The position numbers were made by a program, and so were the translations under genes. Of a stretch of 64,000 nt of DNA, positions 1 through 64,000 are shown one piece after another. Source of the DNA: Antedon mediterranea (taxonomy: Eukaryota > Echinodermata > Crinoidea > Comatulida > Antedonidae). Positions within the stretch are counted from its first letter, which is position 1, and each line of letters begins with the position of its first letter. Below the pieces are notes generated by a model, which saw only the letters and a program-made list of their open reading frames with translations, did not search any database and was not told the origin of the DNA. The stretch lies in the NCBI RefSeq assembly GCF_964355755.1, contig NC_092676.1, positions 7,670,288 to 7,734,287 on the forward strand. Direction: 5' to 3'.

Positions 1-574
1 CAACATGGATAACAATTATAGAAAGTTATATGAAAAAAAAAATAAATATATATATGCACAGTTTGGCCAATAATCTCTCAAATTAGAGTCATTATTAAGT
101 GCGCTAGTTGCAAGATGGTCAGCGTTCGTGATGATGGTTTGGGGGAATTTCTTCATAATAGTTAATATTATGTTTTTGCTATCACAGATTTTCTCTACTT
201 CACAATTTATGCATAGTTATCTCAGTTGCATGTTTTAAAGTTTTTCTCAAGGAAACAAAGGGGGAAAATGAGGATATTATTTTGTTCTTAATCTTAGCAA
301 TCAGCACATGGGTGTCACAAGACATTGTCCAATATGGAGGGCAAGGAAATAACTAACAACATTTCTTGGCTTTCTTATTGGTCAATGTCTTCATGACACA
401 AAACAACTAACACTAAACGTGTTTGATGTATTAATGTTTAACTCGGTATAGAAAGCTAACTGCAGTCATTATGCCCAAAGGGTAATGATAGGTGAAGTCA
501 AGAATTGATAGCTACAAAATGTGAGAAGTTAGCTCACTATATGAGAACACTAGTGAGGTTGAGTTTGATATTGA

Positions 575-690
575 GGGCTATAACAATACTGAATTAAGGG
601 CTACTACAATACTGAATTGAGGGCTACTACAATACTAAATTGAGGGCTACTACAAAACTGAATTGAGGGCTACTACAATACAACATATGA
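575..690 (+). repeat. Short 23-bp tandem repeat
   Basis: About five imperfect copies of a unit built on GGGCTACTACAATACTGAA with a 23-base period, within otherwise unremarkable intron or intergenic DNA of the first 1.4 kb, where I see no exon. Confidence 0.8.
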
Positions 691-1482
691 AACAACTTAT
701 GAGAATGCTATTGAGGTGGAGTTCTGAATTGACGGAGATAGTACTATTACTTCAATACTACAGAGAGCACAAGTGAGGTGGAGTCCAGAATTGAGGACAT
801 GCAGTTACATATCATATCTGCTGTACTCAAAACTGGTCACCCTCTTGCTAAGTGAATACATCATAGCCAGCCAGTAAACACTAAAGATCAAATTGAGGAG
901 CTTTACAATTCAATAGGGCCTTGAGGCATTGGATGGGTACAGTCCAATTGAGAGGATCTCCAGATTCTTTGAAATACTGGAAATCACTCGATTGGACAAT
1001 ACCGATGCCAATCATTACAACCAACTTAATACAAAAACAACCAACTTAATAACGATGGGCAACAGTCTTTAGTTTTGAGAATACTTTGTTCTGTATGTAT
1101 TGTCACACAGATACCATAAAACCAAAAAACAAACAACTAATAGCAGCATTGAGTTTTCTCAAATATTCCAAAATAAATACCCGATCATTTATAGTTTGTT
1201 ACACAGGTACATGGCCCAAAAATTTTAAAAAGTTTGCAAATGCATTCAAATCTACCAGTTTCTGAACCAAATATCTAAACCTCTTAAAAACACCGAATGT
1301 ATAATATTTTACCTATTTACCATACCATTGTAATGTTGATGTTTCATAATTAACTATCAAGCCTTTATTATCATAAATCATAAACAATAAATATTCATTA
1401 AAAAACACCGGTCAATTTTAGTCATTCTGAACAGATTGAATACATTAAACCTTTATTAAAGTTTCTAAGGACACCAATATAA

Positions 1483-1644
1483 AGCTCTGTCTACACTATC
1501 AAACTTGATGTGACAACAAAATGTGATGTGCCCATATATGGACATGATGATGTCATATCACTACCATATTTAGGCCTATCACTACCATAATTGGGCGCAT
1601 CACACTTTTTTTTCAAACTAGTTTGATAGTGTGTAGATAGAGCT
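1483..1644. mobile_element. MITE family A (AGCTCTGTCTACACTATC ends), full copy
   Basis: 162 bases with terminal inverted repeats AGCTCTGTCTACACTATC and the reverse complement at the right (with one or two changes), flanked on both sides by TAA. The 3-base TWA duplication suggests a PIF/Harbinger-type element; this is inference. The interior is nearly palindromic and has CCATATATGG. Other members: 5490-5612, 10941-11101, 12300-12459, 16638-16750, 34554-34709, 36605-36772, 49895-50027, 51426-51496. Confidence 0.85.
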
Positions 1645-2460
1645 TAAAACAAAACCTTAGTATGCCCATATTCAGGGACACTCAAATTAAGGGAAGACAT
1701 AGAGTAGTGTAGACAGAGCTTAAAACACTATGAGCATGCCGATGTTCAGGGACACTCCAATAAAGGGGAGACATACAGTAGTGTAGACAGAGCTTAAAAC
1801 ACTATGAGCATGTCCATATTCAGGGACACTCCAATAAAGGGGAGACATACAGTAGTGTAGACAGAGCTTAAAACACTATGAGCATGCCCATATTCAGGGA
1901 CACTCAAATTAAGGGAAGACATACAGTAGTGTAGACAGAGCTTAAAACACTATGAGCATGCCGATGTTCAGGGACACTCCAATAAAGGGGAGACATAGAG
2001 TAGTGTAGACAGAGCTTAAAACACTATGAGCATGTCCATATTCAGGGACACTCCAATAAAGGGGAGACATACAGTAGTGTAGACAAAGCTTAAAACACTA
2101 TGAGCATGCCCATATTCAGGGACACTCAAATTAAGGGAAGACATACAGTAGTGTAGACAGAGCTTAAAACACTATGAGCATGCCGATGTTCAGGGACACT
2201 CCAATAAAGGGGAGACATACAGTAGTGTAGACAGAGCTTAAAACACTATGAGCATGCCGATATTCAGGGACACTCCAATTAAGGGAAGACATACAGTAGT
2301 GTAGACAGAGCTTAAAACACTATGAGCATGCCGATATTCAGGGACACTCCAATTAAGGGGAGACATACAGTAGTGTAGACAGAGCTTAAAACACTATGAG
2401 CATGCCCATATTCAGGGACACTCCAATAAAGGGGAGACATACAGTAGGTCCTGAAGGTGT
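1630..2460 (+). repeat. 74-bp minisatellite, about 11 copies
   Basis: Starts of GAGCTTAAAACACTATGAGC are spaced by 74 bases (for example 1716 and 1790). Part of each unit, GTGTAGACAGAGCTTA, is the right end of the neighbouring MITE A; the rest (CAGGGACACTCCAATAAAGG) resembles the terminal sequence of a second TIR family. The array stops at 2447-2493 with GTCCTGAAGGTGTCCCCTTA...CCACTGTA, the right end of that second family. Confidence 0.93.
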
Positions 2461-3300
2461 CCCCTTAATAGGGTTCCACTGTATGTAGTAAACAAGACAT
2501 TTATGTATGTTAGTTATTAACCATAAGAGGATTACTTATAAACATTATACCAGCAAGTGTATAACAAAAATACTTCAATTTGATGTATTCCAGATGCGTG
2601 CATGATATTTTATAATAAACAAAACTAGATAAAAGATTAAAAAGTACTATTATGCATCTCTGTGTGTTAAAGGATTTTTAAACTGTGTTGAGAATTGAAA
2701 TTATTTTCTTTGGGGAGTTTCAATATGCCTTTTAATGTTCTGTTATTATCAGATTCAGAAAGGGTACGGTACACAGAAAATATAAAACAGAATACAGTAA
2801 ATATATATGAGGCCTGGCCTTGAAGTTGTAATAAACGGCCTAACCTACCCATTTTAAAATATCAAACTCTTGTTCATGAAAAAAATATAGTACTGTATGT
2901 GTATTTTGCAATTATTTAAGTCGTTTCCATTGAAAATCTATTAAGAAAGTTTTTTACGGCACTTTTGTAAATAAACTGCAAACCCGAATGACGTCATGTT
3001 TGGTACCTATCTGTTCGAAAATATATCAGCTAACATAATTTTTAACAACCTAAGGGATTTTCGTTATCTAGCCAATGGAAATTGGTTTTATTAAGGTGTT
3101 AGGTTGCTAAAATTTCTAACAAGAATTTGTGAATCCTTGACTGTGATTGGCATAGAGAAAAATTATGCTCTCTGATTGGCTGACGCTTTTGTTTACGATT
3201 AAACAGCATGGCACACAAAATAATGCATTTACAAAAAATAAGACATAATACACAAACAACAAAACAACTATAAGTATGTAATATAATAAGAACACTCTTA

Positions 3301-3507
3301 AGCCTGTTTTCCTGTCGACATTATTCGACGCTATCGTCGTTGAACTGTTAACGATCAACGACGACGACGATCGTTTTGAAATGATAACGATAGCGAGTAC
3401 CTTTTCCTGTAAATTGTAAACATTTCAATGTTTACGTACAAGATTTTCGATAATCGAATAACGTCGACAGTCGACAGCATCGAATAACGTCGACAGGAAA
3501 ACAGGCT
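3301..3507. mobile_element. MITE family B (AGCCTGTTTTCCTGTCGAC ends), TTA target duplication
   Basis: 207 bases; the first 28 bases are the inverse of the last 28 with one mismatch. TTA flanks both sides (3298-3300, 3508-3510). A related longer copy lies at 50359-50752. TWA duplications and G/C-rich ends are in keeping with Harbinger-type MITEs. Confidence 0.85.
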
Positions 3508-3585
3508 TTAAGGGTACATCATCAGGCCCAAACCAAGTGTCCCCCTAATAGGGGTGTCCTCTGAATAAGGCTTGCAAACATTATA

Positions 3586-5197
3586 CAGTAGAACCTCTTA
3601 TTTGGGAAATATATACATTAACACAAAAGCCAACCTCTATTCAGGGGACACTTTCTCATAACATGAATGAGGAGAAATATATACATTAACACCAAAGCCA
3701 ACCTCTATTCAGGAGACACTTTCTCATAACATGAGTGAGGAGAAATATATACATTAACACCAAAGCCAACCTCTATTCAGGGGACACTTTCTCATAATAT
3801 GAATGAGGAGAAATATATACATTAACACAAAAGCCAACCTCTATTCAGGGGACACTTTCTCATAACATGAATGAGGAGAAATATATACATTAACACAAAA
3901 GCCAACCTCTATTCAGGGGACACTTTCTCATAACATGAGTGAGGAGAAATATATACATTAACACAAAAGCCAACCTCTATTCAGGGGACACTTCCCCATA
4001 ACATGAGTGAGGAGAAATATATACATTAACACCAAAGCCAACCTCTATTCAGGGGACACTTTCTCATAACATGAATGAGGAGAAATATATACATTAACAC
4101 AAAAGCCAACCTCTATTCAGGGGACACTTTCTCATAACATGAATGAGGAGAAATATATACATTAACACAAAAGCCAACCTCTATTCAGGGGACACTTTCT
4201 CATAACATGAATGAGGAGAAATATATACATTAACACAAAAGCCAACCTCTATTCAGGGGACACTTTCTCATAACATGAATGAGGAGAAATATATACATTA
4301 ACACAAAAGCCAACCTCTATTCAGGGGACACTTTCTCATAACATGAATGAGGAGAAATATATACATTAACACAAAAGCCAACCTCTATTCAGGGGACACT
4401 TTCTCATAACATGAATGAGGAGAAATATATACATTAACACAAAAGCCAACCTCTATTCAGGGGACACTTTCTCATAACATGAATGAGGAGAAAAATATAC
4501 ATTAACACAAAAGCCAACCTCTATTCAGGGGACACTTTCTCATAACATGAATGAGGAGAAATATATACATTAACACAAAAGCCAACCTCTATTCAGGGGA
4601 CACTTTCTCATAACATGAGTGAGGAGAAATATATACATTAACACAAAAGCCAACCTCTATTCAGGGGACACTTCCCCATAACATGAGTGAGGAGAAATAT
4701 ATACATTAACACCAAAGCCAACCTCTATTCAGGAGACACTTTCCCATAACATGAGTGAGGAGAAATATATACATTAACACCACAGCCAACCTCTATTCAG
4801 GGGACACTTTCTCATAACATGAGTGAGGAGAAATATATACATTAACACCAAAGCCAACCTCTATTCAGGAGACACTTTCTCATAACATGAATGAGGAGAA
4901 ATATATACATTAACACAAAAGCCAACCTCTATTCAGGGGACACTTTCTCATAACATGAATGAGGAGAAATATATACATTAACACAAAAGCCAACCTCTAT
5001 TCAGGGGACACTTTCTCATAACATGAGTGAGGAGAAATATATACATTAACACCAAAGCCAACCTCTATTCAGGAGACACTTTCTCATAACATGAATGAGG
5101 AGAAATATATACATTAACACAAAAGCCAACCTCTATTCAGGGGACACCTATCACTTTCTTTGGTCCAGAAAGTGTCCCATTAATAGGGGTTTTACTG
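3586..5197. mobile_element. TIR element (CAGTARAACC ends) filled by a minisatellite
   Basis: Left end CAGTAGAACCTCTTATT at 3586, right end AATAGGGGTTTTACTG ending at 5197; these are imperfect inverted repeats. The right subterminal GTCCAGAAAGTGTCCC corresponds to the GTCCTGAAGGTGTCCCC at 2456, so two members of one family sit here. No transposase frame was seen; the inside is almost wholly the 68-bp array. Confidence 0.65.
3605..5145 (+). repeat. 68-bp minisatellite, about 22 copies
   Basis: Units start AGGAGAAATATATACATTAA and continue with GCCAACCTCTATTCAGG and GGACACTTTCTCATAACATG; period 68 (starts at 3670 and 3738). Copies differ by few substitutions that recur in blocks, which indicates amplification of multi-unit blocks. 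Located in the intron after TGFBRAP1 exon 15 (or downstream), about 110 bases from the exon. Confidence 0.95.
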
Positions 5198-5256
5198 CAT
5201 TTCAATTCATTAAAAAGTGTTACAATACAATATTAGAAAATTTGAAATGTTCTTAC

Positions 5257-8200
5257 CTCTAACTTTTTGGTGAAGACTAGAAATTCTAAATATCTTATGA
5301 TAGCTTTAGGGTAGGAACTGAGGAATGCTATGACATCATCTGGACGAAGACGCTCACTTGATGTCTCTGTTGCTGGCCGTTCTGTAAAAATCTGTACAAA
5401 AGAAAATTATAAACTGAATGTTATTATTGTAAGTATATTAAATTGTTTGTATTATAGTACATGAGTACAGCAAGGAGGAAAATCCAAACTCAAACTTTAT
5501 GTAACAAAAAAATGTGGTGCACCCATACACGGACATGATGATGTCATATCACTACCATATTTGGGCACATCACACTTTTTTGTCAAACTAGTTTGATAGT
5601 GTAGACAGAGCTTTTGAGAGAGACACGTGTTCCTCCACCAACCTCAAAGCTTACAAACACATTACATAAAAATGATCAGATTTCTAATTTACCATAACAG
5701 CCTTTTCTTGGTTCTTGCGTAACGCCCAGTCTATATGCCGCCAAAGTAAATCATGCTCACTTAATCTATACAATAAATTAAATCAACACTCAAAATTATG
5801 AATTTAATTAATCTCAAAGAAAGGAGATTTTGTTACAATGCTGTCTATTCCACTCCAGTGTTCAAATGATGTATAATTAAGTAAGTAACTAAGATGTTTA
5901 TTTTACTTATTTTGCTTATTTATTTGTCCGCAAACTTGCATTGCTAAATTAGTTACCAAACAGTTAAACAAGATACGACTATCTTTTAAATGATAAGGCA
6001 AACAACATATTAACATTTTAACTTACACAGATAGAAAATTAAAAACAAATTCAAAACCTGGAAAACTATCATCTTGTAAAACTCCATCAGACAACCTAAA
6101 ATATGAAAGAAATATATTAACTGCATGAATCCAACCATCCACATTTTCAATACATGTGTTTTCATTTCTTTCTTATACTTAGATGAATCACAAAATTAAG
6201 GTTACGAATAGGGGGCACTGCACTACAACTAGCAAAGTTACAGGACTCCTAGCAACCAATATCATCTATTTATTGCCAGATGAAGATTTGTTGAAAACAC
6301 GTCGCACACGCACGAATTCATGAATAGTTTTATGTCAAGAATTATATACAGATATTTAATGCAAAAACCAGATGAAAACATTTTTCGAACACTTACATCA
6401 AATCACATATTATGTACAGTATTTTATCCAACATTGTGTAAATAATATATTCAGAACAAATAAAGTTTAAAAACTAGGAGTACAGGTACTTTCGTTCACA
6501 GTCAATAGTGAGAAATAAAATAGGCACCATAAAGGACAAAAAATATAAAGAGAAAATCAAATATATTTTGATCTAAATATTAAAAAACAATACAGTGAAC
6601 TACTTACTTGACCCAAATTTGAAGAGCGCTTTCGTTATCGCCGTGTAAACGACTGAGTGTGGCGAGGGCGTGGTGACAGTCGTTCTTCTCTAGTATCTTA
6701 AAGCTATCCTCAAGTTTACACGCATTTTCTGTTGATACTAACTTTTGTAATTTAATTAAGTCACATTCTGCGTACAGTTTTAAAAGCGTAGTGTCAACAT
6801 CCTGCAAGCAAGAATATATTTGAAATCAGAAAATTTTTTTTATAAAATCATGTTAAAAAACAGAATAAAATTGTACTATTTATACACTAAAGAGTCAGTG
6901 GCTACTATAAAAATAATGAAAGTTTATGAGTGTGATGGTACAAATAAGTTTATGAGGTAAAGATGAAATTCTCTTTCACAAGGTCAAGCCTGAGAAAAAA
7001 TATAATTTCATATTTCACCGAATGGAATTATTTGTACCATCGCACGAATATAAACATATTCATTATTTGTATATAACATGTAAGTAGATTCTTGTCATTT
7101 CCATTGTTCTGACCTTGTTGTGAAGGAGAGATCACGTTGTAAGCGTCGCTGCTATTGTAATTCATGCAGATCAGAGTAATATTACATGATTGTTAAATAG
7201 TATGTACTATTACATGCCATGTGATCCACAATGGTCCAATCAAATGAAAGGAATTTATTTAGGTGTTATATAATAATAAACATGACCAATACTAACGAAA
7301 AATCACTCACCTCTTTCATATCAATGGCAAGAGAGGATCCCCTAATGTCTTCCAACATGCCAATAAGAAATCTTTTACATTCATTAAGCCTTGCTTTATC
7401 ACTCCGAACTATCTGCCTAATGTCGGCAAAATCGTGGAGGGGTGGTTGTGCACGACTGAATTTTGTACTGCTTGGGAGAAGGTTAGGGAATAAACTTATC
7501 AACTGAAAAAAATAATAATAACTTCATTTACATTTGAGAGAAAAGCCTATATTCAAATTAACACAACAATTGGAAGTTTGGCTTTAACCGATGTAGTGCA
7601 TCATCCAATATCTACGATTTTTTAGTCAGGTCAGACGAAATTAGAACAGAATTTATTTTTTGTAGTAAATATCTGTAGTTGAAGAAATTAGCGTAATGTC
7701 CATAAAACCAAACATGGCCGCTATATACAGTATTTTTCTATATATCAGGTATAGTCTAGGCAATCTAGAATTTACAGTCAAAAAATTTGCAAACAAAGCT
7801 TTTATTTTTTTTAATTGAGGGGGGACAATATATCTTTAAACTATATATCAGAGTCTGGTTATACCTGCATTATGATTGCATTATTATAAAAGAAGTATTA
7901 ATTCAGCAAAAAAACTATTACATTACTTACCTCCCTAATATCAAGCTTGCCATCCTTAAATAATTGGGATGCTTCTTCAAATTCATATTGAGCTAATTTG
8001 ATAAATCCAGCTTGTTGCTGGATGCGGATATACATCTAATGAAGGCAAAAGCAAAAATGTGTTATTTCTTCTATATACTGGCTAAACAGTAGCAGTAACA
8101 GAGGGAATCTTAGGCAGTGTTTTTGCAGCCAAAAATTAACCAGTAATTCAACGATAAACTGCCTGTGGAAACAGGGTTTAACCAATTGTCTTATTCAAAT

Positions 8201-11200
8201 CAGACAATTATCGGATAAATGCGATAATTTTTAACCTTTGACCTAAAAAAATTGTTGTAATGTGATTGGGCATCTGGTTGTTTAGTAATGACTGACTATA
8301 GGTTAAAAGATTAACCGATAATTTTGTTTTGGCTGTGGAAACACGGCCCTATATATTTTTTTTTTCTGTTATCATATTATTTTACATTTAATGGAATCAT
8401 GTAACCATTGAAAATGACATTTTAGGAATTGTACAATTTAAAACTTACCCTCCTAAACATTTCTTTACTTAATCCGGTTTTTCTGGCATTTTTTGCGAGT
8501 GTTAGCGCTTCTTCGACTCTCTTATCTGCTAACAATGCTGTAATCTGGGAAAACAAAAACAGTGTGGCCTTTGACATTCTGCCTATTACAAGATTACTTC
8601 ATGATGATTCTCAAAAAAATACGAAAAGATTTTCAAAGACTTTCATTGTCTATAGCAATAAATATTTTGTAGATAAATGTATTGAAAGAGTTTATTTTAC
8701 CTGCTTTTCTACTGGTAACGGTACTAACGAATACACCTCCTTATTAGACGCAATGTACAGTTTACCATCATAATCACCAAGAATTTTACCCCCCGAAAAT
8801 GGAATAGTCTGTTTCTGTTGTTGATCTAAAACACTGAAACAAAAAAAAGGCTAAATATTCAAAACTACTACTAGCTACAAGTAGTATTATATTATCTGGT
8901 GGTAGTCTTCTTGGATAAGGCCTCAAACTGGAGGTTCATTGTACACATCTGGCTTGTGTGCCCTCTTAAAGTACCCAGTTCATGCGCAATTCAGCCCAGT
9001 TATCTGCAAGTCACAGGTTATTCCCAACATTTATTGATTGTCCCATCTAGGTATCCTTTGCTAAGGATATAGGACACGTGGAAAAACTTAGGAGATAGCA
9101 CCAACCATTATCAATTTAAAAGCATAGAAACACTCTAAAATGCTCACTGATAATATAATCAATTGACTGAGATTTGAACCTGGAATCTTATGCTTACTAT
9201 GCAGGCATCCTACCCTTAGACGATTAATGATTTAGTTCAATTCATTGTAAAAAATCTCTGTACCTATGTACTGTAAGGAATTCCTCATCTAATGCAACAA
9301 TATATGGAAACGCGTAGCACACACCACAGACTGATTCAGACCACTTCAAAGGAGGGCGCTGTGACATCCCTGCCGACGTTACAAACATTCCCAACGCACC
9401 TGGTCCACTAAGCAGAAATTCCTCCTACCAAATATAAAATTTAAAATTTGTGGAGATAGTAGTTTAGAAGTAATACACAGTCCATGGATACTGTATATAT
9501 TGTAAACTTCTATTAAATTAGATTTGATACAATATTTAAAGTGGAGCTCCACCCAGAAAATTACTATTTTTCATACATTTCAACTATTATTTAAAAATAT
9601 CATCCCCCATACTTCATATTTTTTTGAATTTTTTTTCAATGAGTACGAGTTTCTTGAAAATCACGCCTTTTTGCGTTTTGGGGGGATACCTTGTAATTTC
9701 CTATTCTTTTACATGCAAAAGGGGGGTATATTTGAATAATCCTAAAAAATTAATTTCTTCACTAAAAAAAAAATTTTAAATGTAGTTTTATGTAATTTTT
9801 CCAGATCTTTCTATTTCTGGTATAGTTATCGCGTATACATTGCGCAATTTTGCGTAAATAGACACTTTCCCCCATTCGGGTCCAATTGGGTTTTTTATTT
9901 TGCTAGGGAGTATGATCACGTGACATTTTTCACAATCACACTACTGCAGCTGGCGATCTGTTATTTTGTCGCGATGTTATTTTTGACGGGCAAAAAGTAT
10001 ATTAAAACATTCTGAATGTGACCCTATCATGTTTCACAGTGTAATAATGTGATTATGAGACTTAATACAAAAATGTCAAATCTAACGAGATTTGAGAAAG
10101 ATGTGGCTATATATTCAATAAAGCTAGGCCTAGACCTACTAGAGTGTAGGTATGTACCGATGCTGCTTGGGCTCCAGCTGCTAGGCTGACACTCAGCAGT
10201 GAAGTTTGTTCTGCTGTCACCCAACCTCGGCCTACCCATATGGGCCATGATAGGGTGCCTGAATAGTTGCTTTTCAGTCAGGCCTAAGCTTCCACATCGC
10301 TTTACTACTCTTGTTCTGTATAGGATTTTGTGTTTCACAATTCTAATGTGCGAGAAAACCCAGGAATGATAAATGGGGCGAAACGACCAAGAATTTTCAA
10401 ACCCATGAATGCATATAGGCCTAGACAAAAAATTCAAGGCTAGCTAGGCTGAGCAGACGGCTTAGCTAGGCCTAGCTTAAAGTTAATAAACAATCTGATA
10501 AGATTATTATGCTGTTGTTGTACAGTGCAAATCATGAGGTTACAATACATGTAAATTATACCAGGGAGTTGCTCCCTGATTATACTGACATTTTTATCGG
10601 AAATATTACTTAGGCCTAAAACAAATCGTATAAAATGTATTCCCAATTTTTCGACACATAATTTACCAAAGGGGAGACATTTCACCCATGCGTTCACCGG
10701 CGACTAAAACGCGTCAGTTGCTAAGTGTAACGCGTTTCGCGACGTATTGTAAACTAATAACCCCTAAGTTACTGAAAAAGTGTAATGTATTAAAAAACAC
10801 TATTTTCTGACCGATTTTTTAAAAACGAGTTTTTGGAAAATATTTCCGTATTTTCCCTGTTTTTTTTATGTAATCACTTTCAATTAAACATACTTAAACA
10901 TAATATAAGCTGAGAAAGTCTGAGTGTAGCTCCACTTTAAAGCTCTGTCTACAATATCAAACATTATGTGACGAAACATTTGATATGCTGTACCCATTAT
11001 ATGGACATATGATATCACTACCATATTTGGGTATACCACTACCATATTTGGGCACATCACACCTTTTTTTGTCAAACTAGTTTGATAGTGTAGACAGAGC
11101 TTTATTGTCATTTTAATTAATATCTATTATTATACTGTAATTTGAGAGTTGCTAGGATTTACCTTGCCTACTCTCTTTACAACCGGTATTGAGGTCTCGT

Positions 11201-14200
11201 GCTCATATGGAAACAGATCAGTGACATGTAACGTGTCTGTGTCTACCAGACAGTACTCTGTTGCCATAGCGGTACAAACACAGTATCGATCCATACTCTG
11301 AAATCAATACGATAGTATTCAAGTCAATTTTCTAATAATCATTTAATGAAGTCCCAAATTTCCCAAGATTTACAGCTTTTTTTATACTTTTAACTTCTCT
11401 TCAAAATTAAAATCCATAAAATATAGATGAATGATGCACTTTCAAGATTTTGTGTATACCTTATTACAGAGCCATATATTTAAAGAGTTATGACATTAGG
11501 TTCACAGATTTTATAAAGTCATGTGGTACATTACCAGCCATCTTTGTTATCTAACTAATTCTATGTAGCATATGGAGTTAAGTCCTTTATTATAAAACGT
11601 GTAACGTTCACAAGACTTTACCTATCGAATGTAATATCAAAACAATCAAAAAATGTAAAAACAATGCATTAATTATAAAGAATCGCTAAACGTGCATGCA
11701 TAGAGCGTGCATAAAGCGTGCATAAAGCGCACAATATTTTGGACACAAAAATGGCTTCTAATCCATTCAGCGTTGAAACTCTTTCAATATAATGGCTCTG
11801 CTTACATAGCACTCTCTATTTCGTGGTCCGCTTTATAAAGTTAACCAAAAATTATTTGTTCAAACTTGAGACGAATTGTTTTCATCCGTTTACCATAAGA
11901 ATAGGAACATCTGGTATTGTCACTTCCTTCATCATATTCATCTTATCCTCTGTAATACTGTACAACTGAACAGACTTCTTACGAGTTGCTACACAAATCT
12001 CAATGGCAAATGGGTTACTACCTGTTGGGTTCTCATTTACAGTAAATGATGTCACCTAAAATAAGACAGCCAAAAATATATAAAGTTACCCTAATCACTA
12101 AAATCTAAAACTGACCCAAGTGATGTACAATAACCATTAAAACCAATTTTTTTTAAATCACCCCTGTAACTTTACGATGAAGCCATGTGGTACAATGTTT
12201 TGGAGGTTGGATTACTGATTACGAGTTCAAATCCAATTCTCGTCGCATTGCTTGTATCCTTAGGCAAGACATACTTGGTGTACAAATGGGTACCTGTAAA
12301 GCTCTGTCTATCGTATCAAACTTTATGTGACAAAAAATGGGGTGTGCCCATATATGGACATGAAGATGTCATATCACTACCATATTTAAACATATCTATA
12401 CCATATTTGGGCACATCACACATTTTTTGTAAAACTAGTTTGATAGTGTAGACAGAGCTTGAGGTCAAGACACAACTTGCCTGTTCCATACGTGTTTGAA
12501 AAAAAAATGACCGGGGTAATAATGTGAAACGCTTAGAAGAGAGAATATTATTATGCTATTCAGTGCATTTTTAGTATGCTGGTTTTAATTTTTTTAAATT
12601 TGAAAATTACCCCTTTGATCTTGGCTCCTGATAATATTGGTTCCAGATTAAACATGTTGAGCAGCGTAAGCACATTGTCGCATAAAACCAATATCCTAGT
12701 CAAGGCCGATGCAGCCTTCAACTGGGAGATAGGCTTCCTCTAAAAATTAGAAAATAAAGAAAAATTAATATAAAACATAGTCAAAAAAATAATAAAATAT
12801 ATTAATTATATTCTCTTCACATTACTAATCAAACTGAAAAGGAGGAATATTCCATTCAAAAATAGGGGGTGCAATATGTCCACAAATAGTCCAGGGTTCA
12901 AACCTGACCTAGTGGCCTTTCAACTCCACTTCCTAAGCCCCAAATGAGACTTATAATGAGTTTATAAGCACAATAAATTATAAAATAGTTTATCCATTCT
13001 GTAAGTTGGTCACTGTTGAATGCATATGAAATAAAAAAAATTAATAAATAAATTTTAAAAAGTTAATGCAAACAAAAATGTCTCAAAAACCTCAAAAAGT
13101 GTATAGAGTTTTAACTTACAACAGCCAAGTACTTGTGGGATTGCTTTTCACTTGTAAATGATATCTTGCCATTTGCTTGAACTTTTTCCTCAAGAAGAAA
13201 ATGAACCACAAAGCTTAAAACAATAAGACAATTTTAAACATTGTTAAAACAGTTGTAGCTGTCCAAGTAATTGCCAAGTTACCTAAAGGCCAATTCAGAC
13301 AGCATCATACAACAAGTCCTGGCAAATCGTCTCGTCGGTAGAAAATTAACCAAAAAACCAAAAAAGTTCTCCCTACATTATAAAAACGAGACTCGACACA
13401 ATCTCAAGACGACTCGTTTCCTTGGGATTCACCTCCGACAGCAATGACAAGTCAAGACATTCCATCGGGCCTTGTCATGCAATGATGTCTGAGTTGGCCT
13501 AAGTAATGACACACTAGCATGGTATTCAACATAAAAAAAAATTGTTAACTTGGGTTGGAAAATCTAGTATTTTAGTTAGTTAAAGAATAAGAATCTCACT
13601 AGACATGGAACTCGTCACTTGAGGACGAGTTTGGTTATCCGCCCGCAACAAAACGTATCTTGCGTATTCAAGTACTCATTCAACGTTAAAACTGCCCTTT
13701 CGGTGTAATAACCAAATAAATCACATAAACACAAATCGTGCAAAAAAAATGCTCAAACGTGTTCCCCTGCGGCGTGCGCACGTAAAAATGTGCGCACCTG
13801 GTGGAAATTGTTTGAAGCCTTAAAATGACCTGAAACGTGCTCTAATTTAACCAGAAATTGATTTGAAGCATTTTAAAATTTCAAACGCCATTTACGCGCA
13901 CACATTCTAATGTTACATGCCATTTTTAATTCATAGAAAGTTAGCGTATGATGTAAATTAAACTTTGGCTAAGTTTCAATTAAAAATGTTATTTGGTTTT
14001 TGACTTATGTTAAATACGCGAAATTCATAAAATCGCGCGAAAATCACGTTGCGCAATTGCAAACGTCGTGAAAAGCTTCGCTGCACAACTTCACGTGAAT
14101 GGCGATATGTTGAGAAAGTTACGAAACGTTATGTTTGCAAGTTTTTGAGATACGCGTGACACAAAAAAATACAGAAAGAAAGAAGAAGAAGAAAAAAAAA

Positions 14201-14632
14201 TAGGATTTCGTACAATAACAAGAGGTTATCCAGCAACTTCGTTGCGGATAACCAATTATTAGCTTACCAATCACTTGTTCCAATGTAAAGATTTTTCCCA
14301 CAGCATTCGATACATTCAATCTGCAATAAAAATATTTATACACAGTAAAAAATATAGGTCTAGGTTTTCAGTAAGCATTCAAAGGTAGATCATAGTAATT
14401 TTAAACAATGGATAAAAAGTATAAAATAACATTTTAAAGAACTTCTTAAAGATAAAAATTAAATTCTGATTTGGAACATTAAAATTTAGGTTTTCTTAAA
14501 TTTATATTTTTTTTCAATTTAAATGTTAAGTAAATATATTAATTACAATAATCATACCGATGTTTTAGCTTTATCGCCAAGCAGTTGCAACCTTTCGATC
14601 GCTGGCACAAGTTCAAACGCTTTAACACTCAT
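5257..14632 (-). CDS. TGFBRAP1: TGFBRAP1 / VPS3 orthologue (CORVET subunit), 15 coding exons, 3' end beyond the window
   Basis: Metazoan TGFBRAP1 is the VPS3-type subunit of the CORVET tether, which acts with Rab5 on early endosomes. Exons on the minus strand: 14558-14632, 14268-14320, 13120-13213, 12611-12739, 11894-12055, 11163-11297, 9264-9424, 8701-8833, 8449-8544, 7931-8035, 7311-7502, 6608-6801, 6027-6095, 5693-5765, 5257-5391. All junctions are GT-AG and the phases join into 602 codons without a stop. The N-terminus MSVKAFELVPA matches the vertebrate start. Exons 1-8 give a CNH-type beta-propeller region (about residues 20-310) with IECIECCGKNLYIGTSD and LEPILSGAKIKG. Exons 9-15 give the helical Vps39/clathrin-repeat region, including LLADKRVEEALTLAK and SLFPNLLPSSTKFSRAQPPL. 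The vertebrate protein is about 860 residues, so roughly 30% is missing. A good donor follows 5257, but I found no further exon down to position 1. A 5'UTR acceptor lies at 14655-14656. Confidence 0.93.
8896..9225 (+). mobile_element. SINE-like fragment in a TGFBRAP1 intron
   Basis: Shares GGTGGTAGTCTTCTTGGAT, AAACTGGAGGTTCATTGTAC, GGCTTGTGTGC and the downstream AATTCAGCCCAGTT...GCAAGTCACAGGTTATT with the copy at 27450-27790. Lacks the tRNA-like head. From about 9165 a reversed tRNA-like stretch (GATTTGAACCTGGAATC) follows, perhaps a second SINE. Confidence 0.6.
9538..10938. mobile_element. 1.4-kb TIR element of unknown type in TGFBRAP1 intron 6
   Basis: Left end AAAGTGGAGCTCCACCCAGA and right end CTGAGTGTAGCTCCACTTT are inverted repeats with two mismatches. 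The inside is partly rich in TAGGCCTA words and has minus-strand open frames at 10027-10437 (136 residues) and 10440-10697 (85 residues) that I do not recognise. MITE A sits directly against the right end (10941). Confidence 0.6.
10941..11101. mobile_element. MITE family A copy
   Basis: Terminal repeats AGCTCTGTCTAC and GTAGACAGAGCT; inside CCATATTTGG occurs twice. Flanks are TAA and TTA. Lies 60 bases downstream of TGFBRAP1 exon 6 in genomic order. Confidence 0.85.
12300..12459. mobile_element. MITE family A copy
   Basis: Both ends present (AGCTCTGTCTA / TAGACAGAGCT); the interior has CCATATATGG and CCATATTTGG. In the intron between TGFBRAP1 exons 4 and 5. Confidence 0.85.
13285..13502. mobile_element. 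MITE with GGCCAATTCAGACA ends
   Basis: GGCCAATTCAGACAGCATCA at 13287 is answered by TGATGTCTGAGTTGGCC ending at 13499, an inverted repeat with few mismatches. No coding frame. It is in the intron between TGFBRAP1 exons 2 and 3. Confidence 0.7.
13631..14255. mobile_element. TIR element with GGTTATCCGC ends, 12 bases from a splice donor
   Basis: TTGGTTATCCGC at 13631 is the reverse complement of GCGGATAACCAA ending at 14255. The right end itself forms a hairpin (GGTTATCCAGCAAC at 14224, GTTGCGGATAACC at 14241). The border lies only 12 bases from TGFBRAP1 exon 2 (14268-14320). Internal sequence carries CG-rich words unlike its surroundings. Confidence 0.55.
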
Positions 14633-15479
14633 TGTTTGCTGCGTTTGCTTTCACCTATAAAAATAAGAGGCATAATGGTAAAAATGGAATTGGCATGATC
14701 AACTGTGTATGTCATTATTATCCAGAGAGTAAGCAGTCCCCAGAGTATGTGCAACCCCAATGCTGCCAAGCATTGGAGCACTGCCTTTTTCCCTGCTGTG
14801 AATTCGCACCAAACTTACTTGACATTAAGTACCTGTAAGACACGATCACTCACCATCACCGCCTCACCGCAGGTGAATGTTTTTAAATTGGGTAAGTTCT
14901 AGAGAGAGATCGGGAGTCTAAAATAATGTAAAATGTTGGTTCTGTTGACCTTCCCAATAGAATCATTCAGTCCACTTTTTTCAGGGTCGAAACATCCAAC
15001 TTTATTCAGATAAAAAATAATAAAGAATATAGGCTAGGCCCTCTAGCCTAGGCTAAATAATAAACATGAAAATCAAATATTTCAAAATGTTATTGTAAAT
15101 TCTAAAATTCAATAAAAAAAACTATTTATTTGTAGGATAGGCCTAGGCTAGGCCTATAAGTTACAAGGTCAAGGCACACATGAGACATGTCGTATTATTC
15201 CCAACACGATTGATTGGATGGGCCGAAACGTCCGCCCTGGCTGGACCAAAAAGTCCCTGGCCGAATCGTCCTGCTACCCACAATTGCAACCCCTACTACC
15301 TAGTCTGGGCCTATAAAAAAAAAACAGGCGTACTACTACTAGGCTAGGCTACTAGCTAGTAGGGCCAAGATAAGTATTGTATAACGATATACGACTTTAT
15401 AAACATTAATAGCCTGGTTTTAAATAGGTTCTATATTCTCATCATATGATTCAGTATGAACAATCAAATGTATAATTAC

Positions 15480-15560
15480 CTCAAAATAAACATTGAAAAA
15501 CGTCGACTCAATCCACCACACAGAGATAAGATAGCTGCTAAAAATCTCGACAAATCAATC
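15480..15560 (-). other. Putative non-coding first exon of the TGFBRAP1-like gene
   Basis: The TGFBRAP1 start codon is preceded, 22 bases upstream on the minus strand, by a splice acceptor (AG at 14655-14656). A matching donor GTAATT occurs on the minus strand at 15474-15479, with purine-rich sequence upstream. This suggests an untranslated exon ending at 15480. The upper boundary is a guess. It would place the promoter between about 15560 and 15980, shared with the divergent FAM162 gene. Confidence 0.35.
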
Positions 15561-15787
15561 TAGTAGTATGGCACGTCATTAGTGTCTTCAATCTATTCAA
15601 AATCTGCAATCCTGAATGTTCTCCATTATTTATGGTGGTGTGTCGATTTTAACGATTTCGCAAGTTTGTGGAATGATAAATTAAGCTCTAGGCCTATAAA
15701 TGTTTATCTACTTTATACCCCACCATACTCTATATTTGAAGTTGAAAATACCACTCAGGTTTTTATTGACAAAGGTATCGATTCGTG

Positions 15788-15924
15788 TACGTGTGCGGAA
15801 GGAGAAATTAAAAGACATTGATGGCGTTCCATATTCTAAACAAAAATTTGATTCCGGAGTCGAGTAGGAGGTGGAGTCGAGTCTAGTCGCGAGACGGATA
15901 TCCAGGAGCGGGCCGGCCTACGTG
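15788..15924 (+). promoter_or_regulatory. Two TACGTG hypoxia-response-like words upstream of FAM162
   Basis: TACGTG occurs at 15788-15793 and again at 15919-15924, within about 220 bases of the FAM162 start codon and inside the presumed shared promoter with TGFBRAP1. RCGTG is the core bound by HIF-1/ARNT, and mammalian FAM162A is a known hypoxia target. Whether these words are used is inference; such short motifs also occur by chance. Confidence 0.3.
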
Positions 15925-16005
15925 CATGTTTTCATGTTGTATTGGTAATGGTGGTACATTCTTTTTTGTAAGCTTAAATATTTGTTGCTCATTATTGATT
16001 TGAAC

Positions 16006-16986
16006 ATGATGTTTCGTGGAATAGTAAATATTAGCCGATTAGGCTTCAGAACTGTTAGGATTGGTCAGCCCATGTTAGAAGGTGGAGGAGGCATATGTTT
16101 ATCACCGGCGTTGCCGTTCGGGTCATCACCAGCAGGATTGTCAAGGAGTTGTAGGCAACCCAGAATGAGCCTAGCTTCAGCTAGAAAACTATGTACAAAA
16201 AGTGAAAAGGATGTTGATAAAGTAAAGGAAAATGAAGTTGCCGCAGATGGTAAGAACCCGAGTAAGTACACTCTTTCAAATAGTATTTGTCTTTTTATGT
16301 TTTAAGAGTGGTAAATATTAATTGCAGTCATTGAATATCATTGACATTAATCATTGATTAAAAAATTCTATCAGTTATCATAATTATACTTTTATATAGC
16401 AATTTATTGCACTACCTACAGTTACCGAATACAATTTTTTTTTTTTTTTAGTTTTAGAAGGTTTCCATTTACGAGCAACACGGCCGAACAAAGTGGATCG
16501 TTGGATATTGGTATTTATGGGACGCTACAAGTCAGATCAAGATATTCCGGATTTTGTATCGTAAGGTTTTTTTAACATTCAATATTTTTAACATTCTAAT
16601 TCCATATTCAATAAAATGCAGTAGGATTCAATTTTTCAACATCAGAATGTGATGTGCCCATATATGGATGATAATGTCATATCACTACCATATTTAGGCA
16701 CATCACACTTTCTTTGTCAAACTAGTCTGATAGTAGTGTAGACAGATCTTAAAACACTAATAACATTTGTCTTTTCTTTTATTTCAGAGACACCATTATC
16801 AACAGCACAAAGAATAAATTCAGAATAATAGTAAATATTGGCATGGGTGTTTTTGCGCTTCTTGGTGGTGTAGTAATGATTTACATCGGACGCAAACGAA
16901 TGCAAGCTGGAGAGAGCATCTCAGGAATGAACATAGAACGGCATAAAGCGTTCTACGATAAACAAAAAACAAGTGAAAACAGATGA
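16006..16986 (+). CDS. FAM162A: FAM162-family (UPF0389) mitochondrial membrane protein, 3 exons
   Basis: Exons 16006-16261, 16452-16560 and 16788-16986 give 187 residues. The first donor could instead be at 16250 (exon end 16249, same phase, four residues shorter). The N-terminal part is basic, Ser/Arg-rich and nearly free of acidic residues, as in a mitochondrial presequence. Exon 2 carries the family core NKVDRWILVFMGRYKSDQDI, which lines up with the vertebrate segment around WQKKILIWSGRFK. Exon 3 has STKNKFRIIVNIG, a single membrane helix (about residues 137-156) and the tail SISGMNIERHKAFY, matching the vertebrate LTSLNLEKKARLKEE region. FAM162A (HGTD-P) of mammals is a HIF-1-responsive mitochondrial protein linked to apoptosis; that role is not visible here. 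Two in-frame ATGs are adjacent (16006, 16009); a further upstream ATG at 15982 is possible but lacks similarity. A polyA signal AATAAA occurs at 17327. Vertebrate A and B paralogues cannot be distinguished. Confidence 0.88.
16638..16752. mobile_element. Partial MITE family A copy in FAM162 intron 2
   Basis: Starts inside the element (AATGTGATGTGCCC) and keeps the right end GATAGTAGTGTAGACAGATC. It ends 36 bases before FAM162 exon 3, that is, close to the branch-point region. Confidence 0.75.
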
Positions 16987-17439
16987 TTATAAGAATATGT
17001 AAGGCTAATTTCAAATGCAGTTTTTACAACTTGTGCGAAAAGCATTTCAAATTAATATAATGTAGGGTAATTAGTATTACAATGAATCAAAAACAGAATC
17101 TGATTTCAAAATGATGCTCAGTCTAAAACTTGGTCCCTGCTTGTGATTGGTCAACTATCTTGTATTGTGCCTACATTGTGCCTACATTGTGCCAACCAGG
17201 CGTTTAAAAAGTCTGGCAACATAACATCAAGATAAGCAACAAATTAAAACTGTTGTATTCAAAATAGTATACAGTACAGTAGTATGAAAAAGTGAGTTAA
17301 TAAGGGTGGGAGGTAACAGTATTACAAATAAATAACTGTAAGTAGAGATAATGACAGCTTCTAAGCTTTGTGAAAAAAATCATTTGGTATTTAAAATGTT
17401 AGGAAATTCTACAGTAAATTTTTGTAAATTGCATTGTAA

Positions 17440-17645
17440 AGCGTGGTTCCCACTAGCGACGCAACGCAAGGACGTAACGCAACGCAAGTGAATTGACCAA
17501 TCACAAGCGATGGCTTATTCGCTTGTGATTGCTAACTGTCTATAACTTTGCTTGTCATTGGTTAAACGCGTTCTAGTGGGAACCAAGCTTAACTAGCTTG
17601 CGTTGCGTTTACGTCCTTGCGTTACGTTCTAATGGGAACCAAGCT
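17440..17645. mobile_element. MITE family C (AGCGTGGTTCCCACTAG ends), TAA target duplication
   Basis: 206 bases, ends AGCGTGGTTCCCACTAG and AATGGGAACCAAGCT, with TAA on both sides (17437-17439, 17646-17648). The inside has inverted CGCAACGCAAGGACGTAACG-like stretches. Related copies at 32015-32362, 52041-52226 (rearranged), 52974-53045 (partial) and 57659-57767. Lies in the FAM162 3' region. Confidence 0.85.
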
Positions 17646-18250
17646 TAAGCAACAAACTATACAGACATATTTTAACGCACATGTGTGTATCCTTACTACC
17701 TGATTGGTTAATTTTGTATCACATGTTGATCGTCCAGTACTCCATTGCACGGTAAAAGTTCTATTCATTCTACTGCTTGTTCAGCTTTTTCTAAACATGT
17801 TGAGAATGTTGGGGTTTAGAATGAATGTTTTTGGATCCATTGAATGGGAGAATATTTTCATTCGTTGAAAAGCCAGACTGTCCTGTGCACCTCGTAAACA
17901 TTCATTATTTGTAATATCACATAAAGACATAAAATTATTATACTTAATATGCGAAATTGATAAAATAAAGTTTTCATTGTAGAGAATAACCAATGTCAAA
18001 TTATAAAAAAAGTTTTTTTTTTTAAATTATGAAATTGTTTTTGTTATCTAATAATGGTGCTGTATACCTACCTTTTCTGATAAATATTTTATAGCCAAAT
18101 ATAGTATATATTAATATAAATATATATCTCTAAAATGTGTGTGTAAATTAGAACATTAACAGCTGAAGTAGTTTGAATTGTAAACATGTTATCCATTGAA
18201 AATGGAACTTGAAATAAATGTTTGAAATCAAGAATGCATACCTTTCTTTT

Positions 18251-18520
18251 TTTACGGGCTTATGGGAGGGTAGGGCAACATTTACGGGCTTATGGGAGGG
18301 TAGGGCAACATTTACGGGCTTATGGGAGGGTAGGGCAACATTTACGGGCTTATGGGAGGGTAGGGCAACATTTACGGGCTTATGGGAGGGTAGGGCAACA
18401 TTTACGGGCTTATGGGAGGGTAGGGCAACATTTACGGGCTTATGGGAGGGTAGGGCAACATTTACGGGCTTATGGGAGGGTAGGGCAACATTTACGGGCT
18501 TATGGGAGGGTAGGGCAAAA
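18251..18520 (+). repeat. 30-bp minisatellite, 9 perfect copies, each a G-quadruplex motif
   Basis: Nine head-to-tail units of exactly 30 bases with no differences seen except in the last bases of copy 9. Each unit has GGGCTTATGGGAGGGTAGGG, four runs of three G with loops of 5, 1 and 2. Since 30 is a multiple of three, both strands stay open through the array; those frames are by-products and not genes. Confidence 0.97.
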
Positions 18521-18594
18521 TTTTGCCTTGTAACAGGAATTACAGGACCCTGTGTGGTCCTATCGGCTCCCTTTCTGAGTTTGTTACTTGTGGG

Positions 18595-18865
18595 CAGGAG
18601 GTGCAGATCGAGTGAGTGGCGGTTAAGACAGTGGAACTGTAATCCATAGCCATAACACCAGTAAGGGTTCAAGAATCACTTAGTCCATGGTTCTGGTGGT
18701 AGAACAAGTCTTCTTGGGTAAGGACTATAAACTGTAGGTCTAGTGTATATGCATATTGCTTGTGTGCACTTTAAGAACCTAGTACATCTTTCGAGACGAG
18801 TAGGAGGTTACCCCGGTGTACTAGTTCACACACTCAGCCACTGTCACTCACAGTCGCTTCTAGTA
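18595..18865 (+). mobile_element. tRNA-derived SINE, best preserved copy
   Basis: Box A-like TGGCGGTTAAGACAGTGG and box B-like GGGTTCAAGAATC, 45 bases apart, start the element. The body has CATGGTTCTGGTGGTAGAAC, GTCTTCTTGGGTAAGGAC and TACCCCGGTGTACTAGT. Shared with 27450-27790 (same strand) and 33690-34030 and 57975-58235 (other strand). Confidence 0.75.
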
Positions 18866-20514
18866 GGCCTACTAGTTGCAAAATCTTGTTGGACTCAATA
18901 GAAGAAGAAATACTGTGAGACGGTTGGGGTGATGTTTATACCTAATTCAGTAAAACAGACTGCTTGGTGTTAGAAACTTCCAGATCTTTGGTGTCCATCT
19001 CGTAACACAAGTCACAGCCTTCAACGTCTTCTGTGTTGCAATGTCTCAATCAAAATATCCCTAATTTAAAATTTTCACATTTTAATGAACGACAACTTGT
19101 ACAAAACATTCTAATTAACTTGTTTATTAGACTACCATACATATAGCTCGCACAGTTCACAAGAAAGGATTTTTACGCTTCACTGCCCCAATAAGCTTGT
19201 AGAATAATTACTTAATTAAAATTATCTAATAGTTAATACTAATTAGCAATTATTTAAACAAATAAACAACAAGTCATACTATTGTCAATATTATAGCCAA
19301 TAGTGCATTATAAACTGTTATACTACTGACTACTCATTGCCTAACAAATACCACAGTAAAAATGTTATGTATATTAATTCTTCAAACCCATGTATTATTT
19401 TTCAATATTGAACTAAAAAATAAAATTAACAAAACTTGGTAACGTTTGAAATAAAAGACTAAAGCAATCAGTAGACATATTTTATTAACATTTTTGGAAG
19501 CCATTAAATAATGAAAACACAACTATTTAAAAAATGTATTTCAACCTTAACAAAAAACAATTTAACTGGTTCCAAATAACGTTAACTAACAGTAAAGACA
19601 CCAAGAAAACATTTGCATAAACTGTCAGATCTCATCTTTTGAGATAAGTACGAATAAATGATGCAAATTGTTCACTTGGTGATTATTACTACAAGCATTA
19701 TCGGAGCAGTGAAGCGGAACGACCTAGAAAGTCTATTAGCAAATAGAATTATGTGCATGGCGTGTCTATCTTTGAATGTGCCGAATAAAACATGAATTGT
19801 ATCTGTTATGTCTGATGATACATGTTTCTGTCACAAGTCCTACCGTCACAATCCGAAACAACTCCTATTTTCACGACTTTCCGATTGCGCAACCATAATG
19901 CTAAAGACGACAAAGCAAGAAATCTTTACAATCATCTATGCATGTCTACAAACAACACTTTCACAGAGATTTCACGTTAAGTTTGTAGAAACATGCGCAG
20001 AAAATAGCAATAGGTATGTCATGCTTCATTGCCTTTTGAATTTCATCACGCAGTCAAAAAGTCTCCTACCAAAATGGAAACGCTTTCCACTTTTTACTGT
20101 CCACTTTTTCAACATTAAAAAAAACCTTGATCAAAAAAAATACAACAAGGTCCAAAAAACAACTTTTTTTTCTTCATATTCTTAAAAATAAAATAATTTG
20201 ATAATTTTTGCTTAATTTTTTTCTAATAATTGCAAATTGGAATGGTTACCAAAACTGTACTTCTGTTTTCGTTTTCTTTGATTCACAATAAATAAAATAT
20301 TTTAACAAAATAACATGCTGCGGCTTTAAAAAAAATTTAGTTTTAAATGAGAAGCACCAAGAAAATATTTAATAAAAGTATATAATCTTTTTAATTAATA
20401 ATAATAATAATTTTTTGACAAATTCAAGGTAAGGCATATTAAAAACAGGGTTCCAGTTTTTGTTTTAGTAAATTATTACAGTATATAATGATATACAAAA
20501 CATTTGTTCTAAAT

Positions 20515-20613
20515 GAACAACAAAAGAGTAAGGCCAAGTTCACACTAGAACAACAAAAGAGTAAGGCCAAGTTCACACTAGAACAACAAAAGAGTAAGGC
20601 CAAGTTCACACTA
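20515..20613 (+). repeat. 33-bp direct repeat, 3 copies
   Basis: AACAACAAAAGAGTAAGGCC followed by AAGTTCACACTAG is repeated three times with a 33-base period and no visible difference. Confidence 0.95.
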
Positions 20614-23600
20614 GAGGACTGTAATCTAGATTGGGAGCTACCATTAGCCTAACCGATTGCAGCCTACGTGAGAACGCTCTATACGTCAACTAAATTATCA
20701 AATGTTTACAGTAAACAAAAGTATGTTGTAAATATAGGATAATAATTGTATATATAATATTTTTTGTTTATATTTAGTTCTTTGAAACAACAAAGGCTAT
20801 AAAAAAGTAATTTAATTTTGACAGGGATAAAATTCTAAACAGCAGTGATATACTAGAAATTTAATGGATATGATAAGGATGAAATTTTCCTTTTGCGAGA
20901 AAACTGGAACCCTAATAATCTAGGTAAATATTACTGGGGAAAAAAAAGTAGAGATCAAACGAGAGGCTTTGGCAAATAAAAAGAATGATTTAAAAAATCT
21001 ACTGTCTGACTGAAATAGAAACAGAAAAATGAGATTTGTTGGGAAATTCCCAGAAGCGCACATGAGATTCTAGATTTGAGTAGTGCTTATTATTAATGTG
21101 AGCTAGTTATTAAGAGCAAGGTCAAGAGTAAGGTCAGGAGAAGGTCACAAGTAAGGTCAAAGTTTAATGTGAGCTAGTTATTAAGAGCATTATTTGACCA
21201 AATCAACAGATGTATGCCGAATGAACATAGCAACAGGTAATGAAACCGATGAGTAAGGTCAAGAGAAGGTCAAAAGTAAGGTCAAAGTTTAATGTTAGTA
21301 TGATGTTCAACAAACTCATACAATTAATAAGTTGGTGGTGGGGACACCATTCAGACAGTAAAACATAAGAATTTAATATTCGATTTTTTAAATAATTTTA
21401 AACCTAATTTGACATCTAAAACCCTGAGATGAGAGAATATGACAATACACAACACATGGATATCTAACAATAACAACTAAAAGCATTCAATCACAAATTT
21501 TGATTTAAAAACAACTATGTAAAACAACTACCATAAATATATTTGCTTTTTGATTTAATACCAACATAGTAAATATTCTAATTTTGTTTATTTTATTAAA
21601 ACAGGTTTGTTTTATCCTGTCAATTATATTAATTGAAATAAATTGCATATATAGCCAATTAACTTACTGTCCCACTGATATTTTTTTGATAAATATTTAC
21701 CTTTTTGAAATTTAAGATAAACAGAAGTAGTAGTAGAATTAGAATTGTAACATTCACATTTCAAGAAGAAAATTTTAGTTTAAAAATAATTTTTTCGAAA
21801 AATGGGAACAAAAAATTCTTCTATGAATTGCACAGCCGATTTAATTAAAAGTAAAATTTTTTTCATTTTACCCAAGAGATTTTGACACAAGAAAATACTG
21901 TTATTATTATATATCATACAATTTCATATTAAATATTTTTCTGAAGATAAATGGATGGAAGTTTCTGTTACCTGAATTGAATACCAAATTCTTTTCCCCC
22001 TCATTACTGTAAAGTTATTATCAATGCTTTTAGAATAAAACTTATTCACACTATAACATCGTTTTCGGTTTTTTACTAAAATCAAACTGGAAATGAGAAC
22101 AAATTTGATACATCTAAAAATGTCATGTAGAATTCCCAGAAAGTGCGGACGAGATTCAATAGTGGAGTTTGATTCTAGAAAATTAAACATTTTTTAAAGA
22201 ATATTGCTAAGCAACAGTAAATAGTTTGAAGAAGTAATTTTGAAAATACGTCTGATAAATATCATTTATTTTCAGATTTTTAAAAATGTAACAATTTTAT
22301 CTATAGACACTGTACCTAACAATAAAACAAAAGTCGTTTTAAGTACTAACAATAATAATAATTATGTTTCTTTGGATTTAGCCGCCCATTCCACAATTTC
22401 TCGATTCATAATGGTAATGTTTAAAACAAATAAAAATCTTGGTTTGTACACAAAAAAAAAGAATTTTTTACATTGCTAATTTCTTAATGTTTCACTTTTT
22501 GAACATACATTTATTGCATAGTATGCTGTTAATCAATTTGGATATATCTTTATTTTTTTTCCTGACAAATATACTTGAAAATCAATTATACCCAATCAGA
22601 AATTCTGAAAATACGAGATTGGAAGAACACTCTAAAAACACACACACACACACACATACTCAAAAAATCCTAGTCATATCGTCAACGTCATATTTTATGC
22701 ACAAAACTGTTTTTTTAATGTTAATAAAAATGTGTAATCTTGAAAAACATGAATATTTTATGTATTGCTCTGAAATATATACTGTCTGCCGTGAAACTAA
22801 GAATAAAGAACATTATTTCAATCATAAGGAATTAATTATTAAAAATTTCTATTTCAATCAATTATTAATTTCGTTAATAACTTTTTTTAACGCAACTCCG
22901 CACCCCACTTTTTTTTAAACAGCTGCCAACCAATCAGATGCTGAATCTCAAATTCAAAAAAATTATGGTAAAAATGGTCAATTTTATAAAACTAAACATA
23001 ACATTTTTAATACTTACTTAAACAAAACTTACATTTTTTTTGGCAAGGTGGTCAAAGAAAGAATTATAAAAAAGCAACTATCGAAAACCAAGATTGTTGA
23101 ATTACTCAGTTTCAAGTAAATTTAAAGGTACAATTAAAAACTAATAAGACAATTTAATTAAGGTACTGTACTTCTATTTGAAATGTTGAAGGACAAAATG
23201 AGACAATATTCTAGGAATTGTATATCTCTTTGTTGTATGTAGTCTAACAGCTGAGATTACATAACAATCCAAGATAATGGGAAGGTACTCAACATATTTT
23301 AATTTATTCGTAAAAAAATGTAATTGTTCTAAAAACGAACTAAATATTAACAACTTTAAATTGTTCGTTTCTATTTCATACCAGACAGTATATTTTGAGG
23401 GAAAAAACGGTTTTTTTGCTGATGTACAATCTTTATTATGTTTATGTTATATAATAAATATGTTTTGTTTTTGTTTATTATGTTTGTTTGTTTGTGTCTG
23501 TCTGTATATACATGTTTATATTTACATTTGTTTGTTTTGTAAAAATATAATCTTTGCTTCTTTTTATGACAAATATTATGTTCAGCACTATGGTAAAGTT

Positions 23601-24761
23601 TTTGACATTTTTATAAATTGATTAATTAATATTCTGTTTTGTATTTCTAACACTATAATATATGTCAACAATGTATATTTGGTTGATGCTGTGTATTTAT
23701 TTATAATAACATGTGACTGAAGTACATTTGCATACATGTGTAAAGAGGTTATTTTATATAGTAAAAAAGTAAACTTAAATAATTAAAATATCCAACATCT
23801 ATTTCAATGTGACATGTCCCTACAAAAAACAAGGAGATTTTCGATTGCTAATAATGATAAATAATGTATTACACAGTAATGTGTAAAGGTTTGTATCGCG
23901 AGTAATAGTGTGTTCCCAGCAAATTCAAAATCAAGAATGTCTTAGTTATGCTACACTTGCCAAACCGATATGTTCCATTTTTGCTTTAATACTTGCAATT
24001 TTAATATTACATTTTTATATTGGTCAATTCAGCTTTTCTCCGGAAAACGGTTGTAGAATAACTTGACATAATTAGATTTTGTACAAAACAAAAACCTGTA
24101 ATATCAGGTATGATAATTATTAAATCTGTTAATAAATGTATTGAATTGAGGACTTGTTAAAATGCAACAAAGCCGATTGTGTTCAATTTGTATTCTGAAA
24201 ATAAATCATTGGTAAATTGAAATGAAATTAACCCTTCCCCACCGCTCCCCTCCCCCAGGTTGTAGGAACATGTCTTTAAATGTAAAACATTAACACCAAT
24301 GAACACTAGAACCCATACAATAGTTCTGTAAACGAACAAAAAAAACATCACTACAAACCTTATCTACAAATGTAAAGCCAGTCAAAACAAGAGGTATTCA
24401 GATTAAGTCATGACAATTGACTCGTGTAGTCTAATCATTTTAATCACCGTGATAACACCATTGATGCATATACACGTCAATAATCAAACTGTGCATGAAT
24501 ATGGTGCTATGCAAGAATTAGTACAACAAGTTTTAAAGTTCCAATACTTTCAACAAAGGTAGCTGATTGGTCAGATTGAATGTACATCAAATTTTTTAAG
24601 ATAAAAAGTGAAGAAACATGGATTAGTGAAGGATTTTGCCAAATTTAATTTTTGCATGAAACAACAAACAATAAAAGTCACATGATGCATCTGAATTCCT
24701 TATGTGTAGGCTAATGCAATGAAAATAAGACAACATGTACTATCTACTACTTAGACTCTGT

Positions 24762-24880
24762 CCAGACTGCTGAATGTTTCCATATATGGAAATGGTATTA
24801 CCAAATATGGTAGTGATATTACCTTATATGAAAATGGTATTGCCATATATGGCCATAACAGTTTATTTCAGGCCTGGACA
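24762..24880. mobile_element. Diverged relative of MITE family A
   Basis: GACTCTGTCCAGACTG at the left and GCCTGGACAGTTTT at the right frame an interior with CCATATATGG twice and CCAAATATGG once. The ends and the centre recall MITE A but are clearly different. Confidence 0.5.
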
Positions 24881-27055
24881 GTTTTTTAAAGATTGATACA
24901 ATAGCAGCTCTTTGCTGTAAAATTACAGTTCAGTGTAATAACAATAACTTCGCAAAATTTTTTTGAAATCAGACAAATTGTTGAATATTTTTTCCTAGTC
25001 ATGGAATAATTAATATAGAATTTTTTCCTAGAATTTCCACAATTTAGTAATCTGTAATTTACACCACGTTTAAACAAACTTTACATTTATCTACAATGCA
25101 ACACAAACTGAGAATGAATGATATTATTTGAAATATCTGAATTGCAATCTGTTTTATCCCCTTTTTTGTTTTTTTTTAAATATTTTTTTTATATTTGAGT
25201 TTAGTATTGTTTTCTACATCGTAAGAATTTCTTTAAGATGTTTTTTGGCAAAGAGCAAGATGGATACAACAATCACATAAAGAGAGAGAATACTAATGGG
25301 GTGGGGGGGGGGGGCACTTTCAGGCCTCAATAAGTGTCCGCTTAATAGGGGTGTCCGACAGGAGGTGTTCTACTACTATTCACCATAACAACAAAAATCA
25401 TATGTTTGTGTCATTTACAGAAACAAGTTAAAGTTAAAATTAGGAAAAAATCTTGCATGATACTGGTAATTTAAAAAGTACTGTATATTATTCTGTCATT
25501 TTAAATAATTTCTTTTCTATTATTTAATAGGAAAATTGTTTTAATAAACTAAACAGAAAAACCATGCAATTAATATATGCAGTTCTTCTCTTAATACTAT
25601 GTACTATAACTCATGCAAAATAATATTTAAAGTTCTATTTTTCTAAGAATAATTGTTATTATCTTGATGTTATGGCGTTTGGCCATTTTATAGTGCTGAG
25701 CACACATTAGTAATTTTTACATCCTACCCTAGTATGTACACAAAACAACAGAATATAGCAAAGTTAACCTTTGAACCGTAATATAACTTTGAAGGATAAA
25801 AAATAAACATGTTAATTTTATTTAAAACTATAACACATTAACTTTAAAACATAGACAGGCCTTGAAACCAATGTGAGCCCTTGACAAATTTAATAAATAT
25901 TTTCTTTTTATGAAAAAATTAGTTTTCATAGAACAATTTTTTAACACATTATCTGCAAATTACAATATAAATTTTTCTCTTCTAATTTAGAAAAATGTTT
26001 GGAAAACAAAGTTGAATTTGATTTTGGATCAAAAATTCTTGTTAACATAATTTAATATCATAATTTGAACTTGATTATGTAACGTATATGAACAAATCTT
26101 TAACCATAAATTGACAAAAGCAGCTCAAATAATTTTTATTTTTAATTTAGTATTAAAAAGATACATTTAATTTATGAACTGTAATGTTCAAATTACACTG
26201 TGTTTGAAGATAATACAGTTTGGTATGTTATTCTAAAAGCCAATTTAAACTTTGAAAAACCAATTCTGTTTTTTCTGTCCCCACAATTGGCACCATGTGA
26301 TGAGTATTTATTTGGTGGGAAAAGTTGGAATAAAAGTGACAAATTTACTCATTTTTTTAAAACAATATTTGAAAAACTTTACCATGATGATAAAATAAAT
26401 CGTTTTACACAGATAATAATATACTCATAATTGAATTGAAATTTGGTTAAGATTCTAATCTAATTTCTCTATAATCTTTAGTATTTAATAGCATATAAAT
26501 TCAAAGTAAAATACTGTAATAATATGACAACAATTTTAGTAACATAATATATATATGGCAATGGTTGGTATTAATTTTATGGATAAATTTTGTTTTAAAT
26601 TTTGCACATTTTTTAATTTTTTTTATGAGCTAAAAATAAACAATAAATCCATAATGGAAAGACAATAAACTAAATGTTCTAATTAAAATCAATTTCGAAA
26701 CATTGTAACCATAGGAACAGAAACATTTACATAATTTTGTATTGAACGCAAAAAAAAACATAAATTTAAAGTTTAAAAAAAACTAATTTGTTGTATTTTA
26801 TATATATATATTGCTGTTTAAAGAAGGTGAAAACCATGTGTGGATGAGTAAAAAAATATATTTATCAGTTCCATAACTGATAAAAACACTGTTATGGTGG
26901 ACAGACGGGTATGTTAGTGTAGCTAAAAATAGAAAAAAAATCATGTTTGTTTTTTCCGCAAAACACCTACATTTATTCTACTTACAGTGTTAGTTTGCCT
27001 ACCAATTTTCTTTTCTCGTTACAATTTTGATCCATGTTGTATATGGTGGCGCTCT

Positions 27056-30000
27056 TCAAAACTGAAAACCCTGCATAGGAACGTTTTCTTGAGTTCCAAA
27101 CAAGTATTCTTGAGATTCGGGGTTAACTTGAGGGGTAACTTTGACGTCATCTTCTACAGTTCCGAAGTACTGCTCGATAATGAAGGCGGCTTTTAGGTAA
27201 ATATCATGATTTTCATGACTTTGTAGAAACTCAATCTTGTCAAGGCCTAATAAATTTGTTTTAAATAAAAAAAAAAACATTTCATTAGTGTTAAAACACA
27301 ATGTTGTGAGGGACTACCAACGAATATCGGAAAAAATATCACGTGTACCACAATTATCAATGATATTTTGAACACATAAAGAAATTTTGAAAGTGAGATC
27401 ATTAAGGTTCTCTGTCAATTTAACAAGTGTTCAGTAATATCCTAAGTCAAGTGGTGAAGCGGTTAAGGCAGGGGCGCCGCAAACCATAGATACAATTGGC
27501 ACATGTTCAAATCACTTCTTTGTTCTGATGGTAGAACAATCTGTCTCAGATAAGGACTGGAGGTCCTGTGTACATATCTGGCTCATGTGCACTTTTAAGA
27601 AAAAATCTTTCGGGAGAGTAGGGTGGTACCCCGGTGTACAGCTCCTGGACAGACGGACGTGTGCCGTTTGATGGCAGTACTTAACAAGAGACCCTTACAT
27701 AAAAAAAAAAATTATCATATGTGTCGTCCACACCTGTGCGCAATTCAGCTCAGTTAGGATGCAAGTCACAGGTTATTATTATTATTATTCAGCCATTTAC
27801 ATTTAAATTAAAATATTACAATAAACAAACTCATTCTTCAAATTTTCAAAGCATATGAATGAAAAATATTACATTAGAAAGAAAAATCTTGCCATGGGTT
27901 TAGTTAATAAAACTGAAAAATAGCGATAATGTGGACCTGACTGACAAAGGTAAAGCAGTATTTATAATACCAAAACATTCTTCTATTTTCTCAGCATAGG
28001 GATTGACACCGCTGACATGCTGTTTAGCTTCTTGCTCTCCTTGCTTCAGTATATTTTCTAAACCATTCAAAGCAACTTGTACTATTTTGTTGTCCATTAC
28101 TGTTAGTAGATCACACAGTGGTCGTATACAGCCTTCATGTATGATGAACCTAATGTAAATTTATAAAATAACATTATAAACAGTGATAATGATAAAGGAG
28201 ATTAACTAATTACAAACTGCTATTCATTAATTAAATTAAAGATCACTTTTTGTCTCTTTGACAATTGGATATGTTCTTCGCCGTTGTTTAATGTTCCATG
28301 ACTTGCTACTTTTTTACAGCAGCAGCAACAGCAGTATATTTGTTTATATAATTATTAATTTGTCAAGGATTTTCATCTTCTTGTTATCCCTCCAAATCTC
28401 AATCTATCATTACTGTCTTTTTTTTACATATTGTCTTAAATAAATGTCTTTTGTATTGAATCTTTTGAATTTAATTTGAGGTTTTAAACACTTTTTATTC
28501 TCTTATTAGTTTTCTTATTATTTATTTTTGTCAATCTCAATTGGATCAACTTCTACAAACCACAAAAATTTATTTCAGTAATTTGAAATTTAAATTATAT
28601 TCAGTAAATGACTGAATCTGGTGTACCTAAGAATGCCGGAAAGAATTAAATTTTAATTTAACATCTCAGGTACTGAACTGGGATATTATCAACAAAAACA
28701 AAAATAAAAGTGCTCTTGGAAAAAATACAGAGGTATAGAAACAATTCAATATGCTAATGCTAAAATTATTCTCTTGAACACAATGAGTCAAAAGCAGTAA
28801 CAAGATTTAAAGAACAAACCGTATCTGGTCGGGTGTACCCCCTGATGTTGCATTTGTTATCGCCCACGCTGCCTCCTTTCGGGTCTTGAATTCTGCTTTG
28901 CCTAAAATTTCTATTAGCATTGGAATAATATTGGCATCTATCACTTCCTACAAATTAAACCAAGAACAAAATAACTGCTTATTTAAACGGAAGATTATAA
29001 TTTACAATTCTATAAAACTATTCCTGTACCGTATATTTCGGTGTATAAGTCGCACCTGTGTATAAGACGCACCCCCTAACTGAGAGTAAAATATCGGTAT
29101 TTTTTATATTGTCGATGTATAAGACGCACCTTATATTTCATCAAAACAATGTTTTTTTAAATTGTAATCAATATTATTGTAATAATATATTTTGTTATAT
29201 CTACAACGGCGTCATTTATTTAGGTTTTTTCTTACCTAGGCTCGGCCGCGCCCAGCCTCAACAAGTTCTTTCTAACTTGTTATTCATGAGTTTCGCCGCA
29301 ACATCGAGTGCATGACCATGTGTGTAACATGATGTACGTGTGTGGGCTAGCCTCGCTCGATCATTTCGAGAGGGCGCACGTTTTAACGGACAATCGTATT
29401 CGATTAGTATCTATGTATCCGAGAAGTGTGTCCATGCTATAATCACCTGGAGAATATACTACTAGTCGAATACCGTACACCATGTGGCCACCAAAAGAAG
29501 GGCTTGCGCTGGGGGTACGGCGATCGTGCGTATAACTACTGTATAAATAAATACTATTCCAATCGGATCGTATTAAACGGAGCGCCATAATGAACAAATC
29601 TTTTCATCATATTTAGTATAACATCATGCTAAAATGACTTGAAAACTAGGCAGAAGCAGGTTGCCGTTACGTTAGTTAGTTACTGTAGCTAGGCCTAGCC
29701 TACTCAGGCCTAGCAAACGAGGTGACGATAGCCTAGGCCTATGTACAATCTGTGTGGTGAGGCATTTATGTTCGGTGTATAAGACGCACCCTTAATTTAG
29801 AGGTCAAATTTGCGTGTCAAAAGTGCGACTTATACACCGAAATATACGGTATATAATAATATACAAGTTCTTGTATAGCACCAATTTCAACATCAGGTCA
29901 TTGCTATCAAGTCTACTTCTCATTCGTCTGTCCAATAGACAGTTAGGATTATACTTGAGGATAGGATTATAGTCGAGCATGGGACTATACTCAAGCACAG

Positions 30001-33000
30001 GATTTTACTTGAGCACGGGATTATACTTGAACATGGACTATACTCGAGCATGGGACTATACTCGAGCATGGGACTATACTCGAGCATAGGATTATACTCG
30101 CGCATAGGATTTTACTTGAGCATGGGATTATACTCAACAAGGAGGGGATTATACTTGAGCATGGGATTATATTTAATCATGGCATTATACTTGAGCATGG
30201 GATTATACTTGAACATGGGATTATACTTGAACATGGGATTATACTTGAACATGGGATTATACTTGAACATGGGATTATACATGAGCATGGGATTATACTT
30301 GCGCATTGCATTATACTCGACATGGATGGGATTATACTCGACATGGATGGGATTATACTCGACATGGATGGGATTATACTCAACAAGGATAGGATTATAC
30401 TTAAGCATGAGATTATACTCAAGCATGGGATTATACTCAAGCATGGATTACACTTGCGCATTGGATTATACTTGAGCATGGGATTATACCTGACAAAGAT
30501 GGGATTATACTTGAAAGGATAGAATTATACTTGAGCATGGGATTATACTTGAACATGGATTATACTTGAGAATGGTATTACACTTGAGCATGGGAGTATA
30601 CTTGAGCATGGGAGTATACATGAGCATGTGATTCTACTTGAGCATATATTGTAATTCAATTTAAAATTATTTATTATAATTTAAAATTTTACTTAAGATT
30701 CCGTCATTAAATGGATGTAATTTTTGTCACTTGAAGAATTGAATTGGTGTGTTCTTGGGTAAGATGTTTTAATATTGCCTTGTCCTTCAAATAGGACATA
30801 AAGTCCACCCACATATGCAAACTAAAGAACTCCGTACACACATCAAACCAATTCTTACTTGTATTTGTTGTCTGTTGCCAGCTGTGATGTTTGAAATTGT
30901 CCAACAAGCTTCCTTACGGATTGATTCCTTTGGATTGCTAAGTAGATGAAGAAGACTTGCTAATGCCGAACAGTTTAGAATTACCTGGAAAAAGTTGGAA
31001 CTCAGTGTTTAGCAAGGGAAAAAGTTTGTAATAATCTCTAAAAATGATCATTTCAGCCATATTCAAATTTATCAAATCAATTTTAAGTTCTTACCTGTGT
31101 TTGGACATCATCTCCTGTTACTACATTTCCTACTGCTCTCAAAGCTGCCGATACCACACTTTGAGATGTGTGCCTGTAAATGAACAAAACAGGTATTATA
31201 TAAATACCTAAACTGAAAGATGTAACCACATTAGATAAGAAAGCAGGACATTGTTGGTCCTGGGCTATTACAGTGGATGTTAAGGACTTGGTACACTGCA
31301 CAGCTGGCTGCCGTGGGTCTGCAGAGGGCCTAATCGAAATTTCCTGTCCTGTGGTGGACACTTTTATGTGCGACACATGGTTAAAAACCATCCTTAAGAC
31401 ATCATTATTAAAGTAAAGGAGCATATCCCCACTTCTCTCTCAGGGGGTGTCTTACTGGAGGTGCTGACCGGACTTTATCAACCCATACTGACTTTAACAT
31501 ACTATGTACATTTTTTTATTTTATTTGTTTATGTCTTTGTTCCTGAATGTTGTCTCGTCTGTGTGTACTGTATATATGGTATCCAAACTGTCCACCACTA
31601 CTTTTTTAAAGAAGTGTGGAAGACACACTGACTTACATTAGTAATTCTACCAATCTACGGCATACTCCACTATCAATTACTGCTTGTATTTTCTCATTAG
31701 GTCCGTCTGATAAATAAGACAATGCCCAACAAGCATCCGCTAACACATCTTGATCAGAACTGAACAATAGTCTTGACAACACAGGTAAGCAGGGAGACAC
31801 CTGTAAAATGAACAAATATTTGCATCTAAAAGTTAAACAAAAGCAATGATTCAAATATTATATTATAATGCACCGTTATCAATAGCTTTGTTACAAAAAG
31901 GATTCTTAATTATTTACACCCACACATATACAGTTATATATATGCTTGTAATGTAGAACTGGCTTTTACCAAAACAGATTATGTAAATTTCTGTGTGTTG
32001 TATGCATGTTGTAAAGCGTGGTTCCCACTAGAACGCAACTCAACGCAGCGACGTATCGAAGCAAAGTGCTGTATTGTGTAATCACCAGTGGGAACCGACG
32101 ACGCAACAGTACTGCAAACAATGCTATGGGAAATGAAATCAGTTTAATTTCACGCAGCAACGCAAAGGCAAAAGAACACGGGAAAACATAGTACAGCGTA
32201 CTCAAAAGTAGGCGTGGTGAACCAGGTTAAAGTCTAGCTAAAGTTGACGCGCAACAAGCAGGTTTGATTTCACGTAGGTGGGAGCAAACCGAATTATTGA
32301 AAGGCATTTCCTTACGTTGCATCAGTTGCGTTGCCCTTGTGTTGCTAGTGGGAACTAAGCTTTAAAGAACAAACAACTTACCTTTTCAAATTCCGGAGCT
32401 GGATTTTTTCCCCGGCATAAATTAGAGAGTGCCCATACTGCATTTCTTGTCATCGATATTCTAGATGATTGAGCTAATAATCTACATTCAAACAAAAGAC
32501 AGTGTGTGCGTTAATTAAATTATATTTTTACTGTTATTATTTTGAGAAATTTGACACTGAAGCTAACAAAATCAGGTGTTACTGCAGTAAAAAAAATGTA
32601 GTATTACTGCAGTAACTGTAAAACATTGAAAAAATTTTCTCTTAATTTTCTGTTCCATTTTTTACTTACTGACTGAACTTAAAACTTACATTAGTAATGG
32701 AGGAAGGATTCCACAATCCAAAACATAGTCCCTACAATCTGGGCTGTCACCCGCAATATTGCCTAGAGCCCACACAGCCTGCAGAAACAAAATACAATCT
32801 TGAATATTGGTGTTTGTTATTGTTTTATCAATAATTTTTTTATATATTTAACTTAAATGAATAAAAACAATAACATTGATCATGTTAAGATCTGTACCTA
32901 AAAATTAGCATGTATAATGCGTACCAAGGACAAACAAAATGCATTGGCAACTCATCATTTCACTCATCAAACAAAGCATGAATGGATTATAAACATTATA

Positions 33001-36000
33001 TGGACCAATATTAGTTTCTATTCCATTATCAATTTTCAAAATCGTAAGTTCACTACAAAATGCACTCAACACAATCAAATGTCCAAATAGATAAATGGGA
33101 ACAATGTTCTTACTTGTTCTTGTACATCTTCATTCTGAGCCTTCAGTAACATGATAAAAATGGGTACAGCTCCCGCTTCGATCACTGTCCTCGTTTGAAG
33201 AGATGTTCCTGATGCAATGTTGGTTAACGCCCAAGCTGCTTCAAACTTTAAATAAAAGAAAATAATCTTTCATACTAAAAAAAATCTTTGTGCTATATAA
33301 CCGAACAAATTTGTTTCTTATTGTAACAGAATATAAAACACAAGTGTAAAAAGACACTAACTTTTGTTTTGTTTTTATATATTTAGGCAAATGGCCAAGG
33401 ATAAAGCATAAGCGAATTCATTAACTATTCTCCTGAAAGTTGTCAATCTATTCAAAGGACAAACATACTGTATATATACAGGGAAAATTTTCATTCAAAA
33501 ATTTTGTTTACCAATATTGCTAATCAAACTGATTTTTAAGTCGAGAAACATAGTTTTGTATTGTATTTTTTGCTACACAATTTTCAAAATGTGTAGCAAT
33601 AAGGTTGTTTTGTATAGCTTTTTGCTACGCTACACTGGCGAAAATATTCCCTGTATATAGGATCTCTACAAAACAATTTATTTATTGATTTGGCCTAGGA
33701 GTCACAATAGTAGGAAACCCACAGTTCCCTAGATAGTGGCTGTGTGTGACAGTGGCTGTGTGAGTACTAGTAAACCGGGGTAATAGGTTCTTTAAAGTGC
33801 ACGCGAGTGTACACTGGACCTTCGGTTTATAGTTATTATCAGAGAATACTCGTTCAACCACCAGATTAATGGAGAGAGTGAACCTTGAACACTTGCCGGT
33901 GTAATGTGGCATGTGTTCCACTGTCTTAACGACTCGACCGTTACAAGTCTTTGGGAGTAAAGTTGTCATGAGAAACAATTCTGACATCTGACAGGATTTG
34001 AACCTAGTAGCCATATTCACCTATCAAACTTAGGCCACTGTAAGGGGAACTAATTTAGTATCTAAAAAAAATATCTCCCTTAATAATAATAAATAAAAAT
34101 ATAAATATAGCCACAATAACCTAAAATCGGTAGCCAAGTAATTTAACCACCAATCTACAACTCCTTGTTACCAATTAAAAATTATAACTCGCACAATTTA
34201 AATTGAAGAGGTTCTCTTTAATTTAAATGGTCATGAGTATACAGTAACTACCTGTACCTGCCTTTTCTTCCAGGTTACTATGTCCGCAGAACGGCTGCAG
34301 TAGAAACTAAACACATTCAATTTAAATTCAAGAGGTTTTTTAAATCATTATATATTAATAAACGTACCTGTAGTGTAAACATAGCCTCTCCTTCCTTCTC
34401 ATGTTGTAGGAACTCCACAAATCGTGGAATAATTCCTGTTTGAATAACTTCGTCTATAGGTGGATTTGGCTCTGTCATTAAATTAAATCAAAATCGTTAC
34501 TGATAATTTATAACTTGAGAATCATTACTATTTTATTGCTTTTCATACGTTTTACTCTGTCTACACTATCAAACTTTATGTGACAAAAAAGTGTGATGTT
34601 CCCAAATATGGTAGTGAATGCTTAAATATGGTAGTGATATGACATCATCATGTCCATATGGGCACATCACATGTTTTTGTCACATAAGGTTTATAGTGTA
34701 GACAGAGCATTATGCTTCTCTCAATAGACTACTGGGCTAGTTTAATATGTATATTTGAATTTGGAACTCATATTCCTAAAGAAAAACATACATACAATAA
34801 AAATGATTATTTAACGAACTACAGTACAGATCAAAATAACTTGTTGATTTAATTTGTTATTTGTTTTTATGGAAACTTTACTGAAAATGATAAGAAAACT
34901 ATTGAGAGACCACGTAAAATTGCACAACGTATTATTAAAGCTGATTTAACGCCTTGTTCATTTATCTATGAAAAGAGTATTTAAAAAAAAGTAAACATCC
35001 GTTACATTACTGTTATAACTTAAGTAGATCAGGTATTAGGCTACGACCTCCAAGAGCAAATCTTTGTAGAACTAGAAAATCCTTCGTTGTAAAATAGCAT
35101 TCATATTTTTAATTTAAATGTAAGACGATAATGCAATTTTTAAATAGTTTTAAATTTTAAACAGTTTTTTTTTTAATTTTTAACTTTTTATCTTGTATTT
35201 TAATCTGTTATAATACTGCACGTTTTAAATTGTTGCTACATTTTTTATGTTTGTTTTTTATTGTTGTTTTAATCTACCAAGCAAAGTGAATTTCCAAATT
35301 TTTGGCCAATGAAAATTTCTTGAATCTTCAATTTTGTTACTTATTTGTTTGGTATTGTTTAATGATTTAATCTATTTTATGACAATCAAAATAATTTAAT
35401 TTTAAGGATATAGACAATACTATAAAAAGCTACAAACTTTTAACAATCAATTTTTTTTTATGTATAAATAACTAAATAATTCATATTGTTAGTGTGTAAT
35501 GATGCAAGTAATCATGTTAAAATTATCCTACTGCAGGTACTGCAGTAACTACGTTTGTTGGCAATAACGTAGCTTTAAGATAGATGTTTATGAGGCAGTC
35601 ACTGCAGTAAAAGTGTTTTATAACAGGTTAAGAGTAATCAAGATATGGTTACTGCAGCAACTGCATAAAAATAATTTTTACATGGTACTGTTAATAATAA
35701 TTTTGAATTAAATTTAATTACTAATAAAAATAAATAATTATTGTTTTTGTATTTAGATGGTATATAAAAATATAACAGTGACAACGAAGGGGAAGAAAAA
35801 CCCTAAACAAAGCGTTGTTTGACCTACATAATGGTAAATAAATAACGACAAAATAGTATGTTTTAGGAAATGAGATGACATGAAAAGGAAGCGAGATTAA
35901 CAATTGGCATTCTGACTGGTAATAGCGCTGAATCACTCTTGGAGTTTCCAACACTGATGGCAAAACAAAATTGATATCATTGCTAAATTAGAAACGTTAT

Positions 36001-39000
36001 TGGTGAAATACAATTGAAATATTAGAGAGTTTTGCTATGAATCCGATAAGGAAAACAGCCGTCACACACATATTCATTCTTATAAGCACAGTAAAAATCT
36101 GTTTCGTATAGTAACGAAAAATTGAGTGCGCCGTCCATTTGAACGAAGCGTAGGTACGTGTTGCTTGGCTGCCTTGGCCTAGCGTAACATCAAAGCGAGT
36201 GAGGGCTTTAAATAAAAAGTCTATAAATAATTATATTATAATCATAAATCATTCCTGATTCAATGCAAATGTGCAAAATAGATAAAAAACTATACTCGTT
36301 TTGTAGTCACGAATATGACATGTGATATTCGTCAAAACACGAATACGGTTTACGAAAATGTAATGGGGATCAGCTCAAAAGTTTCACAAATGTGTGACAT
36401 TTTCGGTATCATATTCGTAGCGTGCGAAACCTCCCTATTATTATATTTACAGGATAACAAAATTATAAAATGTTGGCATAGAAAAGTCTGATTCCACTAT
36501 TTTTAAATGATCTGTTCCTTGTTCTGCTTATCCAGTCTTATCAGGTTAAAGGTTTACATTTCATACTAAACAATAAAATTTTAAACCCCGGAGCTACTAC
36601 TTAAAGTTTTGTCTACACTATCAAACTAGTTTGACAAAATAAAGTGTAATGTGCCCAAATATGGTAGTCATACTGTATGCCCAAATATAGTAGTAGATAT
36701 GACATCAGCATGTCCATATATGGGCACATCACATTTCTTTGTCACATAAAGTTTGATAGTGTAGACAGAACTTAACATTTTGTTCAAATGCCTACAAGCT
36801 CACCAACCTTTTGACAGTAGTTTTCGGAATTTCTGTGTTGCTTTTAACTGTAGTTCCTGGTTTTCAGACATAATGTCGGACACCATTTCTGCTGTTATTG
36901 TTGGCTGTTGACATAAATACATTATATATTATATTAAATATACGGATCAATAATCATTATTAAATGTGCATACTGTACATATAATATTTAAATGCATCAA
37001 TTCATAAAATGAATGACTATTCACCTAATAGTATTATTGCAAGTCATGATAAAGCCATAAATGGAATTTTCAAAAAGGCTTATAATATTGTAGGATGGCC
37101 TGTACACATACGGATAATGCACAATATTCAAAAATGTGTTTGTGGGAGATGATGTGTGTATGAGGAGTGTAGGAGATGTTGGGGTGTAGAAGATGATGTG
37201 TGTAGGAGATGAGGGTGTGTAGGAGATGAGGGTGTGTAGGAGATGAGGGTGTGTAGGAGATGAGGGGTGTAGGAGATGAGGGGTGTAGGAGATGAGGGGT
37301 GTAGGAGAGAGGGGTGTAGGAGATGAGGGATGTAGGAGATGAGGGATGTAGGAGATGAGGGATGTAGGAGATGAAGGGATGTAGGAGATGAAGGGGTGTA
37401 GGAGATGAGGGGTGTAGGAGATGAGGGGTGTAGGAGATGAAGGGGTGTAGGAGATGAGGGGTGTAGGAGATGAGGGGTGTAGGAGAGAGGGGTGTAGGAG
37501 AGAGGGGTGTAGGAGATGAGGGATGTAGGAGATGAGGGATGTAGGAGATGAAGGGGTGTAGGAGATGAGGGGTGTAGGAGATGAGGAGTGTAGGAGATGA
37601 GGAGTGTAGGAGATGAGGGATGTTGGAGATGAAGGGTGTGTAGGAGATGAAGTGTGTAGGAGATGAGGGATGTTGGAGATGAAGGGTGTGGGAGATGAGG
37701 GGGTGTAGGAGATGAAGTGTGTAGGAGATGAGGGATGTTGGAGATGAAGGGTGTGTAGGAGATGAAGTGTGTAGGAGATGAGGGATGTTGGAGATGAAGG
37801 GTGTGGGAGATGAGGGGTGTAGGAGATGAGGTTTAAAAGATGGTGGGTGTAGAGGATAAGGGTGTAGGAGATGAGGGATGTAGATAATAAGGGGTTAGAG
37901 AATAAGGGGTGTAGAGAATGAGGGGTGTAGGAGATGAGGTTTAAAAGATGGTGGGTGTAGAGGATAAGGGTGTAGGAGATGAGGGATGTAGATAATAAGG
38001 GGTGTAGAGAATGAGGGGTGTAGAGAATGAGGGGTGTAGGAGATGAGGGGTGTAGGAGATGAGGTTTAAAAGATGGTGGGTGTAGAGGATAAGGGTGTAG
38101 GAGATGAGGGATGTAGATAATAAGGGGTGTAGAGAATGAGGGGTGTAGGAGATGAGGGGTGTAGGAGATGAGGGGTGTAGGAGATGAGGGGTGTAGGAGA
38201 TGAGGGGTGTAGGAGATGAGGGGTGTAGAGGATGATGAGTGTAGAGAATAAGGGGTGTAGAGAATGAGGGGTGTAGGAGATGAGGGGTGTAGGAGATGAG
38301 GGGTGTAGGAGATGAGGGGTGTAGAGGATGATGAGTGTAGAGAATAAGGGGTGTAGGAGATGAGGGGTGTAGGAGATGAGGGGTGTAGGGGATGGGGGAT
38401 GGGGGATGTAGGGGATGAGGGGTGTAGGGGATGAGGGGTGTAGGAGATGAAGGGTGTAGGAGATGAGGGGCATAAGAGATGAGGGACATTGGAGATGAGG
38501 GGTGTAGAAGAGGAGGGATGTAGTTGAAAGGTGTAGAAGATTATGGTGTAGGAGATGAGGGGTGTATGAGATGAGGTGTGCAGAGAATGAGGGGTGTAGA
38601 TGATGAGGGGTGTAGGAGATAAGGGATAAAGGAGATAAGGGATGTAGGAGATGAGGGATAAAGATTAGGGATGTAGAAGATTAGGGGTGTAGAAGATTAG
38701 GGATGTAGGAGATGAGGGGATATAAGAGATGAGAGGGTGTAGGAGATGAGGAGGGTGTAGGAGATGAGGGGGATGTAGGAGATGAGGGATATAAGAGATT
38801 AGGGGTGTAGGAGATTATGCTACAACTGTTTCTTATTGCATAATCAATTTACTTACTGCTGAAGAAGTAGATATAATGGGATCTTGTATAAACATTTCAT
38901 CTTGGTCTGTCACATTTCTCCTTTTAAACAACTGTATAGAAAAAAGAAAAAAATCAATCTTTAATTTTGAAAAGTGGTATTTGAAAACAATCCAGACTGT

Positions 39001-40974
39001 ACACTAACACTAGACGCACTAATAACTGTTAAAATTAAATATATTCGTAGACATAATTGTCGTTATACAACATAATTGTTGCTAATTCAGCGGCAACACA
39101 CCTAAAGATTACAGCTGTTCAACATGCTATCACTGCTATTTACAATCTATAATTTAACACATGCTATACCTTTCACTTTGCATACCATTTATTAATAATA
39201 ATGTTTCATGTTTAGCTAGTCATGTCATTGTCAGTACAACATCTCCTCCAAGCCAGTCATACATATTCTACGTAAATTGTCCAGTATGTTGTACACCTAG
39301 CCTAAATCAGCCTAAATCAGATTCCTTGATTAAAAGCCTACTGTATACTGTTAAAAATATCCAAATATTATTTTGCCATCCATGGGATTGGAAGTGTGTA
39401 TGTTTAACAAAATATGAAAGCGAAATTATTTGTACGTATGTTGTACACCTACTGTAGCCTAATTTCTCTTAACCAATTCCATGATTTAAAGCCTATTTTG
39501 TTAAAGCTCCCAATATTATTTTTCAAACATTATAGGTTTTATTAGCACCCTGCTCATTAGAAGTGTGTACAAAATATGTAAGAGACGGTACTTATATCAC
39601 CGTCTGTTTGATTCAAGACAATACAGTGGATAAATTGTAAATTTAGAATAAAATGAAAAATATGTATATAAACGAAAAAACACCATATTGGAGGATGTTC
39701 TACTATCCTTAAGGCACCTTATTAATATTTTATTTTAGGTTTACATAAAAATACCAACATTTTGTAACTTTTACATTTATTTATTGACAGATAAATTCCA
39801 TCTCTTTTTTAAAGTTGATTTAAATTCATAGTTAATGCTCAACAAAATGAAGACATAATTTTAACATACAGTGTTACAGATCAGTATCTGACACACCTTT
39901 TACATTTTAATTTCAGTCACCTCTAGAATATTGCTACAAGGCAATTACATTATACATACTGTATGACTTTCTTAGTAATAATTCATCAATCAATACAAAA
40001 CTCATTCAATTGTATTCTAAACACTGACCATGAATAAGATAGACAACATAATTAGTAAGAAAAGGGGAGAGCAATACAAAATTTGCATTTAGTGCTAGTA
40101 GTATATAAACTTTAATTTCTATACCGTGCTGACAGTCAGATACTAGATGCAGCAAATTGTCATTGTATTAAATTGGCAACATGCTTAAAATCCCTCGTAA
40201 TTCGCCAGGTTAAATTCAGTGTGTGCATGAATTAATTCAATTAATCGCCCGATACTCTGCAACCTGTTTGGGCAATGAATATCATGGTTTGCTAATTAGC
40301 ATGAATTGCATAGACACACCTATGAATTTAAAGCATCACTTTAGCCTTCAAAAAAACACAAAAGGTACATTCTCTTTGGTAGTGTATTTTGTACAACAAA
40401 GTCTTGACTATATCTACACTGTATACAGTCTTGATAATAGAACATTGACATAATTGTCAACTGTATGAATAGTGTATTACGTACAGACATTTAAGACAAC
40501 CTACCAAATGTTTAAAAGATATGCTAAAAACAGTGTGGTCTTACTTCTGTGTGGTACTGTAAAGTAACGCAAGAAATAATTCTAAAGTACTGCAGTTACT
40601 GCAGTTACTACATGATTTTGCTCCTCACCCTGAGGAAGCTTCTTTTTTTGGGGGGGGAGGGGGATGCAAAACAAACTAACATCAGGTGCAACAAATTCAC
40701 TGTAATAATTACAGTTACTGTACAGTATGTCATTAGACATTTTTTTTATTCAATATGTTGTACACAGAATAACTTGATAACTTGATCCCTTGAAAGTAAA
40801 GTGAAAAATAGTATCGATATAAGTTTAGTTAGTTTACTGTACCTGCTCCTCTCGTTTCTGTTTTCGTATTTGTACCCCTTCCTCTTCTCGTCGTCTCCTC
40901 ATCTCTTGTAAATCTTTGTCTTTGTTCTTGTATGCTCGTAGTCTGTTATTTTCTTTTACTGGTGTAGCCATCAT
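27056..40974 (-). CDS. KPNA1: Importin subunit alpha, KPNA1/5/6 type, 13 exons, complete
   Basis: Adaptor that binds classical nuclear localisation signals and importin-beta. Exons on the minus strand: 40843-40974, 38857-38931, 36808-36904, 34368-34471, 33114-33245, 32690-32778, 32382-32481, 31637-31800, 31095-31173, 30859-30984, 28820-28947, 27971-28149, 27056-27246. The sum is 1596 bases, 531 residues plus stop, with all phases consistent. Exons 1-3 form the importin-beta-binding domain ([41 protein letters not shown]). Then come ARM repeats with the W...N ligand residues: [66 protein letters not shown]. The tail KIEFLQSHE...QYFG and the terminal PMQGFQF are those of the KPNA1/5/6 subfamily rather than KPNA2 or KPNA3/4. 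A 5'UTR acceptor lies at 41001-41002; an AATAAA on the minus strand is at 26972-26977. The symbol denotes the subfamily; one gene probably stands for the three vertebrate paralogues. Confidence 0.95.
27450..27795 (+). mobile_element. tRNA-derived SINE with (TTA)n tail
   Basis: Head GTGGTGAAGCGGTTAAGGCA, body with GATGGTAGAAC and TACCCCGGTGTACAG, then GCGCAATTCAGCTCAGTT and GCAAGTCACAGGTTATT followed by ATT repeats. Situated in the last intron of the importin-alpha gene, opposite to its direction. Confidence 0.75.
29025..29851. mobile_element. 827-bp TIR element with CGGTGTATAAGTCGCAC ends
   Basis: The outer 29 bases are perfect inverted repeats (TACCGTATATTTCGG then TGTATAAGTCGCAC; mirrored at 29823-29851). 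TA borders suggest a TA target. Subterminal copies of GTATAAGACGCACC occur at both sides. No transposase frame recognised, so a non-autonomous element. In the importin-alpha intron between exons 10 and 11. Confidence 0.85.
29930..30650 (+). repeat. 18-bp minisatellite in an importin-alpha intron
   Basis: Roughly 38 imperfect copies of GGGATTATACTTGAGCAT. The 18-base period leaves several frames open on both strands (repeats of MGLYLN or NPMLEY), which are not genes. Located between importin-alpha exons 10 and 11, 200 bases from exon 10. Confidence 0.93.
32015..32362. mobile_element. MITE family C, long copy next to importin-alpha exon 7
   Basis: Starts AGCGTGGTTCCCACTAG after TAA and ends CTAGTGGGAACTAAGCT. 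The right end lies about 20 bases from exon 7 (32382-32481), i.e. about 17 bases from the GT donor of the minus-strand gene. Confidence 0.8.
33690..34030 (-). mobile_element. tRNA-derived SINE, minus orientation
   Basis: Contains the reverse of the SINE body: AAACCGGGGTAATAGGTTCT, TACACTGGACCTTCGGTTTA, GTTCAACCACCAGA and CACTGTCTTAACGACTCG. In the importin-alpha intron between exons 4 and 5, same direction as the gene. Confidence 0.7.
34554..34709. mobile_element. MITE family A copy
   Basis: CTCTGTCTACACTATCAAAC at the left and TAGTGTAGACAGAGC at the right, with CCAAATATGG inside. About 80 bases before importin-alpha exon 4 on the transcript. Confidence 0.8.
34840..35110 (+). mobile_element. 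Decayed LINE 3' coding fragment in an importin-alpha intron
   Basis: On the plus strand, frames with stops read [15 protein letters not shown], then [19 protein letters not shown] and LCRTRKSF. This is the layout of the C-terminal end of CR1/L2-like reverse transcriptases; compare the end of the LINE at 42160-46190, which has HPLHKVIIDQLNPSGRLRLL and RFAKSFIP. It is broken and antisense to the host gene. Confidence 0.6.
36605..36772. mobile_element. MITE family A copy with TAA duplication
   Basis: Begins AGTTTTGTCTACACTATC, ends TAGTGTAGACAGAACT, with TAA at 36602-36604 and 36773-36775. Holds CCAAATATGG and CCATATATGG. Lies about 36 bases from importin-alpha exon 3, just past its donor. Confidence 0.85.
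37140..38815 (+). repeat. 16-bp purine-rich minisatellite, about 1.7 kb
   Basis: More than 90 imperfect copies of GGTGTAGGAGATGAGG with subfamilies (GATGTAGGAGATGAGG, GTGTAGAGAATGAGG) arranged in higher-order blocks. In the importin-alpha intron between exons 2 and 3; the array ends about 40 bases from exon 2 (38857). The gene's transcript carries the pyrimidine strand. Open frames of 182 and 135 residues ([15 protein letters not shown]) inside it are repeat artefacts. Confidence 0.95.
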
Positions 40975-41065
40975 GTTTTTTGTTTGTATTCTGAAGTAGC
41001 CTATAGAAAGAGTTCAAGATTTAAATCAAATCATTCTTCTATCAATAACTATGATGTGCGAATTG

Positions 41066-41156
41066 CACTATCTGCACTATCTGCACTATTTGCACTATCT
41101 GCACTATTTGCACTATCTGCACTATTTGCACTATCTGCACTATTTGCACTATCTGC
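41066..41156 (+). repeat. 9-bp tandem repeat near the importin-alpha 5' end
   Basis: About ten copies of GCACTATCT / GCACTATTT alternate, in effect an 18-base unit. It lies some 70-160 bases upstream of the first coding exon, within a presumed 5'UTR intron (acceptor at 41001-41002). Confidence 0.93.
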
Positions 41157-41401
41157 ACAATTTTAACACAATTATTTCATTCAAATACTTTTTCAATAAA
41201 TATAACATACTGTACAGTAATCAAGGCATACTGTTATAAAAATAATAAGTTCATATACTGGACTGCCTGCCAATGGCCAATTAAATACGTGGCGGACCAG
41301 TTAAATTGTAAAAAAACAAGTCTGCCAGTTAAAATGTCAGTAAAATCTGACGAAATATCAATAATTTTACTCAATTCACCTCGTCATGATTTCTTTAAAG
41401 A

Positions 41402-41919
41402 TACCGTAAAACCTCGAAAAGAAGCCCATGGGCTTCTTTTTTTAGTGCTCTTGGGTGGGCTTCTTTTCGAGATGGGCTTCTTTTCGAGATGGGCTTCTTT
41501 TCGAGATGGGCTTCTTTTCGAGATGGGCTTCTTTTCGAGAGTACTTTTGCAAACTGTAGAGGGGGGCTTCTTTTCGAAATGAATGCTGTAAATTTTGTGA
41601 ATTTCTACTACAATAATGTGACTTTTGAGACATTTTTTCAACCATGAAATTATGTTTAATATACCAATTAAAAAACAATATAAAAAGCCAAAAAACAGTC
41701 CTATGATTCACCGTCAAATACAATAATTTCGTCATCATCTCAATACAGTATGAGTAGTCTATCTCGAAATGAAGCCCATACTATCTTTAAAAGAAGCCCA
41801 GGGGGCTTCATTTCGAGATGGGCTTCTTTTCGAGAGTACTTTTGCAAACTGTAGAGAGGGGCTTCTTTTCGAGATGGGCTTCTTTTCGAGGTTTAAGCTC
41901 TTTTCGAAGTTTTACGGTA
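41402..41919. mobile_element. TIR element (TACCGTAAAACCTCGAAAAG ends) with 17-bp internal minisatellites
   Basis: Left TACCGTAAAACCTCGAAAAG and right CTTTTCGAAGTTTTACGGTA are inverted repeats with one mismatch. Inside, GATGGGCTTCTTTTCGA is repeated about five times (41455-41540) and again near 41812-41890. The unit equals the inverted subterminal sequence of the element itself. Confidence 0.85.
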
Positions 41920-42159
41920 TTTCACACCTGGACTATAATCAAGATCCATTTTCTATAAATACCTCATTTTTAGTTTTTTAAAGTTAATGTTCAGTTACAA
42001 ACAGTATCTTGGTTGTTAATTGAAGGCCTCCCTATTAGGCCTATATTCTGTGACCAGTAAAAGGAGTGGAGGACGAGTAAAAATGTAATATTAATAATCT
42101 ACTCGTCTAGTTTGAAAAAAACCTTAATGGAGTCCCTGATTATTTAGTATGTAATACTA

Positions 42160-45100
42160 TTGGAGTGGCGCTGTGCAACACGGCGACACAGCTCGTCTCA
42201 TTGTCTCTATTGTTACTCATTTTTTGACGTTATTTTCGTATATTTGGACTGTATTGTATTGTGGAAGAAGTCATTTGATTTATACATTATGTTGTATGTG
42301 AAAGTTTTGAAATTTCTGTATTTTTTGCTGATATTTTGGCTGTTCTTACTGTGTGGATTGAGTAAGTCGGGCGGTGGAATTGCGTACACGTCATCTGATT
42401 TGCATTCCATGGGCGAGAGGTCGACCTCACCGCTACCGGCACACGTTGAATTACCATCTGAGATACAACGTCACAGGCTTCGGAAAAGGGGCAAGGCTGG
42501 TGGGGTCAGAAAGCGACTACAACGAAGGAAATGTAAGCCTTTTATACCATCTTTAATATTTGGAAATGTAAGATCTTTGAATAACAAAGTCGATTTACTC
42601 AGAGCAAACGTCGAACACTTCAGCGATTTTAGGAATGCCAGCTTACTTGCATTCACGGAAACCCACCTGAGCGATAAGCATAGCGATCAACATATTCAAG
42701 TAGTTGGCTTTAAATCTGTTCGTGGGGATCGTACAGCCGAAGCGAACAAAGATGGCGGTGGTGGTCTTTGCCTCTACATTAATGAGAAATACTGTCATCC
42801 AAATAACTCTACGCTTAAGCTTCATAAATGTTCGCCACACTCGGAAGTGCTGGTTGTTGGTATTCGCCCCTACTATCTTCCGAGAGAGTTCTCGCATGTT
42901 ATCAATGTTATGGTATACATACCTAACAAAAAGCTTGAAAAGCCTGCTATAAATGAGATCGCAGAAATTATCGAAGGTATTGAGTGTAGTCACCCTGAGG
43001 CGCTTGTAATTATCAATGGCGATTTCAACAGATGCAAGCTCAAGAAAACAACGGCCACTTATTATCAGCATGTTACATGTAAAACGAGGGACAACGCGAT
43101 TCTTGATTTATGCTACTCTAGTGTGAAGGATGCCTATATTTCGACCCCACTACCGAACTTGGGCAAATCTGATCATAATTTGATTTTACTCAGTCCTAAA
43201 TATCGCCCGTTAAATAAGACATGCCAACCAAAAATTATTAATGTACGTAAATGGTCTCCTGAAGCCGAGGAAGCCCTGATAGCGGAATTTGAATCTACCG
43301 ATTGGGATATTTTTACGGAGGATGAAGATTTGAATAGTATTACTTATGCAGTGAGCTCGTACATAAACTTTTGTATTGATAAATGCGTTCCAGTTAAAAA
43401 AGTGAAAATCTACCCTAACAACAAGCCATGGATCACGAAAGGCGTTAAATTACTGTTGTGTGAGAAACGTAAAGCCTTTAAGATGGGCGACTCTAATCGT
43501 ATGAAAATATTGACTAGAGAGATTAAATCTGAAATAATGAAACTTATGAGCTGCTGGGCCGGATAGAATCCCACCACGAGTACTTAAGGTCTGCTCTCCT
43601 CACCTTGATGGTATATTTACATTTATTTTCAATATGTGTCTTTCTTATCATGCGTTCCCGGATATTTGGAAACTTTCATGCATAATACCGGTACCTAAGA
43701 AACCTAAGATTAACAGCATGAATGATTTGAGACCCGTTGCACTCACGTCTGTCGCGATGAAAATATTGGAACGTATTATTTTAAAAATTATGCAACCTTA
43801 TGCTGAAAAAGTGTTAGACCCGTTGCAATTTGCTTACCGATCACTCCGTAGTACCAGTGATGCGATTTATTTTAAATTACATAAATTGTATTCACATCTA
43901 GATAATGTAAAGAAAGGCCACTCGGCACGTATTATGTATTTTGATTTTCAATCTGCGTTTAATACCATACAACCCCATATCTTAGCAGACAAAATGTTGA
44001 ATATGGAGTTGGGCAAATCTGATCATAATTTGATTTTACTCAGTCCTAAATATCGCCCGTTAAATAAGACATGCCAACCAAAAATTATTAATGTACGTAA
44101 ATGGTCTCCTGAAGCCGAGGAAGCCCTGATAGCGGAATTTGAATCTACCGATTGGGATATTTTTACGGAGGATGAAGATTTGAATAGTATTACTTATGCA
44201 GTGAGCTCGTACATAAACTTTTGTATTGATAAATGCGTTCCAGTTAAAAAAGTGAAAATCTACCCTAACAACAAGCCATGGATCACGAAAGGCGTTAAAT
44301 TACTGTTGTGTGAGAAACGTAAAGCCTTTAAGATGGGCGACTCTAATCGTATGAAAATATTGACTAGAGAGATTAAATCTGAAATAATGAAACAGAAGAA
44401 CATTTATAGGAAAAAAGTTGAACATAACTTCAGGTCTAATAATATGAAACAAGTTTGGCAGGGTATGAAACTTATGAGTGGTTACACAAACGGTGGTAAT
44501 ACACCCACCTCGATTCCGAATTTTACTGTGCAATATGTTAATGAGTTAAATGAATTTTATAACCGTTTTAATGTTCATGATTTTAAAAAAGAAAGAGAGG
44601 CTCTATTTAGCTTGTGTCGGGTGACTGAAGATGATCCCAAATTTAGTATAAGCATTTCTGATGTACATAACGAATTCATGAAACTCAATTCATCGAAGGC
44701 TGCTGGGCCGGATAGAATCCCACCACGAGTACTTAAGGTCTGCTCTCCTCACCTTGATGGTATATTTACATTTATTTTCAATATGTGTCTTTCTTATCAT
44801 GCGTTCCCGGATATTTGGAAACTTTCATGCATAATACCGGTACCTAAGAAACCTAAGATTAACAGCATGAATGATTTGAGACCCGTTGCACTCACGTCTG
44901 TCGCGATGAAAATATTGGAACGTATTATTTTAAAAATTATGCAACCTTATGCTGAAAAAGTGTTAGACCCGTTGCAATTTGCTTACCGATCACTCCGTAG
45001 TACCAGTGATGCGATTTATTTTAAATTACATAAATTGTATTCACATCTAGATAATGTAAAGAAAGGCCACTCGGCACGTATTATGTATTTTGATTTTCAA

Positions 45101-46190
45101 TCTGCGTTTAATACCATACAACCCCATATCTTAGCAGACAAAATGTTGAATATGGAGTTTCCCCGTCCGATTGTTCGTTTAGTTATAAATTTCATTTGTG
45201 ATAGAAAACAATTTGTTAATATTAATGGTGTTAAGTCAGAAATCGTAACCTCTGACATCGGTGTTCCTCAGGGTACTGTCAACGCACCTAAATTATATTC
45301 CTTGTATACGGCGGATTACAGATCTTTAAATGATGAGCTTTGCCCCGTTGTTAAATTCGCTGATGACACTAGTACTATTGGTCTCATAGTTTCAAACAAT
45401 GATGAAAATTATCGTAGCGAAATACAAAGATTTGTTAAATTTTGTGACGATAATTATCTCCAAATAAATGCATCAAAAACAAAGGAGATGATCATTGATT
45501 TTAGGACTAAACATAAATTTAATTTTCAACCAATCACTATCAAAGGTAAAGAAATTGAAATTGTTGACCAGTACAAGTATCTAGGAATTGTTTTCAATGA
45601 TAAACTGAGTTGGGGAGACCATATAGACTTCATCAGCAAAAAATTAAGTCCCAGAATGTATTGTATGAGAACTTTATATAAATTTAACTCCTGTGATTTG
45701 ATGTTACTTTCGTTCTATAGATCCGTTATATGTAGTGTTTGGACGTATTGCCTCTCCTGTTGGGCTGGTAATGTTACCGGAGGGAATAAAGGACGCCTTG
45801 AAACTTTCATCCGTCGGGCTGGTAAAATGATTGGTCTGGAACTGCCTTCCTTTACCGATGTGCACCTAGAACACCTCCAGAAAGATTTCGAACGCATTGA
45901 GTCGGATGCCTCTCATCCTCTCCACAAAGTGATCATAGACCAACTTAATCCAAGTGGTAGATTGAGGCTCCTCAGTGTGAAAACAAATCGATTTGCTAAA
46001 TCCTTTATTCCCTCCGGTATCATCCAGTACAACAGGAAGTCAAGAAGATAATTTTATATTGTAATTTTTTAGATGTTTTTATATGAATGGTTTTATGCTA
46101 TATTTGTTTTTATAGTGTTTTCTTTGTTATTATGACGAGCAATGAATTTCCTTTTTGAGGATCAATTAAAGTTATCTTATCTTATCTTAT
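42160..46190 (+). mobile_element. Non-LTR retrotransposon (CR1/L2/Rex1-like LINE) with internal tandem duplication
   Basis: An APE endonuclease and a reverse transcriptase are encoded on the plus strand, followed by a 3' end with TTATC repeats (46174-46190). Endonuclease motifs: FGNVRSLNNKVD (from about 42556), TETHL, INGDFN and SDHNLI. RT motifs: PVPKKPKINSMNDLRPVALT, FDFQSAFNTIQP (motif A), GVPQGT, and FADD (45357) as catalytic box. A block at 43159-44008 is repeated at 44009-45157; the first copy lacks two pieces of 78 and 221 bases found in the second. The losses shift the frame, so the protein is split into an open frame at 42160-43566 (468 residues, endonuclease) and one at 43634-46051 (805 residues, RT with part of the block twice). 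The remaining duplicated sequence looks identical, so the event is young. The clade is inferred from the motif style and tail. The upstream limit is uncertain. Confidence 0.9.
43159..45157 (+). repeat. Direct duplication inside the LINE (850 and 1149 bases)
   Basis: Copy 1 is 43159-44008, copy 2 is 44009-45157. Both begin TTGGGCAAATCTGATC and end AATATGGAG. Copy 1 lacks the equivalents of 44394-44471 (78 bases, flanked by the repeated word ATGAAAC) and 44479-44699 (221 bases). No other difference was seen by eye. The first deletion is at a microhomology, which suits template jumping during reverse transcription or a replication slip. Confidence 0.9.
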
Positions 46191-47237
46191 AATTTGGATT
46201 TTATAAATTGAAAAGATATCATAATTATGTTTAGTCACTGAGATGAACAAGATTGGACCATTGTACTTTATCTAAAAAAAATTAGACTGCACAGCTAGCT
46301 ATTATCGTAATTTAAATCTGTGTGCGCATAAGAATACCAACTTTGACAGCTCTATTTTAGGCTCGATTGTTGTAGCGTACATTTTAGCGAACCTACACTG
46401 TACAGAAATACTCCTTTGTGTTCCACAGGGCATTTATTCCGTTGTGCCTAACACTGGACAGTTAGTATTTTTTATATGAATATTATTATTAGAGCAATTT
46501 CCTTTACACTTCTTCTATTAACCTTTAATTAAATGATTAGCTTTTTAATACATTGCTTTGTGTGCATGCACCTGCACTGCACTTATCCTTGATATCAAAA
46601 TTAAAGTTGGTTATTATACTCTCCTTGAATTACTACAACGTCATACAAAAAGAAGAAAATAAAACCACAGGACCATGTGAAAAGCATTAAAAAACGAACC
46701 ACAAACAAATGGTATTAAAAAACAAAGAAAACACAGACAATAAACAATATCTATGTTATGGAATTAAATAATTACATGCGAAATACATGCGATTGATATC
46801 GCTGTTGGCCATTTTTGTATGCCGGCCATTGCCAATTTTGTAACAATAGTGTTTCTATTTAGCCAGGCACCTGCATAGTCTCTGCCCAACCTTGTGATTG
46901 ATTTAATGTACTATTCCAGACAAACCTACATGGTCTTATATTATATTACTGGGGTTATTTACTACAGTTAGCCAACTGAGCTAATTAGCCTAAGTTTACA
47001 GTAGATCAAAACATAAGCTTTTTTTAGGGATACCTTACTTTGTTGGGTCCTGAAGGTATTCTCTAAACAGTCTACTAAAATTGTTCATTATTAGGAAAAT
47101 TATAAAAAGAGATTTTGATTTTTAAAGGTGGGTTCATATTAAAGCCTGCTTCTCAAATGTATGCATTGCAAGGACATAAGGCAAGGCAAATTACTTTTGG
47201 TGATCAGTCATTTTGCATTTTGCTCAAGTGGGATTGT
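46191..47237. other. Intergenic, nothing recognised
   Basis: AT-rich sequence between the LINE and the duplicated MIX23 exon. No open frame with family similarity, no tandem array. Confidence 0.5.
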
Positions 47238-47399
47238 TTCAAGTATTGTGGTAATGTTTATTGTTTTTAACCTTAATAATATGCAGGATGCCTTGAAAGT
47301 TGTTCGCATGATAGATGACAAAATTATATATGCACTAAATACATCAGTACCAACCACCTCATTTAAAGGACAGGTGAATGCTACAGAAAATGTATGAAT
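47238..47399 (+). pseudogene. Extra, truncated copy of MIX23 exon 2 with intron flank, upstream of the gene
   Basis: This stretch repeats 49047-49200 almost base for base: the end of MIX23 intron 1, the acceptor TGCAG and exon 2 as far as the NATE codons, with one substitution seen (AAA for AAG). It then lacks about 21 bases and resumes at the intron start (GTATGAAT). It lies about 1.2 kb before MIX23 exon 1, so it cannot be a cassette of the normal transcript unless an upstream promoter exists. Intronic sequence in the copy shows a DNA-level duplication, not a retrocopy. The near-identity indicates a recent event. Confidence 0.85.
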
Positions 47400-48566
47400 G
47401 AATTATAGGTCAACATTTGCATTTAAACATAATACAGTATAACCCACACTAAAAAATACTGCAGAACATCTTTATTTTGCATATGGACTATGGTGTATAA
47501 ATTCTGTGTCAGGAAAATAACCGCTACATTATTTTTGCTTGATGTTAGTGGAGTGGAAAAAAAATTATTAAAGAAAAGGCATTAGTAATTCTAATTTATG
47601 ATGTTTGATTCTTTTTTAAAAATCCATTAAATCAAAAATGCTTCTAAACTAAGATGAACAACTGCAATTTATCATTTTACAAATTGCAATATTTCATCAT
47701 CATAAAACACTACATAATTAATAGAATACTAATAATTATACATAATCTGAAATCAGCAATTTGGGAAGTCACACACAACGAACAAGTCTCATCTAAAAAT
47801 ATGATTATGTCATGATAATTGAATATTTCATAATTAAAATGTATTACAGTATTGTGCAATGAAAATAACCATATGCCTATATCCTGAACAAAAAAAACAC
47901 CGTTTCATTTTGTTTGTAAGACAAAAAAATTAGTAAGGCCTAGAGTTGAATCCCACACAAACCACCATTGAACACGAGGAGAAGGTTCAACTTGAATGAA
48001 GGCTGTCTTGTCCGCTGCTAGTTAGTGGGTTTCACCATACTATCATCGTTTTTGATTGATGATGGGTTACGTGAACATCTCAACTTTAGCGGCGATTTTA
48101 CGATTTTCCAGAGATCAAAGACAATTTACACTTAACATTTTAAGTTCTAGAGAGATTGAAGAGTATTATTGTATATTCTAAATGGAAATAATGTAACAAA
48201 ATACTTACTTTAAACAAGAAATTAATTAAATCTTATGAGGGAAACCCCTTCTCTCCTTCCGCAACATGCGCAATGCAATTGAGCAGGCGCAGTAGAATTT
48301 CCATAGTGAGCCCTCTCTTGTTACGTAATTTACAATACATTCAGACTCTACCATTTTCTATGGTTCCCACGTGAAATTGGTAGAATTAAATACTTAATGT
48401 ATCTAAATAAGTAGATGCATACATAATAACATTTCCAAATACAGAAATTGTTATCTCGTTATTTATAGAATAAAATGTAATTTTAGGCCATTTTACTGTA
48501 TCACCTCTTGAAGTAACATACCCAACCGGTCAATCTAAATAGACGCGCCCGTCATCATAATCCAAC

Positions 48567-50172
48567 ATGGCAGCTTCCATGGATAATGTGTCTTGCGGAG
48601 ATTTCGCTCATTTCCAGGTCTGTTTACAGCTTAATGGCTTTTCTAAGTCATTTCTGTATAATAATTATTTTTCTGAACACTTTATGTAAGCTTGATTAGC
48701 AACATAAATTTGTTAGGCCTACTTTTTATTATCCACACTGACATGTGTATGACTATGTCTATATGAATGATGATGATGATATAGCCTAGGCCTCCACCAG
48801 TAGTAGTAGTATCCCACAAAAAGAAAGATGTCCACTCAGAAGTCAAGAAGGGCTTGACCGTCAAAGAGTTAGACTAGAGTGGCCGGTTTGAACTTTTGTG
48901 TCCTAGAAGTTTTTGGTAGGTCTAGCCTCTAGGCCCCAGTTTAGGCCTACTAATGATTAACCTGTATCCATTTTTACTATACATAATTACATACTAGGCC
49001 TATCTACTGTATTTAGTAATAATACCTCATCTATTGTTTCATTTACTTCAAGTATTGTGGTAATGTTTATTGTTTTTAACCTTAATAATATGCAGGATGC
49101 CTTGAAAGTTGTTCGCATGATAGATGACAAGATTATATATGCACTAAATACATCAGTACCAACCACCTCATTTAAAGGACAGGTGAATGCTACAGAAAAA
49201 TGTAAACAATTATATGAAGAGGTATGAATCTAAAGTTGGTAATTGACAGCGATTAAAAACGTTTATTAATTTATTTTATTAATTTATGATGTAAAATGTC
49301 AGAGGAGAGAGGAAAGTTTTTTTTATATGTATATATATTGCACTGTACCAATAAAAATCAGATACTGTAGATAGATATCAGAACCTTAAAGTAAAGTATT
49401 CCAACATTTGATTTCTTTGTGTGAATTATTTTAGTTGATGAGTGCATATGACACTAGAGATAAAGCCATCAAACGTTGCATTAAGGAAGTCTCAGGCAAA
49501 ACGAATGATCTACGATCGGCCAGAGACAAGTCTCCAGATGATTTCTATGTCATTAAAGATCTTCGAAAAGAACAAACTAAGGTAAAATAGACCAGAAACC
49601 CCAGTGAAAGATGCCTTCTGGATTTTGTTCTTGGTCCAACTACTGTAGATACAGCAAGGTTATTTACTACAGTCAGAGTTGAGAATAGAAGAAGTTATTA
49701 AAGATAGGTCTTTATTTTTGTAACTGCCGTTTTACTTCAGTACATTGTCATTTTTAATTTCAGTTACGTTTACTACAGTCTGAATTGAGTATCGAAGAAG
49801 TTGTTAAAGATAGGTCACTGAAGGCAAGTACATTTTAGGCTTAGGCCCATATGCTTTTAAGAGAAGTTTGCACTGATAAAATGTATCTATCTCAATCTCT
49901 ACACTATTAAACTAGTTAGGCAAAAAGTTTGATATGCGCAAATATGGTAGTGATGTGACATCATCGTGTCCATATATGAGCACATCACATTTTTTGTTGC
50001 ATAATGTTGGATAGTTTAGACAGAGCTTTACTAAAAAAAATACCATTGTACGAGTGCCTTTTCCTAGTACACATGCTCCATATTTGTAGACAATGGCTTT
50101 TATTTTTCACAGGTATTTCACGAGCGCTGTCGTGGTCATTACATCCCTCCAAGACAGAAAGACACCTTATGA
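48567..50172 (+). CDS. MIX23: MIX23 (CCDC58), mitochondrial intermembrane-space protein, 5 exons
   Basis: Exons 48567-48617, 49096-49221, 49435-49581, 49764-49823 and 50113-50172 give 147 residues (human MIX23 is 144). Matches to the family run the whole length: [56 protein letters not shown] and [13 protein letters not shown]. The four family cysteines are kept at residues 10, 53, 74 and 134, in line with import by the Mia40 disulfide relay known for MIX23. The middle is a charged helical, coiled-coil-like region. Intron 4 starts with GC instead of GT (AAG/GCAAGT at 49821-49829); the translated join SLK-VFHERC matches the vertebrate protein only if this site is used. Two broken extra exons lie nearby: a copy of exon 2 upstream of the gene and one of exon 4 inside intron 3. 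Confidence 0.93.
49659..49710 (+). pseudogene. Decayed duplicate of MIX23 exon 4 inside intron 3
   Basis: The segment aligns with real exon 4 (49764-49816): TTTACTACAGTC, GTTGAG, GAAGAAGTT and AAAGATAGGTC are shared in order, about 105 bases apart. A 2-base deletion and several substitutions break the frame, and TAG appears within the GAATAG word. It is therefore a relic of a tandem exon duplication and not a usable alternative exon. Confidence 0.75.
49895..50027. mobile_element. Worn MITE family A copy in MIX23 intron 4
   Basis: AATCTCTACACTATTAAACT at the left and GTTTAGACAGAGCTT at the right with ATATGGTAGTGATGTGACAT between. It sits within the GC-AG intron, ending about 85 bases before exon 5. 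Confidence 0.7.
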
Positions 50173-50358
50173 CATTCCTAGAGCTAAGTAATCTTGAAAT
50201 GATGTATGCATGCCAAGAAGCTAAGAAACTGTAGCAATTTGTTAATTATGGATACCAGTGGATTTTTGATTGAATTTGATTGGTTGCTTGTCATTTTGAT
50301 CATTGTTGTTTGCCTTGTGATACAATTATTCGTTTATGTAAAATAATTGGCAAGTTAA

Positions 50359-50752
50359 AGCCCGTTTTCCAGTCGACGTTGAGTTGCGTTGAATTGCCCA
50401 GATTCAATGATATCACAGGAAAAGGGGGTAAAAATCAATGCTAAAAGTAATCTGATGATCCGAGTTCAACTTTACCAACAGATCAATCATCATAGTTTGT
50501 GAACAAAATATGTATGCGTTTTTTGCACACCTTTAAGGTCTGAAAATAAGTCTAAAAACTCTAATACAAATACAATTTAATTTTTGTAAGCATAGATTGA
50601 AATATAAGTATAAACATGGTTGGGTTCATGCAGCATCAAGAACCTGGGACTTTTCAAATGTTCATGCAGACTCGGCTGCGTGTAGACGACCTTTGGCAAT
50701 TTGAAAATTCAACGAAAATTGTCGTAACATTACGTTTATTGGAAAACAGGCT
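50359..50752. mobile_element. MITE family B, 394-bp copy downstream of MIX23
   Basis: Left AGCCCGTTTTCCAGTCGACG, right GGAAAACAGGCT, flanked by TTA-type bases. Related to the 3301-3507 copy. Any open frame across it (50616-50918) is incidental. Confidence 0.7.
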
Positions 50753-51193
50753 TTACAGACGAAATCACAATAGTTTATTAAATACATTATACAGCAACTT
50801 TCTTGTATTTTATACTGGATCAATAAAGAAATATAATTCAATTGTATTTTGCCAGTTATTGTTTCATTTCCGTCGATCAAATTGTTGTGCACATTTGATT
50901 GAAATTATGTTTCAGTAGTACTGTATTAATGACCTAAGAAAGGGAAAGACAGCTTAATATAAATCAGTTATACTAGTGACAAACAACAGAACTTATCTAT
51001 GAAACATTTATTTAAAATATACTATATATTTCCATACAAACAAGATATTAAAAATGTACGGTATAAATAGCGATGCGAGTTAATATGCCTACATTTATTT
51101 AAAAATATATCTAAACCTAAAAAGTTAAATCTATAATAGTTTAAAACATCAAAGTACCAAAAAACGCCAAAAAAACAAAAGTTTTTAAACGCG

Positions 51194-54100
51194 TTATTCA
51201 CGTGTGAGACCGTTGTTGTGTTGACCGTTTGTTTTCACATGACACTCTAATGTAATGTGTTCCGGAATGGATTGCCTCAGAGAACGGTTCATTCCTGTGG
51301 GGGAAATGAGCGATAGTTACGGTAATAATAGTAACAGAAATACAGTACTATGTTCCATAAACATAAACCCAGTCAGATACAACACATTAATGTATAATTA
51401 TCTTTTATACATAGTGTAGTCATAAAGCTCTGTCTATAGTAGTAGGGCACATCACATTTTTTTTGTTACATACAGTTTGATAGTGTAGACAGAGCTTAAT
51501 ATACACAGGGATATAATAGTAGGCCAGGTTGTTTTATTACGAGGTACAGTAGTTACATACCATTCTCACCATTCTCTAATTCGGTTTCCGCCTCAACAAT
51601 ATTGACCCATCCGTGGCCATACGCTGTCAGGGGATAGGCTGGTTCACCATGCTTGGCTATATCAAGTCCTAAAATTAAAAATATGACATTATTATGCAGT
51701 AGTCATAAATATTTGTGACCGATCATTATTAAATCATTAAAAAACAATTTACAATTTACCTTTTATTTCAATCGCTCTGCTAACTCTGAGGATACCTGCA
51801 GCTCGCATAGAACCAAACATTAGCAGGGAGGTGCACACTGACCAACTAAATATTGCGATTGCTCCAACTACATTCCATACAAGTCTCTGTCGTAGAAAAG
51901 GAACGATAACCCATTAAGTTCGGTAAACCAGGACACAGGCCTACTTTGTTTTTTCTATGTTTTTGCGCCGCGCCTTTAGGCAGTTATATTCAAGAGTACT
52001 GAATCATTAGGAAACTGTATCACGCGGAAGCTTTAGTTTACAAAGCTTGGTTCCCACTATAACGTAACGCAAGGACGTAAACGCAACGCAAGCGTTTTAA
52101 CCAATGACAAGCGAAGTTATAGACAGTTTAGCGTGGTTCCCACTAGCGACGCAACGCAAGGACGTAACGCAACGCAAGTGAATTGACCAATCACAAGCGA
52201 TGGCTTATTCGCTTGTGATTGCTAAAGCTTCTTTAAATGTAGAATGAGCAACAATTAAAACTGTTACGTCAAAAAGTCAAGCGGCATATTTGGTTTATTT
52301 TATTCCTAATTCATCGAAACTTCAACAAATCGCAAAAGGTCGGATTTAGGCCTACGGCTAAATTGATATGAATAAAGCGACAATGTTATTTAAAAATATA
52401 AAGATCGAATCCATGGGTTTTAATATAAGTAGTACTACAAAGCTTACCAGTCCGGAGTCTGAATCCCATGAATACACGATACCAGTGTCTCTTGCGAAAA
52501 ATGTGACTGCGATAATGCCCCAGAAACCACCTCCCATATGAACTAATACAGAAATAAGATTTTCAAGAATTGTTACGTCACGGATCATAAAGATAATTGC
52601 TTTTTAGAGCGTATAGTACAGACTAAAATGAATCATCTTTCACATTTGAACATAAGAACAATAGTATTGGAAAATATTGGATAATATGAAGAAAGGAGGC
52701 ACCGACAATTATAAAGATAATGGCCGGGGAAATTGAAGAGAATGGATATGTCAAATTCGGAAAAAACATGACGTGGAAAAAACATGACGTGGAAAAAACT
52801 ACGTACCAGCGACAGCATCGAGGGGGTCATCGATCTTTATTTTTACCATCAACCTGGTTGTCAGCATATAAACAACACCAGCTATCATACCGATCACAAA
52901 TGCACCCCAGCGATCCACTGCATCACAACCAGCACATATGGCAACCTGAATTGAAAGAAAATAGCTCTATATAAAGCGTGTTTCCCACTAGCGACGCAAC
53001 GTACCCAACGTAACAAAAATCGCCTTCCAATATTTATGTTTCTCCCACCTACGTGAAATCAAACCTGCGATGTTTGCAGCACTGCGCTTTTTTTAAATCG
53101 TAAATTTTGCCAGTGTTGACAAGTTTGCAATCTCGAGCAAGCTTCCATAGACTTGTTTTTAAACTGATTTCGGACAATTTAGAAAGCTTTAGACATACTT
53201 GACAAACTCGATGTTTACCCGAGTTTGCTACAAAAGTTTGCAACAAAACCTTGTCTAGATTAGAATGTGTTTTTTTAAGTTTGTGAGGTTCTCTCATGTA
53301 ACCTATTATACTTTAAACATCTATAATTATACCCACCATTCCAGTGAGACCGCCGTTGATGGTTGTGAGTAGACTCCAATGATTCTCTTTGTAAAACACA
53401 AGCTTGCTGAACAGTGCGCACAAAGCACCGACACCGCCAGACAGCACTGTATTTACAATTGATTCAGCAACTACGACACCGTCACCAGGGTTTGAAATGC
53501 TTCCCTGAGATCCACCATTAAACCCAAGGAAGCCAAAAAACAGAATGAATCCGCCCAATGCAACTAACTATGAAATTAAACACATTCATAAAATTAAATA
53601 TGAACCAAACTGACCGAGATGACAGCAAGACTCGTTTCTATATGACTTGCGATAGTCAGTTAGGATCTATCTAGTGACAGCTGCAGAATTGGGTTATATG
53701 AATTATTCATACACATTTCTTTTTAAAAGGAATAACAAATAACTGTATTTAAAGCTACTTTAAAAGGAAAAGTACCGCCTTTATGATTGAAAGTTTACTT
53801 CTTTACTTTATGATGAATATTTTACTTTTTACTTGAATGAATATTAAACCATCTCAAATCACATCCCACGTAAAGGTTTTGTCATTTATAGCCTTAGATT
53901 TAACCCTATTAGTCTATTTTTAGGTCTATATTATATTAATCCACGCGAATTAAGATAAATCCGAAGTAAAAGCTCTGACTAGACAATTTAGATTTTTAGA
54001 GAAAACCACCAGATGAGCTACACAAAACAAATTCGCACATATTTTAACCTACCGGTACAGTGTGCCCCTTTATTTCTTGTCCTTTTTCGTCTTTTTTGTC

Positions 54101-57020
54101 AAATCGTCCAATACGTGGACCAAGAATTGTGGCACCTATTAGGGCTACAGCACCACCGAGAATATGCACAACTGCACTGCCAGCAAAATCCTTGATTGGA
54201 ACAAAAGGGTATTAAACACGATTAATTCTATTAATAATGTACGATGATGCGATTGTTGCCACACAGATTGTTAGATTATGCCTTATTGCATCATTTTCAA
54301 TTCCAATAGGCCTACACTACAATGCAACCAGGACCATCACCATATCTCAACCCTTGCCGAAATGGGACGATTTTAGTTATCAATAACATGTTTACTTAAT
54401 ATTATTAGATATTGGTTATATGTTATTCAAACCAACAAAGTAAATTTCTTTATGTTATGATTTACAAATCAGAAAAATAGAGCGAAATGAAGACTGTTGG
54501 GCTATGCAATATTCCTTTTTCAATAGTTATATTTGGGTTGCACAAAACGTTTATGATAAATATTATAGTTTTATACATAAGTTAAAATTACGTTTAATAG
54601 ATATTAAAAATGTTTTGATAAAATTGATTCATTTTCTAGATTGAATTATTTTGGTAGATTTAGACAAGATATTGCTTTAGAAAGATTATTAAAGAATTTA
54701 AAATAAAACAAGTTTAGATTAGGTATTCTTGATCGCGAAATTGAAAAAGGACGGTGGACAAGAACACAAAAAGAGGAAAGAATGTTTAAAGCCTATTTTA
54801 AATTTTAAATGGCCTACGTATGTATATAGGACACCGTACCTGAAATCCAATGTGTTCATAGCCAGGCATCTCTGTCAACCATCCATCACCAGACCACGCC
54901 CAGTGTGTTACAATGGGATAAATGAATCCTAAAGAAATGCACATACGATTTCATTAGAAAATGGAAATACTAAGATGAGTTTGTATGTTTCAAAACCATC
55001 GAACGTGATGGAGGACAAAAAGAACACCGAAAAAAAAAGAAGAATAATATATGAATAGGAATTTAACGTAATGGAGTTTTGTACAATAATTTACCTTTAA
55101 AGTATTATAGAGGTTGGACTTCAGTTTGTTAACGATCATAAACAACTGTATAGGCCTATGGGAGGCCTAAAACTATATTAGGATCAGGGAAGAGTGGTAG
55201 GATTATCGATGCAAACGAAAATGATAAAATAAGGATCTAAATACCTTTTATTACCCATTATTCTTTTGTTGTTATGGTTGAAGTTGCATAACACACACAC
55301 CAGTTTTAACCGTCAATGAAACCCGTTTTAACCGTCAATGAAACCCGTTTTACCCGTCAATGAAACCCGTTAACCGTCAATAAAAACAGTTGAAACTTGA
55401 AACATACCTGTTAATATTACACTATAAACAAGATATGCAATGAACTCTGTTCGTTCTGCCATCGACCCAGAGACGATCGTTGCAGCTGTGGCAGCGAATA
55501 CAAACTGAAAGAACCAGTCGTCTACCTCATCCTGCGGCATATCAATCATGAAGAACCAATTCGTACCGATAAACTTGTTACCGGGTCCATAAGCAAAGGC
55601 GTAGCCAACAGCCCAGTAAAACACACTTCCGATACCTATCAGAAAGGAATGATTAAACAGTTACCTGCTGGCCTAAATCATCGGGAGAGGAATGGCTGTG
55701 CCAATGAATCGGTTTACCTCTTGTCTTTTCATCATGATAGTTTTAAACAATTGGCATCTTAAACTCATGTCCAATCGCTTTCCTGTCGGCCATCACTATT
55801 GTAATCTTGGATTAATTTTTTTTTTTCATATTATTTTACACAGATAGTATATATGTGGTCTTTGGTTAGAAATTTTAACTTGCCGATAATAAACCTCAAA
55901 ATATCGATTAATATGCTAGTTAGAATACTTACAGACATCCAAGAAGTTTTTGATTAAAATGTTGGTAGTATTTTTACTTCTTACTGATCCAGCCTCCAAG
56001 AATGCAAATCCACACTGCATAACTTTGAAAAGAATCGGAAAAATAAAAATAAAAAGCGACAATATTTTAAATCTAGTGCTTCAGGCGGATCTGTGAAAAT
56101 TTGCTCAAAAACTATCTATGCCTTGTTGAATTGCTGTCTTTTCTCTCGGAGATGGCCAATTTATTTTTGTCATTGCTGTAATTATTTATACATTTTATTT
56201 AAATATATATATTTCGGTATATTTTATTGAACATATAAATAAATAAAACAAATATTATAACTATTTAGTCCAATGAGCTGAATTGCAGAAATAATATACA
56301 TTGACAACATCAATAAAGTTACGAAAAATACAATTTATACAAAAAACGTATTTAGTTTAAAAAAACCTTTATATTAATTGAATTGTTATTTGATGTTATT
56401 GTCTTGTCAAATTGTATTGTGGTGCGAGTCCCTATTGATTAGCTTCAGCTGGATGGACCATGGTTAAAAAATGTTGAAATAAAAATTAAATTTGCTCAAA
56501 TCAAACGAAAAGAAAAGAGTTATAAAAGTTGAAATTACGATGGGTGAACCTAATTAAATCTAAGATGAGTTACCGTATTTAAAAAAATAATTTACACAAT
56601 ATTTTTTATTAAGGGGAAAATAAATAGTAATACTTAGATACCGATTTTGTTTACCCAAATATTTATAAATTTAAAATGTTGATGTGTAGCAAAAAGTTAA
56701 CATTTATTGAGAATTATATGTAGGCCTATTATTATTATAAAGCACACAAAATAATGTATACAGTATAAGTACAAGCAACAACTGCACAAACAGATTGGAA
56801 TAAAAAAAAATCTCGAAGAAGAAATGGATGGTGTATCTAATTGTAAGCCTGATAAAACTCTTTTCAAGTTTTTAAATAACATAATATTAAACAATCAGAA
56901 CTTACAGAATATCATGCATGCCATCATGATCTTAAAGAACAGATCGGAGTTATTTTGTAGTGCCACCAGGCCCGTTTCAAGCACCAAGAGCCGCTCATCA
57001 TCCGTCATATTCACAGCCAT
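51194..57020 (-). CDS. AMT-type ammonium transporter, 11 exons, complete
   Basis: Membrane channel of the Amt/MEP/Rh superfamily (PF00909), AMT branch, conducting ammonium or ammonia. Exons on the minus strand: 56906-57020, 55933-56022, 55408-55635, 54840-54928, 54053-54190, 53337-53567, 52807-52945, 52448-52542, 51760-51886, 51561-51668, 51194-51294; 1461 bases, 486 residues. Diagnostic segments: [91 protein letters not shown] and [13 protein letters not shown]. The twin pore histidines of the family correspond to His183 and His345, and the pore-mouth tryptophan region is kept at 154-156, so an active channel is expected. The N-terminus is extracellular-like with two NxT/NxS sites (residues 4 and 23). 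The C-terminal tail (after about 418) is hydrophilic and not recognised. Start chosen as the only ATG leading into the conserved frame. A minus-strand AATAAA lies at 51007-51012. Mammals lack AMT genes; many invertebrates have them. Confidence 0.95.
51426..51496. mobile_element. 71-bp internal-deletion derivative of MITE family A
   Basis: Only the two ends are left (AGCTCTGTCTATAGTAGTAG ... GATAGTGTAGACAGAGCT), with TAA on both sides (51423-51425, 51497-51499). In the AMT intron between exons 10 and 11, 65 bases from exon 10. Confidence 0.85.
52041..52226. mobile_element. Rearranged MITE family C copies
   Basis: AAGCTTGGTTCCCACTATAA starts one half; AGCGTGGTTCCCACTAGCGA at about 52131 starts a second half nearly identical to 17440-17530. 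The halves sit head to tail, so this is a composite or an internally rearranged element in an AMT intron. Confidence 0.7.
54470..54800 (+). mobile_element. Probable LINE C-terminal fragment in an AMT intron
   Basis: Plus-strand frames give [17 protein letters not shown] and then [20 protein letters not shown], ending RMFKAYFKF. The pattern resembles the stretch before the C-terminal zinc-knuckle region of some reverse transcriptase genes (FRLGIL..IE.GR.....ER). Stops and frameshifts show it is a relic. The last bases reach within about 40 bases of AMT exon 4 (54840). Confidence 0.45.
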
Positions 57021-57658
57021 GTTTAACTAGTGTTTGGTCGGTATCACCACTACAATTACAAAGTCTCCCGGCCTTCGTAATGTATTTCTTCACTATGAAG
57101 AAAACGTATAAAAGCCGGCTGATTAAAAACCACTGGATTCTTCCATTATGGATTAAGTATGGGATCCATGAATCAAAATTAATTTAAAAGTCTCACGGCG
57201 TTTCAAAATAAATTTGACAATAACAGGTACTATCAAATTTGATTTTTTTAAAAGAAAATATTAAATATTTTATGATATCTTACACATTCCTTTTTTAGTG
57301 GTATATCACAAGAATGTGCTCATTTGCATACCGTAACACCCGTATTGAAATAATAAGAGCCACAACAAACTTTTTTTGTTATATTTAGGCCAATCAGATC
57401 AGAGCATTACCGCGTGACAGACGAGTGTTTTAGTTTACTAAAAGTTAATGATATCGTGATCAAATAATTATAGGAAAAATTAATATCTTCATTTTTAGCC
57501 AGGAAAAATTATAATTAAAGATGTATTTATTATTCAGAGACTGAAGTTGTAATTCTTGTTTCTTAGGCCTATTGTTATTTTCTTCATAAATTAATGCACT
57601 AACAAAAATCAGTGGTTCTACAGTGGTACGAGATGTACTGCTGAGAATAAAACAGTAT

Positions 57659-57767
57659 AAAGCTTGGTTCTTCCAGCGACAAACGCAATGACGTAGACGC
57701 AACGCAAGCGAGTTGACCAATGACAAGCGACAGTTCGAATACGTTGCGTTGTGGGAACCAAGCATAT
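57659..57767. mobile_element. Short MITE family C copy
   Basis: AAAGCTTGGTTCTTCCAGCG at the left, GTTGCGTTGTGGGAACCAAG at the right, with ACGCAACGCAAGCGAGTTGA between. Upstream of the AMT gene. Confidence 0.75.
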
Positions 57768-57974
57768 TTCTTCCATCTTCAATGAGAAATCTACCAATTA
57801 CATCAGACATTTTGTTTTAAAATGCTTAATAAAACAGACATATGGAACAATACCGTATAGGCCTGGATGTTGTAGACTCGGTTTGAAACAGCTAGGGTGA
57901 GTAACCGACACGGAGTTGGTAACATGAATTGAATTGAATTGAATTGAAATATATATTTATACTGGGTAACCTCT

Positions 57975-58235
57975 TCAGTCAAAGACTCGTCTCCCAGAGG
58001 GCCCAGTTGGTGATCAGTGGCTGTGGTGTACTAATACACCGGGGTAACCCCCTACTCGTCTCGAAAGATGTACTAGGTTCTTTAAAGTGCACACGAGCTA
58101 GATGTGTACACTGGACCTACGGTTTATAGTCCTTATCCGAGAAGACTCGTTCTACCACCAGAACCATGGAGTGAGTGAGCCTCGAACCCATGCCGTTGTT
58201 ATGGCTACGTAATTACGGTTCCACTGTTTTTTTAC
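57975..58235 (-). mobile_element. tRNA-derived SINE, minus orientation
   Basis: ACACCGGGGTAACCCCCTAC, TCGTCTCGAAAGATGTACTA, GTTCTACCACCAGAACCATG and GAGCCTCGAACCCATGCCGT are the reverse of the 18595-18865 element, including the box B region at its end. A short (GAATT)n run precedes it at 57925. Confidence 0.75.
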
Positions 58236-59318
58236 ATTGTGTCTACCTATTCCAGAATTAAGCATAATTTACAAAAATAAAAAGATGATGGTTGCATGAT
58301 ATTTATTGTCACAAGCCATATAACACTGTTTTTATATCGGATTTCAAGCCTTATTCAATTCATAAATTGAATTGATTGAATAAAGTGTTCCAACTGTTCA
58401 TATTATCTTCGACAATGGAATGAGTCTATTAGAGAAATCCATTACAACAATAGGATTAAGTTCTATAATGTTCGTACAAATAGTTCTGAAGTTTGTGACT
58501 ATACTGCTCAAATTCTCCTGAAAACGTGTATATTGGACTCCTCCCACGTCACCACAACATGTGGTTATATAAAGTGTTTGAAAGTCAAACGTCAGGTAAG
58601 GTCAAGAATTAACTAAGATAACTTAAGTGGATTTAATACAAAGAAAACGATTTTGAAATATTTCCAATTTTAGAATAATACCCGGTAAAATATAGACAAA
58701 AAAATCAACTATAATAAAGGAAAGAATCAGGATTTTTACCGCTAAGGCTAATCTCAATTTTTACAATACTTAGGCCTAGTTTTAATAATTCTTTTTTACA
58801 GGATTCAGAAGTATGAATGCTAATGAGATCAGTCTGTAAAACTGGAGCATTTTAAGCATCCTATTATTAGGTTTAATCGTATATTTAGGACGGATTAAAG
58901 AAGAAATATCTATACTGAGTTTCATTCTATTGCTCCAAGTCTGTAATTATTGTGTTTTTTTATGTTAGTCCACCCGTCAGCGTTTCGATTTTTGGCTGAA
59001 AATACAAAAATTATGAGCTTAAGTATTATACGTATGAAACGTCATATGTGCCGAAATATTTAACTTGTTAATAATTTCGGTTATATCATTTACTGTAGGA
59101 CTTCTCCTTCGGAACAACGCTCACGATATTATTACAACGTATTAATTAATCTAAGTTAATTACCGTTAGGGGTACTTTGCATTACTTTATTTATGTTCTT
59201 GTTCAGTGGCTACGGACTTGTCAACTAATTGTAAAAAGAATATCTATGTAAATACTTTAAAATATTAATTAATAAATAGACTAACTAATAGAATTGTGTC
59301 TATAATGGGGTGTGAAAG

Positions 59319-59554
59319 TTGTCGTATTCGATTAGGAACTTTCGTAGTCAAAATAAAGATTCCTTGAGTACTAGACAGTATTGGAATGGTAAACGTAAAC
59401 GGATTGTGCTCAACAGAAACTTCATTCGAATAGAACATGTTAACAACGCAAGCTTGTTCGTTCAGAACAATCTTAACGCTCAAAATACTTCGTTAAATAA
59501 GTACTCAACGGAAAAACTATACTCAACGGCAAAAGTCCTAATCGAATACGACAA
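59319..59554. repeat. 18-bp perfect inverted repeat spanning 236 bases
   Basis: TTGTCGTATTCGATTAGG at 59319-59336 and its exact complement at 59537-59554. The space between is less AT-rich than the flanks and has an open frame on the plus strand. It could be a small MITE; no clear target duplication is seen. Confidence 0.7.
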
Positions 59555-60099
59555 TCGACTCCCAGATGATTTTGTTGTTTGCTATTTGTTTTGTAGCCTA
59601 AATATACATATTATGTTGATGTTTGCTGACTTTGGTGGAAATACTAGTTGAGTTGAATCACAAATAAAGGGCACCTGTCACTAGATACATTATTAACTGA
59701 CAATCGACAGTCCATTGGATACAAGTCTAGGTGTATTAAATTCTTTTAATGCGTGTGAAGTGAGCGAGGAGAAGGAATACATTTGTCAACATTCGGACAA
59801 CCCTTATTATTAAGAAGAAAACCTACTTTAATCACCTCTGTATCAAAATGATTAAAACGACATTGACACGTCACGTTAACCAGATCCTAAGCCACAAAGG
59901 GGGACAGTTATTAAATATTTATTTATGCACTATTATTTTGTTTTTTCTTCTTGGTTGATAAATATTATATAATTTATCAACAATGAAGATTTACATTGAA
60001 AATGAGGGAGAATTTCGAAAATAAATATCTAGGATTATCATAAACTAAAATATAGTGTTATCCTTTACACTGGATACGGTATTTGAGAGAATTTATAAC

Positions 60100-60154
60100 A
60101 ATAGGGCCTAAAGCGCCTTGAGCACTCTGGAGTGGTATGTGCGCTATAAAAATC

Positions 60155-60190
<36 letters not shown>
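60100..60190 (+). mobile_element. 3' tail of an L2-type LINE or dependent SINE with (TTA)n
   Basis: CCTAAAGCGCCTTGAGCACT, then GGTATGTGCGCTATAAAAAT and a run of ATT units. The GCGCTATA-AAAT word before a simple repeat is the conserved end of many L2-clade LINEs and V-SINEs. Confidence 0.6.
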
Positions 60191-60191
<1 letters not shown>

Positions 60192-61567
60192 ATAGGTATC
60201 TATGGTAAATAAGCCACCATGATCCTAAAAATTCGTTATTAAGTTTATATTTAAATATCAAATGGATGAGAGAAGAGACAATTACAACCCCTCAAAATAT
60301 CAAGATATAAACGAAATTAATACTTTGATCCATGAAATTCGTTTTAAGTTTGCATTTGTATTTAAGATGGAGAGAGTCTGGCAGCCTACAAAATCAATGG
60401 ATAATCGTTATAATCGTTTGCATTAGCGGATAAGAGGATAAGATCTTAAAAGAAACAATTCTACATTTTAATTAAAGTATTCATTAATCCTATTCACAAT
60501 GATTTGAGTTCCTGTGGCCCAACGTTTGATAAATATTTTTATTATATTTTGCTGAATTGGAGTTCATTGAGGTTGTTTACCTTCATGGTTGTATTGTATT
60601 GTTTAGGAAGAGACAAGTTCGGAAAAAATAAAATATCTTTAATTAATCCGTTTTTAAACGGAGAATTGATATTTTAATTAAACTATAAAACGCTTGAGTT
60701 AATTAATTAAGTTGCGAGGACACTGTGGCTGACAGGTAGGAAGTGTTTGTAATAAAGGATAGATGAATCTACTATTAGTATTAGTTAAGTGGTTATTTAG
60801 TATTTAGGTGTAATATCGTCGAGTTGTTTGTATCAGACTAGGAGGTCAGGGCTACCGTGAGTCCAAGTGGATTAATTTTGAAAAACATCTTTTATTAGTC
60901 GAATCATAAACTAAGTTCACAAAATACCTATAGAATGATAAATTAATTATAAGCTATTAAACAATTTCGATATTTTAATTTAAAATTAAATCTGAGAACG
61001 AAAGGCACGGTCGCTTTTTTACAATAAACAATATAACTCGTCAATTAATTTGGTTTAAAAATGATGATGAAAGAAGCACACACTCCGTCGGTAAGAATCT
61101 GTAATCTATTTTTTAGGGTAGATGGGGAGGGGGGGAGGTGGGGTGGAGAGGTTAATTCATGAGAAATTAGTATTTGGTAAGAGCTGAACTCAACCTAATG
61201 TGTTCTATCTTTTGCATTGTAATTTCGAAACATTTAGGGGGATTTTGAGAGTCGAAATTTGGAATATGAAAAAAAGACAATGTTTGCTGCCCTCTACAGC
61301 TCGACATAACGAGAAAACTTTCCACAAGTCACTATCCAGTATGCCAAAACTAAAGTTGGAAACAGGAAAAGATTACGATATATGACACAAATACACTTAA
61401 ATCATCGAAATGAAGGAATGTCACTACACAGTGAGTAATCTAAAATGAAACTAACAAACTAACATGCTGTACATTTAATGCATTAAAATATGTTAATTGA
61501 AAGCATAATTAGACTGCGAAAAGTAAAACTAAAGAACATAAAAGAAGCAAATTATCGGGGTTTTATC

Positions 61568-61982
61568 AAAGAACTTATAACACAAGAATCTCTTGTTCGT
61601 CCGAAGCGCGTAACAATTTCGAAAGGCATTGTGGGATAGAATAGAGCTATGGGTGGCGCCATTGTGAGCCATGGAGTAGGGCGCCCGCATCAAATTAGAA
61701 AGTCAAAATCATAGAGGGGATCTGCTAATGCTCTAGGGGGGGGGGGGGATAGAGTAATTGACTGAGGAGTAGGGCGCCCGCATCAAATTAGAAAGTCAAA
61801 ATCATAGAGGGGATCTGCTAATACTCTAGGGGGGTAGAGTAATTGACTTCCTAGTTTGGAGGGGGCGCTGCTCCCATGCTGTGAAATGGCGTCGCCCAGT
61901 TTGACCTTTTAACCCTGTACTTCCGATACTGTGTTTTGAATGCAAATTGAAGAACAGGAGATTCTTGTGTTATAAGTTCTTT
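61568..61982. mobile_element. 415-bp MITE with 9-bp target duplication (Mutator-like?)
   Basis: The outer 25 bases are perfect inverted repeats (AAAGAACTTATAACACAAGA at the left). GGTTTTATC occurs at both borders (61559-61567, 61983-61991), a 9-base target duplication such as MULE elements make. A unit of about 95 bases with AGTAGGGCGCCCGCATCAAA is repeated twice inside (from about 61675 and 61769). Confidence 0.85.
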
Positions 61983-61991
61983 GGTTTTATC

Positions 61992-64000
61992 TGGTTTGGG
62001 AGAAACAAAGAGAATCTTTTCATAGCTTTCTTGTAGTTCCTGTGGGGTGTGTATACAGTGTTTCTTTTATACCTTAGCTTTCGTTTTGTGTAAACCATGC
62101 AAAATCTGTTCACATACAGGTATTATTCTATTTATGTCTCAATGGAATTATCACAATAATTACTTTCATGATACAAAAATAGTTTCATTCAATAAAGTTT
62201 CATTTATTTAACAACTAAATTTACATATTTCCTATTGTTATAATAAATGTCACATTTAATTTTACACATTTACATATCCGGCAGATATTTCTGTACACAA
62301 AGTGGCTTGGCTTAAATATAAGAGTGTTGAAAGTGGAAAATTCTCATGCGGTGTTTTCTGTTTTGCATCTTCTATGAATATTCATAATATCTATGAATAT
62401 TCATAACATTAATCTGCTAATCAATAGCTTAAGGAGTTCAAATCTCCCTAGCTTACCATAAAAAATGGCATCATGTGTTACAGCTCTTTTGACGTTCATT
62501 CCAGTTCTGTATCCAGTTGAGTTTAAAAAATCGTATCCTGTGTCACAGTTCAAATCTTTCCTTGTTGAACGTGACCAATCAGATACAAGTCTGTTATCAT
62601 GTCATCGTACTGTAACCCAGCAACCGCTAGTGCAGAAACTCCAAAAACAGAATGACATTTGAACTTCTTGAAGAGCCTTCATCAATATTCACAATATAAT
62701 TAAATCAGTCCTTTGAATATTCATAGAAAACTAACATTATGTTAATATTTCTACAGATAAGAAATATATACAATATGTTAGTAAACATACCAAATATCTG
62801 TACAGACAATTTTCTTGACTATATTTTTATACTAATAAATTTCAGAGAGATAAAATAAAATATCATTTTCAAATATAATAAATAAACCTATATACTACTA
62901 CAATAATAGCAATACTGATGATAATTGTACAATAATAAAATAATTTTAGCAATATAAATCAGTCGGGATGAAAAGGACATTACAGCAAATAACACTTTTT
63001 CTCAATTCTCTCTCTGTTTAAAATATACTAATTCTTGATTTGGGATTAATAGTTTGCAGTTTAATGCCCAATAATCACAGCAGACAAATGTAATTTTTGC
63101 ATACAGCTATTTAGGACACTTTCACTATCCTCTCTTGCATATTATTTAAAATGTGTAAATAAACATGCTAGGGTGCATCATAGAGATATTACAGTGAATT
63201 ATATCTATATGGGTGAATACAGGGATAGTAAACATTTAGCTCTAAATCCTAATGTTCCTGTCAAAATAGAGTACAAATTTAACATTAACAAAATAAAATC
63301 TAAGAAACAGTTTGAGTGAGAAATGTTTTAAAAAATTGCTTAAATCTCAATAATTGCAGATTTTGCCAAAATAAACCTTATCTGTAACATTATAACCTCC
63401 CACCCCCTCCCCTCAATGCAATGTATGCCCAAACTACCCATTGGAAGAATAGTAATTCATCTATAATATAGTGTGTATACATCACCATGTAAGTTTTACG
63501 CAACCGTATATTATTTGAAGAGATACCTTACTACAAGTATTTGTTGATATACATAAATGAATCCAAATACATTGTATAATATTATAAATAAGCATAAATA
63601 AATGATAAATTTATAAAAATTGGCTGTATGTAGAAAATTCAACTCAATATAAATATATATTATATAATATTAAAAAAAACATAAGGGTGATCAAACCATA
63701 GTGTCTGTTCGGGGCTTCTTCAACAAGTGTGCGTTTAGAACACATACTTGTTGCAGGGCTGACTATAGCTACTTTCACATCGCACCTAGATTTGGTCCGG
63801 TGCCTTGAGGAAAATATTGCAAGCATTGAGCGTGCTTTAACGGTTATCCAGTGTAAAACAAGGTCATCCATTCTCACTGTTGATTTGTCAAATAAAAAAA
63901 TGGTACAATTTAAAAACAAATGGCAGAATCAGGTATGGATTTAAATCATACGGTTTTGGTGTGAACAATCCTATTTTACCACTGAATTCATTTTCCATGA
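61992..64000. other. Window end, no recognised gene
   Basis: AT-rich. An open frame of 65 residues at 62465-62662 and a less AT-rich stretch at 63690-63960 open on both strands (71 and 91 residues) have no family similarity that I recognise. The latter could be an exon of a gene lying beyond the window. Confidence 0.4.

Follow-up and report, generated by a model that had tools for sequence, protein, structure and literature searches.

The FAM162, importin-alpha and MIX23 genes of the crinoid Antedon mediterranea: a gene block that probably goes back to the last ancestor shared by ambulacrarians and vertebrates

Genes for a FAM162 protein, an importin-alpha and MIX23 (CCDC58) lie side by side in a window of 64,000 nucleotides of the crinoid Antedon mediterranea (positions 7670288-7734287 of the 30.5-Mb chromosome C7; the genome has 354 Mb and its assembly is made up of 11 chromosome-scale contigs and 7 small contigs), and the same three families are neighbours in human 3q21. 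A first reading made from the sequence alone had explained this correspondence by common descent of the block, and the question raised by the locus is whether this explanation holds against a chance encounter, a later joining of the genes or an artefact.

Identification of the genes was carried out by tblastn with human FAM162A, KPNA1 and MIX23 proteins and by Pfam searches, and for the majority of splice junctions the sequence and the reading frame were inspected by eye. The FAM162 orthologue (DUF1075 family) is located at 16006-16986 on the plus strand, with three coding exons (about 16006-16250, 16475-16561 and 16786-16986), and it matched PF06388 (DUF1075) at 1.2e-21 with 77.6 bits against a cut-off of 25. 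Its identity to human FAM162A is only 28% of 133 aligned residues, and the case for orthology is therefore built on the protein family, the single copy and the position of the gene. The importin-alpha gene is full length, its coding exons span 40971-27054 on the minus strand, and it displays the complete importin-alpha architecture in Pfam, which consists of the IBB domain (PF01749, 9.7e-24), Arm repeats (2e-91) and a C-terminal Arm_3; 72% of 528 aligned residues are identical to human KPNA1. One short exon (38931-38857, minus strand) is flanked by proper splice sites, and the protein assembled for the searches carried about 4-5 surplus residues (VSKQQ) at the junction after it, which did not affect the result. 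Inside a KPNA intron, at 37160-38815, a 16-bp unit is repeated in tandem about 103 times; the GC skew is 0.5 over 4 kb, and this extreme strand asymmetry produces long minus-strand open frames that are not genes.

The MIX23 orthologue, found by tblastn, Pfam and its splice sites, occupies 48567-50172 on the plus strand in five coding exons (48567-48617, about 49096-49221, 49435-49581, about 49764-49823 and about 50113-50172), with a match to PF09774 at 4.8e-17 (63.3 bits, cut-off 25) and identity to the human protein at 55% of 144 aligned residues. When the MIX23 Pfam profile was run against the whole genome it gave no match, since the coding sequence is divided among short exons, and the protein query did find it. 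A MIX23 exon is doubled (49663-49710 and 49769-49816, 106 bp apart, 89.6% identity). Of these copies the first lacks a clear donor, and the second seems to have a GC donor (GC-AG intron).

FAM162 and MIX23 are single-copy genes, with no match elsewhere in the 354-Mb genome. Three importin-alpha genes are present, and that of the window is the only one of the KPNA1/5/6 type. Its best PDB matches were importin alpha-7 (KPNA6, 760 bits) and alpha-5 (KPNA1, 741 bits), versus 503 bits for alpha-3 and no more than about 480 bits for the KPNA2 type, and this gap in bit score decides the class by sequence. The assignment to KPNA1/5/6 proposed earlier was therefore right, and the gene neighbourhood that had been offered in its support is not needed for it. 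The two other importin-alpha genes, each classified from one exon, are nearest to the KPNA2 type (C7, 1.456 Mb) and to alpha-3 (KPNA3/4; C5, 21.77 Mb). As judged from these sequences, FAM162, the KPNA1/5/6 importin and MIX23 are each represented by one gene, as would be expected of the state that preceded vertebrate duplication, and because all three are unduplicated the genome is useful as a reference.

The tblastn exons and Pfam families bear out that the three genes are consecutive. From their strands, FAM162 (+) and KPNA (-) are convergent, and KPNA and MIX23 (+) are divergent. The stop codons of FAM162 and KPNA are 10.1 kb apart; the gap contains tandem repeats with units of 30 bp and 33 bp, and no coding exon in it scored or had a Pfam match. 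The start codons of KPNA and MIX23 are 7.6 kb apart, a distance measured on the coding exons. Between them there is a plus-strand non-LTR retrotransposon (42148-46051; RVT_1 at 7.6e-42 and a weak Exo_endo_phos_2) and, at 47238-47394 on the plus strand, an incomplete second copy of MIX23 exon 2 and of the flank that precedes it, detected by self-BLAST and translation. No further host gene was found between the three genes within the window, and with no other host coding sequence in the gaps they are consecutive as far as these tests show. The reverse-transcriptase frame of the retrotransposon (43550-46051) bears an in-frame internal duplication, in which the segment starting AAGPDRIPPRVLK is present twice.

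The exon 2 duplicate is recent (158-bp match, 98.7% identity to 49047-49204) and lies 1.8 kb upstream of the true exon; it is not a second MIX23 gene, being a truncated copy that runs into a stop. A fragment duplicated so near its source could also speak for an artefact of assembly or annotation, that is, a misjoin or retrocopies placed together. However, FAM162, KPNA and MIX23 all have introns, so they are not retrocopies, and the genes occupy a single 34-kb stretch of a chromosome-scale contig of 30.5 Mb, with zero N in the 184 kb around them. The artefact has a negligible probability and is in practice refuted.

In vertebrates, the families are found together at two paralogous loci. WDR5B is flanked directly by FAM162A and KPNA1, in an order kept in 40 vertebrates, and WDR5B itself is confined to eutherian mammals (PMC11275010), so that its absence from the crinoid block was rightly expected. 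The mouse gene order is Fam162a-Ccdc58-Csta, and a 95-kb deletion in this species removes the first exon of Fam162a, the whole Ccdc58 (MIX23), Csta and Stfa2l1 (PMC2759285); the extent of the deletion places Ccdc58 on the 5' side of Fam162a. For the other locus, gene lists of human (PMC4754774), of cattle (PMC5070821) and of chicken (PMC8130382) place KPNA5 next to FAM162B. FAM162 thus stands beside a KPNA gene at both vertebrate loci, which makes the pair older than the vertebrate genome duplications independently of the window. The series at 3q21 (KPNA1, FAM162A, MIX23, CSTA, CASR), set against KPNA5-FAM162B-GPRC6A, suggests that vertebrate FAM162 lay on the CASR/GPRC6A side.

The MIX23-FAM162A-(WDR5B)-KPNA1 locus of human 3q21.1 and mouse 16B3 resembles the window in that the three families are contiguous, FAM162 and KPNA are convergent, and MIX23 adjoins the pair and is divergent from the gene next to it, FAM162A in mammals and KPNA in the window. 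It differs in that the pair is turned round with respect to MIX23, WDR5B is absent and the flanks are others (a TGFBRAP1/VPS39-type gene and an ammonium transporter). The human order with strands is MIX23← FAM162→ ←KPNA1, and on the minus strand the window reads MIX23← KPNA→ ←FAM162. The KPNA5-FAM162B locus of human 6q22, chicken chromosome 3 and cattle chromosome 9, near GPRC6A and RFX6, likewise has a KPNA1/5/6-type gene adjoining FAM162, in the same convergent orientation, but it is without MIX23; its flanking genes ZUP1, GPRC6A and RFX6 were not found near the window.

The probability that three points placed at random all lie within 34.2 kb was calculated as 2.8e-8 over the whole genome and 3.8e-6 (4.75e-6 by simulation) on a 30.5-Mb chromosome, so that 0.0006 to 0.08 such triplets would be expected among 20,000 human triplets, values that gene clustering would raise somewhat. 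In a rival reading, the genes would have been on a shared ancestral chromosome and intrachromosomal shuffling would have joined them secondarily in the crinoid lineage, independently of vertebrates. Chromosome C7 does carry single-copy HGD (6.28 Mb) and UMPS (15.68 Mb), with a chance probability of 0.007 for both, and their human counterparts lie at 3q13.33 and 3q21.2. These two genes suggest that C7 shares macrosynteny with human 3q13-q21, which lifts the odds of coincidence over the whole-genome null. Markers of the 6q22 side were not on C7, as the RSPH4A-type gene was found on C10, ASF1 on C6 and the DFRP_C gene on C2. A search for CASR/GPRC6A-like genes detected class C receptors on C7, the nearest more than 5 Mb from the block, with ambiguous orthology.

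The wider neighbourhood is also compatible with shuffling. Within the surrounding 184 kb, nothing beyond the triad matched the human 3q21 or 6q22 neighbourhoods. Identifiable neighbours are the TGFBRAP1/VPS39-type gene, the ammonium transporter, PEBP, UPF0489 (C5orf22-like), NOP9 and a thiolase (ACAT1-like), and reading of the sequence added a HYR-domain gene and a probable LDLRAP1-like PTB gene without Pfam match. Their human counterparts come from different chromosomes, which means that local gene order is scrambled apart from the triad, and the triad is conspicuous by contrast. Such scrambling, together with the different order relative to MIX23, speaks for a secondary joining; against it, the probability is about 4e-6 even within one chromosome, the orientation of FAM162 and KPNA is the same in both lineages, and the pair is adjacent at KPNA5-FAM162B too. 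A secondary joining is accordingly considered very unlikely. The HYR-like gene is a large one on the minus strand, with many HYR-domain-like exons (window coordinates of about -36000 to -11400) and a protein-kinase open frame inside it on the opposite strand. At window coordinates 119325-122501, about 3.2 kb of a 45-bp tandem repeat keep two forward frames open (VHPVGADHWGPITR repeated), probably a minisatellite.

Common descent is then the best reading, as first proposed, given that the triad is contiguous in human and mouse, KPNA5 and FAM162B are adjacent, convergence is kept and HGD and UMPS are on C7. We assign a probability of roughly 0.87 to FAM162-KPNA-MIX23 being a microsyntenic block that ambulacrarians and vertebrates have kept from their common ancestor, which lived over half a billion years ago. 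Its stable core would be the convergent FAM162→ ←KPNA pair, surviving in the window and at both vertebrate paralogous loci, with MIX23 beside it in both lineages. Where the earlier reading spoke of one or more local rearrangements, the number can be narrowed to exactly one: either FAM162 and KPNA were inverted together or, to the same effect, MIX23 moved. Inverting the two genes as one segment interconverts the human and window orders and keeps the pair convergent, and it is this event that would separate the two arrangements. In the definition of PMC8851819, a microsyntenic block includes at least three orthologous genes; by Pfam and similarity there are three here, with no further host gene found between them in the window and WDR5B alone between human FAM162A and KPNA1. 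A literature search, supplementary tables being outside its scope, found no earlier description of the triad in an invertebrate.

Deeply conserved microsynteny is a well-known phenomenon, and the triad is a new example of it, useful and not surprising. As in the deuterostome and bilaterian cases already described (the pharyngeal gene cluster, xrn2-nkx2 and pax1/9-slc25a21; PMC11175523, PMC8851819), non-paralogous neighbours have been kept for more than 500 million years and strict collinearity is not required. Unlike them, the triad includes no developmental regulator, and hence a long-range enhancer is not an evident explanation of why it was retained. The likeliest cause that can be inferred is inertia, a slow decay of gene order in which small rearrangements would be slow to break every ancestral adjacency, and the block would need no special function.

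Selection could also hold the block, for instance through a shared regulatory domain that spans the KPNA introns or through co-expression of MIX23 and FAM162, and this would be compatible with common descent. The functions had been called unrelated at first, which is correct only in part, as MIX23 and FAM162 are both mitochondrial proteins, and this leaves room for a functional reason. In mouse, MIX23 and FAM162A both have broad expression (PMC2759285), the gene next to MIX23 is divergent from it in mammals as well as in the window, and gene-dense bilaterian microsyntenies have been linked with co-expression in general reports (PMC8851819). By contrast, convergent pairs are generally the least conserved class, and conserved ones show no enrichment in shared function (PMC2871058); moreover, MIX23 and FAM162 are not adjacent in the window. 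The divergent KPNA and MIX23 start codons, 7.6 kb apart and with a retrotransposon between them, are beyond the limit of about 1 kb used for bidirectional promoters, and with gaps of 7.6-10 kb that contain repeats and a retrotransposon no bidirectional promoter is evident. Maintenance by selection is for these reasons regarded as less likely than inertia, of which it is still a serious rival. A stronger proposal, that FAM162→ ←KPNA (with MIX23) is of bilaterian or even eumetazoan age and is actively kept together by a regulatory or chromatin domain common to its genes, appears more doubtful still; if true, that domain would link a nuclear-import factor with two mitochondrial genes, despite the low conservation of convergent pairs.

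With inheritance of the block as the preferred explanation, an adjacency taken from vertebrate gene maps would now be dated to at least the deuterostome ancestor, and the window would provide the outgroup arrangement for the vertebrate copies KPNA1-FAM162A and KPNA5-FAM162B, as well as a clean one-inversion case for studies of gene-order decay. The known functions of FAM162, KPNA and MIX23 are unchanged by this finding.

Elsewhere in the genome, an intact Hox cluster was observed at C2:7827797-8206135, with 12 genes (Hox1-Hox8, Hox9/10 and three Hox11/13 types, 11/13a-c), one of them inverted. The names were assigned by reading of the homeodomains, and the complement looks ambulacrarian; the 11 chromosomes may in addition point to a crinoid. 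A search for COX1, aimed at the mitochondrial code, gave no match. The ParaHox genes are together near C5:29.97-30.07 Mb.
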